Part shown: positions 1 through 47,916 of the stretch, in pieces
Layout: the number at the start of each line of letters is the position of its first letter
How positions within the stretch are numbered: position 1 is the stretch's first letter
Origin: a virus
Reading direction: 5' to 3' (one strand)
IMG/VR virus record: IMGVR_UViG_3300043436_003514
Location: 1-47,916 of that record
DNA length: 47,916 nt
Notes under the pieces: model-generated
Told to the model about the DNA's origin: nothing
Database searches by the model: none
The model's input: only the letters and a program-made list of their open reading frames with translations
Made by a program: the position numbers and the translations under genes

Positions 1-468
1 ATGGTATTTGAACCCATTATTTTTTAACCAAGTTTCAGTAACTTCTTTGTCCTTACTTTCACGTGCGGTGAAGAATGTGATAACATGACCCTCATCGTAC
101 CACTTGTTGATTATCTCTAACGCTGAAGGGTACAATTGAGCTGTTGAGTACAAATGACTATCTTCATTCTTAATGTCGTCACAGATTGTCCCATCAATGT
201 CAATCATGAATACTTTGGTGAATTGTTTATCGTCCACCAATATTCTTGCAACTGCAGAATGACTAACAATGTTTTTATCTGTTACATAACAATCAGGTTC
301 AATTTCAAATTCAACCTCATCACCATCTTTTAGGTTATATTTCCCACTATTAATTTTTTTGACAGATGATTCAGATACTCTATATGAGTAATCCGAATGA
401 ATAAACCAACCTTCAACCGAGTTGATGAAGGTTGGGTCAGATTCAGAATATGTTAATTTACCCTTCAT
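1..468 (-). CDS. HAD-superfamily phosphatase, 3' end cut off by the window edge
   Basis: The gene starts at the ATG whose complement is 466-468 and reads open to position 1, giving 156 codons without a stop. The first ~85 residues are an unrecognised domain. After that comes MIDIDGTICDD, the HAD nucleophile motif DxDGT, and further on VITFFTARES, the usual second HAD motif (hydrophobic-TAR/S). HAD phosphatases remove phosphate through an Asp-phosphate intermediate; the substrate cannot be read here. It overlaps the thioesterase stop by 11 nt, so the two are co-transcribed. A P-loop kinase and an RNA ligase lie just upstream in the same direction, so a 3'-phosphatase role in RNA end healing is possible but inferred. 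Confidence 0.8.
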   Translation of the reverse strand, partial: MKGKLTYSESDPTFINSVEGWFIHSDYSYRVSESSVKKINSGKYNLKDGDEVEFEIEPDCYVTDKNIVSHSAVARILVDDKQFTKVFMIDIDGTICDDIKNEDSHLYSTAQLYPSALEIINKWYDEGHVITFFTARESKDKEVTETWLKNNGFKYH

Positions 469-880
469 GGTTTGTTTTAAATTCATTTATTAATCTTTCA
501 ATTCGAACTCTTCCCTTTTCACCAATCGGAATTGGGTTTCCTTCTTCATCAATTCTAACAAATCTTATGTTAGTTTTCAAGACCACAACCTGATTTCCAG
601 TATAAACATTGTGAGCTCTTGCTTCCATGTATAATGTAATTGAGGTATTACCTAATTTGCTTGGATGTCCATAAATTTTTAACAATTGACCTTCTCTTGC
701 TGGTTTCTCAAAATAACATTTATCTATAGATACGGTAACCATTCTTGGGTTATCGCATAATTGCATTGAGTATCCTGCAGCTGCAGCGTCAATCCATGCC
801 AATAATTTTCCACCAAATAAGTTTCCGTGAAATCCTAAATCAGATTTCTTAATTGGGTGCGTGTTCAGTAATTCCATCAT
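458..880 (-). CDS. Acyl-CoA thioesterase, hotdog fold
   Basis: The 140-residue protein begins with a stretch containing LGFHGNLFGGKLLAWID, which matches the conserved N-terminal segment of YciA/BFIT-type acyl-CoA thioesterases (N-x-x-G-G followed by the hotdog helix, with Asp at the helix). The middle has VTVSIDKCYFEKPAREGQ, the typical strand with the F..P...G pattern. Such enzymes hydrolyse acyl-CoA to free fatty acid and CoA in the cytoplasm. Length is close to a single hotdog domain. It overlaps both neighbours, so it sits in a minus-strand operon with the HAD and RNA ligase genes. It is an unexpected metabolic gene for a phage. Substrate chain length cannot be predicted. Confidence 0.85.
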   Translation of the reverse strand: MMELLNTHPIKKSDLGFHGNLFGGKLLAWIDAAAAGYSMQLCDNPRMVTVSIDKCYFEKPAREGQLLKIYGHPSKLGNTSITLYMEARAHNVYTGNQVVVLKTNIRFVRIDEEGNPIPIGEKGRVRIERLINEFKTNHEG

Positions 881-1055
881 TCGTTTCTTTTAACCATTCT
901 TGTTTATATTCTTCGCAAACCTCTTCATACACTTTGTAGTGGTCTGCCTTTGGGTTTATTTTAAAGATATCTTTCACTCTTTCCATAACCTTATAGTAAT
1001 ATCCTCTTTCATGTGCGTGAATCAATCGTTCTTCGATTCTTTCTTCATTTGTCAT
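849..1055 (-). CDS. Small hypothetical protein (68 aa)
   Basis: A charged, probably helical protein rich in Glu, Lys and Tyr (ERLIHAHERGYYYKVMERV near the N terminus). It overlaps the thioesterase start by 32 nt and follows the RNA ligase stop by 11 nt, so it is translated within the same operon. I do not recognise a family and see no membrane segment, Cys cluster or catalytic motif. The operon position and good codon continuity argue that it is real. Confidence 0.6.
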   Translation of the reverse strand: MTNEERIEERLIHAHERGYYYKVMERVKDIFKINPKADHYKVYEEVCEEYKQEWLKETNDGITEHAPN

Positions 1056-1066
1056 AGTAAGTTGTT

Positions 1067-2122
1067 TTAAAGTTTTTTAAATTCAGGTTTAAGTATATTC
1101 CATATTAATTTATCGTATGGTTTTTCGTCCCACATTGCAAACATAACAGAACGATATGGTGGATGTGAATTTGTCATCACATGCTCCGCAAATTCTTTTT
1201 TAGTTGGTTCAGTTTCACGGTCACCGTATTTTCCATAACGGAAGTAATCGTGAGCTTTACCGCAGTGTTCAGAAACTTGGTAAAAACCATACTTTAATGT
1301 ATCGGCATAGTCCTTAACTTTTTTGTAAAATTCGTCAGGAACATCTTTCAAAAATTCGTTAACATCACCACCATTAGATATGAAATCCCATATACCAGTA
1401 GTTGATACGTTGGTCATTATCTTATGAAGTCGTAGGTATTCTTCACCTTTGATTTTCATTCGGTCTCCATTTGAAAACTTCACAACAAATCCTTCGGCAT
1501 TGCTCTCAACCATACCTTTCAAAGTGGTGTAATCTTTTATACCGTCATATCTTTTAACAACAGGGATACCTGACACGCTGTGCATATTAACAACCGCCTC
1601 ATAATCCAACTCTTTACCTGATACACGACTGGTCATACCTAACACAACCAATTTTTCCTCATCACCATAATCAACTACGATACGGTTCTCAGGATATATG
1701 ATTTCAAATAAAGTGGCATAACCTTTTGGTATTGACTCCAAGTTGTATTTGGTATCCAACATCTCTCTTGCTTTAACGGCTTGAGTTGAAGTGAATGAAC
1801 CTCTTGTAGCAACAACCCATTTACCCTCATAGAAAAACAAGATACCCAAAGAACCATCCATCTTTTCGTAAACCTCAAATTTTTCAGTTGGGGTGTGTCG
1901 GTTTTCCTCTATGTTGAAGAATTTCTTGAATGGGTATGCAACTATATTACCTTCGTTGTCAGTTACCAAACCACGACATTGTAAAGTTACTTCATCCCAT
2001 TTTTGATTGTATTGAACGTCAGGAGAATAATTCCATATAGACAATGGCAAAGTTCGGTGGGTCTGTTTAAACAGGTGACCAGTTCTACTGTATTGCTCCA
2101 AAGTGTATAAGAATTCGTTCAT
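1067..2122 (-). CDS. rnlA: T4 Rnl1-type ATP-dependent RNA ligase
   Basis: 351 residues, near the 374 of T4 RnlA. Nucleotidyltransferase motif I is EKMDGSLG with the predicted AMP-accepting Lys at residue 87. Motif III is in LFEIIYPENRIV (~139-150), motif IV in EGFVVKF (~212) and motif V in MKIKGEEYL (~224), in the right order and spacing. The C-terminal ~120 residues would be the Rnl1-specific helical domain that favours tRNA. In T4 this enzyme reseals tRNA cut by host anticodon nucleases after end healing by polynucleotide kinase. Here a P-loop kinase lies 300 bp upstream and a HAD phosphatase downstream, and a large tRNA array is 11 kb away. A TATCTTTG box ends exactly 4 nt before the ATG, so the message is probably leaderless. 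Confidence 0.93.
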   Translation of the reverse strand: MNEFLYTLEQYSRTGHLFKQTHRTLPLSIWNYSPDVQYNQKWDEVTLQCRGLVTDNEGNIVAYPFKKFFNIEENRHTPTEKFEVYEKMDGSLGILFFYEGKWVVATRGSFTSTQAVKAREMLDTKYNLESIPKGYATLFEIIYPENRIVVDYGDEEKLVVLGMTSRVSGKELDYEAVVNMHSVSGIPVVKRYDGIKDYTTLKGMVESNAEGFVVKFSNGDRMKIKGEEYLRLHKIMTNVSTTGIWDFISNGGDVNEFLKDVPDEFYKKVKDYADTLKYGFYQVSEHCGKAHDYFRYGKYGDRETEPTKKEFAEHVMTNSHPPYRSVMFAMWDEKPYDKLIWNILKPEFKKL

Positions 2123-2126
2123 GGGA

Positions 2127-2134
2127 CAAAGATA
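2127..2134 (-). promoter_or_regulatory. Host-type promoter -7 box (TATCTTTG) for RNA ligase
   Basis: On the minus strand TATCTTTG matches the Bacteroidota sigma-A -7 consensus TAnnTTTG and is followed by four bases and the ATG at 2122. No clear -33 TTG is seen. The start site should fall at or next to the start codon. Confidence 0.7.
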
Positions 2135-2150
2135 CGAATTTTTTGCATAA

Positions 2151-2183
2151 AAAAAATCCCCACCTGTAAAAAAGATGGGGAAT
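2151..2183 (-). terminator. Rho-independent terminator for the 2.2-2.4 kb genes
   Basis: Read on the minus strand, TCCCCA pairs with TGGGGA across an A/T-rich loop and is followed by a run of eight T. It ends the transcript carrying the genes at 2201-2838 just before the RNA ligase promoter. Confidence 0.65.
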
Positions 2184-2200
2184 TCAGTAATTAAATTTGA

Positions 2201-2422
2201 TTATTTTTCGATAATCATGTTTGTGGTTGGGATTCCAAGTCTCATCACAGGAATTGCCGAATTGGTATCCATGTCCTGTTTTTGCATGACTTCGTAAAAA
2301 CCAAGTTCGCTACATTTTACGGTTGATACATTGTGAAATGTTTCTAATACTTGGGAATTTCCTCTTGGACCGTCTAATAGTTTAACAATTTTTGTTGTTG
2401 TGTTGAATGTAAGTGTTTGCAT
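2201..2422 (-). CDS. Small hypothetical protein (73 aa)
   Basis: The protein begins MQTLTFNTTTKIVKLLDG and has a short GPRGNSQVLETF segment. I do not recognise it. It follows the kinase-like gene by 5 nt and is followed by a terminator on the same strand, so it is the last gene of that transcript. No signal peptide, membrane segment or metal-binding cluster is visible. Confidence 0.6.
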   Translation of the reverse strand: MQTLTFNTTTKIVKLLDGPRGNSQVLETFHNVSTVKCSELGFYEVMQKQDMDTNSAIPVMRLGIPTTNMIIEK

Positions 2423-2427
2423 ATATG

Positions 2428-2838
2428 TTATTTTAATTTTATTTCAAATCGGTCTTCCATGATTTGTACTTTATCTGCAGGAACCCCATGGACGTTGGTT
2501 CCCCCGTGTCTGTTTTCAACAATAATGGTATGAACTTTATATCCGTATCGTCTTGCGATATTACGATAGAATTTCATCTCCCAATCTTGTGTGAATGTGT
2601 TTGACACTACAATATTATTAAAGAAAATTGAATTAAACAAATTTTCTCTCATTCTATTTGCAACTCTTTGTTTGCAATCATTGTGAGCGTCTTTTAATTT
2701 TGTTGGGTCAAAGTTATATTTTCCCCTTTTCATAAAATACTGGTCAGCCTCAAATACTTGATATGATTTGGCAATTGACCTTGCAAATGTAGATTTACCT
2801 GAACCAGGTAATCCTCTAACTATGTATAGATTTTTCAT
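2428..2838 (-). CDS. P-loop kinase, AAA_33/N4BP2-like (polynucleotide kinase candidate)
   Basis: The 136-residue protein opens with MKNLYIVRGLPGSGKST, a Walker A motif at residues 9-17 in the style of T4 polynucleotide kinase and the N4BP2-like kinases. FEADQYF (~30) supplies the acidic residue expected near the acceptor, and RMREN and the late Arg-rich segment could form the lid. It is about the size of the kinase half of T4 Pnkp and lacks the phosphatase half; a separate HAD phosphatase is encoded at the left edge. The likely reaction is transfer of the ATP gamma-phosphate to a 5'-OH nucleic acid end, but a nucleotide or protein substrate cannot be excluded. Confidence 0.8.
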   Translation of the reverse strand: MKNLYIVRGLPGSGKSTFARSIAKSYQVFEADQYFMKRGKYNFDPTKLKDAHNDCKQRVANRMRENLFNSIFFNNIVVSNTFTQDWEMKFYRNIARRYGYKVHTIIVENRHGGTNVHGVPADKVQIMEDRFEIKLK

Positions 2839-3022
2839 AATTTTGTCTTCCTTTACATTTTGTTTTTTCGGTTATGTTCCAGAGTTCTTTTCCTCCGTTA
2901 ACCATGTGACAATTGTGAGGTTTATCCGTTCTTTTGGAAAACCCCACGATTGTATCGTTGTGTTTATTTTTTACCACCCAAGGACATTCTTTACAGCTCG
3001 TCATATTTTTCAAGTTGTCCAT
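2816..3022 (-). CDS. Small Cys-rich protein, possible zinc binder
   Basis: Up to 68 residues. An internal ATG at 3004 (MTSCKECPWVV) is a plausible alternative start. The spacing CKECPW ... HNCH ... C looks like a one-zinc site, with CxxC at the start and His/Cys ligands ~28 residues later. It overlaps the kinase start by 23 nt and the upstream gene's end by up to 32 nt, as is usual in this operon. No family is recognised; function unknown. Confidence 0.6.
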   Translation of the reverse strand: MDNLKNMTSCKECPWVVKNKHNDTIVGFSKRTDKPHNCHMVNGGKELWNITEKTKCKGRQNYEKSIHS

Positions 3023-3347
3023 ATTTTTCTTTTGCTTCGTTTATACCCCAAATATCAAAAAAATCTGATTCACAATGTTCAACACCAGCATTCAATCGAA
3101 TGCTGATGTCGTTTCTTGTCTCCAAAGATAACATTTCCGCAAGAATTTCCCAATTTAATACATGAAACATTTTAACCATCATCATGTAATTTGAATAATT
3201 GTTCTCCAAATCTTTGATTTGATTAATCTTTTCAGTTGCGTATCCAAATTGGTCGTCAAATAAACCCCAAGCTTTAATACATACTCCTTTCAACTCATCG
3301 AAGTATTCTTGTTTTGGTTGTTTATAATAATATTCAATCTTAATCAT
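2991..3347 (-). CDS. Hypothetical protein (118 aa)
   Basis: A soluble, mostly helical-looking protein starting MIKIEYYYKQPKQEYF. No motif is recognised. The start overlaps the stop of the metallophosphoesterase by 4 nt (ATGA type), indicating translational coupling within the operon. Confidence 0.65.
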   Translation of the reverse strand: MIKIEYYYKQPKQEYFDELKGVCIKAWGLFDDQFGYATEKINQIKDLENNYSNYMMMVKMFHVLNWEILAEMLSLETRNDISIRLNAGVEHCESDFFDIWGINEAKEKYGQLEKYDEL

Positions 3348-4006
3348 CCTTGGTCTTTGTTTTCAATTTCGTCTGTGTGGTGGTCGTTTTCCATTTCTGA
3401 AAGACGCTCACGTTTAATTAACATTGGAACCACTTCACGAATAATGTTGTATGGACGAAACTCAGGATGTCCATCCATACCAACATCCATTCGTTGTCCT
3501 TTACCAAAACGTAAGTTTGTTGGTAAGTGACAGTGTCCGTGAAGGTGCATTACACCCTTGTTTAATCCGTCCCAAGAACTGATTGGGTAGTGCATCAAAC
3601 GGAATGTGTGGTCAGCAATTTTTAAAGTGTTGTAGTGAGAAACACTTTTGAAATAACCCTGACATCCTTGTCGGTTGTTCTCGATGTGGTGGTCGTGGTT
3701 TCCAAGAACCAAGTGAATGTTTTTACAAACGATTCGGTCCCAAAACTCTTTGATGGATTCAAACCCACCAAATGACCAGTCACCAAGACAAATCAAGATG
3801 TCGTCTTGCATCACCTTCTCGTTTATATTATTAACAATTGTGGCGTTCATCCCATCCAAAGTTTGGAAATTACGAGTTTGCCCAATTGGAATTGAACCAT
3901 CTGGCATACGCCAGTTTGTCGTACCACGACAGATGTTCTTATGGTTATAATGTGGGTCCGAGAAAATCCACACATTACCTTTGAAATCTTTATCAATCTT
4001 AATCAT
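3344..4006 (-). CDS. Calcineurin-like metallophosphoesterase
   Basis: 220 residues with all five metallophosphoesterase motifs: FSDPHYNH (~16-22), LGDWSFGG (~75), GNHDHH (~97), an isolated His in LMHYPIS (~134) and HGHCH (~150). These ligands bind two metal ions and hydrolyse phosphomono- or diesters. The family occurs in many large phages; possible substrates include 2',3'-cyclic phosphates, nucleotides and RNA ends, and the sequence does not decide between them. A TAGATTTG promoter box lies 4 nt before the ATG. The neighbourhood of RNA-end enzymes makes a nucleic-acid role attractive but unproven. Confidence 0.9.
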   Translation of the reverse strand: MIKIDKDFKGNVWIFSDPHYNHKNICRGTTNWRMPDGSIPIGQTRNFQTLDGMNATIVNNINEKVMQDDILICLGDWSFGGFESIKEFWDRIVCKNIHLVLGNHDHHIENNRQGCQGYFKSVSHYNTLKIADHTFRLMHYPISSWDGLNKGVMHLHGHCHLPTNLRFGKGQRMDVGMDGHPEFRPYNIIREVVPMLIKRERLSEMENDHHTDEIENKDQG

Positions 4007-4520
4007 AACACAAATCTAATATTTTTTCTTCAAACCAAAAAGGTTTTTCTCTATTTTTCCAAACTGCGAACGAAGCTTTTGCTCCACGGTAGTAATTTCT
4101 ATAAGATTCCACCACAGAATCTACTTTATATTCGTCAGGCATTGCCTTCGGAGGTTCGGTGTAACCAATGTCTTGAATACTTGGTTTATTGGTCACACAC
4201 CATTCGATTACATCCTGAGATTTATGTCTCTTTCCATAACGATAGGTGTATTCATAACACAACTCCAAACCAAGTTCACATAACACCAAATAATTGGTTA
4301 ATGACTCACGAGCCCAAATTGCACAAGGGTGATTTTTGTGAGACAATTTGTATGGGACTTGGGGGGCGACTTGGGGGGCGACTTGGGGGGCGACTTGGGG
4401 GGTCATATGATGAACCCCACATAAAAGTTGAGCCGTTTCCAAAATCATTTTTACCACGTGCTTATCACAATGATATTGAGCACATTTTTTAATATCGTCG
4501 TCAAGGAAAAAGATGTTCAT
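3999..4520 (-). CDS. Conserved phage protein with CDKHVVKM motif
   Basis: 173 residues. The N terminus MNIFFLDDDIKKCAQYHCDK followed by HVVKMILETAQLL, then HKNHPCAIWARES and AMPDEYK, is a pattern I know from many unrelated phage genomes, where it is annotated as hypothetical. Function is unproven. The protein carries a run of four APQV-type units at ~44-58, encoded by a 12-bp tandem repeat in a place where relatives usually have a short loop. Its start overlaps nothing; a TATATTTG box lies 22 nt upstream. Confidence 0.75.
   Translation of the reverse strand: MNIFFLDDDIKKCAQYHCDKHVVKMILETAQLLCGVHHMTPQVAPQVAPQVAPQVPYKLSHKNHPCAIWARESLTNYLVLCELGLELCYEYTYRYGKRHKSQDVIEWCVTNKPSIQDIGYTEPPKAMPDEYKVDSVVESYRNYYRGAKASFAVWKNREKPFWFEEKILDLCYD
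4011..4039 (-). promoter_or_regulatory. Host-type promoter for the metallophosphoesterase
   Basis: The minus-strand -7 box TAGATTTG (4011-4018) ends 4 nt before the ATG at 4006. A TTTG that could be the -33 element lies 17 nt further up (4036-4039). It sits inside the end of the upstream gene. Confidence 0.6.
4356..4403. repeat. 12-bp tandem repeat, four units
   Basis: The unit GACTTGGGGGGC occurs three times in a row and a fourth time with the last base changed. It is in frame and encodes repeated APQV in the minus-strand gene at 3999-4520. The G-run makes the unit prone to slippage. Confidence 0.95.
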
Positions 4521-4542
4521 AGTTGAATTTTTAATTATTCAA

Positions 4543-4550
4543 CAAATATA
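4543..4550 (-). promoter_or_regulatory. Host-type promoter -7 box (TATATTTG)
   Basis: TATATTTG on the minus strand, 22 nt upstream of the ATG at 4520. It gives a short leader, unlike the 4-nt spacing at most other sites. Confidence 0.55.
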
Positions 4551-4554
4551 CAAA

Positions 4555-4851
4555 TTATTCTGTTACCAAAAAAACTGGATTCTGCTCTCCTGCGTGTAAT
4601 CCCAAAATATTAAAGTCATAAAACTCAAAAGCTTCAGAATATGTCATACCGTCACGACCTATTAATATGTCAATTATTTTGGATTTAGAGTAAAGTACTC
4701 TACGACCATTACCAAACTCTTCAACCACACCAATAATCGCATCCTCCAAACCATCCAATAATATTGCTCCTTCGGCAATTTCGTCAATATAATAATCTTC
4801 AATAGTTCCCATAATGGAAACATAACCCTTATTTTTGGGTATGTCAAACAA
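4555..4851 (-). CDS. Conserved phage protein (DAIIGVVEEFGNGRRVLY family)
   Basis: 98 residues. The segment from GLEDAIIGVVEEFGNGRRVL to GMTYSEAFEFYDFNILG is a pattern found in many phages: an acidic patch, GV..EF, a helix ending in the MTYSEA motif, and a final FDFNI-like stretch. No biochemical function is known to me. It is the first gene of the minus-strand block and faces the divergent plus-strand gene at 4887. Confidence 0.75.
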   Translation of the reverse strand: MFDIPKNKGYVSIMGTIEDYYIDEIAEGAILLDGLEDAIIGVVEEFGNGRRVLYSKSKIIDILIGRDGMTYSEAFEFYDFNILGLHAGEQNPVFLVTE

Positions 4852-4867
4852 ATTGGGATTTTTATGG

Positions 4868-4874
4868 TATTTAT
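4868..4874 (+). promoter_or_regulatory. Candidate phage late promoter (TATTTAT)
   Basis: TATTTAT lies 12 nt upstream of the ATG at 4887. The same heptamer recurs before most virion-type genes in the window. Confidence 0.5.
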
Positions 4875-4886
4875 AAATAAAAAACT

Positions 4887-6218
4887 ATGAGAGGATATTT
4901 CGGATTAGGTCAATTATCTGCGGCTGAAAAGTCAGATATTTTAGACCAACATAAAAGTGTGTATAACGGATACCAAACAATGCAACCACAGGTATCAAAC
5001 ACTCAACCATTAACAGTTTATGATTTTGCTGGAGACAAAGAAGGATTGGTTGTTAATAATAAAGGTGAGGTTAAAAAATACACAAACATGGGAATCAACG
5101 AACAAGTTGAAACAAATGAAGTTTGTGATGATTGTGGTGCAATGATTATGGATGGAATGTGTACTGAATGTAATTACGGACACATGGAGGAAGAATACAT
5201 GGAAGGTTCTAAAATGTGTGAACAATGTGGTGGTACTATGAAAGAAGATGTTTGTGAACAATGTAACATGGAAGAAGGTGTTGGTCATTTAGATGATATC
5301 TATGATGAGGAAGATTTGAATCCAAGTGCTGGTTTTGATTACATTGAAGGTTCATCAAATGACGTAGACACTTTTGAAGGAATGCACAAAAAACTTTATA
5401 AAGAACAAGACGAATTTGTCAATTACGATGAAAACATGGAAGACGATGACGATTTCCAAGATTACGAATCTTCTTATACTGAAGATGGTGTTGAAGACCC
5501 TGATAACGAAGATGATGGATATGAAGACCTTAACGCATCAGAAGTTACTGATGGTGAATTAGATGAACTTGATATTGCTGATTTAGTTAAAGGTAAAAGA
5601 TACAAATATAATCACCCATTACATGCTGATGAATTTGAATTTGATAGTGAACACAAATATCCTGAAGGTGAAGACATGTATAGTTTTAGAAGTGGAAAAA
5701 CGGGATATGCTATACCAGGAAAACAGGTGAAAGATTATGTAAGTCATTTAGATGACGAAGAATTCGGTTCAATTGAAGAACAAGGTGGAAATGTTGATGA
5801 CATGGATGATGACGATGTTCAACCAGCATATAATTTTGATTCTAATGGACCTGGTGATGTTTATCCTGTAAACGAATTGGATGAAGACGATATGTATTCA
5901 TACGACCCTGAAAAAATGTACGAATTTGATGATATGGAATCTGCTTGGGCTGACGAAGAATTGGAAGAGCAACCAGACATCTCAGGAGTTCAAGGGATAT
6001 ACGGAGCAATGGACAGAGCGTATGACTTTGATAGTGATGGACCAGGTAAGGGTGGACCATACCAAGAATTTTCTTACGAAAGTGAATTAGATGAAGATGA
6101 GGAGTTTACCTCAACCGAAGATGATTTTGAAGAGGTTGATGAAGATTTAAAAGAATCCTTTGTAAATCAACGAAACAAAATTATGGAAATGTTTAACAGA
6201 TTTAATAAATTTAATTAA
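4887..6218 (+). CDS. Very acidic protein with two zinc ribbons, probable virion/head-core protein
   Basis: 443 residues. The N terminus (LSAAEKSDILDQHKSVYNGY) is a short helix shared in pattern with the 8572 gene product. Residues ~78-130 hold two CxxC pairs each: CDDCG...CTEC and CEQCG...CEQC, which should form two zinc ribbons. The rest is dominated by Asp/Glu with aromatic residues and repeated YDFDSxGPG-type segments (~312, ~375). High acidity and the upstream TATTTAT motif resemble head-core or internal head proteins of T4-like phages. No enzymatic motif is visible. It is followed by a strong terminator, so it may be a single-gene transcript. Confidence 0.75.
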   Translation: MRGYFGLGQLSAAEKSDILDQHKSVYNGYQTMQPQVSNTQPLTVYDFAGDKEGLVVNNKGEVKKYTNMGINEQVETNEVCDDCGAMIMDGMCTECNYGHMEEEYMEGSKMCEQCGGTMKEDVCEQCNMEEGVGHLDDIYDEEDLNPSAGFDYIEGSSNDVDTFEGMHKKLYKEQDEFVNYDENMEDDDDFQDYESSYTEDGVEDPDNEDDGYEDLNASEVTDGELDELDIADLVKGKRYKYNHPLHADEFEFDSEHKYPEGEDMYSFRSGKTGYAIPGKQVKDYVSHLDDEEFGSIEEQGGNVDDMDDDDVQPAYNFDSNGPGDVYPVNELDEDDMYSYDPEKMYEFDDMESAWADEELEEQPDISGVQGIYGAMDRAYDFDSDGPGKGGPYQEFSYESELDEDEEFTSTEDDFEEVDEDLKESFVNQRNKIMEMFNRFNKFN

Positions 6219-6221
6219 TAT

Positions 6222-6248
6222 AAAACCCCTCAAACGAGGGGTTTTTTT
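6222..6248 (+). terminator. Rho-independent terminator
   Basis: AAAACCCCTC, a 4-nt loop, GAGGGGTTTT and a T run directly follow the stop of the acidic protein gene at 6218. Confidence 0.85.
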
Positions 6249-6302
6249 ATTCTCTGTAGAATTTTGCACTTTTTCCGTATATTTCTTATTAAAATAAATG
6301 TC

Positions 6303-6602
6303 ATGGAAATTAAGGAAATTGTTTCATACTTCTTAAATGCTGAGTCAAACATTTTAGAAGTGACGTTCAGAACTATCGCGGATAGTGATGATGTTCTTAG
6401 AACCGATAATATTGATTATTCAATATCAGAAGAATACGGGTATGTTTTGGAGTCAGATTACTTCAATTTTTTTGAAGATGATGATGAAGAAAATGATTAT
6501 ATGAATTTAGAACTCGAATTAGATGAGGATGTTCTCATATCATTTTTGAATGAGTATTACGAGGTTAATCCAAAGTTATTACCAAAACCTGAATACTATT
6601 AA
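6303..6602 (+). CDS. Small acidic hypothetical protein (99 aa)
   Basis: The ATG at 6303 (MEIKEIVSYFLNAESNILEV) is preferred over an upstream in-frame start because the upstream extension overlaps probable promoter sequence. The protein is rich in Asp and Glu and ends PKLLPKPEYY. No family is recognised. It is convergent with the lipoprotein gene, the two stops being adjacent. Confidence 0.65.
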   Translation: MEIKEIVSYFLNAESNILEVTFRTIADSDDVLRTDNIDYSISEEYGYVLESDYFNFFEDDDEENDYMNLELELDEDVLISFLNEYYEVNPKLLPKPEYY

Positions 6603-7118
6603 CTATTGTCTTGACAAATATAGTGTTATGTGTTTCTTACTGTTAGTGTAAGTCCCTTCGTGTCTTAAAGTTAATGACATTATACCATCATTAACTATTG
6701 TAAATGTTAATGGTTGAAATTGATTAGAACCTTTTGGTTTATATGAAAATTTAAGTATACCGCTAAAATATGCAGTATTACCGTATATGTTTGTCCATAT
6801 TTGAGTTGAATCTTCGTTACCACCGTATTCCCATTTATATTCACCCGCTTGAGTTATATTTAACAAAACAAATCTTACATCCACATAGCTAAATTCCATA
6901 AAAAAATTGTTAACAGGTATAGAATCAAATGGTTTTGGTAACAAGTCATTTACACAAACTCCGTCAGTATAGATACTATCGATACCCTCGTCAGTTGTAG
7001 TGACAATTTTAGTAATATTATACATACCACTTAAAGTAACATCGCTTCGTTCAACAACATATTTCTCACAACCCGTAATGAGAACCAAAAACATCAAGAT
7101 ACCAACTATTCTTTTCAT
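6603..7118 (-). CDS. Predicted lipoprotein
   Basis: 171 residues with a type II signal peptide: MKR, a hydrophobic stretch, then the lipobox LITGC with the lipidated Cys at residue 17. The mature part is predicted beta-rich and resembles in style the lipocalin-like lipoproteins of Bacteroidota (short Thr/Ser-rich strands, WEYGGNEDSTQIW). Phage lipoproteins are often superinfection-exclusion factors acting at the cell envelope; that role is inference. A TATCTTTG box ends 4 nt before the ATG, so it is likely expressed early by host polymerase. Confidence 0.8.
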   Translation of the reverse strand: MKRIVGILMFLVLITGCEKYVVERSDVTLSGMYNITKIVTTTDEGIDSIYTDGVCVNDLLPKPFDSIPVNNFFMEFSYVDVRFVLLNITQAGEYKWEYGGNEDSTQIWTNIYGNTAYFSGILKFSYKPKGSNQFQPLTFTIVNDGIMSLTLRHEGTYTNSKKHITLYLSRQ

Positions 7119-7122
7119 AGGA

Positions 7123-7130
7123 CAAAGATA
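7123..7130 (-). promoter_or_regulatory. Host-type promoter -7 box (TATCTTTG) for the lipoprotein
   Basis: Minus-strand TATCTTTG, four bases, then the ATG at 7118. Predicted leaderless start. Confidence 0.7.
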
Positions 7131-7154
7131 AATACATTTTTCCGATTATAAAAA

Positions 7155-7161
7155 TATTTAT
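7155..7161 (+). promoter_or_regulatory. Candidate phage late promoter (TATTTAT)
   Basis: TATTTAT followed by four bases and the ATG at 7166. Confidence 0.55.
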
Positions 7162-7165
7162 TGAT

Positions 7166-7429
7166 ATGAATTTAGATGTAGATTATTTAATTGACTTTTT
7201 TACCAAAAATTCCGAATCAAGTAATGATGAAGAATTAGATGGTGAGATTGGAGAACAAGAAGGTGAGGCAGCTGCTTCATCACCCGCACCATCAACAGGT
7301 GGTGGAGGTTCTGTTCCAAAATGGGCTGATAGTTATCAGACAAAAAGAGGTAAGGCCAATATGTTAGGTAGAGCTGGCGAAAAATGGAATACAGGTTTAG
7401 CTAGAGGCTCCGCTAATCAAATTTGGTGA
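7166..7429 (+). CDS. Small hypothetical protein (87 aa), probable virion-associated
   Basis: An acidic N-terminal helix is followed by an Ala/Ser/Pro/Gly linker (SSPAPSTGGGGSVP) and a basic C-terminal part (KWADSYQTKRGKANMLGRAG) ending NQIW. The bipartite build suggests a tether or decoration peptide. It is the first of four consecutive plus-strand genes of the same style and has a TATTTAT-N4-ATG start. Not assigned to a family. Confidence 0.65.
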   Translation: MNLDVDYLIDFFTKNSESSNDEELDGEIGEQEGEAAASSPAPSTGGGGSVPKWADSYQTKRGKANMLGRAGEKWNTGLARGSANQIW

Positions 7430-7456
7430 TAGAGCATATTTATCAATATAATAATA

Positions 7457-7463
7457 TATTTAT
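7457..7463 (+). promoter_or_regulatory. Candidate phage late promoter (TATTTAT)
   Basis: TATTTAT 13 nt before the ATG at 7477; a second copy at 7437-7443 lies 20 bp upstream. Confidence 0.5.
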
Positions 7464-7476
7464 TAGAAAAAAGATT

Positions 7477-8559
7477 ATGAAACTACCAACTTATAGCCCA
7501 ATAGAAGCTTTAAACAGAGTTAAATTAATGATGGGATACGACCCAACAAAAACTTTAACTGAAAATGAAAAATCAATTAAGACTTTAATTAAAGAAGATG
7601 ATATTGATACCGATACTGAAAAATCAGTTAAAAAAGTTTTGGATTCTTGTAATTCAAGAAGTGTTGGTGAAGGTACGTTAGATGCCGCATCTATCGCAAG
7701 TGCATTTAATAAGTCATTTAATTATCAAACCGCTTATATGTTTGGAGGTACGGACGATTCTTTGTGGAGAGCACAGGCGGCAAAAATGAAAAAAGGTAAC
7801 ATGGATGACCTATGTAATATCAAAAAAGAGTTTGAAGATTTAGGTTATGGTGATTTTGCTCAAAAATTAGTTGATGAATTAGACGATGAAGAATTGGCAG
7901 AATTAATGGAAGCATTCGCAGCGATGAATTACAAAACTAAAAAAGAAAGTAACTTGAGAGTTGATAGTACTGAACAAAAAAATATTAATGAATTTAAGGC
8001 TAAATTCCGTTGTGTGTTTGACTCAGACTCTAATGTTGACCAAAAAGTATATTTAAATCAAAACAGATATACTTTCATTAAAGTTAGAGGTAATTCAGGT
8101 AGAGTTTATCAATTATTCTATGATGGAGCGTTAAAAGATTGGAATGGTACAAAATGGGTTGATAGTGGTAAATCGTTAAATTGTAATGGAAGACAAGTTG
8201 TTGTTGAATCACAAGAAAAAAAAAGCTTAACTGAAGATTTTGATGACAGTGGGATTAGAGTTAAAACCCCAACTCCAACAGGTGGAGGCGGAGGTGGTGG
8301 AGGAACAAGACCAGCACCTGCATATCGTAACTGTACTGGAACATATAAAAAAGGATGTAAATCTGATGTAATTGCAAAAGTACAAGGATGTTTAGGATTG
8401 ACAGCTGACGGTAAATACGGAAATAACACACATACTAAACTTAGTGGTATGGGATTCGCATCATTTACTGATTCTGATGTTGATAAAATTTGTAATATAC
8501 CAGCACCAGAAGTAAGTGGTGAAATTATAAAAATTGACCCGTCGAATACCGACTTTTAA
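7477..8559 (+). CDS. Putative virion protein with C-terminal peptidoglycan-binding repeat
   Basis: 360 residues from the ATG at 7477; an upstream in-frame start at 7423 would overlap the previous gene and the TATTTAT motif. The N terminus (IEALNRVKLMMGYDPTKTLT followed by ENEK) is a helix plus TEN motif seen in variant form in other genes here. The middle is unrecognised. A poly-Gly linker at ~269-276 leads to a C-terminal module with GCKSDVIAKVQGCLGLTADG then KYGNNTHTKL, the signature of PG_binding_1 repeats (helix, G.xG.xT). This suggests a virion protein that touches the host wall or a wall-degrading partner. No catalytic motif is seen. Confidence 0.7.
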   Translation: MKLPTYSPIEALNRVKLMMGYDPTKTLTENEKSIKTLIKEDDIDTDTEKSVKKVLDSCNSRSVGEGTLDAASIASAFNKSFNYQTAYMFGGTDDSLWRAQAAKMKKGNMDDLCNIKKEFEDLGYGDFAQKLVDELDDEELAELMEAFAAMNYKTKKESNLRVDSTEQKNINEFKAKFRCVFDSDSNVDQKVYLNQNRYTFIKVRGNSGRVYQLFYDGALKDWNGTKWVDSGKSLNCNGRQVVVESQEKKSLTEDFDDSGIRVKTPTPTGGGGGGGGTRPAPAYRNCTGTYKKGCKSDVIAKVQGCLGLTADGKYGNNTHTKLSGMGFASFTDSDVDKICNIPAPEVSGEIIKIDPSNTDF

Positions 8560-8571
8560 TATTTAAAAAAA

Positions 8572-9834
8572 ATGAAATTTAATTTAACAGAAGGAGAAGT
8601 TAAAAATATCTTAGAGATGCACTCTAAGGTAAAAGAAGATAATAAAGTTATTTCTGAGCAAGTTACTAATTTAGCCAATATGAGTGGTGTTGAGTTAGCT
8701 AACATGAGAAGAGGTAGCAAATTGGCATTTGATACGAGTTATAATGGATTAAGTGCACTTCAGAAAAAAATAGTTGATGATAAATTGGCAGGCAAACTTG
8801 CAACAAGTACAGGTCAATCAACTAATACAAACGCAGGAAGTCCAACTAATACCAACACAGGTACTCAGTCATATGGGACAAACACAGGAGAACCTGAATT
8901 AACTCTTCAAGAAAAACTACAAGCATTGATTGATGATGGTTGTGTTAAGAATGGTGTTGTAGTTCAAATGGGTTCAACAAATCCTAATAAGCAATATGCA
9001 ATCAAACAACAAAGTACATTAAATCCTAACAAATCTAGATATTTCTTTATTGATAATACTTACGGAACTGTAGTTGACGGTAAATTTAAATACGGAACTG
9101 AAAAATGGGAATGTAATTCTAATAGAATTAAATCTGACAAAGAAAAACAAGCTAAAGATAAAGCAGGGTCTGAAAGTCAAAAAGCGGCAACAGATGCTAA
9201 TATAGAAAATTTGAAAAAAGAAGGTGGTTGGAAAACTTACGATGAGTTAATTGCTACCGAAACAAAGGAAAATATTAACAACCCTGCGATGTATGAAAAG
9301 AAAATTGTTGATGGTGTTACTTTATATAGAAGAACTTCAGGTAGAGGAATAACTAGTGGTTTAGATAAAAGACAACAAGAAGTTATATCTCAATTTAAGG
9401 CTAAAGGTGCTAAATTAGAAAATGAGGTAACGGCATTAGAGGCAAAGGCTTGGACAAGAAAATTAGTTAGTCCTAAATCTGATGGATTATTCTCTGAAGA
9501 TTTATTTATGTATTTCCCACCAAACACAATTTCAAATACTGATATAACAACAGCATTTGAAGATGCAGTTAGAGACCAAACACCTGAAAGTCCTGAAGAT
9601 TGTAAGAAAGCAATTGAGGCATACTATATGGCGTTTAAGAAGAAAAAAGTATTTACTGATGATGTACTTAGTTCGATGAAAGAAAAAGTACAGGCATGTA
9701 AAAATGAATTTTACGGTTCATGGGGGGCATTTGGAGGTGGAAAAACTATTGATGGTTACTTAAACATGTTAAGTGGTAAAGCGTCAGGTGGACCATCTTC
9801 ATATGGTGAAGATTCAAAATGGAGACTTAAATAA
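8572..9834 (+). CDS. Putative virion or internal-head protein (420 aa)
   Basis: The protein starts MKFNLTEGEVKNILEMHSKV, the same pattern as the acidic protein at 4887. A Thr/Asn/Gly-rich spacer (~83-105) is followed by two segments of unknown fold, including YAIKQQSTLNPNKSRYFFID and a Lys/Glu-rich helix (~180-215). It ends in a Gly-rich loop (GSWGAFGGGKTIDG). It lies 12 nt after the previous gene and 8 nt before the next, so the three form one operon. Not assigned to a family. Confidence 0.65.
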   Translation: MKFNLTEGEVKNILEMHSKVKEDNKVISEQVTNLANMSGVELANMRRGSKLAFDTSYNGLSALQKKIVDDKLAGKLATSTGQSTNTNAGSPTNTNTGTQSYGTNTGEPELTLQEKLQALIDDGCVKNGVVVQMGSTNPNKQYAIKQQSTLNPNKSRYFFIDNTYGTVVDGKFKYGTEKWECNSNRIKSDKEKQAKDKAGSESQKAATDANIENLKKEGGWKTYDELIATETKENINNPAMYEKKIVDGVTLYRRTSGRGITSGLDKRQQEVISQFKAKGAKLENEVTALEAKAWTRKLVSPKSDGLFSEDLFMYFPPNTISNTDITTAFEDAVRDQTPESPEDCKKAIEAYYMAFKKKKVFTDDVLSSMKEKVQACKNEFYGSWGAFGGGKTIDGYLNMLSGKASGGPSSYGEDSKWRLK

Positions 9835-9842
9835 TATTTGAT

Positions 9843-10490
9843 ATGTTAGAGAAAAAAATAAGAAGGTCAATTATTGAGGCTAAAGAACAAAAAGAAAGAC
9901 AATTGATTGAAACTCATTTAGTCAAGAGTAGACTTTCTGTTCTTGTTGAACACATTCAATCTGAAGAAGATTTTAATAATTTATCTGAAAGTAAAAGAAT
10001 ACAATTATCTTTTAATATTTTACAAGAACTTTCTTATTTAGAGTCGAGTGGATTATTATCAGAACAAAATTTGAGTGGAGTGTTTAAGTCTTTATTCGGA
10101 GGATTGTTTGGTAATGTAACTCAAACAGTATTTGAACCTTTAATTGGTAAATTAATTTATCCGTTGTTTGGTCAAGGATTCCTTTCTAATTTTATCATTT
10201 CATACTTAACATCAAGACCGTCAGAAGTAATTAGGGCAATGTCAGATTGTAAATTAATGACAAAATTAGTCGCTGAAAGTGTTGTTGAAGGTATGATTAT
10301 GTCATTGCAAAGACAAAAAGGGTTTGATGCTCCTGGGTATTCATTTTTAAGAAACACTCTTGGTGATGTCATCAAAGGAACAGGATTTGTTTCAGGTATT
10401 GAAAACAGTATCTCTAATACAATCTGTAGTCTTTTTGGAAAATTTGCAGACAATGCTGAAAAAGTTAAATCTAAATTAAAAACATCTTAA
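9843..10490 (+). CDS. Hypothetical protein with Gly/Phe-rich hydrophobic segments
   Basis: 215 residues. A charged N-terminal helix (MLEKKIRRSIIEAKEQKERQ) precedes a region with repeated hydrophobic segments (VFKSLFGGLFGNVTQ, LIYPLFGQGFLSNFII and a final ICSLFGKFA). It could be membrane-active or a buried virion protein; the sequence does not decide. It is the last gene of the 7.2-10.5 kb operon and is followed by a strong bidirectional hairpin. Confidence 0.6.
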   Translation: MLEKKIRRSIIEAKEQKERQLIETHLVKSRLSVLVEHIQSEEDFNNLSESKRIQLSFNILQELSYLESSGLLSEQNLSGVFKSLFGGLFGNVTQTVFEPLIGKLIYPLFGQGFLSNFIISYLTSRPSEVIRAMSDCKLMTKLVAESVVEGMIMSLQRQKGFDAPGYSFLRNTLGDVIKGTGFVSGIENSISNTICSLFGKFADNAEKVKSKLKTS

Positions 10491-10568
10491 TTTAGAAAAA
10501 GAGATTCACAGGGTGAAGACCCTTGAATATAAATGAGAACTAAAACAAAAGGGGGTGTTCCAAATCTC

Positions 10569-10600
10569 AAAAAAAGAAGGGTTAATTACCCTTCTTTTTT
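10569..10600. terminator. Bidirectional Rho-independent terminator
   Basis: AAAAGAAGGG, a TTAATTA loop and CCCTTCTTTT form a near-perfect palindrome with A and T runs on both flanks. It closes the plus-strand operon and the clpP transcript, whose last codons lie inside it. Confidence 0.85.
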
Positions 10601-11262
10601 GTTTTAACAATCTCGTCAATGATTCCGTATTCAAGAGCGTCGTCCGCACTTAACCACAAATCACGAGTGGCGTCTAAAGTAACTTGTTCTGTAGTTTTAC
10701 CACAATAAGAACCCAACAAATCAAAAAGAATTTTATTTGTTTTTTCCCATTCAATCATATTGATACGAGCGTCTTGGATATTACCATAAGCCCCACCTGA
10801 TGATTGATGTAACATTGTTCTGGAGAAACGTAATGATGAACGTTTACCCTTTGTTCCCGCTCCTAACAGAACTGAACCCATTGATGCCGCCATACCTGTA
10901 TTTACGGTACGAATATCACAAGAGATGTATTCCATAACATCAACCATGGATAGACCTGATTTAACACTTCCTCCTGGTGAGTCAATGTGCATTGTAATGT
11001 CAGATTTATCACTTGAATCTAAGAACATCAATTGTGCTTGCACGATTGTTGACATGCGGTCATTGACTGGACCTGCAACCCATAACAATCTGTCTCTCAT
11101 TAATCTTGAGAAGATGTCCATTTGAGTTGCTCTCATCTCTCTTTCTTCCAAAATGTATGGTGTCATTGATGATTCGATTTGTTGTGAGAAATAATCTAAA
11201 TGTGAAGATGGTTTCCCTAAGTGTTTTGTGTAATAAGCTTGAAATTCTTTTCCGTAATCCAT
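10582..11262 (-). CDS. clpP: ClpP-family serine protease
   Basis: 226 residues from the ATG at 11262; a TTG 24 nt upstream overlaps the promoter and is rejected. The ClpP fold is clear: MHIDSPGGSV (~91-100), the nucleophile Ser127 in GMAASMGSVLL, His152 in TMLHQSSGG and Asp201 in ATRDLWLS. ClpP forms a tetradecameric barrel that degrades proteins delivered by a Clp/Hsp100 ATPase. A matching ATPase is encoded at 31.0-33.0 kb. ClpP-like proteins also act as head proteases in some phages, but this phage has a separate T4-type prohead protease, so a regulatory or takeover role is more likely. The N terminus is longer than usual (~30 extra residues). Confidence 0.93.
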   Translation of the reverse strand: MDYGKEFQAYYTKHLGKPSSHLDYFSQQIESSMTPYILEEREMRATQMDIFSRLMRDRLLWVAGPVNDRMSTIVQAQLMFLDSSDKSDITMHIDSPGGSVKSGLSMVDVMEYISCDIRTVNTGMAASMGSVLLGAGTKGKRSSLRFSRTMLHQSSGGAYGNIQDARINMIEWEKTNKILFDLLGSYCGKTTEQVTLDATRDLWLSADDALEYGIIDEIVKTKKKGN

Positions 11263-11283
11263 GTTTAGTATTTTAGTGTGGTA

Positions 11284-11314
11284 CAAATATAGTTAAAATA
11301 AAACAAACCTCAAA
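11284..11314 (-). promoter_or_regulatory. Host-type promoter for clpP
   Basis: Minus-strand -7 box TATATTTG (11284-11291) with TTTG at 11311-11314, a 19-nt gap, matching the Bacteroidota -33/-7 layout. The ATG is 21 nt downstream of the -7 box. Confidence 0.7.
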
Positions 11315-11325
11315 ATCAATTTGGA

Positions 11326-11634
11326 TTATTCTTCAGTATTTGGAGTTTCACTTTCGTTAGGTGATTCAGTCATTTCACCTTCAGGCATACCTAAGTTTAC
11401 TGCAGTACCTTCTTCAACATCTTCATCACATTTGTAAATGTGTACTTGGTTGTTTTGTTTAAATACGATAACTTTCTTAACTCCTTCACCTAATTTAACA
11501 TCTCCGTTAATATCAACGACAATACCTTCATCGTCTCTGAAGATAAGTCCTAATGCTCTTGCGAAGATTAATGATGCGTTAATCAAATCTTGTTGGTTTT
11601 CACCTGTTTGTTCTGGGTTTGTGTAATTTTCCAT
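11326..11634 (-). CDS. Hypothetical protein (102 aa)
   Basis: The N-terminal part is a helix (NQQDLINASLIFARALGLI), followed by small strands (DDEGIVVDINGDVKLGEGVK) and an acidic Pro/Glu/Ser-rich tail. No family is recognised. It lies between clpP and an HNH gene on the same strand with ~40-60 nt gaps on each side. Confidence 0.6.
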   Translation of the reverse strand: MENYTNPEQTGENQQDLINASLIFARALGLIFRDDEGIVVDINGDVKLGEGVKKVIVFKQNNQVHIYKCDEDVEEGTAVNLGMPEGEMTESPNESETPNTEE

Positions 11635-11675
11635 TTTTATATATTATTTGTTTTTTATAAGTTTAATAATTTATT

Positions 11676-12164
11676 TTAATAAACAAAGGATTCCTGATAC
11701 TCAGTCCAAGCCTTGTTTAGTGTCGCATTATCATTCATAATGGATGGAACATAAGGTTTATGTTTCATTACCATTTTTGCTTCCTCTGGAGTTCTATTAC
11801 CCTTTCTAAGATTACATTTAAAACAACAAGTGACCAAGTTAGTCCATTCGTTTTTTCCACCACGAGATTTAGGAATAACATGGTCCAAAGTTAATTGTTT
11901 AACTGAACCACAATATACACATTCGTGATTATCCCGTTTATAGATTCGATTTCGATTCACCTTTGAAGTCTTTCTACTGAATTTGATATAACTCAACAAT
12001 CGAATGATTAATGGTCTAACATAAGCTGTAAAATTTGCGTTAATCGGATTGTCATCTGATTTTATAATTTCGGCTTTACCCTTATCTACAAGGATAAACC
12101 CCCTCCTTGTTGAAGTTAAATTCAAAGGAGTGTAGTCGTAGTTTAATACCAATACGTTACTCAT
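11676..12164 (-). CDS. HNH endonuclease
   Basis: 162 residues. The N-terminal half (LVLNYDYTPLNLTSTRRG, FILVDKGKAEII) is the usual lead-in of a common HNH family. The HNH domain has CVYCG at ~93-97, then LTLDHVIPKSRGGKNEWTNL with the catalytic His, and CFKCNLRKG with the second CxxC. It should be a metal-dependent DNA nuclease, either free-standing homing or a host-DNA-degrading enzyme. A short terminated transcript lies just upstream on the same strand. Confidence 0.88.
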   Translation of the reverse strand: MSNVLVLNYDYTPLNLTSTRRGFILVDKGKAEIIKSDDNPINANFTAYVRPLIIRLLSYIKFSRKTSKVNRNRIYKRDNHECVYCGSVKQLTLDHVIPKSRGGKNEWTNLVTCCFKCNLRKGNRTPEEAKMVMKHKPYVPSIMNDNATLNKAWTEYQESFVY

Positions 12165-12211
12165 TTTTTCAATTTTTTATAAGGATAGTTTATTTTCTTT
12201 ACAAAACAAAA

Positions 12212-12236
12212 AAAGGGATGAAAATTTCACCCCTTT
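12212..12236 (-). terminator. Terminator/attenuator upstream of the HNH gene
   Basis: On the minus strand AAAGGGGTGAAA pairs with TTTCATCCCTTT (one mismatch) and is followed by a T-rich run. It ends a short transcript before the HNH start at 12164. Confidence 0.6.
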
Positions 12237-12250
12237 ATTATAAAGTAGAC

Positions 12251-12352
12251 TTATTTACGGTTTATGGTTCGAGATTTTCCACTTCTCATCGCGACCTGTT
12301 CTCATTTTTGGTTTATCCAAAAGACACCTTTATTTTGTCTTACCTATAAATA
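12251..12352 (-). other. Short terminated transcription unit, possible leader or micro-ORF
   Basis: The region 12165-12399 has no gene of normal size. On the minus strand it holds a TATTTAT motif (12346-12352), two tiny overlapping ORFs (ATG at 12305, 16 codons; ATG at 12289, 12 codons, basic) and the hairpin at 12212-12236. It could be an attenuated leader for the HNH gene, a micro-protein gene or a small RNA. Confidence 0.35.
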
Positions 12353-12365
12353 TAGGCAAAAGTCA

Positions 12366-12395
12366 TTGCAGATTCAACTTTTTATATTATCTTTG
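12366..12395 (+). promoter_or_regulatory. Host-type promoter
   Basis: TTG at 12366-12368, a 19-nt gap and TATCTTTG at 12388-12395, then four bases and the ATG at 12400. Predicted leaderless. Confidence 0.75.
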
Positions 12396-12399
12396 TTAT

Positions 12400-12903
12400 A
12401 TGAAAAATCAACTCCCATACTGCAAAACATCTGAAGCAATTAAAGGTTACGATAATTCTGTAATTGCAAAAAGTGAGAACAATGATTGTGTTGTCCGTGC
12501 AATTGCGTCAGCATTTGAAATTCATTACGATTATGCTCACCAAACTGTTGCTGACACATTTGGTCGTAAACCAAAAGAGGGTACTCGTGGTTTTGTGTAC
12601 GGGATGAATAGAATCGCCAAAGACCGTACACGTATTGGACGTAAGTGTTGCAAGATGATGGGTAAACCTATGAGTCAAAATTCTTCATTTAACACTCTTA
12701 GTTATGAGGTTAAGGTTAAGGGTCAAAAAGTTACTCGTCAAATGACAGTTGGGACATTTGCAACCAAATACCCAAAAGGTACTTACATCCTTACCGTTAA
12801 ACAACACGCATTCACAATTAAGGATGGTATTGTAATTGGGAATCTTGAGGACTCAACTAAAAAACGTAAAATTGTTCAAGCGGCTTGGAAAGTTGGAAGT
12901 TAA
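12400..12903 (+). CDS. Papain-like cysteine peptidase-fold protein
   Basis: 167 residues. NNDCVVRAIASAF (~27-39) and the later KGTYILTVKQHAFTIKDG (~125-143) give the Cys...His arrangement of the papain-like proteins found in many phages (NDC.xRA and the H.x(V/I)DG motif). Asn or Asp in GNLED could complete the triad. The family is usually annotated as hypothetical; peptidase or transglutaminase-like activity is a family-level guess. The single gene has its own promoter and is followed 16 nt later by the next gene with another promoter. Confidence 0.7.
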   Translation: MKNQLPYCKTSEAIKGYDNSVIAKSENNDCVVRAIASAFEIHYDYAHQTVADTFGRKPKEGTRGFVYGMNRIAKDRTRIGRKCCKMMGKPMSQNSSFNTLSYEVKVKGQKVTRQMTVGTFATKYPKGTYILTVKQHAFTIKDGIVIGNLEDSTKKRKIVQAAWKVGS

Positions 12904-12915
12904 TTAATATCTTTG
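12885..12915 (+). promoter_or_regulatory. Host-type promoter
   Basis: TTG at 12885-12887, a 20-nt gap and TATCTTTG at 12908-12915, four bases, then ATG at 12920. The promoter lies over the end of the previous gene. Confidence 0.75.
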
Positions 12916-12919
12916 TGGT

Positions 12920-13357
12920 ATGGAAAAATTTAGAATATATTTGGACGACGTAAGAACTCCTGTGAGCCCTAATAACGAATGGGTTGATAATGTACCTGAA
13001 TGGACTGTTGTCCGTTCTTACGATGAGTTCGTACAGAAGATAAACTCAATTGGTTTGGAGAATATTGAATTGATTTCTTTGGACCACGACTTGGGTGATA
13101 GTGCAATGAAAGAGTGGTTGCATGGTGTTGTTAAAAACTATGAAATCAACTACGATAACATTACCGAAAAAACAGGTATGGATTGTACCAAATGGTTGGT
13201 TGAGAAGTGGATGGATGGTGAACCTGTTGTTGATGTTGTTGTACACTCTGCAAACGCAATTGGTAGTGCTAATATGATGGGTTATATCAACAATTACCGT
13301 CATATTAACAGATTACCCCAAAATTGTGTTAGAGTTATTTGGGAACACACCGTATAA
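12920..13357 (+). CDS. cREC-like receiver-fold protein (cyclic-phosphate processing family)
   Basis: 145 residues. The pattern RIYLDDVRTPVSPNNEW, WTVVRSYDEFVQ and ISLDHDLGD is that of the small receiver-like domain named cREC in surveys of RNA-repair systems, where it is predicted to process cyclic phosphates at RNA ends. The paired acidic residues DD and DHD would bind the metal. A later WLVEKW and VHSANAIG complete the fold. Together with the RNA ligase and kinase it may belong to an RNA-repair set. The activity has not, to my knowledge, been shown biochemically for this family. Confidence 0.75.
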   Translation: MEKFRIYLDDVRTPVSPNNEWVDNVPEWTVVRSYDEFVQKINSIGLENIELISLDHDLGDSAMKEWLHGVVKNYEINYDNITEKTGMDCTKWLVEKWMDGEPVVDVVVHSANAIGSANMMGYINNYRHINRLPQNCVRVIWEHTV

Positions 13358-13400
13358 ATTTGTTGGTGTATGTATTTAAGATATAAAAAACCCTCATATC

Positions 13401-13514
13401 ATGATAACAGAACCAATTATCCAAACTCAAGAAGAGGAAGTTGAATTACTTCCAATTCTAACTCCAGTCGAAGATGAGTGGGATAATATCCACGGAGATA
13501 TTTTCCACTTCTAA
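13401..13514 (+). CDS. Small acidic protein (37 aa)
   Basis: A short ORF (MITEPIIQTQEEEVELLPIL, ending DIFHF) directly upstream of the tRNA array, stopping 7 nt before the first tRNA. Base composition fits its neighbours. It is too short for family assignment and may be a real micro-protein. Confidence 0.5.
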   Translation: MITEPIIQTQEEEVELLPILTPVEDEWDNIHGDIFHF

Positions 13515-13521
13515 AACTTCA

Positions 13522-13595
13522 GGACCCTTAGCTCAGTAGGTTAGAGCAACTGACTCATAATCAGTAGGTGCACGGTTCGAGCCCGTGAGGGTCCA
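13522..13595 (+). tRNA. tRNA-Met(CAT)
   Basis: Acceptor GGACCCT/AGGGTCC, D stem GCTC/GAGC, anticodon stem ACTGA/TCAGT with loop CTCATAA, T loop TTCGAGC. Not an initiator (normal 1:72 pair). Could alternatively be a lysidine-modified Ile tRNA. The 3' sequence is A-CA, not CCA. Confidence 0.92.
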
Positions 13596-13617
13596 CAAAC
13601 TTAACAAAATAAACAAC

Positions 13618-13878
13618 ATGCCAGAGTTTAGTACATACATCGACATCGAACCGTCAGAATATGTTGACGAGTGTTCAAAAAGTGATATTAAAGAACTGAT
13701 TGAAGAATTAGTTATTCACGGTTACATTAACAAAAGTGATAGTTTAATTGACAAAGAGAAAATTAGTTTAATGGAACAAGAGTTCCATGAAAAACTTGAC
13801 AAACTCAAATCAAAATACTACAACTTATCACCTGATGATGAAGAAACTTTAAAAAACTTATTTTTAAAATACGTTTAG
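13618..13878 (+). CDS. Conserved phage hypothetical protein (86 aa)
   Basis: The ATG at 13618 is preferred because the upstream in-frame extension reads through the tRNA. The sequence MPEFSTYIDIEPSEYVDECS followed by KSDIKELIEELVIHGYI is a pattern I recognise from other phages without a known function. The C-terminal half is a charged helix (EKLDKLKSKYY) and a short LSPDDEETL segment. It lies between two tRNA genes and may be on the same transcript. Confidence 0.7.
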   Translation: MPEFSTYIDIEPSEYVDECSKSDIKELIEELVIHGYINKSDSLIDKEKISLMEQEFHEKLDKLKSKYYNLSPDDEETLKNLFLKYV

Positions 13879-13902
13879 GATTGATTTTTTGACTTTTAGT
13901 AC

Positions 13903-13909
13903 TATTTAT
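13903..13909 (+). promoter_or_regulatory. Candidate phage promoter (TATTTAT)
   Basis: TATTTAT 15 nt before the ATG of the 27-codon ORF at 13925. Confidence 0.35.
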
Positions 13910-13924
13910 ACTATAATTACAACA

Positions 13925-14008
13925 ATGAAAAATTTGAATACACTTTTAGCAACTTTAGCACCGACGAATGGCGGAGGGAGAGATTTATGCTCACGTGTTC
14001 AGATTTAA
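13925..14008 (+). CDS. Possible leader peptide (27 aa)
   Basis: MKNLNTLLATLAPTNGGGRD... ends 30 nt before a strong terminator. The order promoter-like motif, small ORF, terminator, new promoter, tRNA is repeated at 17.6-17.8 kb. It may be a micro-protein or only a leader; coding evidence is weak. Confidence 0.3.
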   Translation: MKNLNTLLATLAPTNGGGRDLCSRVQI

Positions 14009-14038
14009 TCAAAGGTAATAAGAAGCCAAAATGATTGA

Positions 14039-14067
14039 CCCTGAACACAAAATGTTCGGGGTTTTTT
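14039..14067 (+). terminator. Rho-independent terminator
   Basis: CCCTGAACA pairs with TGTTCGGGG around CAAAA and is followed by six T. It separates the upstream small genes from the tRNA operon that follows. Confidence 0.85.
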
Positions 14068-14095
14068 GTTTTATATGAGTTTTTTATTATCTTTG
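14066..14095 (+). promoter_or_regulatory. Host-type promoter of the tRNA operon
   Basis: TTG at 14066-14068, a 19-nt gap and TATCTTTG at 14088-14095. It drives tRNA-Pro and downstream genes and begins in the T run of the preceding terminator. Confidence 0.7.
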
Positions 14096-14098
14096 TAG

Positions 14099-14109
14099 TG
14101 TTCTTTGAC
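14099..14109 (+). promoter_or_regulatory. boxA-like element
   Basis: TGTTCTTTGAC resembles the boxA antitermination signal of rRNA leaders (TGTTCTTTGA in Bacillus-type boxA). It lies at the expected transcript start of the tRNA operon, and copies occur before two other stable-RNA units. Confidence 0.4.
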
Positions 14110-14127
14110 TTATGGGAAAAATATAAT

Positions 14128-14201
14128 CGGGGTGTAGCGTAGCCAGGTATCGCGCTTGGTTTGGGACCAAGAGGTCGTAGGTTCGAATCCTGCCACCCCG
14201 A
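14128..14201 (+). tRNA. tRNA-Pro(TGG)
   Basis: Acceptor CGGGGTG/CACCCCG with the Pro-typical C1:G72 pair, anticodon loop TTTGGGA, T arm GTAGG-TTCGAAT-CCTGC. CCA is not encoded. Confidence 0.93.
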
Positions 14202-14209
14202 CTGAAAAT

Positions 14210-14293
14210 TGGCACGTCGCTCAGAGGCCGAGAGCATCAGGCTGTTAACCTGACTGGGAAACCACACCGTAGGTTCGAATCCTACCGTGTCAG
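14210..14293 (+). tRNA. tRNA-Asn(GTT) with an extended variable arm
   Basis: Acceptor TGGCACG/CGTGTCA, D stem GCTC/GAGC, anticodon stem TCAGG/CCTGA with loop CTGTTAA, T arm GTAGG-TTCGAAT-CCTAC, discriminator G. The variable region is 15 nt and can form TGG-GAAA-CCA, which is unusual because Asn tRNAs have a 5-nt variable loop. Confidence 0.85.
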
Positions 14294-14314
14294 CAATTTT
14301 TTAGAACTATCAAA

Positions 14315-14321
14315 TATTTAT
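14315..14321 (+). promoter_or_regulatory. Candidate phage promoter (TATTTAT)
   Basis: TATTTAT 20 nt before the ATG of the HNH gene at 14342. Confidence 0.4.
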
Positions 14322-14341
14322 TAATATAAAATGTTAATGTT

Positions 14342-14878
14342 ATGGAACGATATTCTAAAGAAATAATCACTCTACGAAAAGAAGGGAAAACGTACAAAGA
14401 GATTGTAAACTTACTTGGTTGTGCATTGTCAACAGTTTCTTACCATTGTAAGATTCATAAACTTGGAGATAATAACCAAAAAATTTCTGAAGATGAAATT
14501 AAAAGTTTTCAAATACTTTATGATACTTTAGGTTCAGTAAAGAAGGTTATGAAAAAAACAAATAGGTCATTTGAAACTATTAAAAAATATGTTAAAACGA
14601 CTGAAAGACAAAAAACAACAACTAACTCTGAGTCGGTAATTTTGTGGAGAAAAAGAACTAAGATAAAACTTATAGAATATAAGGGAGGTAGATGTGAAAT
14701 ATGTGGATATGATAAATGTATGAGAGCTTTGAGTTTTCATCATAAAAATCCAAATGAAAAAGATTTTTCTATTTCAGGTAAAAGTCTTAGTTTTGAAAAA
14801 TTAAAGGGTGAGGTTGATAAATGTATGTTAGTATGTTCAAATTGTCATTCTGAAATTCATGACGGAATGTACAATTAG
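14342..14878 (+). CDS. HNH endonuclease inside the tRNA array
   Basis: 178 residues. The N terminus (LRKEGKTYKEIVNLLGCALS then TVSYHCKIHKLG) is a helix-turn-helix of the kind fused to phage homing nucleases. The C-terminal HNH has CEICGYDKC (~117-125), LSFHHKNPNEKDFSIS with the catalytic His pair and CSNCHSEIHDG at the end. It should cut DNA and could drive its own spread between tRNA loci of related phages. It is inserted between the Asn and Gly tRNAs, with its stop 7 nt before the next tRNA. Confidence 0.9.
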   Translation: MERYSKEIITLRKEGKTYKEIVNLLGCALSTVSYHCKIHKLGDNNQKISEDEIKSFQILYDTLGSVKKVMKKTNRSFETIKKYVKTTERQKTTTNSESVILWRKRTKIKLIEYKGGRCEICGYDKCMRALSFHHKNPNEKDFSISGKSLSFEKLKGEVDKCMLVCSNCHSEIHDGMYN

Positions 14879-14885
14879 GTGTAAT

Positions 14886-14961
14886 GCGAGAGTAGCTCAG
14901 TTGGTAGAGTACAACCTTGCCAAGGTTGGAGTCGCGAGTTCGAATCTCGTTTCTCGCTCCA
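14886..14961 (+). tRNA. tRNA-Gly(GCC)
   Basis: Acceptor GCGAGAG/TTCTCGC, D stem GCTC/GAGT, anticodon stem CAACC/GGTTG with loop TTGCCAA, T loop TTCGAAT, discriminator T as in Gly. CCA is encoded. Confidence 0.93.
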
Positions 14962-14963
14962 TT

Positions 14964-15036
14964 GCGGGAGTAGCTCAGTTGGTAGAGCGATAGCCTTCCA
15001 AGCTATAAGTCGCCAGTTCGAACCTGGTTTCCCGCT
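14964..15036 (+). tRNA. tRNA-Gly(TCC)
   Basis: Acceptor GCGGGAG/TTCCCGC, anticodon stem ATAGC/GCTAT with loop CTTCCAA, T arm CCAG-TTCGAAC-CTGG, discriminator T. The end is T-CA. It lies 2 nt after the previous tRNA. Confidence 0.93.
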
Positions 15037-15408
15037 CAATGAGTAAGAGATACTCAGTAGTTTTGGTACCGTTACTGATAAATGGTATAGTCGTCGCCTC
15101 ACACGGCTTTATGGAGGAGGTCGTCGGAAGAAAGGCAAGAACACCATCTTGACCTCCGAGTATATGGTTGACTTTTAAGCGGTAAGACGCGATGGGTTTT
15201 GAATAGAAAAACTATGAATATCTACTCCCTGTAATCTCAGGGTGGGAAATGTGAGAGTAATCGGTCGAGCTACATCTAGCCGTTAATCACAATATTGGTT
15301 TGGAAACAGAGGTAGCCGTGACTTTTCCAACCGAGCCAACCAAGCTTACTATGATACGGGTTAATACCTGTGGATTAGAGGTGACGGTCAGGAAAGACTG
15401 ACAATTTT
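15037..15408 (+). ncRNA. Hairpin-rich non-coding RNA region in the tRNA array
   Basis: 372 nt without a gene. It has no convincing tRNA or ORF but many local inverted repeats: GAGTA/TACTC (15041-15055), GGAGGTC/GACCTCC (15115-15155), CCCT/AGGG (15227-15242), and a long hairpin with GGTTTGG/CCAACC arms (15297-15332). A D-arm-like stretch followed by GCCTCACACGGC (15072-15107) recalls a tRNA-Val(CAC) but has no T arm or acceptor partner. It is probably processed from the tRNA transcript as one or more stable RNAs. Confidence 0.5.
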
Positions 15409-15484
15409 GGTCCTGAGGTCAAACGGTTAAGATATCTCCCTGTCACGGAGTATGGAGCGGGTTCGACTCCCGTCAGGACCGCCA
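15409..15484 (+). tRNA. tRNA-Asp(GTC)
   Basis: Acceptor GGTCCTG/CAGGACC, anticodon loop CTGTCAC with stem TCTCC/GGAGT, T arm GCGGG-TTCGACT-CCCGT, discriminator G, CCA encoded. Confidence 0.93.
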
Positions 15485-15536
15485 GGGGCTCGGTGGAAGC
15501 CCATGAGTAGGTGATGAGTCTACGTCCGCCAAAATT

Positions 15537-15610
15537 GCCTCCTTAGCTCAGCAGGTTAGAGCGGCTGATTTGTAATCAGCAGGTCGTTGGTTCGATTCCG
15601 ACAGGAGGCT
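15537..15610 (+). tRNA. tRNA-Thr(TGT)
   Basis: Acceptor GCCTCCT/AGGAGGC, anticodon stem GCTGA/TCAGC with loop TTTGTAA, T loop TTCGATT, end T-CA. The 52-nt spacer before it (15485-15536) contains two short hairpins, GGGCT/AGCCC and GTAG/CTAC. Confidence 0.93.
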
Positions 15611-15655
15611 CAAAAGTTTTTAATAAAAAACAACACGATTACCAAATTAATACGT

Positions 15656-15663
15656 TATATTTG
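15656..15663 (+). promoter_or_regulatory. Host-type promoter -7 box (TATATTTG)
   Basis: TATATTTG 24 nt before the ATG at 15688; no clear -33 element. Confidence 0.55.
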
Positions 15664-15687
15664 TATAAACTTAAAAACATAAATAAG

Positions 15688-15852
15688 ATGACAGAAAATG
15701 AACACAGATTTGAACGAAAATTACGTATTGGTTTTGGTCTCATAATTGTTGGATTTGTTATTTGGATGATGAGTTCATGTTCGACATCACAACACGTTGA
15801 TTGTGATGCTTACGGTCAAATAACAACACAACAAGTTGACAAGACTAGTTAA
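15688..15852 (+). CDS. Small membrane-anchored or lipoprotein-like protein (54 aa)
   Basis: The ATG at 15688 follows the promoter; the upstream in-frame extension would begin at the promoter itself. A basic N-terminal segment (HRFERKLRI) precedes a hydrophobic stretch GFGLIIVGFVIWMMSS and a Cys that could be a lipobox (MSSC) or a membrane boundary. The short tail is polar. It is likely an inner-membrane peptide; the function is unknown. Confidence 0.6.
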   Translation: MTENEHRFERKLRIGFGLIIVGFVIWMMSSCSTSQHVDCDAYGQITTQQVDKTS

Positions 15853-15856
15853 AACA

Positions 15857-15932
15857 GGGGGTTACATGTACCAAGGCTTGGCGAGAAACACTTGCAATGT
15901 TTCTGAGGTGGGTTCGATTCCCACTAGCTCCA
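15857..15932 (+). tRNA. tRNA-Ala(TGC), degenerate stems
   Basis: Anticodon stem AAACA/TGTTT with loop CTTGCAA and T arm GTGGG-TTCGATT-CCCAC are good. The acceptor (GGGGGTT/TAGCTCC) has two mismatches and the D stem is weak, with a possible CCAA/TTGG hairpin instead. It may need post-transcriptional correction or be poorly functional. End A-CA. Confidence 0.7.
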
Positions 15933-15945
15933 CAAAATAGAAATT

Positions 15946-16293
15946 ATGGCACATCCAAATTTACACGCAAAAAGTTCGGCAAAAAAATTCGGTGGAAAAC
16001 CTGAGGATTATATTCATCTACATGAGTGGATGGATGAAACCAAAAGTTGGTTGGGTGATTCATTACATAGAATGTTCCGACACCATAGTGAAGGAATCTT
16101 TGAAATGGAAAAACGATTTGGTCCTGAATTTACAAATAGCGATGGGAAAATAGTTTATACTCGATATGTTGGAGAACAACATGTTAAGGAAGATTGTAAT
16201 AATTATATTCCATGTGCAAAGGAATGGATTACCAATATTTCAGAAAATAAACGACCTCAATGGATGTTGAGGACCATGAACATAGAAGACTGA
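15946..16293 (+). CDS. Conserved phage/bacterial protein (DUF6915-like)
   Basis: 115 residues. MAHPNLHAKSSAKKFGGKPE followed by DYIHLHEWMDETK, then FRHHSEGIFEMEKRFG, TNSDGK and YVGEQHVKEDC is a strongly conserved pattern in phages and bacteria that I associate with DUF6915. Many His and acidic residues hint at metal binding. No function is established. It sits in the tRNA array between tRNA-Ala and a second protein gene. Confidence 0.7.
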   Translation: MAHPNLHAKSSAKKFGGKPEDYIHLHEWMDETKSWLGDSLHRMFRHHSEGIFEMEKRFGPEFTNSDGKIVYTRYVGEQHVKEDCNNYIPCAKEWITNISENKRPQWMLRTMNIED

Positions 16294-16304
16294 TATTTAA
16301 TAGT

Positions 16305-17024
16305 ATGAAAGGAATACTAACACCAGAAGAAAAACAATACTTAAGAAGAACTGCAAATTATCTTGGTTCTTTAGGAATGAGAAATGGATACATTGATATT
16401 GAAATGGAACAAGATGATGACCGAATTAACTCTAAAGACGTTAATTGGCGTCATGTAACTAAATTTGAAAACAACTATAGTGCAGATATTCCTGAAGGAT
16501 TGAAACCCATTTTAAAAAAAGTACTTGAATATGTCGATTCATTAGATAATTTAAATAATGATATTATTGATGACATCAGTCACCAAAGAATTGAAATCAA
16601 TATTAATGGTGAAGATAAGGAGATTACAGTTAGACATGAACTTTATTATTACAGTCGAGATGATGGTCATATGGTTGAATACGATTCTGAAGATGATATA
16701 GAAAGATTTAACCGATGGATTGACGAAGATTTAGAAGATGTTGAAGTGCCTTCTGACGGTATTTTAACTTTACCTTACAATGGTGGTGGTGATTCGGGAT
16801 ATATTGAAAGTTCTTTTGAACCAACTGGTGATGCAGTACCTGCAAGTATTGAAAATTGGTGTTATAGTGAACTTGAAAGTCATTTTGGTGGTTGGGAAAT
16901 AAATGAAGGTTCCGATGGGGTTTTCATATTCAATTTCAACGATTCAACTGTTACTTTGGAACACACATACAATACAGAAGAAAATCAGACCGATACTCTT
17001 TATGAAGAAAGTTTTGACAAGTAA
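16305..17024 (+). CDS. Hypothetical acidic protein with GGWEINEGSDG domain
   Basis: 239 residues from ATG 16305; a longer in-frame start at 16260 overlaps the previous gene. The N terminus starts MKGILTPEEKQYLRRTANYL. The C-terminal ~90 residues contain YNGGGDSGYIESSFE, ENWCYSELESHFGGWEINEG and FNFNDSTVTLEHTYN, a compact domain also seen in other phage proteins of unknown function. Strong acidity and lack of membrane segments suggest a cytosolic protein. No catalytic motif is recognised. Confidence 0.65.
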   Translation: MKGILTPEEKQYLRRTANYLGSLGMRNGYIDIEMEQDDDRINSKDVNWRHVTKFENNYSADIPEGLKPILKKVLEYVDSLDNLNNDIIDDISHQRIEININGEDKEITVRHELYYYSRDDGHMVEYDSEDDIERFNRWIDEDLEDVEVPSDGILTLPYNGGGDSGYIESSFEPTGDAVPASIENWCYSELESHFGGWEINEGSDGVFIFNFNDSTVTLEHTYNTEENQTDTLYEESFDK

Positions 17025-17048
17025 GTTGTATCTTTAAGTAAAATCAAT

Positions 17049-17056
17049 TATATTTG
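17049..17056 (+). promoter_or_regulatory. Host-type promoter -7 box (TATATTTG) for tRNA-Leu
   Basis: TATATTTG 18 nt before the 5' end of tRNA-Leu(TAA). Confidence 0.6.
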
Positions 17057-17074
17057 TACCATAGTAAAATAAAT

Positions 17075-17162
17075 GCTCGGGTGGTGGAATAGGTAGACAC
17101 GCCAGACTTAAAATCTTGTGGGCTTTACGCCCGTGCGGGTTCGATTCCCGCTCCGAGTACCA
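17075..17162 (+). tRNA. tRNA-Leu(TAA)
   Basis: Class II tRNA: acceptor GCTCGGG/TCCGAGT, anticodon loop CTTAAAA, long variable arm GTGGGCTTTACGCCC, T loop TTCGATT, A73 and encoded CCA. Confidence 0.93.
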
Positions 17163-17168
17163 AAATAT

Positions 17169-17242
17169 GTCTTCGTAGCTCAGCTGGATAGAGCAACTGC
17201 CTTCTAAGCAGTAGGTCACAGGTTCGAATCCTGTCGGGGATA
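17169..17242 (+). tRNA. tRNA-Arg(TCT)
   Basis: Acceptor GTCTTCG/CGGGGAT with several G-T pairs, anticodon stem ACTGC/GCAGT with loop CTTCTAA, T arm ACAGG-TTCGAAT-CCTGT, end A-CA. Confidence 0.92.
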
Positions 17243-17244
17243 CA

Positions 17245-17356
17245 ATATATCATATCTTCAGGTACCCGTACCGCAAACGTAGGGTTAAGTAAGATACAAT
17301 TTCGTGTTACATTTATGTAAAAGCGGGGAGTAGAATGCCTGTCTGATGTGATATAT
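17245..17356 (+). ncRNA. Structured RNA closed by a 12-bp stem
   Basis: ATATATCATATC at 17245-17256 pairs with GATGTGATATAT at 17345-17356 (one G-T pair), continuing after a small internal loop with CAGG/CCTG. Inside lie GGTA/TACC and TTACA/TGTAA hairpins. It fits between two tRNAs with 2 nt on either side, as expected for a separately processed RNA. No T-loop or ORF. Confidence 0.55.
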
Positions 17357-17358
17357 AT

Positions 17359-17439
17359 GCCTTGGTGGTGGAATGGTAGACACGTATGTCTTAGGAACAT
17401 ATGTCTTATGACGTGAGGGTTCGAGTCCCTCCTAGGGTA
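17359..17439 (+). tRNA. tRNA-Leu(TAG)
   Basis: Class II tRNA: acceptor GCCTTGG/CTAGGGT, anticodon stem TATGT/ACATA with loop CTTAGGA, long variable arm, T arm GAGGG-TTCGAGT-CCCTC, end A-CA. Confidence 0.92.
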
Positions 17440-17441
17440 CA

Positions 17442-17597
17442 ATGAAAATAAACATTTATGCGGTTATTATTCTTTTGGTGAATTTTTCGTTTTCTGTATT
17501 TGCAATACACAAATCAAATACATATCAAACACCATCAAAAGATAGTATAAATCAAATAGATTCAGTTTTTTCAATAAAAATATTTGACAAAAAATAA
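17442..17597 (+). CDS. Small secreted or periplasmic protein (51 aa)
   Basis: MKINIYAVIILLVNFSFSVF followed by AIHKS is a clean Sec signal peptide with a probable cleavage site after VFA. The mature part is about 30 residues, polar (QTPSKDSINQIDSVFS) and without Cys. It starts 2 nt after tRNA-Leu. Function unknown; perhaps an envelope modifier. Confidence 0.6.
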   Translation: MKINIYAVIILLVNFSFSVFAIHKSNTYQTPSKDSINQIDSVFSIKIFDKK

Positions 17598-17630
17598 ACT
17601 TTTACTATACTTCAGTATAATTATAATACA

Positions 17631-17732
17631 ATGAGAACAACAATGGTCCATATTTCGTCGTTTAAGCAACAAGAGATTTGTAGCTGGTATCGCTATGTGG
17701 AAAATTGTAGTTCGGAAAATAAGGTAAAATAA
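17631..17732 (+). CDS. Possible small protein (33 aa) before a terminator
   Basis: MRTTMVHISSFKQQEICSWY... 33 codons, ending 25 nt before a strong terminator. The upstream sequence resembles that before the 13925 ORF, so the two small ORF-terminator units may be related cassettes. Coding status is uncertain. Confidence 0.35.
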   Translation: MRTTMVHISSFKQQEICSWYRYVENCSSENKVK

Positions 17733-17757
17733 CAAGTTAGAAATAACAATAAGGTTA

Positions 17758-17795
17758 AACCCCGAACTTCTAAAAAAAGTTTGGGGTTTTTTTTT
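17758..17795 (+). terminator. Rho-independent terminator
   Basis: A 12-bp stem AACCCCGAACTT/AAGTTTGGGGTT with a 7-nt loop and a run of nine T. Confidence 0.88.
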
Positions 17796-17826
17796 ACCCG
17801 ATAGTGCAAGATTAGAAAAAAGTTTT

Positions 17827-17834
17827 TATCTTTG
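17827..17834 (+). promoter_or_regulatory. Host-type promoter -7 box (TATCTTTG) for Val/Glu tRNAs
   Basis: TATCTTTG restarts transcription after the terminator at 17758-17795. A -33 TTG is not obvious. Confidence 0.6.
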
Positions 17835-17855
17835 TACCATCAAACAGAATGAGAG

Positions 17856-17866
17856 TGTTCTTTGAC
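17856..17866 (+). promoter_or_regulatory. boxA-like element
   Basis: TGTTCTTTGAC, 22 nt downstream of the -7 box and 18 nt before tRNA-Val; same 11-mer as at 14099. Confidence 0.45.
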
Positions 17867-17883
17867 ATGTTGGAAACCAAAAT

Positions 17884-17955
17884 AGTCCTTTAACTCAGCG
17901 GTAGAGTTCTTGCCTTACATGCAAGCGGTCGTAGGTTCGAATCCTACAGGGACTA
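17884..17955 (+). tRNA. tRNA-Val(TAC)
   Basis: Acceptor AGTCCTT/AGGGACT, anticodon stem CTTGC/GCAAG with loop CTTACAT, T arm GTAGG-TTCGAAT-CCTAC, end A-CA. Confidence 0.92.
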
Positions 17956-17962
17956 CATAAAT

Positions 17963-18034
17963 GGTCGGTTCATCTAGGGGTCAGGATTCAAGGTTTTCAT
18001 CCTTGCCACACGGGTTCGAATCCCGTACCGACTA
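17963..18034 (+). tRNA. tRNA-Glu(TTC)
   Basis: Acceptor GGTCGGT/ACCGACT, anticodon stem CAAGG/CCTTG with loop TTTTCAT, T arm ACGGG-TTCGAAT-CCCGT, end A-CA. Confidence 0.93.
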
Positions 18035-18044
18035 CAAAAAAAGA

Positions 18045-18076
18045 TTTGGTAGATTGAAATAATCTACTTATCTTTG
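18045..18076 (+). promoter_or_regulatory. Host-type promoter of a structured RNA
   Basis: TTTG at 18045-18048, 20 nt, TATCTTTG at 18069-18076. Transcription should begin near 18083, the foot of the closing stem of the next element. The TTTGG-AG-TTGAAA context recurs at 18521 and 19332. Confidence 0.7.
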
Positions 18077-18083
18077 TAAAACA

Positions 18084-18222
18084 TTGATAGTGGTTTTCCC
18101 CACCCAACGGATGTCGACAATCCAGGATGGAATCGGAATTCATCACCCTTTCTGCCGAGGCCTCGTAAAACTACGATTAAGCAGTTAAGATTGGAGCGAG
18201 ATGGGTACTCCATCACTATCAA
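18084..18222 (+). ncRNA. Structured RNA with its own promoter and 9-bp closing stem
   Basis: TTGATAGTG (18084-18092) pairs perfectly with CACTATCAA (18214-18222), with two more pairs inside. The interior is rich in hairpins (for example GGAG/CTCC at 18193-18211). There is no ORF over 30 codons and no T loop. The promoter -7 box ends 7 nt upstream, so the 5' end probably coincides with the stem. The 3' strand TCACTATCAACA is shared with the element ending at 18982. Confidence 0.6.
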
Positions 18223-18230
18223 CAATATTT

Positions 18231-18303
18231 GGTGTGATAGCTCAGTAGGTAGAGCAGTAGACTGAAAATCTACGTGCCGCAAGTTCGATTCTTGCTCTCA
18301 CCA
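18231..18303 (+). tRNA. tRNA-Phe(GAA)
   Basis: Acceptor GGTGTGA/TCTCACC with one T-T mismatch, anticodon stem GTAGA/TCTAC with loop CTGAAAA, T arm GCAAG-TTCGATT-CTTGC. Confidence 0.92.
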
Positions 18304-18309
18304 CGGAGT

Positions 18310-18373
18310 CCTGAAATAACAGGAAACCCCCACTCCCATATGGCAGTCAGTCCGTTAACCTGATGAAGTGGGG
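18310..18373 (+). ncRNA. Two-hairpin RNA spacer
   Basis: CCTG/CAGG hairpin (18310-18323), then CCCCACT (18328-18334) pairing with AGTGGGG (18367-18373), with TCAG/CTGA inside. It directly precedes a tRNA-like element. Confidence 0.45.
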
Positions 18374-18378
18374 TAAAT

Positions 18379-18511
18379 AGTCAAGTGGACGTAATGCGGG
18401 ATGGTACCCAAGTCCGAAAAACACCACGGTCCATAACCATTTGGACGCGAGAAGTTATAAGGTTGTCTAATCCGTCTTGAACGGTATTCGGTTCGAGTCC
18501 GACCTTGACTA
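18379..18511 (+). ncRNA. tRNA-like element with expanded interior
   Basis: AGTCAAG (18379-18385) pairs with CTTGACT (18504-18510), followed by A-CA, and a T arm TCGG-TTCGAGT-CCGA sits just inside the 3' strand. A D-like stem GGAC/GTCC is present. The rest is ~90 nt with hairpins GTCCA/TGGAC and CCGT/ACGG in place of a normal anticodon arm. It is 133 nt, too long for a tRNA. It may be an intron-containing or decoy tRNA; no anticodon is assigned. Confidence 0.5.
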
Positions 18512-18520
18512 CAAAAAAAT

Positions 18521-18551
18521 TTTGGCAGTTTGAAAAATTGTTGTATCTTTG
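18521..18551 (+). promoter_or_regulatory. Host-type promoter
   Basis: TTTG at 18521-18524, 19 nt, TATCTTTG at 18544-18551, four bases, ATG at 18556. Confidence 0.78.
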
Positions 18552-18555
18552 ACCT

Positions 18556-18813
18556 ATGAAAACGAGAGAGAAACTTTATAAGAGTGTAAACGGGGAATAC
18601 CTATATTTGTTTAACTGGGTTGAGGGAGGATTCAACGATGTTTGGGCTCCAAACAAAAAAGAGGCGTATCGCCGAGTGGTGAATGACCGTAAAGAGTGGG
18701 AAGAAAAAAATCCAACTTACTCTAAATTACGACCTGACTACAAATCGATGCGTCGATGTACTTACTCCGAATACGAAGCACAGAATCGTATGGGTTGGAT
18801 GATGAGTATGTAA
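18556..18813 (+). CDS. Small hypothetical protein (85 aa)
   Basis: A basic, aromatic-rich soluble protein (KTREKLYKSVNGEYLYLFNW, then GGFNDVWAPNKKEAYRRV). No family is recognised. It has its own leaderless-type promoter inside the tRNA array, so it is probably an early gene. Confidence 0.65.
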   Translation: MKTREKLYKSVNGEYLYLFNWVEGGFNDVWAPNKKEAYRRVVNDRKEWEEKNPTYSKLRPDYKSMRRCTYSEYEAQNRMGWMMSM

Positions 18814-18818
18814 GATAC

Positions 18819-18982
18819 TGTTGGTAGAAAATGCGTAGATTGATAAGCGTGGAGAGACGTGACGCAAGGGTACACACTAAGGACAGGTAGACATTCTTAA
18901 TTGTATTGTCGTAATTCCCAACTCTCTAATGGTGTGTGAAGTCGTGAGACGGGATTCCTGATAAAGTCAATCACTATCAACA
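18819..18982 (+). ncRNA. Structured RNA with 9-bp closing stem
   Basis: TGTTGGTAG (18819-18827) pairs with CTATCAACA (18974-18982), one G-T pair. The 3' strand and flanking bases match those of the element at 18084-18222. Interior inverted repeats are numerous. It lies between a gene stop (18813) and tRNA-His (18988), leaving 5 nt on each side. Confidence 0.55.
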
Positions 18983-18987
18983 AACAT

Positions 18988-19061
18988 GGTGGCTATAGCT
19001 CAGTAGGTAGAGCAAAGGTTTGTGGTACCTTGTGTCATGGGTTCGATTCCCATTAGTTACC
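18988..19061 (+). tRNA. tRNA-His(GTG)
   Basis: Eight-base-pair acceptor GGTGGCTA/TAGTTACC including the His-specific G-1:C73 pair, anticodon stem AAGGT/ACCTT with loop TTGTGGT, T loop TTCGATT. Confidence 0.93.
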
Positions 19062-19068
19062 CAAATAC

Positions 19069-19158
19069 GGAGAGATGGCAGAGTGGTTGATTGCGTCAGT
19101 CTTGAAAACTGAATTACGGGAAACTGTAACGGGGGTTCGAACCCCTCTCTCTCCGCCA
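19069..19158 (+). tRNA. tRNA-Ser(TGA)
   Basis: Class II: acceptor GGAGAGA/TCTCTCC, anticodon stem TCAGT/ACTGA with loop CTTGAAA, variable arm TTACGGGAAACTGTAA, G73 and encoded CCA. Confidence 0.94.
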
Positions 19159-19226
19159 AAGTAAAGAGAACCGTGAGTCCGCGGATGGAAACAACTACAG
19201 GACGAGCATACGTCATACTTTACTTT
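19158..19226 (+). ncRNA. 69-nt structured RNA with perfect 9-bp closing stem
   Basis: AAAGTAAAG (19158-19166) pairs perfectly with CTTTACTTT (19218-19226). It directly abuts tRNA-Ser and the next tRNA-like element. Size is tRNA-like but there is no T loop or anticodon arm. Confidence 0.5.
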
Positions 19227-19230
19227 AATT

Positions 19231-19323
19231 AGTCAGGTTTGGTACAAGGTCGGTTCGAGTCCGATGGCAGGTCATGGATGTCGGGTAGCTCCCTGTAGAG
19301 AGGTTCAATTCCTCTCCTGACTA
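19231..19323 (+). ncRNA. tRNA-like element, possible CAT anticodon
   Basis: Perfect acceptor AGTCAGG/CCTGACT with A-CA end, and a perfect T arm AGAGG-TTCAATT-CCTCT. Where the D arm should be there is a second T-arm-like hairpin TCGG-TTCGAGT-CCGA. A weak anticodon arm could present CAT (GGCAG/ATGTC). 93 nt. It may be a chimera of two tRNA ends. Confidence 0.5.
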
Positions 19324-19331
19324 CAAAAAAA

Positions 19332-19363
19332 TTTGGCAGATTAAAATATTAGACATATCTTTG
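19332..19363 (+). promoter_or_regulatory. Host-type promoter
   Basis: TTTG at 19332-19335, 20 nt, TATCTTTG at 19356-19363, four bases, ATG at 19368. Confidence 0.78.
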
Positions 19364-19367
19364 TATT

Positions 19368-19646
19368 ATGAAAAACAAGGAAAATTTAGAATATTGGTTT
19401 TGCAAAATAGGTCCTATTGACAGAAGTGAAATACCTTTTGGTGGTGACGGTCCATTGAGAAGTGCCGTTGAAGATAAGTTTATTGATATGTTTGGAGAAC
19501 AAGCGAAAACCTGTGGTAGTGGTTGGGGATTAAAAGAAGAAATGAAAACAAGATTGGATATCATTTCTTACCTACATATCACAGACCCAAGTGGGGAAAT
19601 GTTAAAACAAATTGATGAAATCTTGAATAAACGACCGATGTTTTAA
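19368..19646 (+). CDS. Conserved phage hypothetical protein (92 aa)
   Basis: The segment KIGPIDRSEIPFGGDGPLRS followed by AVEDKFIDMFG and CGSGWGLKEEMK is a pattern I recognise from other phages and bacteria, where it has no assigned function. It has its own leaderless-type promoter in the tRNA array, like the 18556 gene. Confidence 0.7.
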   Translation: MKNKENLEYWFCKIGPIDRSEIPFGGDGPLRSAVEDKFIDMFGEQAKTCGSGWGLKEEMKTRLDIISYLHITDPSGEMLKQIDEILNKRPMF

Positions 19647-19654
19647 ATTAAAAT

Positions 19655-19753
19655 AGTCAGGTGGCGGAATGGTAGACGCAATAGGTGAAAATACCATACA
19701 GATGTTCACCCATCTAATGCAATGGTTTACAGGTTCGAATCCTGTCCTGACTA
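19655..19753 (+). ncRNA. tRNA-like element, 99 nt, unassigned identity
   Basis: Perfect acceptor AGTCAGG/CCTGACT with A-CA end, Leu-type D arm (TGGCGGAATGGTAGACGC) and perfect T arm ACAGG-TTCGAAT-CCTGT. Between them no canonical 7-nt anticodon loop forms; instead GGTGAA/TTCACC or AGATG/CATCT hairpins compete. It may be a class II Leu-like tRNA with an insertion in the anticodon arm. Confidence 0.6.
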
Positions 19754-19907
19754 CACGGTTCGGTTCATCACCGAATAGTATGCCCAATACGATGAGAAGT
19801 GAGGTGATACTTCACATGGGATTTCTGATAGAGAAAGGCTCTATCTGGTTTGACTAGCCACGGGGAAGAGCAAAGGGAGTTAAAGAACAACGTACTCTCA
19901 TAGTCAA
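19754..19907 (+). ncRNA. Chain of perfect hairpins in the tRNA array
   Basis: In order: TTCGGT/ACCGAA (19759-19775), GTAT/ATAC, GTGAGGT/ACTTCAC with a 3-nt loop (19800-19816), GATAGAG/CTCTATC (19827-19845), and an outer stem TTGACTA/TAGTCAA (19850-19907) enclosing GGGAGT/ACTCTC. Five or six stems in 150 nt with no ORF or T loop point to a structured RNA. Confidence 0.6.
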
Positions 19908-19912
19908 TTTAT

Positions 19913-19984
19913 TGTCACGTAACTCAGCGGTAGAGTTCTTCTCTGATACGGAAGCGGTCGTAGGTTCAAATCCTACCGTGACAA
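19913..19984 (+). tRNA. tRNA-Ile(GAT)
   Basis: Acceptor TGTCACG/CGTGACA, anticodon stem CTTCT/GGAAG with loop CTGATAC, T loop TTCAAAT, end A-CA. Confidence 0.92.
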
Positions 19985-19990
19985 CACAAT

Positions 19991-20065
19991 GTCTTCGTAG
20001 CTCAGCTGGTTTAGAGCACTTCACTTTTAATGAAGGAGTCACAGGTTCGAACCCTGTCGGGGACA
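19991..20065 (+). tRNA. tRNA-Lys(TTT)
   Basis: Acceptor GTCTTCG/CGGGGAC, anticodon stem CTTCA/TGAAG with loop CTTTTAA, T arm ACAGG-TTCGAAC-CCTGT. Nearly the same acceptor and D arm as tRNA-Arg(TCT), suggesting duplication and anticodon change. Confidence 0.93.
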
Positions 20066-20071
20066 CTATAA

Positions 20072-20143
20072 GGTCGGTTGGTCGAGTGGTTTAGGCGGTA
20101 GTCTGCAAAACTATCTACACAGGTTCGATTCCTGTACCGACCT
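20072..20143 (+). tRNA. tRNA-Cys(GCA)
   Basis: Acceptor GGTCGGT/ACCGACC, anticodon loop CTGCAAA, T73 as usual for Cys, T arm ACAGG-TTCGATT-CCTGT, end T-CA. Confidence 0.92.
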
Positions 20144-20151
20144 CAATATAC

Positions 20152-20224
20152 ACGTCTGTAGCTCAGTTGGTAGAGCACTGGTCTCCAAAACCAGGTGTCG
20201 GTGGTTCGAGCCCATCCAGTCGTG
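20152..20224 (+). tRNA. tRNA-Trp(CCA)
   Basis: Acceptor ACGTCTG/CAGTCGT with one T-T mismatch, anticodon stem CTGGT/ACCAG with loop CTCCAAA, G73, end G-CA. Confidence 0.92.
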
Positions 20225-20225
20225 C

Positions 20226-20423
20226 AAAACTAACACAGAATGAATGATACGAGCCACCAAAGTTCGAAAGGAGTCAGGGTGTTGGTTTAACTTATAGGTT
20301 GATTGGGGAAGTCCATAACGTTAACGTGTCAGTAGTTCGTTGTTGTGGGGGAGTTTGAACTGTCATAGTAACGCCAATCGTAAAAACAGATGTCCACTGA
20401 ACCATCTTCTGTTTTCCTAAATT
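20226..20423 (+). ncRNA. Structured RNA region between Trp and Tyr tRNAs
   Basis: 198 nt with no ORF or tRNA. GATTGG (20301-20306) pairs with CCAATC (20374-20379) around a multibranch interior, and AAAACAGA/TCTGTTTT (20383-20415) forms a terminal hairpin. Similar in style to the other spacers in the array. Confidence 0.5.
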
Positions 20424-20506
20424 GGGTCAGTTGAGCAATTGGTCGGCTCGCTAGTCTGTAAAACTAGTTCATTTGTGACGTGTAGGTTCGAATCCTACCT
20501 GGCCCA
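20424..20506 (+). tRNA. tRNA-Tyr(GTA)
   Basis: Class II: acceptor GGGTCAG/CTGGCCC, anticodon stem CTAGT/ACTAG with loop CTGTAAA, long variable arm, T arm GTAGG-TTCGAAT-CCTAC. Confidence 0.93.
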
Positions 20507-20513
20507 CTTAAAT

Positions 20514-20586
20514 TGTCCTGTGGTGTAATTGGCAACACGTCTGGTTTTGGTCCAGAAGAGTATAGGTTCGAGACCTGTCGGGACAA
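20514..20586 (+). tRNA. tRNA-Gln(TTG)
   Basis: Acceptor TGTCCTG/CGGGACA, anticodon stem TCTGG/CCAGA with loop TTTTGGT, T loop TTCGAGA, end A-CA. Confidence 0.93.
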
Positions 20587-20591
20587 CAATT

Positions 20592-20666
20592 GGTTTTGTG
20601 GTGTAACGGAGAGCACATGAAGCTACGGACTTCAGAGTGAGGGTTCGAATCCTTCCAAAACCACCA
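20592..20666 (+). tRNA. tRNA-Arg(ACG)
   Basis: Acceptor GGTTTTG/CAAAACC, anticodon stem TGAAG/CTTCA with loop CTACGGA (A34 would become inosine by host TadA), T loop TTCGAAT, CCA encoded. Confidence 0.92.
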
Positions 20667-20667
20667 T

Positions 20668-20739
20668 GGCGATGTAGTTCAGTGGTAGAACACTTCTTTC
20701 ATACGGAAGGGGTCGGTGGTTCGATACCACCCATCGCCA
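20668..20739 (+). tRNA. tRNA-Met(CAT), second copy
   Basis: Acceptor GGCGATG/CATCGCC, anticodon stem CTTCT/GGAAG with loop TTCATAC, T arm GGTGG-TTCGATA-CCACC. Not initiator-like; a lysidine-modified Ile tRNA is possible but tRNA-Ile(TAT) follows. Confidence 0.92.
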
Positions 20740-20745
20740 CTATAT

Positions 20746-20819
20746 TGGAATGTAGCTCAGTTGGTGAGAGCAGTTGTCTTATACACAACAGGTCATGGGT
20801 TCAACTCCCATCATTCCGA
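20746..20819 (+). tRNA. tRNA-Ile(TAT)
   Basis: Acceptor TGGAATG/CATTCCG (T1-G72 wobble), anticodon stem GTTGT/ACAAC with loop CTTATAC giving anticodon TAT, T loop TTCAACT, end A-CA. It reads AUA directly, without lysidine. Confidence 0.9.
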
Positions 20820-20824
20820 CAATA

Positions 20825-20912
20825 GGAAGGTTACCCAAGTTGGTGAAGGGGTCAGTTTGCTAAACTGATAGGTCAAGTAATTGGCGCGAGGGTTCGAGCC
20901 CCTCACCTTCCG
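20825..20912 (+). tRNA. tRNA-Ser(GCT)
   Basis: Class II: acceptor GGAAGGT/ACCTTCC, anticodon stem TCAGT/ACTGA with loop TTGCTAA, long variable arm, G73, end G-CA. Last tRNA of the array. Confidence 0.93.
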
Positions 20913-20918
20913 CAAAAG

Positions 20919-20949
20919 TTGACAAAAAAGGATTTAAAACCTATATTTG
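20919..20949 (+). promoter_or_regulatory. Host-type promoter for the aminotransferase
   Basis: TTGAC at 20919-20923, and TATATTTG at 20942-20949 (20-nt gap from TTG), four bases, ATG at 20954. Confidence 0.78.
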
Positions 20950-20953
20950 TAGT

Positions 20954-22219
20954 ATGGAAAAACTATCAAAAATAGGGAACAATATAGTGGGTTCTGAAAT
21001 CATCAAAATCTCACAACAAATCAAAGAAATCTCTAAAACAAAACCTGTAATCAATTTAACCATTGGTGATTTTAATTCAGGATTTTGGCCAATCCCACCA
21101 AAATTGAAACAACACATTGAACAATGTTATGAGGATGGTTTGACCAATTATCCTAATTCTCAAGGTGAGATTAATTTAAGAGAATCGGTTTCCAAACATA
21201 TTAAACAACAATTTGATGTAGATTATTCTCCTGAGGAAATCTTAATTGGTGGTGGAGTTCGTCCGTTGATTTATACGGTTTACAAAGCGACCACAAATCC
21301 AAACGAATCAGTAATTTATCCTGTTCCATCTTGGAACAATAACCACTATTGTTTTTTACATGGAGTTGAAAAAACTGAGATTGAATGTCTACCTGAAAAT
21401 TCATTTTTTCCAACTGTAAGGGATATTGAGGTTAGGATTGGTGACAATACATCTTTGATTTGTATTTGTTCACCACAGAACCCTACAGGTCGTGTGATTG
21501 ACCCTGAAGTTCTTAAAGGTATTTGTGAGTTGGTGGTCAATGAAAATAAAGTTAGGGCAAGTCAAGTCGGTTCAAGACCTTTGTATTTGTTCTTTGACCA
21601 AATCTATTCTGACATCACACAAGATGGTAAATTTGTACATCCAATCAAACTATGTCCTGAAATCAGACCATATTTGATTTGTGCTGACGGTATTTCCAAA
21701 TCACTAAATGCCACTGGTGTTCGTGTTGGTTGGTTGTTTGGACCAAAAGATGTTATTGGAAAAATGACTGAAGTATTGTCTCACATTGGAGCATGGGCAC
21801 CAAAACCTGAACAACATGGTTTGGACAAATATATTAGAGAAAATTATGATGATTACCTGTGGCATGTCAATTATGTTAAGAACGAATATGAATGGATTAC
21901 GCATAGTATCTGTAAAAAGTTTGAAGAGTTAAAAGAAAAAGGTTTTAACGTTGATTGTCAAAGACCAGAAGGTGGAATCTACATTTCAGTTTATTTGGGG
22001 TATGTAAATTCATTCGACTCAACTGAAGAATACATTTCATTTCTAATTAACAATTGTGGTCTTGGAATTGTACCATTTGAATATTTTGGTTCAAAAGAAA
22101 AGGGATGGTTCAGAATTTCGATTGGTAATATTTCCAGTAGTAATTTGGACGATGTTATTAACACAATTGAAAAGTCGGTAGTGAAATCAACATCTTTTGT
22201 TAATTCTAGGATATTTTAA
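20954..22219 (+). CDS. PLP-dependent class I/II aminotransferase
   Basis: 421 residues, normal for fold-type I aminotransferases. Visible signatures: GGGVRPLIYTVY (cofactor phosphate-binding Gly-rich turn, ~99-110), CSPQNPTGR with Asn176, FFDQIYSD with Asp215 and Tyr218, and DGISKSLNATGVRVGW with the Schiff-base Lys249. An Arg in WFRISIG near the C terminus would bind the substrate carboxylate. The reaction is amino transfer between an amino acid and a 2-oxo acid; the substrate is not predictable. It has an early-type leaderless promoter, unusual for a metabolic gene in a phage. Confidence 0.92.
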   Translation: MEKLSKIGNNIVGSEIIKISQQIKEISKTKPVINLTIGDFNSGFWPIPPKLKQHIEQCYEDGLTNYPNSQGEINLRESVSKHIKQQFDVDYSPEEILIGGGVRPLIYTVYKATTNPNESVIYPVPSWNNNHYCFLHGVEKTEIECLPENSFFPTVRDIEVRIGDNTSLICICSPQNPTGRVIDPEVLKGICELVVNENKVRASQVGSRPLYLFFDQIYSDITQDGKFVHPIKLCPEIRPYLICADGISKSLNATGVRVGWLFGPKDVIGKMTEVLSHIGAWAPKPEQHGLDKYIRENYDDYLWHVNYVKNEYEWITHSICKKFEELKEKGFNVDCQRPEGGIYISVYLGYVNSFDSTEEYISFLINNCGLGIVPFEYFGSKEKGWFRISIGNISSSNLDDVINTIEKSVVKSTSFVNSRIF

Positions 22220-22262
22220 AAAAAATATTTAAATAAATTGACGAATCAGGGTTCCTAACTTA

Positions 22263-22269
22263 TATTTAT
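22263..22269 (+). promoter_or_regulatory. Candidate phage promoter (TATTTAT)
   Basis: TATTTAT 12 nt before the ATG at 22282. Confidence 0.45.
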
Positions 22270-22281
22270 CATTCATTGAAT

Positions 22282-22473
22282 ATGAAAAACATTATGAAAA
22301 ACACAATTCTTACATTATTCACAATCGTAGCTTTAGCCTCTTGTGGACACGAAACAACTGAAACTAAATCTGATTCAACCATGGTAGATTCTGTTATGGT
22401 AGATTCATCAACAATTGATTCAACCGTAGTTGCAGACTCAGTTGAAGTTGAGTCATCTGTTGAAACTAATTAA
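22282..22473 (+). CDS. Small predicted lipoprotein (63 aa)
   Basis: The ATG at 22282 starts MKNIMKNTILTLFTIVALAS followed by CGHE: a type II signal peptide with lipobox ALASC. The mature 40 residues are a low-complexity repeat of VDS/TVD-type units with no fold predicted. It is likely anchored in the host envelope. Upstream TATTTAT and downstream terminator frame a single-gene unit. Confidence 0.75.
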   Translation: MKNIMKNTILTLFTIVALASCGHETTETKSDSTMVDSVMVDSSTIDSTVVADSVEVESSVETN

Positions 22474-22492
22474 TTGGTTTTTGACTACAAAC

Positions 22493-22522
22493 AAAAAACC
22501 CACTTTTCAGTGGGTTTTTTTT
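22493..22522. terminator. Bidirectional Rho-independent terminator
   Basis: AAAAAACCCACT, a TTTC loop and AGTGGGTTTTTT. It serves both the lipoprotein gene and the convergent lysin gene. Confidence 0.9.
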
Positions 22523-22523
22523 A

Positions 22524-23708
22524 TTATAATAATCCTTTAATTCTGTTAATATTTTCTTCTAACTTTTTACTTGGTTTCTTATCGAATGATTTTTTTAAGT
22601 TTTTATAACTACTTAGAAAAAATCCATCATCAGGTGAACTATCATCATTTTTTGGTTCTTCTGGTTCTTTAGGTTTTTCGTCAGAAGATTTTTTTAAACC
22701 TCTATATAAACTAGTAAATATACCAACATCTTCGCCTTTATCTTGTTTAGTGTTAGGAGGCGTTTCATTATCAAAAACAATTGAAGTCCTGTTTTTGTTA
22801 TGTTTATATAGTGTAACCAAAACGTTTGAATTTGTTGTACCTAAAACAGTGCCAACCCCAACCCTATCTTTTATTTTTTGTGATGGAGATGTAATACCGC
22901 AATATTCCAAAAACCCATCCTCAAATTCTATAACAATTTGGTTAATACAAGATGTGTTATTTATTACGTCGACAATTTTTCCTGAAACAGGACTTTTAAT
23001 TTTTGTATTTGAATTTCTTGGAATTAATACTTTACCTCCTCTAATTTTTGCACCAACACCAAACGTACCTGGTTTAAATGATTCTTTAATACCCATAGAA
23101 TTTAATATTGAAAGACCAATTTTACTTGCAAAATTACTTGAACTTGGTGTTTCTGTGTCTTGAGTACTGTCCTCTGTCGATGTAGTATTGGTTGAAGTTT
23201 CTGTTGAACTTGATGTTGGTTGTTGACTTGGAGAACCCGTCATGTTTGATACGTGAACATGGTTATCATGACCTTCAAATCCAAAAGTTAAAACTGCCTT
23301 TGGGTTACTTGGTCCTTCGGCATTTTTATTGTACCCCATTGACACTAACGCAGCTACTAATTTGTCGGCATCTGCTCGATTAGATGGACTAACCGCTTTA
23401 CCATTAATCATGGCAATATCAACGGCATTTCCTGTTGTGTGTCGGCTTGTATTACCACTCTTAGTTTTGTTCCCGTGTCCACTAATTCCAGTTGTAACAC
23501 TAACATTTACACCAGCACTTTTTGCAGCATTTTGGATGTCCTGTAATAAAGTGGTATTGATATTATCTGATGCGGGATTACCGTGGCCAATATTCCTGAA
23601 ATCAATATTGTTGTAGGAATCCGTAACTTCAAATACCAAGTTTTTATTTTCATTTATGATATTATAACTTGATAATATATCTTCAATTAATTTTTTTTGA
23701 TTACTCAT
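22524..23708 (-). CDS. M15-type peptidoglycan peptidase with C-terminal M23-like domain
   Basis: 394 residues from ATG 23708, chosen because TATTTAT ends 4 nt before it. The N-terminal domain holds SRHTTGNAVDIA (His90, Asp97) and HDNHVHV (~147-153), the zinc ligands of M15 D-Ala-D-Ala carboxypeptidase/L-Ala-D-Glu endopeptidase lysins. A Ser/Thr-rich linker (~160-195) leads to residues ~230-300 (IKSPVSGKIVDV, IVIEFEDGFLEYCGI, VGVGTVLGTTNSN), which resemble an M23/LytM beta-fold but lack a clear HxH. The N-terminal helix with NENKN and the late-type promoter suggest it is packaged in or on the virion rather than being the holin-dependent endolysin. Two SxYxxLKKSxDxKP repeats lie at the C terminus. 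Confidence 0.82.
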   Translation of the reverse strand: MSNQKKLIEDILSSYNIINENKNLVFEVTDSYNNIDFRNIGHGNPASDNINTTLLQDIQNAAKSAGVNVSVTTGISGHGNKTKSGNTSRHTTGNAVDIAMINGKAVSPSNRADADKLVAALVSMGYNKNAEGPSNPKAVLTFGFEGHDNHVHVSNMTGSPSQQPTSSSTETSTNTTSTEDSTQDTETPSSSNFASKIGLSILNSMGIKESFKPGTFGVGAKIRGGKVLIPRNSNTKIKSPVSGKIVDVINNTSCINQIVIEFEDGFLEYCGITSPSQKIKDRVGVGTVLGTTNSNVLVTLYKHNKNRTSIVFDNETPPNTKQDKGEDVGIFTSLYRGLKKSSDEKPKEPEEPKNDDSSPDDGFFLSSYKNLKKSFDKKPSKKLEENINRIKGLL

Positions 23709-23712
23709 AATC

Positions 23713-23719
23713 ATAAATA
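23713..23719 (-). promoter_or_regulatory. Candidate phage late promoter (TATTTAT)
   Basis: Minus-strand TATTTAT, four bases, ATG at 23708. Confidence 0.5.
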
Positions 23720-23734
23720 GTTTAACAATAAAAA

Positions 23735-23757
23735 AAACCGACTATTGGTCGGTTCTT
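23735..23757 (-). terminator. Rho-independent terminator
   Basis: ACCGAC/GTCGGT with a 5-nt loop. On the minus strand the hairpin is followed by a long T run. It overlaps the stop of the 49-aa ORF. Confidence 0.8.
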
Positions 23758-23891
23758 TTAGTGTAGACCAATCTTTTGATTTCTGACTTAACAGGCTCTT
23801 CAGATTGGGGTTCAGGTTTATTTACTTTCTTTTTAAAAAACGATTTAAAAAAATTAATAATTTTATTTAATGTTGTCTTGATTGTTTTCAT
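23742..23891 (-). CDS. Small basic protein (49 aa)
   Basis: MKTIKTTLNKIINFFKSFFK followed by KK is a strongly amphipathic basic helix; the rest is polar (NKPEPQSEEPVKSEIKR). Its start overlaps the end of the pspC-like gene by 29 nt and its stop lies in the terminator, so it is the last gene of the transcript. It could associate with the membrane surface. Unrecognised. Confidence 0.6.
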   Translation of the reverse strand: MKTIKTTLNKIINFFKSFFKKKVNKPEPQSEEPVKSEIKRLVYTKRTDQ

Positions 23892-24066
23892 ATCTTTCCA
23901 ATGGAATTATCATCCACATCAATAAGTATGTGATAATAATTGGAAATGGTGTAAAAACTAATGCAACAAAAATAATTCTTATTATTGATTCATCAATATT
24001 GAAATATTCTGAAAGTCCTTTACATACTCCCACAATTTCTCCATGTGGTCTTTTTAATCTTTTCAT
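23863..24066 (-). CDS. PspC-domain membrane protein
   Basis: 67 residues. MKRLKRPHGEIVGVCKGLSE followed by YFNIDESIIRIIFVALVF is the PspC domain signature, and a second hydrophobic stretch (PIIITYLLMWMIIPLE) completes it. PspC proteins sit in the inner membrane and sense or buffer envelope stress; the single-domain form is common in Bacteroidota. It overlaps the epimerase gene by 4 nt. In a phage it may guard the membrane during infection or block the host stress response; that is inference. Confidence 0.88.
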   Translation of the reverse strand: MKRLKRPHGEIVGVCKGLSEYFNIDESIIRIIFVALVFTPFPIIITYLLMWMIIPLERYENNQDNIK

Positions 24067-24524
24067 TTTCCTTGTTTGTCTTTTTCTGATATTGTAATTT
24101 TATTAACTCCACTATGTTCAAAAACTACATTTGACACTGTTGGGTTTTCAAACCAACGCAAACTATGCTCACTTTCAGGGTTATAATCACCCTCAACCAT
24201 GTAAACAACAATTGTATTAGGTTCAAGTGTTAAAAATCCGTGAGCCATGTTATTCGGGATGTATACCGCTTGGTTTTCATTAACCTCACAATAATCAGTT
24301 TCACCTGTTTTTAAATCAACCATAAAGTCGATAATTGAACCCTGAACCACTTTAACGTATTTTGTCTGTGGTGGATTGGTTTGGTAATGTAATCCTCTAA
24401 AGGTAAATGGCTCAGTATTGATACTGATTGAACATTGAGTCCAATCAATATCTAATACCTTTGTGTTTATCGGTGTGTAAGACCCCCTATCGTCTTTGAA
24501 TGTTTCGTGTTCGTGTTTAATCAT
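24063..24524 (-). CDS. RmlC-like sugar-nucleotide epimerase (cupin)
   Basis: 153 residues. FTFRGLHYQTNPPQTKYVKV followed by VQGSIIDFMVDLKTG is the RmlC signature, with the catalytic His in GLHYQ (~46). IPNNMAHGFLTLEPNTIVVY supplies the second conserved His and Tyr region. RmlC converts dTDP-4-keto-6-deoxyglucose to the L-form in rhamnose synthesis; shorter relatives act on other sugars. It is some 25-30 residues shorter than typical RmlC. It overlaps the HAD gene upstream and pspC downstream. Possible roles are host surface-polysaccharide change or sugar modification of phage DNA or virions. Confidence 0.82.
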   Translation of the reverse strand: MIKHEHETFKDDRGSYTPINTKVLDIDWTQCSISINTEPFTFRGLHYQTNPPQTKYVKVVQGSIIDFMVDLKTGETDYCEVNENQAVYIPNNMAHGFLTLEPNTIVVYMVEGDYNPESEHSLRWFENPTVSNVVFEHSGVNKITISEKDKQGK

Positions 24525-25092
24525 TTAAAAATTTCAGTATTTTATCTTTTATTCCTGATTGTTTGATTCCTTCATTTGAAGACGGTGTCAATACGAAATT
24601 ATCTAATCCCCAATCTTTCCAATCCTCTCCATTCTTACCCATATCAAGGTCATCAACTGCGACCCAATGAGTAACTTCAGGATGGTCATGTAAGAATTGT
24701 TTAATCTCGATAACACGGGTCATTTCCAAATCCCAACGAGGAGACCAAATCCATATCATATCATTATACCATGTACATTGACCCAAATTAGTTGTTAATG
24801 CGATTGGTTTTTTGATGATACCTTTTGATTCGTAATATTCTCCCATTTCTTCGAGATTAGCCCACCTCTTCCAATCAGAAGACGTTACAATTTCGGCACC
24901 TGTTTCTTCCAAGATTTCATTCAAAGTCTTAACAGCTTTTTGATTAAAGTTATCAAAACGATATTCAAGGGGCATTTCTGATGTTGTCATAGATAATTTA
25001 CGACCACCCCATTTTGTTTGTTTCTTAAATCGACCACCCCACTCTGAAGATAAACAGATTACTCCATCATGGTCCAAAAATATAACTTTCAT
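24517..25092 (-). CDS. HAD-superfamily hydrolase
   Basis: 191 residues. MKVIFLDHDGVICLSSEWGG has the HAD nucleophile motif D-x-D-G with His as the middle residue. IVTSSDWKRW (~68-78) is motif II, and WVAVDDLDMG (~141-150) is motif IV with the two Asp. The WSPRWD and DW-rich middle resembles HAD domains predicted to act in RNA repair (SAK-type) rather than classic sugar phosphatases. A TATATTTG promoter box with TTTG 19 nt upstream lies 4 nt before the ATG. Confidence 0.8.
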   Translation of the reverse strand: MKVIFLDHDGVICLSSEWGGRFKKQTKWGGRKLSMTTSEMPLEYRFDNFNQKAVKTLNEILEETGAEIVTSSDWKRWANLEEMGEYYESKGIIKKPIALTTNLGQCTWYNDMIWIWSPRWDLEMTRVIEIKQFLHDHPEVTHWVAVDDLDMGKNGEDWKDWGLDNFVLTPSSNEGIKQSGIKDKILKFLND

Positions 25093-25096
25093 AACG

Positions 25097-25127
25097 CAAA
25101 TATAGTATATTTATATAAAAACACAAA
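25097..25127 (-). promoter_or_regulatory. Host-type promoter of the HAD-epimerase-pspC operon
   Basis: Minus-strand TATATTTG (25097-25104), 19-nt gap, TTTG (25124-25127); ATG at 25092 is 4 nt from the -7 box. Confidence 0.75.
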
Positions 25128-25166
25128 GCATAATAAGCATAAAAGTTTAATTTATATCTATGGACG

Positions 25167-25391
25167 ATGATAGTGAAAAACAGAACTTGGAGAAGAACGT
25201 TTCAAGACAATCTCTCCCAAATCTCTTTAATGTTGGCGTTATTCTTCAATCCTTTTGGATTCGATGCCGTTCAATATGCTCTAATGTTGTGGACAGGGAG
25301 TTTATGGAAAGCCAACTTTATTTTGTATTGTGTTGCGGCAGTATTTTTTGGTTTTTACTTATATTTGAGGAAATTATCTAAAAAACCTTAA
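25167..25391 (+). CDS. Small two-helix membrane protein
   Basis: 74 residues. MIVKNRTWRRTFQDNLSQIS precedes two hydrophobic stretches (LMLALFFNPFGFDAVQYALM and ILYCVAAVFFGFYLYL) and a basic end (RKLSKKP). The pattern is common among phages and probably gives an inner-membrane protein. This frame was chosen over the overlapping one starting at 25160, which has no conserved character. It is convergent with the gene at 25388. Confidence 0.7.
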   Translation: MIVKNRTWRRTFQDNLSQISLMLALFFNPFGFDAVQYALMLWTGSLWKANFILYCVAAVFFGFYLYLRKLSKKP

Positions 25392-26911
25392 AGAGCTTCA
25401 AGTTGTCCTTCTTTAAACCTATCAAAGTTTGGACCTTTTTTCAAATAGAATTGACTACCTTTTTTATTGTAATCTAATATCCCCGCTAATTTTGCCGAAT
25501 TAAAAAATCCACTATGTTGACCTCTCCATTTGGATGAGATATGCCAATCTTCCTGACCAGTTCTTGAATAATATGGTTTTCCTTTAACATCTTTCTTTTT
25601 TAGAAGTCCTGCATTAGTTAAGAAATCCAATTTGGTACCTTCTTTCCCTGATTCTAAATAATCCACAAGTTGTTTAACCAAACCTGAATCCTGTCTCTTG
25701 AATGTGTATCCATAACTTGACCTATTTGGAGACCACACGGTTTTTCCACCATGTATTTTAGACATAAATTCGGGACTGTTTCTTAAAGAATATACTACCC
25801 ATTTTTTAATTTCCTCACAAAACCTGTTAAATACTTCTTGAGGAGAATTACGACGGTCTGTAAAATAATCATGATTAAACAATATTTGTCTATATCCGTC
25901 AGGTAAATCCGCGTTGATTTCCGTGAACCATTCCCCTCTTGGTGAAAATGATACATCAAAGAATACTAAATTGTTTTGATTACTTGGTTTAATTCCATAT
26001 GAAATATTTAAATAATAACTATCAACATTATCTTCATCTATTGATATATTTAAAGTTGCTTGACCTAGTTGTTCATTATAGTTAGTTCTTTCTGCTTGGT
26101 AGAATTCTAATCCAACATTTTCTTTAGTTCTAAGTTCTTTACCAATATCGAAGAACGAATAATTTTCCCAATCAAAGATTTTATCGAAAATATGTTGTCG
26201 GTATTTTTCTTGGTCTTTATCCCAATCATTTCTAATTGTTTCAATAACTTTTGGTGCACCAAGATTAAATACGTCTTTTTCTCTGTCGGTCATTCTCTCA
26301 TCGGTTGCGTCATACCATGTCTCAGCACCAGGTTTTTTGTGAATGGCTATTTTGTAGAACTTATTACTCCTATCAAATTTTTTCAAAATTACATAATATA
26401 ATGCTTGGTCGTTACCTGATGTGTATTGATTAAAATATGTTGGTGTATTTGCCATGGTTGTACACCATTTGGTTCCTGAACCATACTTACATGATGCTTC
26501 ATATGTTAAAGGTTTGACAATTAAAATATTGGAATCTTCATATAATTTCTTGGCTCCTGATGAATCAAACTTATTTTGTTGGCTTTTTGAAGTTTCTTTG
26601 TGTGATTGTATGGCATTTCTTAAACCAGCAAAACTATACTTATTAATATCTTTTTCTTCTAATGATTGTTGGAATCTATCAAACTCTTTAATTAATTCAA
26701 CATCGTCTATAATTTCTTCAATAGATGAATTTGGATGTAAATTTTTTAATAAGAAATCTCCGTATTTGAAATTGGTTTGAGCCAAAAAAGGATGACCTAA
26801 AGCATACTCCAATACCTCAATATGTTCTGGGTCTGCAGAAAATTTTTCTTCATATTTTTTACGTAAATCTTCTTTACGACCTTCAATAATAAGGATTGGA
26901 ACTAATCTCAT
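25388..26911 (-). CDS. KWCTT-domain protein, probable virion/internal protein (paralogue 1)
   Basis: 507 residues from ATG 26911 (TATTTAT ends 4 nt before it); the frame stays open upstream through the tmRNA but that part is non-coding. The N terminus MRLVPILIIEGRKEDLRKKY matches that of the 27528 gene. Residues ~135-200 contain ILIVKPLTYEASCKYGSGTK followed by WCTTM, the same module as in that gene (VLVVRPKSHAASCYYGANTK then WCTT). The module is widespread in phage proteins but uncharacterised. The C-terminal ~110 residues look like a winged-helix-type region (KLDFLTNAGLLKKKDV). No enzyme is assigned. Confidence 0.75.
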   Translation of the reverse strand: MRLVPILIIEGRKEDLRKKYEEKFSADPEHIEVLEYALGHPFLAQTNFKYGDFLLKNLHPNSSIEEIIDDVELIKEFDRFQQSLEEKDINKYSFAGLRNAIQSHKETSKSQQNKFDSSGAKKLYEDSNILIVKPLTYEASCKYGSGTKWCTTMANTPTYFNQYTSGNDQALYYVILKKFDRSNKFYKIAIHKKPGAETWYDATDERMTDREKDVFNLGAPKVIETIRNDWDKDQEKYRQHIFDKIFDWENYSFFDIGKELRTKENVGLEFYQAERTNYNEQLGQATLNISIDEDNVDSYYLNISYGIKPSNQNNLVFFDVSFSPRGEWFTEINADLPDGYRQILFNHDYFTDRRNSPQEVFNRFCEEIKKWVVYSLRNSPEFMSKIHGGKTVWSPNRSSYGYTFKRQDSGLVKQLVDYLESGKEGTKLDFLTNAGLLKKKDVKGKPYYSRTGQEDWHISSKWRGQHSGFFNSAKLAGILDYNKKGSQFYLKKGPNFDRFKEGQLEAL

Positions 26912-26915
26912 AACC

Positions 26916-26922
26916 ATAAATA
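26916..26922 (-). promoter_or_regulatory. Candidate phage late promoter (TATTTAT)
   Basis: Minus-strand TATTTAT, four bases, ATG at 26911. Confidence 0.5.
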
Positions 26923-26930
26923 TATGGTAA

Positions 26931-26960
26931 TAAAAAAACCTCACCATATGATGAGGTTTT
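26931..26960 (-). terminator. Terminator of the tmRNA transcript
   Basis: On the minus strand AAAACCTCA, loop, TGAGGTTTT and seven T follow the tmRNA CCA end by 3 nt. Confidence 0.85.
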
Positions 26961-26963
26961 AAT

Positions 26964-27360
26964 TGGTGGAGGTAGAGGGATTCGAACCCTCGTCTTGCCC
27001 ATCTTGACAATAAATGACTACACGCTTAGGTCAACATTTAAGCTAATGTTCCGAAATTTCACAATTCCCTTATTTTAAAGTGGTTCGGTTTACTGAGAAC
27101 TAATCCTCCACTTGTTTCTTTTAAGATAGAAACCACACCTTACAAGGACTTCTGTTCCTGGGTTAGTGTCCTCCCGACCCGATGGTTCTTCCTAATCTGA
27201 TTAGGCTGCAACCGTAGCATCTTCACGGACTAATCCGATAGCTGCCATTTTGTTTAAAACGTTGCCGTTTAACTTTTGTATCCGTAGATTTAAGTGATAG
27301 GAAACTTCTCACTGCGTGCCACGTATCCCCAACTATGTCAATCGATACCAGTGTACCCCC
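26964..27360 (-). ncRNA. ssrA: Transfer-messenger RNA (tmRNA, ssrA)
   Basis: On the minus strand the RNA begins GGGGGTACACTGGTATCGAT, matching the universal tmRNA 5' end (GGGG-N-TGG-TTCGAC). It ends with a T arm GAGGG-TTCGAAT-CCCTC, acceptor TACCTCC (pairing with GGGGGTA), A73 and an encoded CCA. It is 397 nt. The tag reading frame is preceded by GTTAAAC; the likely resume codon is GGC at 27266-27264, and the tag runs 21 codons from GNVL to DATVAA before TAA at 27203-27201. tmRNA with SmpB rescues stalled ribosomes and marks the product for proteolysis. No smpB is in the window, so host SmpB would be used. Own promoter, boxA-like site and terminator are present. Confidence 0.93.
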
Positions 27361-27364
27361 ATAT

Positions 27365-27376
27365 TTTCAAAGAACA
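27365..27376 (-). promoter_or_regulatory. boxA-like element upstream of tmRNA
   Basis: Minus-strand TGTTCTTTGAAA, identical to the Bacillus-type boxA core, 4 nt before the tmRNA 5' end. Confidence 0.45.
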
Positions 27377-27464
27377 TTAAAATCACTTTCGCCCCCTGTA
27401 TAACTTTCGTTGGATGCTTAAGGTCAGCCTTAACTATTAAGGGAGCCACCCGTGATTTGTTATA

Positions 27465-27495
27465 CAAAGGTAAGTATAAATATGAATATTCCAAA
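27465..27495 (-). promoter_or_regulatory. Host-type promoter of tmRNA
   Basis: Minus-strand TACCTTTG (27465-27472), 19-nt gap, TTTG (27492-27495). The ~100-nt leader to the tmRNA start contains CCTTAA/TTAAGG and would be removed by processing. Confidence 0.75.
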
Positions 27496-27504
27496 CAAAA
27501 CTGG

Positions 27505-27511
27505 TATTTAT
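27505..27511 (+). promoter_or_regulatory. Candidate phage late promoter (TATTTAT)
   Basis: TATTTAT 16 nt before the GTG start at 27528. Confidence 0.45.
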
Positions 27512-27527
27512 AGTAAAAAAATCCCCT

Positions 27528-29318
27528 GTGATAATAATTGAAGGTAAAACCGAAGACGTTGCAAAGAGATTGAAACAAAAGTTTCAGTATGATGGTCCAT
27601 TTATTGACAGGATATTAAGTGTTGACCCTACAAGATATAAATACGTAGAATACATTGCCAAAAAATTAGAAAAAATTATTCCTGAGTTGGCAGGACCTAA
27701 TGGTGGTCTTAATGTACAACAGGGAGAGGCTCTACAAGATTTATTTGGGACAATCATCCCTTGGTTCCATGCGAACGTAAATAGAATCAAAGAAGACGAT
27801 ATTTGGACTGCTGAAACAGCATTTAGAAACGACATGAATAGTGAATATGTTGTTCCAAACATTGAAGGTATTGCTCGTTCACCAAAAGACATCAATCAAT
27901 ATGAAAACCCACAATTCATCAAAAAGTTGATGAATACGATTGACGCAAGAAAAACTCAAAGGGAAATTGAAAGAGAGATTAAAACTCAAGCCGATAAGAT
28001 TTATGAAGACAATGATGTCTTAGTTGTTAGACCTAAATCACATGCGGCGTCATGTTATTATGGTGCCAATACAAAATGGTGTACAACACAAACGGGAAAC
28101 CCTGGTTATTTTGAAAAGTATTTCAGAGACGGAAACTTATATTATTTTTTAAATAAAAAAACTAATGATAAACTTGCGTTATATAGAAACGAAAATGAAA
28201 GACAAACCGAAGTATATAATTCTCAAGACCGAAATATACCATTAGAAGATTTAAGAGAAGCATTCCCAAATCAAAATGAGTTAATTGACGAATTATTAGG
28301 GATAGGTGAATTCATTAAAAAACTACGTGAATTTAGTAGAGGTAAGGCAAGTATTAGAGAACTTGAAGATTCGGATTCATCAATACTTGAAGTTATTCCT
28401 GCAGACCCATTGGGTCAAAGTAAAATTATATTTGATTTTGGCGATGACGATAATTTCTTAAAAATGTTGGATTTAAGTGATGATGACATTTGGTTTTTTA
28501 ATGTGATTAATAGTCATTACAGTGATTATGAATTTATAGATTCATATACCGTTGATGAAGATTGGAAAGAAGGGTATATTGTTTATGGTGATTTAAATGA
28601 TGAAAATAAGGAAAAATTAAAACAAATTTCGGAAGTTATATTACCATCAAAAGAATTTAATTTAAATAGCGACGAATATAGACAAGAGTTATCTTCAGTA
28701 TTGTTAGATTTATTTGAAAGAGAAACCGATAATATTCTTAGTGACTATTTTGTGGAAAAAAATAGGGAAATGACAATTACCGCAAGAGAAAGTATGAATA
28801 AAGAACTTGAAAAAGTTGTGGAAGATATTGGGTTTTATTTTAAAAGAAAATTTGATGAGGTTTATACTACTCCTGCAAATATTGTAATGTTGGCAGCAAA
28901 ACTTGGTATTAATAAAATTGATGCTATGTCATTAATAAAACAACTTATTGAAACATATGCTGGTAATATAGGAGGTTGGGCTGAGGACCAATATGAATAC
29001 CAAGATTATGATAATTTTGATAAGGACTCATTTAATAATGAAGTTGAAAGACAATTAGATTCAATTATTGAAAAATTGGAAGATGACGTAAATGTTACGG
29101 AGTTTTTGGAATTTAGAAAAAGAATATTATCTAAATACAAAATAGATGTATGGTATGAATTACCAAAAGACAAGAAAAAAAGTTTCAAAATAAAAGAGTT
29201 TGATAAAGATGATATGACAGTATCAGTTGAAATGAGAACACCTGAAGGAAGATTTGAAACTAAAAAATATCCCGAAGAAAATTTTTATTATTTATTACAC
29301 CAACCAGAGTTATTTTAA
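27528..29318 (+). CDS. KWCTT-domain protein, probable virion/internal protein (paralogue 2)
   Basis: 596 residues from a GTG start (MIIIEGKTEDVAKRLKQKF). Residues ~155-215 hold the shared module: KIYEDNDVLVVRPKSHAASC, YYGANTKWCTT, GYFEKYFRDGNLYYFLNKK. In both paralogues the module reads like a small catalytic or binding domain with invariant Ser-Cys, Thr-Lys-Trp-Cys and a Tyr-rich strand. The rest is acidic and helical with no recognised domain. The two paralogues are divergent and flank the tmRNA. The TATTTAT motif marks it as a late gene. Confidence 0.75.
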   Translation: MIIIEGKTEDVAKRLKQKFQYDGPFIDRILSVDPTRYKYVEYIAKKLEKIIPELAGPNGGLNVQQGEALQDLFGTIIPWFHANVNRIKEDDIWTAETAFRNDMNSEYVVPNIEGIARSPKDINQYENPQFIKKLMNTIDARKTQREIEREIKTQADKIYEDNDVLVVRPKSHAASCYYGANTKWCTTQTGNPGYFEKYFRDGNLYYFLNKKTNDKLALYRNENERQTEVYNSQDRNIPLEDLREAFPNQNELIDELLGIGEFIKKLREFSRGKASIRELEDSDSSILEVIPADPLGQSKIIFDFGDDDNFLKMLDLSDDDIWFFNVINSHYSDYEFIDSYTVDEDWKEGYIVYGDLNDENKEKLKQISEVILPSKEFNLNSDEYRQELSSVLLDLFERETDNILSDYFVEKNREMTITARESMNKELEKVVEDIGFYFKRKFDEVYTTPANIVMLAAKLGINKIDAMSLIKQLIETYAGNIGGWAEDQYEYQDYDNFDKDSFNNEVERQLDSIIEKLEDDVNVTEFLEFRKRILSKYKIDVWYELPKDKKKSFKIKEFDKDDMTVSVEMRTPEGRFETKKYPEENFYYLLHQPELF

Positions 29319-29350
29319 TTTGGTTAGTTCTAATTAAAGTTATATATTTG
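29319..29350 (+). promoter_or_regulatory. Host-type promoter for the M20 peptidase
   Basis: TTTG at 29319-29322, 20 nt, TATATTTG at 29343-29350, four bases, ATG at 29355. Confidence 0.78.
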
Positions 29351-29354
29351 CTTT

Positions 29355-30194
29355 ATGGAACAAAATTTAGAATTACTTAAAGCCGTTTTGAGCGTGCCTA
29401 CCGCAACGTATCACGAAGAAAAAATGGTCGCATTTTTGGTTAATTGGTTAACTGAAAATAATATTGAACACTACGTAGACCAACATAACAACGTCTATGC
29501 GACCAAACAAGAATCCCAAGACCTTCCTGAAGATTTTTATTTTCCATGTGTAATTTCACATACGGATACCGTACATGGACTTAACGATATCAATATTCGT
29601 GAGGAAATGTTACCAAACGCCCAAAAAGAAATTAAATTATCTTATAAGGCATACGATAACGATGGAGACCCAACAGGTATTGGTGGTGATGACAAATGTG
29701 GTGTTTTTGCATGTCTGACATTGTTAAAAGAACTACCTTATGTTAAGGCGGCATTCTTTGTATCTGAAGAAACAGGATGTCACGGTTCAATGAAGGCAGA
29801 CCCAACTTTCTTTGAAAATGTTGGATACGGAATTCAATTTGATGCACCTGAGAACTGGATGATTACAGAGAAATGTTTTGGTCAAGTTTTGTTTGATAGA
29901 GAAACAGAATTCTTTGATGCTTGTGATGAAGTATTAACTGAAGGAATGGGTGATAGAATGAGATACATGGTTCACCCCTACACTGACGTATATGCTCTAA
30001 GAGGTAAGTTTGACTTCTCTTGTATTAACTTCTCAATTGGATACTACCAATATCATACAAGCCATGAATACGTCGTTGTTGAGGATGTAATTAACGGTAT
30101 CGACATGGGTAAAAAAATGATTGATAAACTTGGTCATAAATTACATTATAAAGAGATGGTTGAACATGGTTGGAAATCCAAGTGGGTTTTTTAA
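29355..30194 (+). CDS. M20-family metallopeptidase (PepT-like)
   Basis: 279 residues, shorter than PepT (~400), so the dimerisation lid seems reduced. The binuclear zinc ligands of M20 enzymes are visible: His69 and Asp71 in ISHTDTVH, Asp112 in GIGGDDKCG, the catalytic Glu138-Glu139 in VSEETGCHG, Asp163 in QFDAP, and a final His in YHTSHEYV. The enzyme should cut short peptides or deacylate amino acids in the cytoplasm. Host-type leaderless promoter indicates early expression. It could recycle peptides made by the ClpCP protease. Confidence 0.85.
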   Translation: MEQNLELLKAVLSVPTATYHEEKMVAFLVNWLTENNIEHYVDQHNNVYATKQESQDLPEDFYFPCVISHTDTVHGLNDINIREEMLPNAQKEIKLSYKAYDNDGDPTGIGGDDKCGVFACLTLLKELPYVKAAFFVSEETGCHGSMKADPTFFENVGYGIQFDAPENWMITEKCFGQVLFDRETEFFDACDEVLTEGMGDRMRYMVHPYTDVYALRGKFDFSCINFSIGYYQYHTSHEYVVVEDVINGIDMGKKMIDKLGHKLHYKEMVEHGWKSKWVF

Positions 30195-30955
30195 ATAAAG
30201 TTTTCTAACTTATCTAAATGTCTTTTAATCATCGGGTGGTCTTGAATATCATTATATTCGCCACCTGATTTTTTTATTTGTTTAATACTATCTATAATCA
30301 TTTTTAATTGATATAATACCATTTTAGAAGTTAATGGGTAATTTTCAATATATGATGACAACCCTAAATTTTGTTTTGCAACATCAATAGGTAATCCAAG
30401 TTTGATTATTAGTTTTGCAATCATTTCTTTTCCAAATCTATCGGCATCTAATTCTAAATCCCAATAATGGTTTGCAATTTTTTCAAAGTCTTCTAAATCA
30501 TAATCCGTTAAAGGATTGTCTAATCCCATTCCAGTTTTATCCATTTGTTCTTCATGTCTTATTTCATGGAATACGGTGTAAATAAAATCACCAAGAGTTG
30601 TCATTGCATTTGGAGAACAAATAATAATTTGGTCTTTGGTTCTCACACCATTAAAACCTGTAGAACAGGAGTTAAGAAATTTAACCGTAAAGTTATGGTC
30701 TTGAATATAATTAACAATAAACTTCTCAATTACATCGACCTTATCTTTTAAATCCTCAGGAAATTTTGTTTTAAATTTTTCCAATAATTTATTCAAATTT
30801 GATTTTGATTTGGGTTCGTTATCATGACCACATTCATGACAGATATATAAGTCATCACCTCCATCGGCAATATCCCACGACCATCCACATTTGTCACAAA
30901 TTATTTCTTTATTTGTTACAGTTTCTATAATAACCTTTCTGATTAAATCCCTCAT
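30191..30955 (-). CDS. Zinc-ribbon plus HExxH metallopeptidase-like protein
   Basis: 254 residues from ATG 30955. The N terminus carries a zinc ribbon, CDKCGW (Cys20/23) and CHECGHD (Cys39/42), of a form found fused to various proteins in these phages. VFHEIRHEEQ at ~128-137 is an HExxH gluzincin-type site with His130, Glu131, His134; ELDADRFG further on supplies the third ligand. It should be a zinc-dependent peptidase or a packaged protein with a peptidase fold. TATTTAT ends 5 nt before the ATG, suggesting late expression and possible packaging. It is convergent with the M20 gene. Confidence 0.78.
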   Translation of the reverse strand: MRDLIRKVIIETVTNKEIICDKCGWSWDIADGGDDLYICHECGHDNEPKSKSNLNKLLEKFKTKFPEDLKDKVDVIEKFIVNYIQDHNFTVKFLNSCSTGFNGVRTKDQIIICSPNAMTTLGDFIYTVFHEIRHEEQMDKTGMGLDNPLTDYDLEDFEKIANHYWDLELDADRFGKEMIAKLIIKLGLPIDVAKQNLGLSSYIENYPLTSKMVLYQLKMIIDSIKQIKKSGGEYNDIQDHPMIKRHLDKLENFI

Positions 30956-30960
30956 CAAAT

Positions 30961-30967
30961 ATAAATA
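30961..30967 (-). promoter_or_regulatory. Candidate phage late promoter (TATTTAT)
   Basis: Minus-strand TATTTAT, five bases (ATTTG), ATG at 30955. Confidence 0.45.
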
Positions 30968-30970
30968 TAA

Positions 30971-30997
30971 AAAAAGGGGGAATAAATCCCCCCTTTC
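30971..30997 (-). terminator. Terminator of clpC
   Basis: On the minus strand AAAGGGGGG, ATTTATT loop, CCCCCTTTTTTT, just after the clpC stop at 31002. Confidence 0.88.
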
Positions 30998-31001
30998 TTA
31001 T

Positions 31002-33017
31002 TTATCGTCCTTTCTTTTGAACAACCACATTCTCATCCACAACTTTGATGATGTAGGTCTTACCCTCTACCATCTTACCCGTTAGGACTTCTTCAGATAA
31101 TAGGTCTTCGACCTTGTCCTGAATTGCTCGTTTCAATGGACGAGCTCCGTACAATTCATCGTACCCAATCTTTGCCAAGTATTCTACCAAAGATTCGTCG
31201 TATGTGATTTTGTACTTCATGTCTACAAGACGAGTCATCAATTTGTTCAATTCGATGTCCGTAATCTTCTTGATGTCTTCTTGACCCAAAGAGTTGAATA
31301 CGATTGTATCATCGATACGGTTGATGAACTCAGGTGAGAAGAAGTTTTTCATTTCCTTCATCAACATTTGTTTCTTAGCTTCTTCATTACTATATGAATT
31401 ACTTGAGAAACCAATACCTGTTCCAAAGTCTTGTAGTTTTTTAACTCCCAAGTTTGATGTCAAGATAATCAAGGTATTCTTGAAGTTAATCTTACGACCC
31501 AAACTATCGGTTACGTGACCATCATCTAAAATTTGAAGTAGGATGGTGAACACATCTTTGTGAGCCTTTTCGACCTCATCGAATAGGATTACAGAATAAG
31601 GTTTGTTTTTAACTTTTTCAGTTAACAATCCACCTTCTTCATAACCTACGTATCCTGGAGGGGCTCCAACCAATTTGGATACGGTGTGTTTCTCTTGGTA
31701 TTCAGACATGTCGACACGAATGAGAGCATCTTCGGAACCGAACATTTCTTTTGCCAATTGTTTTGCCAAATAGGTCTTACCAACACCAGTTGAACCCAAG
31801 AACACAAACGAACCTATTGGACGATTAGGGTCTTTGATACCCAAACGGTTTCTCTTGATTGCCTTCGCAATCTTAATCACCGCATTGTTTTGACCGATTA
31901 CTTTGTCAATCAAAGTTTTGTCCAAGTCAACCAAAGCTTTGGTGTCGTCCACACTCATTTTACTTACAGGGATTTTTGTCATGTTCGATACAACATCATA
32001 AACATGTTCCAATAAGATGAGTTGTTTTTCTTTGGATAACTTTTCCTCAAACTTGATTTTCTCTTGGTCCAACTTTAACAACAACTTTTTCTCTTTGTCT
32101 CTAAGTTCAGCCGCCTGTTCGTAGTTTTGTTTTTTAACTACTTCCATTTTTTGGACTTTGATGTCCGCCGCTTTCTTCTTCAATTCTTCAATTGCTTCAG
32201 GAACTTTTAAGTCAGTCTGCATTCTTGCCCCAACCTCATCCAAGATGTCAAACGCTTTATCAGGGAACTCACGGTCCGTGATATAACGGTCTGCCAACTT
32301 AACACAAGTTTCAATCACCTCATCGCTGTAATTCACCTTATGGAAATCTTCGTATTTGTCACGAACATTTTTAAGGATTTGGATTGTCTCATCAACTGAT
32401 GATGGTTCAACGATTACCTTTTGGAATCTACGTTCCAACGCTCCATCTTTTTCAATGTTTTTACGGAACTCATCTAATGTAGTTGCTCCGATACATTGAA
32501 CTTCCCCACGTGCCAATGCGGGTTTAAAGATGTTTGAACCGTCCATTGAACCTGAAGAATTACCTGAACCAACCAAAGTGTGAATCTCATCGATGAATAC
32601 GATGATGTTCGGGTTTGCTTGAAGTTCTTCGATAATCACCTTCATACGTTCTTCAAATTGTCCACGATACTTCGTACCAGCGACAACTGAAGTTAGGTCA
32701 AGATTGACAATACGTTTATCCACCAAATTACGAGGACAATCTCCATTTACAATCTTAATTGCCAAACCTTCAACAAGTGCGGTTTTACCACAGCCAGGTT
32801 CTCCAAGAATGATTGGGTTGTTTTTCTTTCTACGAGAAAGAATCTGAGCAATCCTTAAGATTTCTCGGTCACGACCAATTACAGGGTCAAGTTTACCAGC
32901 TTCTGCTAGTTTAATCAAATCTCTACTGAAGTTGTCCAATACAGGTGTGTTAGATTCTCCTGATGATTTTGATTTTTTGTTCATTGTTTTGTCGTCGTCG
33001 TCCATTAAGTCGTTCAT
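31002..33017 (-). CDS. clpC: ClpC-type AAA+ unfoldase lacking the N-terminal domain
   Basis: 671 residues against ~850 for bacterial ClpC. The sequence enters the ClpC pattern at NTPVLDNFSRDLIKLAEAGK, the start of AAA-1, so the whole Clp_N domain is replaced by ~22 polar residues. AAA-1 has Walker A GEPGCGKT (72-79) and Walker B FIDE (141-144). A short middle region with a UVR-like motif (KKQNYEQAAELRDKEKKL, ~295-312) follows. AAA-2 has Walker A GSTGVGKT (408-415) and Walker B LFDE (478-481). GIGF at 534-537 matches the IGF-type loop that docks on ClpP. It should unfold proteins into a ClpP barrel. Loss of the N domain removes the usual adaptor (MecA/McsB/ClpS) docking site. Confidence 0.95.
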   Translation of the reverse strand: MNDLMDDDDKTMNKKSKSSGESNTPVLDNFSRDLIKLAEAGKLDPVIGRDREILRIAQILSRRKKNNPIILGEPGCGKTALVEGLAIKIVNGDCPRNLVDKRIVNLDLTSVVAGTKYRGQFEERMKVIIEELQANPNIIVFIDEIHTLVGSGNSSGSMDGSNIFKPALARGEVQCIGATTLDEFRKNIEKDGALERRFQKVIVEPSSVDETIQILKNVRDKYEDFHKVNYSDEVIETCVKLADRYITDREFPDKAFDILDEVGARMQTDLKVPEAIEELKKKAADIKVQKMEVVKKQNYEQAAELRDKEKKLLLKLDQEKIKFEEKLSKEKQLILLEHVYDVVSNMTKIPVSKMSVDDTKALVDLDKTLIDKVIGQNNAVIKIAKAIKRNRLGIKDPNRPIGSFVFLGSTGVGKTYLAKQLAKEMFGSEDALIRVDMSEYQEKHTVSKLVGAPPGYVGYEEGGLLTEKVKNKPYSVILFDEVEKAHKDVFTILLQILDDGHVTDSLGRKINFKNTLIILTSNLGVKKLQDFGTGIGFSSNSYSNEEAKKQMLMKEMKNFFSPEFINRIDDTIVFNSLGQEDIKKITDIELNKLMTRLVDMKYKITYDESLVEYLAKIGYDELYGARPLKRAIQDKVEDLLSEEVLTGKMVEGKTYIIKVVDENVVVQKKGR

Positions 33018-33071
33018 ATTTTTAAATTGTTTTACAAATTAACGTCAAATTTCATACACTTCCAAATAATT

Positions 33072-33084
33072 TGACAAATTGTCA
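33072..33084. promoter_or_regulatory. Operator-like palindrome TGACA-N3-TGTCA, copy 1
   Basis: Perfect inverted repeat TGACAAATTGTCA in the divergent clpC/UVR gap, 55 nt upstream of the clpC ATG. Confidence 0.6.
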
Positions 33085-33101
33085 TGATAATTTTTTTAAC
33101 C

Positions 33102-33114
33102 TGACATAATGTCA
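33102..33114. promoter_or_regulatory. Operator-like palindrome TGACA-N3-TGTCA, copy 2
   Basis: TGACATAATGTCA, centre exactly 30 bp from copy 1, so both lie on about the same DNA face. Likely sites for a dimeric regulator acting on clpC and the UVR gene. Confidence 0.6.
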
Positions 33115-33138
33115 TGGATTAATTGAAATTGTGTCTTA

Positions 33139-33145
33139 TATTTAT
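33139..33145 (+). promoter_or_regulatory. Candidate phage promoter (TATTTAT)
   Basis: TATTTAT 61 nt before the ATG at 33207. A 10-codon ORF (ATG at 33153, MILDKYKDNQ) lies between, 7 nt after the motif. Confidence 0.4.
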
Positions 33146-33206
33146 CATCGGTATGATACTTGACAAGTACAAAGATAATCAATAAATTTAAATAAAACAA
33201 AAAAAT

Positions 33207-33611
33207 ATGTTTAACAAAAGAAGATTTAACTTTAACTTTGACGACCTAATGGCTCGTTACGACAAAATGATGGAAGAATTCAATAAACAAGATTGGGATA
33301 CCAAAACTTTTGAATCTCCTGATGGGAATTACAAATACACCCGTTATGTAAAGGTATTCGATTTATCAGATTTTGATAATGATAATTCAAAAGAAATGGA
33401 TAAAGAAGAATATCTTAAAATCAAACTTGAAAGAGCAATTGAAATGGAAGATTTTGAACAAGCCGTTAAGTTGAGAGACCAAATCAAAAACTTGGGAACC
33501 AATCAAGAACAAATTGAAAAACTTGAATTGGAATTAAAAAAATCAATCGAAGAACAGAACTTCGAAAAATCAATTGAAATTCGAGACCATTTAAGAAAAT
33601 TGAAGTCATAA
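33207..33611 (+). CDS. Two-UVR-motif protein, McsA-like Clp partner candidate
   Basis: 134 residues. The C-terminal half holds two consecutive UVR motifs: LERAIEMEDFEQAVKLRDQI (~76-95) and LKKSIEEQNFEKSIEIRDHL (~110-129). UVR motifs are short helical hairpins found in UvrB/UvrC, in the ClpC middle domain and in McsA, the ClpC activator. The N-terminal half (FNFNFDDLMARYDKMMEEFN; YKYTRYVKVFDLS) lacks the McsA zinc fingers. The gene is divergent from clpC across a gap with paired palindromes, so a role as adaptor or activator of the phage ClpC is likely but inferred. Confidence 0.8.
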   Translation: MFNKRRFNFNFDDLMARYDKMMEEFNKQDWDTKTFESPDGNYKYTRYVKVFDLSDFDNDNSKEMDKEEYLKIKLERAIEMEDFEQAVKLRDQIKNLGTNQEQIEKLELELKKSIEEQNFEKSIEIRDHLRKLKS

Positions 33612-33617
33612 CATAAT

Positions 33618-33644
33618 AACCCTCACCAAACGGTGGGGGTTTTA
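33618..33644 (+). terminator. Rho-independent terminator
   Basis: AACCCTCACC, AAAC loop, GGTGGGGGTTTT right after the UVR gene. Confidence 0.85.
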
Positions 33645-33651
33645 TATTTAT
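33645..33651 (+). promoter_or_regulatory. Candidate phage late promoter (TATTTAT)
   Basis: TATTTAT, four bases, ATG at 33656. Confidence 0.55.
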
Positions 33652-33655
33652 AAAC

Positions 33656-33988
33656 ATGAAACCATACGAAATATATTTGAATGAGTCGTTTACGTTGAAA
33701 AAACTACTTGAGACGTATCTTGAGCTACGACAACATTTTCAAGAGTTGGGATTTAGCGAACCCCAATTAGAAAAACCGCCAACGTATACACCGACCATGA
33801 TGAGGTTATTTCGCGAATTTGGTAATCAAAGAGACACTTTACTTAATGATGTTACATCTTATGGTTTTGATATGAGTTTTGATGAGCTAACCGCTTATCT
33901 AACACCATTATTAAGCAAGATAAACGAATTAACACCACTTAAAGAAAATGGCAATAATAAAAGAAGTAATCGATGGGACGAAGATTAA
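33656..33988 (+). CDS. Hypothetical protein (110 aa)
   Basis: MKPYEIYLNESFTLKKLLET resembles the short N-terminal peptides that target proteins to the T4 prohead core (MKTYQEF-type start with a LNE/LxE site), which would make it an internal head protein. The remainder is helical without known motif. It overlaps the next gene by 41 nt. Confidence 0.6.
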   Translation: MKPYEIYLNESFTLKKLLETYLELRQHFQELGFSEPQLEKPPTYTPTMMRLFREFGNQRDTLLNDVTSYGFDMSFDELTAYLTPLLSKINELTPLKENGNNKRSNRWDED

Positions 33989-34190
33989 AAACGAAATTAA
34001 ATCTTCAAATATTAAATCTGCAGAGTACGACACAGAATCAAAAGATTTGGTCGTAGAATTCAATAACGGAGCAAAATACAAGTACAATAACGTACCTCAC
34101 CAAGTATATACAAAGTTCAGATTGGCAGAATCTCAAGGTAAATTTTTCACTACCGACATCGCAAAACAATATTCATATAAAAAAGTTTAA
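33948..34190 (+). CDS. KTSC-domain protein
   Basis: 80 residues. SSNIKSAEYDTESKDLVVEF followed by NNGAKYKYNNVP and KFRLAESQGKFF is the KTSC domain, named for a lysyl-tRNA synthetase fusion, which here forms almost the whole protein. Its role is unknown; nucleic-acid or protein binding has been suggested. It overlaps the upstream gene. Confidence 0.85.
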   Translation: MAIIKEVIDGTKIKNEIKSSNIKSAEYDTESKDLVVEFNNGAKYKYNNVPHQVYTKFRLAESQGKFFTTDIAKQYSYKKV

Positions 34191-34199
34191 TTAACGGAC

Positions 34200-34206
34200 T
34201 ATTTAT
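34200..34206 (+). promoter_or_regulatory. Candidate phage late promoter (TATTTAT)
   Basis: TATTTAT, five bases, ATG at 34212. Confidence 0.5.
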
Positions 34207-34211
34207 TAAGG

Positions 34212-34955
34212 ATGAATAATTTTCAAAAAATCCTTAATAGTTTTTCGGTTAAAGAATCTTTAAATCCGAAAATTTGGGAAAATCCAAAAAATCCTGACAA
34301 GTCGGTTATGATACCAAAGGTCAGAAAGGCTCTTATGCTCATCGCAGAAAAGTTTATTGATTATTTGGGTGATGAGGTTTTTGTTGAAGATATTCATCTA
34401 ACAGGTTCATTGGCCAATTACAATTGGTCCGAGTTTTCAGATTTTGATTTACACGTAATTGTTGATTTACAACAATACGAAAACCAATCAGAACTATATA
34501 AGGAACTATTCAATTTAAAAAAACAAGTTTTTAACGATAAACATGATATTCGAATCTTTGGATATGATGTTGAACTATATGCTCAAGATGTTGAAGAATC
34601 TCATTATAGTTCAGGAGTGTATTCCGTTATGAATAATGAGTGGATATCTGAACCAAAAAAATTCAAAAATAATGTTGATAAAGAAGTCCTAACAAAAAAG
34701 ATTGAATGTTGGACGGAAAAGATTGATACCGCAATTGATGAGGGTAAAGATTTGGAAAAAATCAAAGAAAAATTAAAAGACTATAGAAAGTCAGGATTGG
34801 AATCAGATGGTGAATTATCTTATGAAAATCTTGTCTTTAAATTTTTAAGAAGGTCGGGTCATATTGAAAAATTGTTCGATACCGCAAATAAAGAAACTGA
34901 TAAAGAACTGTCCATTGAAAGAACTATTCAAGAATATTCAAATAATTCACATTAA
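34212..34955 (+). CDS. Nucleotidyltransferase-fold protein
   Basis: 247 residues. LTGSLANYNWSEFSDFDLHV (~63-82) is the pol-beta-type NTase signature GS...DxD, and DVELYAQD (~120) supplies the third acidic residue. Relatives transfer NMP to RNA, protein or small molecules. The N terminus MNNFQKILNSFSVKESLNPK looks like the short helical targeting peptides of other putative packaged proteins here. Substrate unknown. Confidence 0.8.
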   Translation: MNNFQKILNSFSVKESLNPKIWENPKNPDKSVMIPKVRKALMLIAEKFIDYLGDEVFVEDIHLTGSLANYNWSEFSDFDLHVIVDLQQYENQSELYKELFNLKKQVFNDKHDIRIFGYDVELYAQDVEESHYSSGVYSVMNNEWISEPKKFKNNVDKEVLTKKIECWTEKIDTAIDEGKDLEKIKEKLKDYRKSGLESDGELSYENLVFKFLRRSGHIEKLFDTANKETDKELSIERTIQEYSNNSH

Positions 34956-34960
34956 TCGTA

Positions 34961-34967
34961 TATTTAT
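34961..34967 (+). promoter_or_regulatory. Candidate phage late promoter (TATTTAT)
   Basis: TATTTAT 13 nt before the ATG at 34981. Confidence 0.5.
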
Positions 34968-34980
34968 TAAGAAAAATTAA

Positions 34981-36234
34981 ATGGCAGCTACTAAATATAA
35001 TTTATATGGTTCTCCTTGTGGTTTAAATATTCAATTTAATGCAGTTGAATTTCCTGGTGGTGATATTTTAACTACAGGTCAAATTTATTACGTTGAATTT
35101 GATAATGGGGGTCAATTTTTCACAGGTTGTTTCTTAAACCAAGGAGCCAGTTTTGCAAACGTTTCATATACAGCAACAGTGTTAGGGGGTCAATTTGCGG
35201 ATTGTCCAACTTGTGAGGCATCATTAATAACCCCAACACCCACAACCACTAGTACTCCGACACCAACTCCAACAGGAACTGCGTCGGTAACACCAACCAA
35301 TACGACAACTCCAACCGTAACACCAACACAAACAGGTACTATTTCTATAACCCCAACAAACACTCCAACAGTAACTAAAACTCAAACAAACACCCCAACT
35401 CAAACAAATACTCCAACTCAAACAAATACTCCAACTAATACTAGTACTCAAACTCAAACTCCAAGTAATACACCAACACCAAGTAATACACCTGGTGTAT
35501 GTAAAACATATCAATTATATGGTGGAACGGGTGACACAACATTTGTCGGTAAAGATTGTAATGGATTTACATTTACAGTTCAAGTTCAGGCTTTTCAAAC
35601 ACTTACGACATGTGCCACAGAAATAATTATAATTCAAGGTAACGGGTCTTATGTTTCAATAGGTTCTTGTCCATTACCAACACCAACACCAACAGTAACA
35701 CCAACTAATACATCAAGTAATACACCAACACCATCAGTAACTACAACTAAAACTCCAACACAAACAGGAACTGCTGCAGTTACACCAACCCAAACACCTA
35801 CTCAAACCCAAACACCTACTCAAACCCAAACAGGAACTGCATCTGTAACTTCAACTCCTACACCAACTAAAACGCCAACTCAAACAGGAACTCCTACAGG
35901 AACTGCGGCGGTTACTCCAACACCAACTAAAACACCGACCTCAACTCCAACTCAAACAGGAACTGCATCGGTTACACCTACACCAACTAAAACTCCAACT
36001 CAAACAGGAACTCCAGCGGTAACTCCAAGTCCAACACCAACTTATTGGTTTACAGGTTTTTCAGCTGACCAACAATACGCATACACTTTAGATATCTTGG
36101 GTAACTTTAGTGGTGGAAGTGCTGATTTCTCAGGAGCATACGCACCTCACCCAGTCTTCTTGGATAATGAAGGAATACCAGTACAACAATTAAACGGAAT
36201 CACGTTAGGTGGTTTTAACGGATTAAATAACTAA
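34981..36234 (+). CDS. Thr/Pro-rich virion fibre or decoration protein
   Basis: 417 residues. Two related Cys-containing beta modules (KYNLYGSPCGLNIQF at the N terminus and CKTYQLYGGTGDTTFVGKDC at ~178) are each followed by long PT-repeat linkers of the form TPTxTxTPTQTGT (~82-175 and ~237-355). A final module of about 60 residues (YWFTGFSADQQYAY to GGFNGLNN) closes it. Such extended Thr/Pro stalks occur in head fibres and adhesins and may be O-glycosylated. The gene opens the head-module side of the map and has a late-type motif. No enzymatic function. Confidence 0.78.
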   Translation: MAATKYNLYGSPCGLNIQFNAVEFPGGDILTTGQIYYVEFDNGGQFFTGCFLNQGASFANVSYTATVLGGQFADCPTCEASLITPTPTTTSTPTPTPTGTASVTPTNTTTPTVTPTQTGTISITPTNTPTVTKTQTNTPTQTNTPTQTNTPTNTSTQTQTPSNTPTPSNTPGVCKTYQLYGGTGDTTFVGKDCNGFTFTVQVQAFQTLTTCATEIIIIQGNGSYVSIGSCPLPTPTPTVTPTNTSSNTPTPSVTTTKTPTQTGTAAVTPTQTPTQTQTPTQTQTGTASVTSTPTPTKTPTQTGTPTGTAAVTPTPTKTPTSTPTQTGTASVTPTPTKTPTQTGTPAVTPSPTPTYWFTGFSADQQYAYTLDILGNFSGGSADFSGAYAPHPVFLDNEGIPVQQLNGITLGGFNGLNN

Positions 36235-36253
36235 AAAATAAATAACAACAAAT

Positions 36254-37492
36254 ATGGCAGACTTAAAAGCAATTGGAAGTGAAAAACTTACAGGCCAAGA
36301 CAAGATAAATAGAATTATGGAAATTGCTAGATTTAAAGAGGCAACTCCTAAAACTATAAATGAAAATGCTACTTCAGAGTATTCGATTTCTCTTGCAGAT
36401 GGAAACAATTATCAAATTGTTAGAGAAAGACAAGGATATATTATTAAAAAAACTATTTCCGAATCTGAGACGGATTATATTGAACCTATGAAAAATAGAA
36501 AATACTATTCCTCGTATTCTCAAGCATTAAAAAGATTAAATCTTGTTGCGGGTGAGTTAAATAGAGTTAACGAAAATGAGGAAGGTGTTTCATTATACGG
36601 TGAACAAAAAAGATTCACATTAAAAACTCCAAAACCAGCGGCACCTGAAATGCCTGCAGGACCACCAGCAGAATTACCTGCGGCTCCTCCAGCGGTTCCA
36701 AGTCCTGAATTACCTCCATCTCCAATGGGTGGTGAAGAAATGCCGATGGATGACATGGGTGGTGAAGAAATGCCGATGGATGACATGGGTGGTGAAGATA
36801 TTGATGTTGACGTAGATGTTGATGCTGAAGGTGGAGAAACACCTGAAGACCAAATAACATTTAAAACGATTCAAAAATTAACAGGTAAATTAACTCAAAA
36901 AATTAGAACATTAGATAACGAAGATGGTATGACATCAGAAGATGTTAAGTACGTTATCAACATGATTTTATCGGCACTTGATTTAACTTCATTATCTGAA
37001 GAAGATAAAGAAGATATCATGTCAAAATTTGAAGAAGATGAAACTGAAGAATTTGGTCAAGAAGATGATATGGATGGTGAAGACTTTACAGATGACACTG
37101 AAGTTGAGGATATTCAAGCTGACATGGACGTACCTGTTGAAGGTTACGAAATGGAAGAAGAGGAGTACGGAAACGGAGCAATCTTTGATAGTATCTTTGG
37201 TGAGTCTAAAGTTGACAAAGTTATTTCAAAATACTTTGAAGTTTCTAAATCAGAAATTAGAGAACACAAAGAAAAACAAGTACAAAAACAATTACAAAAA
37301 AGAACAATCGTTAAAACAATCATGGAATCAGTAACGAAAATGACTGAAACTATTGAACAAGAATTGGCGGCTGAAAAATTTGTAAAAGAAAACGTAAATT
37401 CTAAATTTATTGGGGTTACTAATAAAAAGAATTTAGTGTTTGAAACTAAATCAGGTCAAGTTAAAATAACACCAAACGGAGAAATTCTATGA
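36254..37492 (+). CDS. Acidic head-region protein (412 aa)
   Basis: The N terminus carries a targeting-like helix (MADLKAIGSEKLTGQDKINR). A Pro/Ala-rich linker (~126-155) and a Met/Asp/Glu-rich block containing MGGEEMPMDD repeated twice (~157-176) lead to a helical C-terminal half. The last 60 residues (KFVKENVNSKFIGVTNKKNL, ending PNGEIL) look like a small beta domain. It resembles scaffold or core proteins in composition. Not assigned; stop overlaps the next start (ATGAG). Confidence 0.65.
   Translation: MADLKAIGSEKLTGQDKINRIMEIARFKEATPKTINENATSEYSISLADGNNYQIVRERQGYIIKKTISESETDYIEPMKNRKYYSSYSQALKRLNLVAGELNRVNENEEGVSLYGEQKRFTLKTPKPAAPEMPAGPPAELPAAPPAVPSPELPPSPMGGEEMPMDDMGGEEMPMDDMGGEDIDVDVDVDAEGGETPEDQITFKTIQKLTGKLTQKIRTLDNEDGMTSEDVKYVINMILSALDLTSLSEEDKEDIMSKFEEDETEEFGQEDDMDGEDFTDDTEVEDIQADMDVPVEGYEMEEEEYGNGAIFDSIFGESKVDKVISKYFEVSKSEIREHKEKQVQKQLQKRTIVKTIMESVTKMTETIEQELAAEKFVKENVNSKFIGVTNKKNLVFETKSGQVKITPNGEIL
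36725..36784. repeat. 30-bp tandem duplication in coding sequence
   Basis: ATGGGTGGTGAAGAAATGCC... occurs twice in exact 30-bp units, with 14 bases of a third copy after it. It encodes MGGEEMPMDD repeats. Confidence 0.95.
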
Positions 37493-37884
37493 GTTATTTA
37501 ACTTATGTTAATGGACTTGGTCCTAACTATAAGGGAGATAATTTATATGAGTTTATTTTTTCGGATAGTTTGGATGTTTGGGGTGACTCATGGGAGAGTA
37601 GACCTTCAAACGGTTATCCAACACCACCTGAATTAAAATATATTAAGAAAGTAGGAGTTCTGAGAAATACTGATTTAAAATTGGAATTGATTCAGAACTC
37701 CGATTTTTTTTGTATGATAGATGCGATGGACGATGTTGTTGCATTAGCCTGGGAAACAGAAGAATTGGAAGGACAAAAAAGATTGGTCTTTAGATTTGGA
37801 TGTACCGAAAAAGAAATAAAAGATAAACTCTATGAAAGAGATTTAATTTTGGAATTTGAACAAAAAGTAGTCTATGAAAACTAA
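37489..37884 (+). CDS. Conserved head-module hypothetical protein (131 aa)
   Basis: MSYLTYVNGLGPNYKGDNLY then EFIFSDSLDVWGDSWESRPS is an aromatic, acidic protein with no recognised catalytic motif. It overlaps both neighbours (4 and 11 nt), so it is translationally coupled to genes upstream of the terminase and is probably structural or an assembly factor. Confidence 0.65.
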   Translation: MSYLTYVNGLGPNYKGDNLYEFIFSDSLDVWGDSWESRPSNGYPTPPELKYIKKVGVLRNTDLKLELIQNSDFFCMIDAMDDVVALAWETEELEGQKRLVFRFGCTEKEIKDKLYERDLILEFEQKVVYEN

Positions 37885-38650
37885 TATAAAAGCACTTCAA
37901 CTAATTGAAAAAGGTTTATCTTCTAACACTGTTAGTAAGTTAAACGAATCTCAAATTAATGTATTACACACAAAAATGTTTACTGAACAAGCGACAAATC
38001 CAAAAGTTGCTCAGAAAATGAAAGACATTGGAGCATTAAATCAACAACTTACTTCGGTTGAACTTAAAATGAAAAACCTTGGTTTGGAGGAAGATGATGA
38101 TTTTGATTTGGATGCTGACCAAGCCTATACAGGACAACAAGGTTCTCATGATGAATATCAGGCATCTGATGATGGTATGGATGATGATACATCGCCAGAA
38201 AACCATGATAGTAAAATGATTGGTATGTCTGAAGAAAAAGACGGAGAACCAAATCCATATTCTATTTGTCACGCACAAGTTGGACCTAAAAAATCAAGAA
38301 AATTTGAAAGATGTGTAATGTCTGTAAAAAAACAGCTTAAAGAAGGAAAAAATCCCGTATCTTTGTTTTTAGAAACTCAAATAGAAAAAATCGTGGAAAG
38401 AAACATGCCTCCAAAAATTACAAAAGGTGACTTAGTTAGATACATTTCAGAACAAGGTACTGCTCCGTCACCAACAACAAAACCAGCACCAACAAAACCT
38501 GGTGTATCTCCTGGTAAAAAACCAAGACCTGCACATCCAGGTAAGAATCCAAATCCAGGTGAAAATCCCGCACCAAAGGCGAAAAAAGTTTCCCCTGAAG
38601 ATGCGAAAGAAAAAGTGATTGACGTTATAATGCAAATACTACAAAAATAA
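37874..38650 (+). CDS. Head-module hypothetical protein (258 aa)
   Basis: Three parts: a helical N terminus with a KLNESQINVLHTKMFTEQ segment, an acidic middle (EEDDDFDLDADQAYTGQQ), and a Pro/Lys-rich linker (KPAPTKPGVSPGKKPRPAHP) with a terminal helix. A CHAQVGPKKSRKFERCVMSV segment in the middle has a conserved-looking Cys pair. The linker and acidic parts suggest a virion or scaffold role. Not assigned. Confidence 0.6.
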   Translation: MKTNIKALQLIEKGLSSNTVSKLNESQINVLHTKMFTEQATNPKVAQKMKDIGALNQQLTSVELKMKNLGLEEDDDFDLDADQAYTGQQGSHDEYQASDDGMDDDTSPENHDSKMIGMSEEKDGEPNPYSICHAQVGPKKSRKFERCVMSVKKQLKEGKNPVSLFLETQIEKIVERNMPPKITKGDLVRYISEQGTAPSPTTKPAPTKPGVSPGKKPRPAHPGKNPNPGENPAPKAKKVSPEDAKEKVIDVIMQILQK

Positions 38651-38652
38651 TC

Positions 38653-39954
38653 ATGGCAAGAAAAATTAAAGAACAAATCGATTACGGGAACAGACCCGAA
38701 AGAATGGACCCCAACCTTGAAAGAAAGTTGGCTAGTCCTGAAGGATTATATGCTACGAATCCTGCAATGAAAAAAGGTGCTGAAGACGTACAAAGATTGG
38801 TTAGTAAAAGATTTCAAAAAGTCGCTGATAAATTAAGCCAAGTTACAGGTATTGAAGACTTAAGTTCTCAACAAGTACAAGGTATGATTTATCAAGAGAT
38901 GATGAGAAAACTACCTAACATTATGAGAATCGAAGCCGCTCACAGAGATGAACTAATTGAGTTAGCGAAAGAAGCATCATTGGAAGACGCTGAGGTTCCT
39001 GCGGATTGGTATGAAATTGAAGCGTCTTTAGGGATGCCATCTACAGACAATTTCAGAATGCAACCTGAACCTGAAGATGATGACGAAGAAGATGAAGACG
39101 AAGATAAAAAAGAAAAATTACAATTCCCTTCTTTTGACATTGACGATTTAACTGATGAAGAAATACTTGAGTTAGAGAAACACAAAAGAAATATTATTAA
39201 TGCTCTTATTCAGGGAGCTGCAAAAAAAGGTCATTACCTTTTCCAAAAACCTGATGTAAAATCAAGATTAGATGCAATTGACCCTTCACTTTATGGTGAT
39301 TATTTGGGTATTATGGCAATCAACGATTTCTTATACTTTAGTATGGAACAGATGATTGAAATGATGAGTCAAACAGGTCAAGGAGTTGCAGGTAAAGTTG
39401 AATTAGAAGATACTGACGATGAAGACGGTGGTGGTGAAGGAGAAGAAGGTGAAGAAAGACCTGATACTAGAATTGTTGCAACAGGTTTAATTTTCCCAAT
39501 CCTTTGTCATGAAATTATTAAAGGTTTGGAAGAAGCTAAAGGTAGACATGGTTTACCATCGGACCCTGGCATGAGAGAAAAAGTTATGGGTCAAGTAGAC
39601 ACATTAGCAAATGAACCAATGCAATTACGTATTGGTCCTGAAATTGTTGAAAAAATACGTTTCGCATTACCTGATGATATTTTTGACCCTGAATATAAAG
39701 GATTGATTAATTGGTTCCATATCTTATTATATCAAATTGAGGCCAAAGAATTCTTGGAAATTATCGGAAATGCTATATCAGAAGACTCAACTAAATTGTC
39801 AAGAGCTAAAAAACGATTTGAAGAAATTGTTAGAGAAGCTAAGCAAATGAAAGATGAGTATGACAATTACAAAGAGGAAGAGAATATCGACCCTGATGAT
39901 GATGATGGATTAGATGATTTCTTAAGTGGTTTAGGCATAACAAGACCTAACTAA
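38653..39954 (+). CDS. Acidic structural or assembly protein upstream of the terminase
   Basis: 433 residues. The N-terminal ~120 residues are helical (KGAEDVQRLVSKRFQKVADK). An acidic spacer (EPEDDDEEDEDEDKKEK, ~137-153) separates it from a well-ordered ~200-residue domain (DYLGIMAINDFLYFSMEQMI; VATGLIFPILCHEIIKGLEE) and a charged C-terminal tail. Position directly before terL fits a neck, packaging or small-terminase-like protein, but there is no sequence proof. Confidence 0.65.
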   Translation: MARKIKEQIDYGNRPERMDPNLERKLASPEGLYATNPAMKKGAEDVQRLVSKRFQKVADKLSQVTGIEDLSSQQVQGMIYQEMMRKLPNIMRIEAAHRDELIELAKEASLEDAEVPADWYEIEASLGMPSTDNFRMQPEPEDDDEEDEDEDKKEKLQFPSFDIDDLTDEEILELEKHKRNIINALIQGAAKKGHYLFQKPDVKSRLDAIDPSLYGDYLGIMAINDFLYFSMEQMIEMMSQTGQGVAGKVELEDTDDEDGGGEGEEGEERPDTRIVATGLIFPILCHEIIKGLEEAKGRHGLPSDPGMREKVMGQVDTLANEPMQLRIGPEIVEKIRFALPDDIFDPEYKGLINWFHILLYQIEAKEFLEIIGNAISEDSTKLSRAKKRFEEIVREAKQMKDEYDNYKEEENIDPDDDDGLDDFLSGLGITRPN

Positions 39955-39959
39955 CATGT

Positions 39960-41720
39960 GTGAATAAAGAACAACTGATTATAGAGGTAACGAAGTGTAT
40001 GAGGAACACACCTTATGCACTTCGTACTTATTTACAGACATACGATAATACCGTATCAAAATACGTCCCATTAGATTTATTCCCCGACCAAGTTAGTCTT
40101 ATAGAAGACTATGATACATACAACGAAAACATTGCGTTAAAGTATCGTCAGGCGGGTGTATCCACAGTAACTGCAGCTTGGATATCAAAAAGATTGGTTT
40201 TTGCCAAGAAAAACAAACCAGAAAAAATTCTTATTATTGCCAACAAATTGGATACATCTATGGAGATGGCAAATAAGGTTAGGGGGTTCACAGAACAATG
40301 GCCTGAATGGGTTGGTGTTGGATTCTCAAAAGAAAAAAATTCACAACGACATTTTAAATTAACCAACAACTGTGAAGTTAAAGCCGTGGCTACCTCACGA
40401 GATGCCTTGAGGGGTTATACTCCCACCATCCTTGTATTTGACGAGGCGGCGTTTATCGAGGCAGACTCAGACTTCTGGTCAGCCTGTATGGCTTCACTAT
40501 CTACGGGTGGTAAGGTAATTGTTGTATCCACACCAAACGGATATGACCCCATCTATTATGAAATCTACGACCAGTCATTAAGGAACATGAACGATTTCAA
40601 AATATCTGAGATGTTTTGGTATCGTGACCCAAGATATACAAAAGATTTGTATATGGTTAAAACTCCTGACTTGGTCCATTTCTTATTAAACCGAGAAGAA
40701 TATTCTGACAAAGATGTTATTGACTTATCTATGGAAAATCCATACGAAAGAGACCATACCATTGTAACTGACTATATTGAACAAGGATACAAACCATGTT
40801 CCGCTTGGTTTGAAAGTATGGTTAAGAAATTAAAGTTTGATAGACGTAAAGTTGCTCAAGAGTTAGAATGTGACTTTTTAGGTTCGGGTGATAATGTATT
40901 CGAATCTGAATTGATGCAAGAAATCTCTAAAAATAGTTTACGTGACCCACAAGCCAAGTTAATGGGAGGTTCACTATGGATATTTAAAGAGCCTGTAAAC
41001 GGACATAAGTACGTAATGGGTGTCGATGTATCAAGAGGTGACTCCGAAGACTTCTCAAGTATTGAAATTATTGATTTTGACACAAGAGAACAAGTATTGG
41101 AATATGTTGCCAAGGTTCCACCAGATGTATTAGCAGAAATTGCTTATAAATGGGGGACAATGTATAATGCTTACTGTGTAATTGATATCACGGGAGGTAT
41201 GGGCATTTCTACCGCAAGAAAATTACAAGAATTAAGTTATCAAGGTGGATTATACGTTGATAATGTTGATACAAGTAATAAGTGGAAATGGGACCCAAAA
41301 ATTAACGATAAGATACCAGGTATTAACTTTAACTCAAAAAGGGTTCAGATTATTGCTGCATTTGAAGAAAATGTTAGACACGGATTTAAAGTATATTCGA
41401 GCAGATTATATAATGAGATGAATACCTTCATTTACATTAATGGAAGACCAGACCACCAAAAAGGACACCATGATGACTGTATCATGGGAGTTTCTATGGC
41501 ATTATATGTCGCTGAAAAATCATTCCAATCTTTAGAAAAGGTTACTAACCACACTAAAGCAATGATTAACTCATGGGCAACCAATGTTAATGAGAACAAA
41601 AACTCTTCCGAATTCTTTAATCCAATGGTTCCACAGATGGGTAGAGGTAATGGTATGGGTAATCATGGTGAAGCAACTAAAGCTGATTACCAAAAATACG
41701 GATGGCTATTTGGTGGCTGA
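39960..41720 (+). CDS. terL: Terminase large subunit (T4 gp17-like)
   Basis: 586 residues from GTG 39960. The ATPase domain has the non-classical Walker A KYRQAGVST (61-69), Walker B ILVFDEAAF (Asp161, Glu162) and a coupling-motif region STPNGYD (~190). The RNase H-like nuclease domain has Asp356 in MGVDVSRGDSED, Asp409 in CVIDITGGMG and a late acidic site in HHDDCIMGVSMA (~505). It cuts concatemeric DNA and pumps it into the head through the portal. Length and order are typical of T4-like phages. Confidence 0.96.
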   Translation: MNKEQLIIEVTKCMRNTPYALRTYLQTYDNTVSKYVPLDLFPDQVSLIEDYDTYNENIALKYRQAGVSTVTAAWISKRLVFAKKNKPEKILIIANKLDTSMEMANKVRGFTEQWPEWVGVGFSKEKNSQRHFKLTNNCEVKAVATSRDALRGYTPTILVFDEAAFIEADSDFWSACMASLSTGGKVIVVSTPNGYDPIYYEIYDQSLRNMNDFKISEMFWYRDPRYTKDLYMVKTPDLVHFLLNREEYSDKDVIDLSMENPYERDHTIVTDYIEQGYKPCSAWFESMVKKLKFDRRKVAQELECDFLGSGDNVFESELMQEISKNSLRDPQAKLMGGSLWIFKEPVNGHKYVMGVDVSRGDSEDFSSIEIIDFDTREQVLEYVAKVPPDVLAEIAYKWGTMYNAYCVIDITGGMGISTARKLQELSYQGGLYVDNVDTSNKWKWDPKINDKIPGINFNSKRVQIIAAFEENVRHGFKVYSSRLYNEMNTFIYINGRPDHQKGHHDDCIMGVSMALYVAEKSFQSLEKVTNHTKAMINSWATNVNENKNSSEFFNPMVPQMGRGNGMGNHGEATKADYQKYGWLFGG

Positions 41721-41724
41721 TAAG

Positions 41725-41731
41725 TATTTAT
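41725..41731 (+). promoter_or_regulatory. Candidate phage late promoter (TATTTAT)
   Basis: TATTTAT 29 nt before the portal ATG at 41761. Confidence 0.4.
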
Positions 41732-41760
41732 ATTATCAAAGTAATTAGTAAGATTGTAAT

Positions 41761-43608
41761 ATGAGCGAACAAAATCTAACGGTATGGCAGAGGTTATCCC
41801 AAACATTCGGGCCAAATTCATTATTGAAACAAGATTATCCGACGTTTAAGTTCGATAAAAAGGAACTCCTACGTACCACAAACCGTGATGATTATGAAAG
41901 GGAGAAACTCCAAGCTCAACAAACATTTTATTTAACAAATCAATGGGCTAAAGTTGAAAACAACTTATATTCCCAAGCAATTTATTATGAACCATCAAGA
42001 TTGTCTGCCCAATATGACTACGAGTCAATGGAGTATACACCTGAGATTTCTGCGGCATTAGATATCTATTCTGAAGAATCTACAACAACAAATGAAGATG
42101 GTTTTATTTTACAAATCTATTCTGAATCAAAAAGAATTAAATCTGTATTGGCAGATTTATTTAACAATGCCCTTGATATTAACACTAACTTACCGATGTG
42201 GACAAGAAACACTTGTAAGTATGGTGATAACTTTGTTTACCTTAAATTAGACCCTGAAAAAGGGATTGTCGGTTGTCAACAATTACCAACAATTGAAATT
42301 GAACGTCATGAGGTTGGTGTAACTGCCAAAATCACTATTGATATTACACAAGAAAAAGATGAGAACAAAAAGGCTCTTCACTTTACTTGGAAAAATAGAA
42401 ACATGGAATTCCAATCATGGGAGATTGCTCACTTCAGATTATTAGGTGATGACAGAAAACTTCCTTATGGTACATCTATGTTGGAAAAGGCGAGACGTAT
42501 TTGGAAACAGTTATTGTTATCAGAAGATGCAATGTTAATTTATCGTACATCAAGAGCACCTGAAAGAAGAATGTTTAAAGTATTCGTGGGTAACATGAAT
42601 GACGATGACGTTGAAGCATACGTAAACCGTGTTGCCAACAAGTTCAAAAGAGAACAAGTTGTGGATTCAAAAACAGGAAACGTAGATATGAGATTCAACC
42701 AAATGGCTGTTGACCAAGATTATTTTATCCCTGTTCGTGACCCTGCGGCACCAGACCCAATAACAACATTACCTGGAGCAACAAACTTATCAGAGATTGC
42801 CGATATTGAATATATTCAAAAGAAATTATTAACCGCACTTCGTGTTCCTAAAGCGTTTTTAGGATTTGAAGAAGTTGTTGGTGATGGTAAAAACTTATCA
42901 TTACAAGATATTCGTTTTGCTCGTACAATCAACAGAATTCAAAAAAGCATGATTGCCGAGTTAAACAAAATTGCAATCGTTCACTTATTCTTATTAGGAT
43001 TTGAAGACGAATTACAAAACTTTACGTTAGGTCTTACTAACCCTTCTACCCAAGCAGATTTATTAAAAATCGACGTATGGAAAGAAAAAGTATTATTGTA
43101 TAAAGATTTGGTTGCTGACCCTGGAAACGGTATTCAACCTACATCATCTACATGGGCTAAGAAACACATCTTTGGTTGGTCTGATGAAGAAATCAGATTG
43201 GATTTACAACAACAAAGAATTGAAAGAGCGGTTGGTGAAGAACTTAAAGCAACTCCTACAGTTATTACCAAAACAGGTTTATTTGATAATATTGACAAGT
43301 TATACGGAAGTACTACAGGTGGTACTGCAACTGCAGCGGCAACCACAGGAGATGAAGATATGGGGGCAGTTCCTTCATTTGGTGGCGGAGGATTTGAAAC
43401 CGCACCTGCAGGGGGTGAAGAAGCTCCACCAGCGGCGGAAGAAACTCCACCAGCAGGAGGTGAGGTTACACCTGAATCCAAAAAAGAAAGAATGAATATT
43501 CTTTTAGAAAGTGGATTTGCAAAACAAAACAGATTTTTTAATTTAGACCAAGGTCAAGATTCTTTAGGAGAAATTTCAAAAGAATTAGATAAGTTGTTAA
43601 ACTCGTAA
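41761..43608 (+). CDS. Portal protein (T4 gp20-like)
   Basis: 615 residues, directly after terL. YDYESMEYTPEISAALDIYS and EESTTTNEDG near residue 85-115, the WEIAHFRLLGDDRKLPYGTS segment (~221-240), SRAPERRMFKVFVGNM (~263-278) and the LTALRVPKAFLGFEE stretch are those of gp20-type portals. The C-terminal ~90 residues are a Gly/Ala/Pro/Glu-rich tail, longer than in T4. Twelve copies should form the ring at the head vertex through which DNA passes and on which the prohead is nucleated. Confidence 0.95.
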   Translation: MSEQNLTVWQRLSQTFGPNSLLKQDYPTFKFDKKELLRTTNRDDYEREKLQAQQTFYLTNQWAKVENNLYSQAIYYEPSRLSAQYDYESMEYTPEISAALDIYSEESTTTNEDGFILQIYSESKRIKSVLADLFNNALDINTNLPMWTRNTCKYGDNFVYLKLDPEKGIVGCQQLPTIEIERHEVGVTAKITIDITQEKDENKKALHFTWKNRNMEFQSWEIAHFRLLGDDRKLPYGTSMLEKARRIWKQLLLSEDAMLIYRTSRAPERRMFKVFVGNMNDDDVEAYVNRVANKFKREQVVDSKTGNVDMRFNQMAVDQDYFIPVRDPAAPDPITTLPGATNLSEIADIEYIQKKLLTALRVPKAFLGFEEVVGDGKNLSLQDIRFARTINRIQKSMIAELNKIAIVHLFLLGFEDELQNFTLGLTNPSTQADLLKIDVWKEKVLLYKDLVADPGNGIQPTSSTWAKKHIFGWSDEEIRLDLQQQRIERAVGEELKATPTVITKTGLFDNIDKLYGSTTGGTATAAATTGDEDMGAVPSFGGGGFETAPAGGEEAPPAAEETPPAGGEVTPESKKERMNILLESGFAKQNRFFNLDQGQDSLGEISKELDKLLNS

Positions 43609-43615
43609 TATTTAT
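43609..43615 (+). promoter_or_regulatory. Candidate phage late promoter (TATTTAT)
   Basis: TATTTAT 16 nt before the ATG at 43632. Confidence 0.45.
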
Positions 43616-43631
43616 ATTGAAAACAGACAAA

Positions 43632-44333
43632 ATGACTTTCGGACAAATTAAATCCATAATTGAAAACAATTTATTAGAATCCTACAAAAATGAGCAGGAG
43701 TTTAAAAAATCGTTAAAAGAGTTCAAACACAATGTTTTGAGCAATAAGAATATGTCAAAATTATATTCTTTATACGACCAATTAACAACACCTCAAGGAT
43801 TAACTGAAAATGACGCCAAAGACTTTCTTGATGAAGGTGTTAGTTTAATTCAAAAACTATTACCGTCAATTAAAACTCCAAAAACTGTAACTGAAAACGT
43901 TGAGAACAAATATTCTGACGTTGATGTTCTTGTATACACAAACAAGTTAGATTTAATGGAGAGATTAAAATCTAAGAAAAATTTAATTCAAACATTAACG
44001 TTAGACAAAAAATCAACCATAAAGGAAACAATCAACATTCCTTTAAAATCTATGATTTCTATTGCTAATCACACTTTGAATAACTATATTGATAATCTTG
44101 ACGAAACCGCAAAAAAAGAATTCATTCAATTAATGTCTGAAGATACTTCATTACTTAAAGAAAAATTTGAAACTTTAAGAGAGAGTACAATAACTAAATT
44201 GAACACTCTTTTAGAAAACGAAAACGAGTTTGAAATTAAGACAAAATTGTCAGAAACAATCGATAGATTGAAAGTCGAAAAATTTGACCAGCTTAATTTC
44301 CTTAAGTTAAAAGGCTTAGAAGAATCAATCTAA
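43632..44333 (+). CDS. Head-module hypothetical protein, probable core/internal protein
   Basis: 233 residues from ATG 43632; an in-frame TTG at 43617 overlaps the promoter motif. MTFGQIKSIIENNLLESYKN resembles the amphipathic targeting peptides of T4 core proteins. The rest is an almost continuous Lys/Glu/Leu-rich helix with QGLTEN and TVTEN segments that could be prohead-protease sites. It lies between the portal and protease, where T4 carries core genes 67 and 68. Confidence 0.65.
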   Translation: MTFGQIKSIIENNLLESYKNEQEFKKSLKEFKHNVLSNKNMSKLYSLYDQLTTPQGLTENDAKDFLDEGVSLIQKLLPSIKTPKTVTENVENKYSDVDVLVYTNKLDLMERLKSKKNLIQTLTLDKKSTIKETINIPLKSMISIANHTLNNYIDNLDETAKKEFIQLMSEDTSLLKEKFETLRESTITKLNTLLENENEFEIKTKLSETIDRLKVEKFDQLNFLKLKGLEESI

Positions 44334-44513
44334 TTTAGATTTCATCTTTTGAACGTAAGACGCTTTCAACTTTTGTTGTCTTCTTTCCACCGATTTTTTA
44401 ACAAATTCTTTCTTACCAAACAACATCTGATTTTGTTTAGTTTTAATTACTTTTGACTTTAATGTCTTTAGGGCTTTTTCTATCCCATCTTTTTTTACAT
44501 CTACTTTTAACAT
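44325..44513 (-). CDS. rpsU: Ribosomal protein bS21
   Basis: 62 residues from ATG 44513. MLKVDVKKDGIEKALKTLKS and the basic tail FVKKSVERRQQKLKASYVQK have the bS21 form: short beta start, helix with K..K, then a highly basic helix with the (E/K)RR.xK.KA signature. Longer in-frame starts upstream enter a non-coding gap. bS21 binds the small-subunit platform next to the mRNA exit and the 3' end of 16S rRNA. It is the only minus-strand gene in the head module. A phage copy could replace or compete with the host protein and change initiation. Confidence 0.88.
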   Translation of the reverse strand: MLKVDVKKDGIEKALKTLKSKVIKTKQNQMLFGKKEFVKKSVERRQQKLKASYVQKMKSKLD

Positions 44514-44611
44514 ATAATACAAATATCTTAATTTTTCTGAAAGTTTTTGACAATCCCTATAAAATTTGTTATTTTTTAACAAACAAATAAACATTGACAA
44601 CATGAAACTTA

Positions 44612-45043
44612 ATGAAAAAAGGAAAAAGTGTAAAGTTAAATCTCTACAACCCAATTAAATCTGTATACGGAACGGTAGATTCAAAAAATTTGAAATCGTT
44701 ATACATAAACATACAATCATGGGTAACCCCAAAATTTGAACACGACAATTGGAATCGAATTGTCTGTAATTTAAGTAGAGATATCAAACATTCAGTCTAT
44801 AACTCCATAAACCACGAATTATTCAAAGAACAGAGTATAGTTGATTTAGACCTAAGAACAAGTGGAATTTCACACGGAAAAAAATCCTTTTTAAATTTAG
44901 AGGTTAATTTATATACCAACAATGAAATGGATTTTAAATCTCAAGAAATTAAAAATTCAGTTAAAACAATTATCAAAAGTATAGTAAAAGAGAATGTAAT
45001 CCAAAACAAATACTTCGATTTTTCACCATCAAAAAACGATTAA
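44612..45043 (+). CDS. Conserved phage hypothetical protein (143 aa)
   Basis: MKKGKSVKLNLYNPIKSVYG begins a mixed alpha/beta protein with SLYINIQSWVTPKFEHDNWN and a central DLDLRTSGISHGKKSFLNLE. No catalytic motif is recognised. It is divergent from bS21 and followed by the prohead protease. Probably a head-assembly or late regulatory gene. Confidence 0.65.
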   Translation: MKKGKSVKLNLYNPIKSVYGTVDSKNLKSLYINIQSWVTPKFEHDNWNRIVCNLSRDIKHSVYNSINHELFKEQSIVDLDLRTSGISHGKKSFLNLEVNLYTNNEMDFKSQEIKNSVKTIIKSIVKENVIQNKYFDFSPSKND

Positions 45044-45067
45044 CCTTAAAAAGATACTTATATCGTA

Positions 45068-45074
45068 TATTTAT
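45068..45074 (+). promoter_or_regulatory. Candidate phage late promoter (TATTTAT)
   Basis: TATTTAT 14 nt before the protease ATG at 45089. Confidence 0.5.
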
Positions 45075-45088
45075 CTTAAAACGAATTC

Positions 45089-45811
45089 ATGAAACAATTA
45101 AGAATTTTAGAAGCAAGTGAAGTAGGTCATGGAATATTGGTTGAAACCGATGCAGGTTGGATATCACCAAAAGATGTTCGTAACGCCGAGATGTTAAGAG
45201 AAGCAAAAGAATTAGATTATAGAAATCCTTTTGAATTTTATGCGGTATTACAGAAATACGATACACCAAATAGAAATGGAAGATTTTATCCTGAGAGAAT
45301 ATTAAAGAGAGAAGCTGAGAACTATAAAAAGGCAATTGCTAAAGGTTTGTCTACTTCAGAACTTAATCACCCTGAATCATCTTTAATTGACTTGGATAGA
45401 GTATCCCATATTATCACAGACATATGGTGGGATAAAAATATCTTGATGGGTAAACTTAAATTGTTAACATCACCAGGATTTCATGAAAGAGGTATTGTTT
45501 CTACTAAAGGAGACCAAGCGGCTAACTTAATGAGACAAGGTGTTACTATGGGAGTTTCTTCAAGAGGGGTAGGTTCTTTGAAAAAAGTTGGTGAAAGAAA
45601 TGAAGTACAGGATGATTTCGAATTAATCTGTTTTGACTTGGTATCATCTCCATCTACACCAGGAGCTTACTTATTTGGTAATCCTAATGATAGAGACAAG
45701 TATGAAGAAAACTTGGAAGAAGAAAAAAAATACAAATCACCTGAAAATTCGGAATTTCAATCTAAAGGAGTTGACTTAATGAGAAAATTAACCGATTATT
45801 TGGGAAAATAA
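45089..45811 (+). CDS. Prohead core protein protease (T4 gp21-like)
   Basis: 240 residues. The family signature is present: GRFYPERILKREAENY (~65-80), the catalytic His94 in LSTSELNHPE and the Ser in MGVSSRGVG (157 or 158), a herpes-type/U9 head maturation protease arrangement. FELICFDLVSSPSTPGAYL (~176-194) is also characteristic. It degrades the scaffold and trims head proteins, usually after (L/I)xE, during maturation. Order portal-protease-scaffold-capsid matches T4. Confidence 0.95.
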   Translation: MKQLRILEASEVGHGILVETDAGWISPKDVRNAEMLREAKELDYRNPFEFYAVLQKYDTPNRNGRFYPERILKREAENYKKAIAKGLSTSELNHPESSLIDLDRVSHIITDIWWDKNILMGKLKLLTSPGFHERGIVSTKGDQAANLMRQGVTMGVSSRGVGSLKKVGERNEVQDDFELICFDLVSSPSTPGAYLFGNPNDRDKYEENLEEEKKYKSPENSEFQSKGVDLMRKLTDYLGK

Positions 45812-45817
45812 TAAATT

Positions 45818-46027
45818 ATGGACGAAAAATATTTTGTAGCAAAAATTCAGTACGATTTACCTGACGAGAATACTGGTAAAATTAAAAAAATTAGAGAAGA
45901 GAAACTTGTTAAAGGATTCTCAGTAACCGATGTTGAAGCTAAGGTTACGGAAAAGTATCAAGGATTTACAAATGATTGGAGGATAACTTCAGTATCAGAA
46001 AGTAAAATTGATGAAGTAATTGAATAA
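45818..46027 (+). CDS. Small protein, DUF4494-like
   Basis: 69 residues: MDEKYFVAKIQYDLPDENTG, KKIREEKLVKGFSVTDVEAK, WRITSVSESKIDEVIE. The pattern of a short strand, a K..EE.LV.xxSVTDAEA motif and a final strand matches DUF4494, a family I know from Bacteroidota and their phages. Function unknown. It lies 6 nt after the protease and before a terminator. Confidence 0.7.
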   Translation: MDEKYFVAKIQYDLPDENTGKIKKIREEKLVKGFSVTDVEAKVTEKYQGFTNDWRITSVSESKIDEVIE

Positions 46028-46032
46028 AAAAT

Positions 46033-46058
46033 AAAGTGGTTTAACAACCACTTTTTTT
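46033..46058 (+). terminator. Rho-independent terminator
   Basis: AAAGTGGTT, TAAC loop, AACCACTTT and T run between the protease unit and the scaffold gene. Confidence 0.88.
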
Positions 46059-46131
46059 ATGCTCTAAACTTTTTGTAAAAATAAAAATAAGATTACATAA
46101 CCATAAAAGTGAATTTTTTATTATTTGACAC

Positions 46132-46138
46132 TATTTAT
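46132..46138 (+). promoter_or_regulatory. Candidate phage late promoter (TATTTAT)
   Basis: TATTTAT 22 nt before the scaffold ATG at 46161; it restarts transcription after the terminator at 46033. Confidence 0.5.
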
Positions 46139-46160
46139 ATTGTAAAAATAATAGATTTTC

Positions 46161-47711
46161 ATGAAAGAAAACAAATTAGTTCAAGAGGCTCTTATTCAAA
46201 TGAAACAAGTTGAAGATGTCATAGCCGAAAATGCAAAAGGAATACTTGCTTCTACAATGAAGGAGGAAATCAACCAATTAGTAAAAGAATCTCTTTCCGA
46301 ACAGGATGATGAGGAGATTGATGTAGATGCAGACGTTGATACGGATGCTGATAACGATGAAATGGAAATGGACGTTGATATGGAAATGGGTTCTGATGAA
46401 GAAGACATGGATATGGACATGGATATGGACATGGATTCAGAAGAAAGTCCAATAGATTTAACTGACGCTTCTGACGAGGAAATCTTGAAAGTATTCAAAG
46501 CTATGGGTGAAGATGACGGTATCATTGTTAAAAAAGATGGTGAAAACGTTCATTTATCCGATGATGATGCTGACGTAGAATATCTTGTTAAGCTTGGTGA
46601 GTCTGAAGAAGACGAATTAATGCAAGAAGATGATATGAATTACGACGAACAAGACGAATCAGTTGATGACGTTATTAACGCTATTTTCTCTGATAGTGGT
46701 GACGTATCAGATGTTGATTCATCAGATATGGAAGATTTCGATGATGAAGAAGTTGTTTATGAAATCACATTAGATGATGAAGACGACATGATGGAAGAAG
46801 AATCTGACGACATGATGGAAGAAGACGACATGATGGAAGAAGAATCTGACGAAATGATGGAAGAAGACGACATGGACGATTTAACAAATGAAACTTACAA
46901 ACCTAAGGGTGTTGGAATTGGCTCAGGTCCTAAATTTTCTTACAAAGATAAAGCTAAAGGCGGATTCGATGAAAAGAAAAAACAAGGTCCTAAATCAGTA
47001 GGTACTGGTAAAGCAAAATTCGAATACAAGAAAGGTGCAAATATGGAAGGAAAATCTAAAGTTGTTAAAGCAGAAACTAAAGAAGGTGATTACGGAATGA
47101 ATAAGGGTGACAAATCTAAAACTATGAAAGGTAAAGAAGATTTCACCACTAAAAAAGGTATGACAAATTCTAAAGGAGAAAAAGCTTTTGAAAAAGTAGA
47201 AACTAAAGAAGCTGCTAGAACATACGGAATGGGTTCCAAAGAAGGTAGAGGATTAAGAAAGGGCATCACAAATAACAGAAACTATAACTATAGTAATAGT
47301 GGTGTTAAAGTTGAATCTACCCAAGAAGAAGTTAGAATGTTGAGAGAAAAAAATGAAGAGTACAGAAAAGCATTGAATGTATTTAGAGAAAAACTTAACG
47401 AAGTTGCAATCTTTAATTCAAACTTGGCTTACGCTACAAGATTGTTCACAGAACACTCAACTACTAAAAAAGAAAAATTAAATATCCTAAGAAGATTTGA
47501 TGATGTTGAAACTTTAAAAGAATCTAAAAATCTTTATAAGTCAATCAAAGACGAATTATCTCAGGTAGATACAAAATCAATTAATGAATCAGTAGGTCAA
47601 AAATTAAACAAAACTGTTACTACAGGTTCATCAACAACATTGATTGAATCAAAAACTTATGAAAATCCACAATTCTTAAGAATGAAGGATTTAATGGGTA
47701 AAATTGGTTAA
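46161..47711 (+). CDS. Prohead core scaffold protein (T4 gp22-like)
   Basis: 516 residues between protease and capsid genes. An N-terminal helix (MKENKLVQEALIQMKQVEDV) is followed by ~200 residues of extreme acidity with MDMDMDMD and DDMMEEE repeats. A basic Gly/Lys-rich middle (KGVGIGSGPKFSYKDKAKGG) and a helical C terminus (VRMLREKNEEYRKALNVFRE) complete it. Acidic core followed by coiled-coil is the gp22 build, but the protein is nearly twice as long as T4 gp22 (269 aa). It should fill the prohead and be cleaved by the upstream protease. Confidence 0.85.
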   Translation: MKENKLVQEALIQMKQVEDVIAENAKGILASTMKEEINQLVKESLSEQDDEEIDVDADVDTDADNDEMEMDVDMEMGSDEEDMDMDMDMDMDSEESPIDLTDASDEEILKVFKAMGEDDGIIVKKDGENVHLSDDDADVEYLVKLGESEEDELMQEDDMNYDEQDESVDDVINAIFSDSGDVSDVDSSDMEDFDDEEVVYEITLDDEDDMMEEESDDMMEEDDMMEEESDEMMEEDDMDDLTNETYKPKGVGIGSGPKFSYKDKAKGGFDEKKKQGPKSVGTGKAKFEYKKGANMEGKSKVVKAETKEGDYGMNKGDKSKTMKGKEDFTTKKGMTNSKGEKAFEKVETKEAARTYGMGSKEGRGLRKGITNNRNYNYSNSGVKVESTQEEVRMLREKNEEYRKALNVFREKLNEVAIFNSNLAYATRLFTEHSTTKKEKLNILRRFDDVETLKESKNLYKSIKDELSQVDTKSINESVGQKLNKTVTTGSSTTLIESKTYENPQFLRMKDLMGKIG

Positions 47712-47753
47712 AAAAATAAATAAAAATAAACTAAAAACAAAACAAATACTAAA

Positions 47754-47916
47754 ATGGGAGCATTATTAGAATCAGGTCTTGTAGGTAACATCGGTTTAAA
47801 ACACCTTAAAGTTATCAAAGAAGACACAATCAACAAATGGGACAAATTAGGATTCTTAGAGGGTCTTAAAGGTCACATGAGAGAAAACGTAGCACAATTA
47901 TACGAAAACCAAGCAT
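47754..47916 (+). CDS. Major capsid protein (T4 gp23-like), N-terminal part only
   Basis: 54 codons before the window ends: MGALLESGLVGNIGLKHLKV ... LGFLEGLKGHMRENVAQLYE, then NQA. The LGFL.GL and N.AQLYENQA segments are typical of the gp23 propeptide and cleavage region of T4-like phages. The position after the scaffold supports the call. Confidence 0.85.
   Translation, partial: MGALLESGLVGNIGLKHLKVIKEDTINKWDKLGFLEGLKGHMRENVAQLYENQA

What the first reader, a model, noticed from the sequence alone, without database searches (positions are those of the whole stretch)
10582..33611. Phage-encoded ClpC/ClpP pair with UVR partner and tmRNA: a proteolysis system
The window encodes ClpP (Ser127/His152/Asp201), a ClpC whose N domain is missing but whose ClpP-docking GIGF loop is kept, a two-UVR-motif protein divergent from clpC, and a tmRNA whose tag could be a substrate signal. 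UVR motifs occur in the ClpC middle domain and in its activator McsA. Together they could be a self-contained degradation system freed from host adaptors.
Basis: partly seen in the sequence, partly recalled or inferred. Interest (0 to 1): 0.9.

Follow-up and report, generated by a model that had tools for sequence, protein, structure and literature searches.

The report
Phage with own protein-disposal pathway
A family of large viruses that probably infect Bacteroidota carries its own tagging RNA, protein-unfolding motor, protease barrel and peptide-trimming enzyme, which together look like a private system for clearing unfinished proteins during infection.

Summary
All four features are real: ClpP (10582-11262 -), an N-domain-less ClpC with a GIGF loop (31002-33017 -), a two-UVR-motif protein (33207-33611 +) and a tmRNA (26964-27360 -; Rfam 86.7 bits, missed by ARAGORN). 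The window is a fragment of a jumbo phage family; relatives reach 309-326 kb.

The UVR gene is not core: its slot holds UVR in 38, Hsp20 in 20 and neither in 20 of 78 loci.

66 of 66 tmRNAs encode a private 21-22 residue tag with Gly11-Leu12 fixed; G3.U70 is in 65 of 65. clpP, tmRNA and peptidase often share Bacteroidota-type promoters. A palindrome marks the clpC intergenic region.

Most likely a phage trans-translation/proteolysis pathway that uses host SmpB in most genomes. Tag reading by the phage ClpCP, ClpC-ClpP docking and UVR binding are inferred.

The parts
10582..11262 (-). clpP (226 aa from ATG; S127/H152/D201)
   Evidence: Pfam 5.8e-55; triad invariant in 16 of 16
11284..11314 (-). 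Bacteroidota-type promoter match upstream of clpP
   Evidence: pattern match; same arrangement upstream of 26 of 52 clpP genes; consensus recalled
26964..27360 (-). tmRNA (ssrA)
   Evidence: Rfam RF00023 86.7 bits; acceptor pairing and G3.U70
27201..27266 (-). tag reading frame in the tmRNA: GNVLNKMAAIGLVREDATVAA and stop
   Evidence: aligned in 66 tmRNAs, frame open in 66 of 66
27465..27499 (-). Bacteroidota-type promoter match 105 nt upstream of the tmRNA
   Evidence: a match within 250 nt in 39 of 79 tmRNA upstream regions
29319..29350 (+). Bacteroidota-type promoter match, 4 nt before the peptidase ATG
   Evidence: a match in 47 of 79 M20 upstream regions
29355..30194 (+). PepT-like M20 peptidase
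   Evidence: Pfam Peptidase_M20 under its cut-off (20.3 of 24.6 bits); AF2 pLDDT 93, Foldseek best 3gb0 PepT E 8.7e-13; in 52 of 52 loci
31002..33017 (-). clpC without N domain (671 aa; GIGF 534-537; middle-domain UVR motif with Y299)
33072..33084 (.). palindrome TGACANNNTGTCA, first copy
33102..33114 (.). palindrome TGACANNNTGTCA, second copy
33170..33201 (-). Bacteroidota-type promoter match toward clpC
   Evidence: a match within 400 nt in 20 of 72 clpC upstream regions
33207..33611 (+). two-UVR-motif protein in the exchangeable slot divergent from clpC
   Evidence: Pfam UVR 46.6 bits; UVR 38, Hsp20 20, neither 20 of 78 loci

Best explanation
A phage-encoded protein-quality and recycling pathway. 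The phage tmRNA, charged with alanine and usually working with host SmpB, rescues ribosomes stalled during infection and adds the phage's own 21-22 residue tag. The N-domain-less ClpC hexamer takes tagged or unfolded proteins directly at its pore, unfolds them and threads them into the phage ClpP, docked through its G[IVL]GF loops. The PepT-like peptidase trims the released peptides to amino acids. ClpC is tuned by whichever partner fills the divergent slot: a UVR protein that engages ClpC's own UVR-type middle domain, or an Hsp20 that hands over aggregates. Shown by sequence: the parts, their conservation, the tag frame, the shared promoter class. Inferred: ClpC-ClpP docking, tag recognition, UVR or Hsp20 binding, peptide recycling, co-expression.
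For: Co-occurrence in long relatives. M20 in 52 of 52 and tmRNA in 51 of 52 clpC loci with room. Tag frame open in 66 of 66 against 3 of 66 in each other frame, length 21 or 22 in 66 of 66 and excess synonymous change, A(-4), G11 and L12 invariant. G3.U70 in 65 of 65. G[IVL]GF in 80 of 80 ClpCs tallied. Triad in 16 of 16 ClpPs. Invariant M20 residues in 34 sequences, PepT fold. Promoter pattern before tmRNA 39 of 79, M20 47 of 79, clpP 26 of 52, clpC 20 of 72, against TerL 0 of 58 and nb34212 0 of 94. Separate S77 head protease. In print, ClpC1 without its N domain still unfolds an SsrA-tagged protein (PMC6274998, passages).
Against: No interaction or activity tested. UVR gene absent from 40 of 78 loci, and the middle-domain aromatic is kept whether or not a UVR partner is present. 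Phage SmpB in only 2 of 19. G010 has no clpP match in the record, which extends 33 kb past clpC, and L068 has no tmRNA match. ClpP pocket has a Y62H change relative to the cellular ClpPs sampled. About half of the tmRNA, M20 and clpP copies lack the exact promoter pattern, and UVR (1 of 54) and Hsp20 (0 of 19) almost never have it. The tag's last residues vary.
Confidence: 0.5

Rival explanations
1. ClpC works mainly as a disaggregase and refolding motor (ClpB-like) with the Hsp20 or UVR partner, and ClpP works with host ClpX or ClpC; the two phage proteins need not form one machine.
For: Hsp20 fills the slot in 20 of 78 loci, and Hsp20 with Hsp100 is a known disaggregation pairing (recalled). 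NCBIfam ranks ClpB first for the whole protein, though under its cut-off.
Against: The ClpP-docking loop G[IVL]GF is kept in 80 of 80 and clpP co-occurs with clpC in 19 of 22 long records that have clpC. The middle domain is the short ClpC type: it aligns with S. aureus-type ClpC (6em8) without large gaps.
Confidence: 0.2
2. The phage tag is for ribosome rescue and for evading host proteases: tagged products are hidden from host ClpXP rather than sent to phage ClpCP.
For: The tag interior is more fixed than its end; the last residue is Ile or Ser in 5 of 66 and the penultimate is V, A, T, G, E, K or I.
Against: The end stays hydrophobic-plus-Ala in most (Ala last in 61 of 66), and a phage unfoldase-protease is kept beside it.
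Confidence: 0.15
3. Unlinked auxiliary genes of a large phage that happen to sit in a conserved region.
For: Neighbouring genes of unknown function are as conserved as the module (nb27528 in 52 of 52). Distant huge phages keep only part of the set.
Against: Shared promoter class for clpP (20 kb away), tmRNA and peptidase, absent before terminase and nb34212; functionally coherent set.
Confidence: 0.12
4. ClpP is the phage's head maturation protease.
For: The best PHROG is 'head maturation protease' (phrog_94, 125.8 bits).
Against: A separate S77 prohead protease lies by terminase and portal. ClpP scores 232.7 bits with a cellular ClpP model (under its cut-off of 361) against 68 bits with ClpP-related head proteases.
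Confidence: 0.02

Closest known systems
Bacterial trans-translation with Clp proteolysis (tmRNA, SmpB, SsrA tag, ClpXP/ClpAP)
   Same: tmRNA fold, alanine G3.U70 signal, resume-codon context, a Clp unfoldase and ClpP
   Different: Phage genes; 21-22 residue tag with fixed Gly-Leu inside; N-domain-less ClpC; SmpB found in 2 of 19 long relatives
Mesoplasma florum long SsrA tag read by its own Lon (PMC9382460, passages)
   Same: A longer tag that has left the common type, with a possible dedicated protease
   Different: ClpC-ClpP in place of Lon; viral; recognition not shown
Sinorhizobium jumbo phage AP-J-162 (PMC11242549, passages)
   Same: A jumbo phage with Clp proteins, Hsp20 and a tmRNA
   Different: ClpX-type gene named there; no described module, tag or ClpC-UVR pair in the passages seen; different phage group
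Huge phages of Al-Shayeb et al. (PMC7162821, passages)
   Same: tmRNA and SmpB reported; LR745206, LR756502 and LR756504 carry ClpC and ClpP
   Different: Clp not mentioned in the main text searched; LR745206 and LR756502 have no tmRNA over the cut-off
UVR-motif ClpC partners: McsA, and plant ClpF (recalled)
   Same: Small protein with UVR motif beside a ClpC whose middle domain has a UVR motif
   Different: No cysteine in the window protein, so no zinc fingers; McsA model 33.8 of 210 bits; two UVR motifs; no match in the phages collection

Membership tests
ClpP (peptidase S14) | Ser-His-Asp triad and CLP_protease domain | tested here: met
   5.8e-55; S127/H152/D201 in 16 of 16
ClpP (peptidase S14) | Tetradecamer with hydrophobic docking pockets | tested here: inconclusive
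   Oligomer not testable; T92 and S112 also in Bacteroidota ClpPs, Y62H phage-specific in the sample
ClpC (Hsp100, class I) | Two AAA+ modules | tested here: met
   alignment to 6em8, 11-656
ClpC (Hsp100, class I) | N-terminal Clp_N domain | tested here: not met
   No Clp_N in the window protein nor anywhere in 19 long relatives, control rang in 9 of 14 genomes; three Bacteroidota ClpCs are 841-844 aa against a median of 671 in 80 phage ORFs. So: ClpC-type, not a complete ClpC
ClpC (Hsp100, class I) | Short middle domain with UVR motif | tested here: met
   19.8 bits in the window protein, under the 21.5 cut-off; over the cut-off in most relatives; Y or F at the aromatic position in 80 of 80
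ClpC (Hsp100, class I) | ClpP-docking loop | tested here: met
   G[IVL]GF in 80 of 80 tallied
tmRNA | Covariance-model match, tRNA-like domain with G3.U70, tag frame | tested here: met
   86.7 bits; 65 of 65 and 448 of 453 acceptor pairs; frame
McsA | N-terminal zinc fingers (recalled) | tested here: not met
   No cysteine in the 134-aa protein; McsA model 33.8 of 210 bits
McsA | McsB partner kinase | tested here: inconclusive
   0 of 19, but the control rang nowhere
PepT / M20 peptidase | Fold and metal-site residues | tested here: met
   Foldseek 3gb0 E 8.7e-13; H69, D71, D112, E138, E139, D163, H234 invariant in 34 (roles recalled); Pfam under its cut-off; shorter (279 aa) than the PepT chains (373-416)
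Hsp20 (alternative gene in the slot) | Alpha-crystallin domain | tested here: met
   PF00011 over its cut-off in 4 of 4 tested of the 20

The most novel reading that the evidence does not exclude
A virus has evolved an orthogonal degron-protease pair: its tmRNA writes a private 21-22 residue tag that its own N-domain-less ClpC-ClpP reads, so the phage takes ribosome rescue and protein disposal away from host adaptors and proteases, recycles the amino acids with its own PepT-like peptidase, and tunes ClpC through an exchangeable partner (UVR or Hsp20) under a dedicated operator.
Probability: 0.3. Interest if true: 0.85.

Novelty: new variant of a known kind. Interest (0 to 1): 0.62.

Why it matters
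Phage tmRNAs and phage Clp genes are each known, but what they are for is open. Here they form a conserved set with a shared promoter class and a tag whose DNA varies while its peptide pattern is kept. That makes the question directly testable: express tag, ClpC and ClpP and ask who degrades what. If true, it is a natural orthogonal degron-protease pair from an abundant phage group without a close named isolate in the collection searched, and a case of a Hsp100 motor without its adaptor domain whose neighbouring partner gene is exchanged again and again.

Tried and rejected
Head-protease role for ClpP: rejected, separate S77 protease. A remodelled ClpP pocket as a phage invention: mostly rejected, because T92 is in all and S112 in three of the four Bacteroidota ClpPs from named bacteria; only Y62H stays phage-specific in the sample (also in LR745206, not in L308). 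The LR756502 row came out empty (wrong frame) and was not used. Homology of UVR protein and Hsp20: rejected, hhalign probability 8.9%. Dependence of the ClpC middle-domain aromatic on a UVR partner: no signal. UVR fold: model pLDDT 66, no Foldseek match with E of 0.001 or less. Full-length cellular UVR relatives: a capped scan gave 10 loci, matching 35 to 75 residues of the query, all in its UVR half; not exhaustive. Host tmRNA tag for comparison: no Rfam match in three Bacteroidota replicons and no paper with three recalled tag strings. McsB search uninformative, control silent. A regex for the acceptor stem matched only 2 sequences and was replaced by column-based counting.

Rows dropped: tmRNA hits cut by contig ends (query start over 110 or end under 200) and identical sequences before the 66. 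Two of 80 clpC loci without upstream room before the 78. Loci with an identical upstream stretch were counted once. The 80 clpC loci are the best of at least 600 candidates, so they lean to close relatives and are not independent samples.
Full report
Observation. The window is a 47,916-base virus record. It holds terminase (39960-41720 +) and portal (41761-43608 +) genes, an S77 prohead protease at 45089-45811 + (8.1e-23) and 26 tRNA genes. ClpP matches Pfam CLP_protease (5.8e-55) and, from the ATG at 11262, has S127/H152/D201, invariant in 16 of 16 phage homologues. The ClpC-type ATPase (671 aa) has both AAA+ modules and no Clp_N domain; residues 11-656 align with 147-793 of ClpC in PDB 6em8. 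The UVR protein has two motifs (46.6 bits). The tmRNA scores 86.7 bits with Rfam over its full length, although ARAGORN misses it.

Relatives. No close named phage was found: by terminase the best named isolates, Microcystis phage Mel-JY01 and Flavobacterium phage immuto, are at 25.5%. In 23 long records chosen because they carry ClpC, ClpP or TerL, clpC is in 22 and clpP in 20. tmRNA is over Rfam's cut-off in 19, and two more are seen with the window tmRNA or a family profile (G006 through L034; G020 through L304). Of the misses, G011 and G023 end within 8 kb of the part they hold, before clpC or clpP would be reached. G009 ends 20.7 kb after clpC, inside the 12.7-29.6 kb at which clpP lies in the others (places), so it is undecided. 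G010 extends 33 kb past clpC without a clpP match and may really lack it. With the terminase as a neutral anchor, 16 of 17 loci with at least 9 kb upstream have the clpC-UVR pair; the seventeenth contig has clpC outside the held stretch, with Hsp20 in the slot (L023). That set is of close relatives (86% terminase identity or more). At greater distance the set parts: LR745206, LR756502 and LR756504 carry ClpC and ClpP, Lak-B5 has ClpP without a full ClpC match, and the first two have no tmRNA over the cut-off.

Core and variable parts. Of 80 clpC-anchored loci, the best of at least 600 candidates, 78 have room upstream. The divergent slot holds a UVR gene in 38, a small heat-shock gene in 20 and neither in 20, never both. 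Four of the 20 heat-shock proteins were tested and all four are Hsp20. On a quick ClpC tree the three states need 11 changes (shuffled mean 33.7), so the slot has been exchanged repeatedly and inherited in between. Of 52 loci with at least 5.5 kb downstream, 52 have the M20 gene and 51 the tmRNA (L068 is the exception). Genes of unknown function are as constant (nb27528 in 52 of 52). The M20 model (pLDDT 93) matches PepT aminopeptidases best (3gb0, E 8.7e-13; 1fno tripeptidase, E 3.0e-12). H69, D71, D112, E138, E139, D163 and H234, which I take as metal-site and catalytic residues from recalled family knowledge, are invariant in 34 sequences. Similar peptidases at about 30% identity are in Cellulophaga phages and LR756504. 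SmpB was found in 2 of 19 long records, in one beside the tmRNA (G010). ClpS and Clp_N were found in 0 of 19, with controls ringing in 5 and 9 of 14 genomes. The McsB test is uninformative.

The tag. Aligning 66 distinct tmRNAs (partial and identical ones dropped) places the resume codon at GGC in the window, with A at -4 in 66 of 66 and T or C at -5 in 66 of 66; that these positions matter is recalled. The tag is 21 residues in 53 and 22 in 13. Its first 20 codons are open in 66 of 66, against 3 of 66 in each other frame. Among 45 distinct 21-codon tags, diversity is 0.34, 0.27 and 0.50 at codon positions 1 to 3, and the synonymous share of codon differences is 30% in frame against 19% and 7%. 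Among 49 distinct peptides Gly11 and Leu12 never vary; Lys6 is in 63 of 66 tmRNAs; the last residue is Ala in 61, Ile in 3 and Ser in 2. The acceptor stem pairs in 448 of 453 cells, with G3.U70 in 65 of 65 and two-sided changes at other positions. This is a functional-looking alanine-type tmRNA with a selected peptide whose interior is more fixed than its end.

Expression signals. The pattern TTTG-N17-24-TANNTTTG, the Bacteroidota promoter consensus (recalled), occurs 17 times in the window against 5.1 expected, 0 of 100 shuffles as high. In relatives it lies within 250 nt of tmRNA in 39 of 79, M20 in 47 of 79 and clpP in 26 of 52, and within 400 nt of clpC in 20 of 72. It precedes UVR in 1 of 54, Hsp20 in 0 of 19, nb27528 in 1 of 74, nb34212 in 0 of 94 and terminase in 0 of 58; background is about 4% per 400 nt. 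A palindrome TGACANNNTGTCA occurs 51 times in 1.27 Mb of 71 clpC loci, each time in the 400 nt before clpC. With spacers of 2-4 it is in 30 of 32 UVR, 11 of 20 Hsp20 and 0 of 20 empty-slot regions, background 2%. In all 343 loci then held, 8 of 131 sites are not beside an annotated clpC: seven lie about 200 nt into the clpP match of clpP-anchored loci and one near a contig end; none lies before three Bacteroidota clpC genes. The site's reader is unknown.

Origin. In the plasmid collection the best cellular matches of ClpP (42-46%) and ClpC (54-59%) are Bacteroidota. With the promoters this suggests a Bacteroidota host; no host is shown. The ClpP docking pocket mostly follows Bacteroidota ClpP; the phage-specific change in the sample is Y62 to H (pocket positions recalled). 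G[IVL]GF is kept in 80 of 80 ClpCs tallied.

Mechanism. The best reading is a phage trans-translation and proteolysis pathway: tmRNA, usually with host SmpB, tags stalled products; N-domain-less ClpC feeds them to ClpP; the PepT-like enzyme finishes the peptides. Loss of the N domain is compatible with this, since ClpC1 without its N domain still unfolds an SsrA-tagged protein and is regulated through residues around the UVR motif of its middle domain (PMC6274998, passages). A UVR protein beside a ClpC with a UVR-type middle domain is therefore a plausible regulator, but it is optional. The longer tag recalls Mesoplasma, whose long tag is read by its own Lon (PMC9382460, passages). Docking, tag reading and partner binding remain inferences.

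What is known. Phage tmRNAs are known (PMC4131195 and PMC9004378, passages), as are tmRNA and SmpB in huge phages (PMC7162821, passages; no 'clp' in its main text), Clp proteins with tmRNA and Hsp20 in phage AP-J-162 (PMC11242549, passages), and CLP_protease or clpP among jumbo-phage annotations (PMC12363816 and PMC13037316, passages). The searches showed no listing that describes this module; apart from the papers named, only listings were seen, and the library lacks most subscription journals. I rate it a new variant of a known kind.

Noticed in passing
window 13522-20913: 26 tRNA genes that together cover all 20 amino acids.
   Followed up: no
window 20954-22219: A PLP-dependent aminotransferase gene (Pfam 1.3e-37) directly after the tRNA array; a relative in only 9 of 276 loci then held.
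   Followed up: partly
window 25388-27010 and 27528-29318: Two proteins matching the same PHROG of unknown function (phrog_17056) flank the tmRNA; the second has relatives in 52 of 52 clpC loci with room.
   Followed up: partly
window 30191-30958: Protein with an HExxH motif and a zinc-ribbon-like N terminus next to clpC; found in 22 of 52 loci.
   Followed up: partly
L302 9601-10006; L303 6070-6476; L305 5397-5802: GOLLD RNA (275-287 bits) within several kb of clpC in distant huge phages and, in L305, near the tmRNA.
   Followed up: no
window 18521-18551, 19332-19363, 25097-25127, 29319-29350: Promoter matches that end 4 nt before an ATG, which would give leaderless transcripts; the same 4-nt spacing in 33 of 47 M20 hits in relatives.
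   Followed up: partly
window 33072-33114: Two palindromes TGACANNNTGTCA in the clpC-UVR intergenic region, the only two in the window (0.13 expected); their reader is unknown.
   Followed up: partly
phages collection, records such as MT837238 and OR846854: Some strong ClpC matches in the phage collection look like bacterial sequence deposited as phage; an impression, not checked.
   Followed up: no
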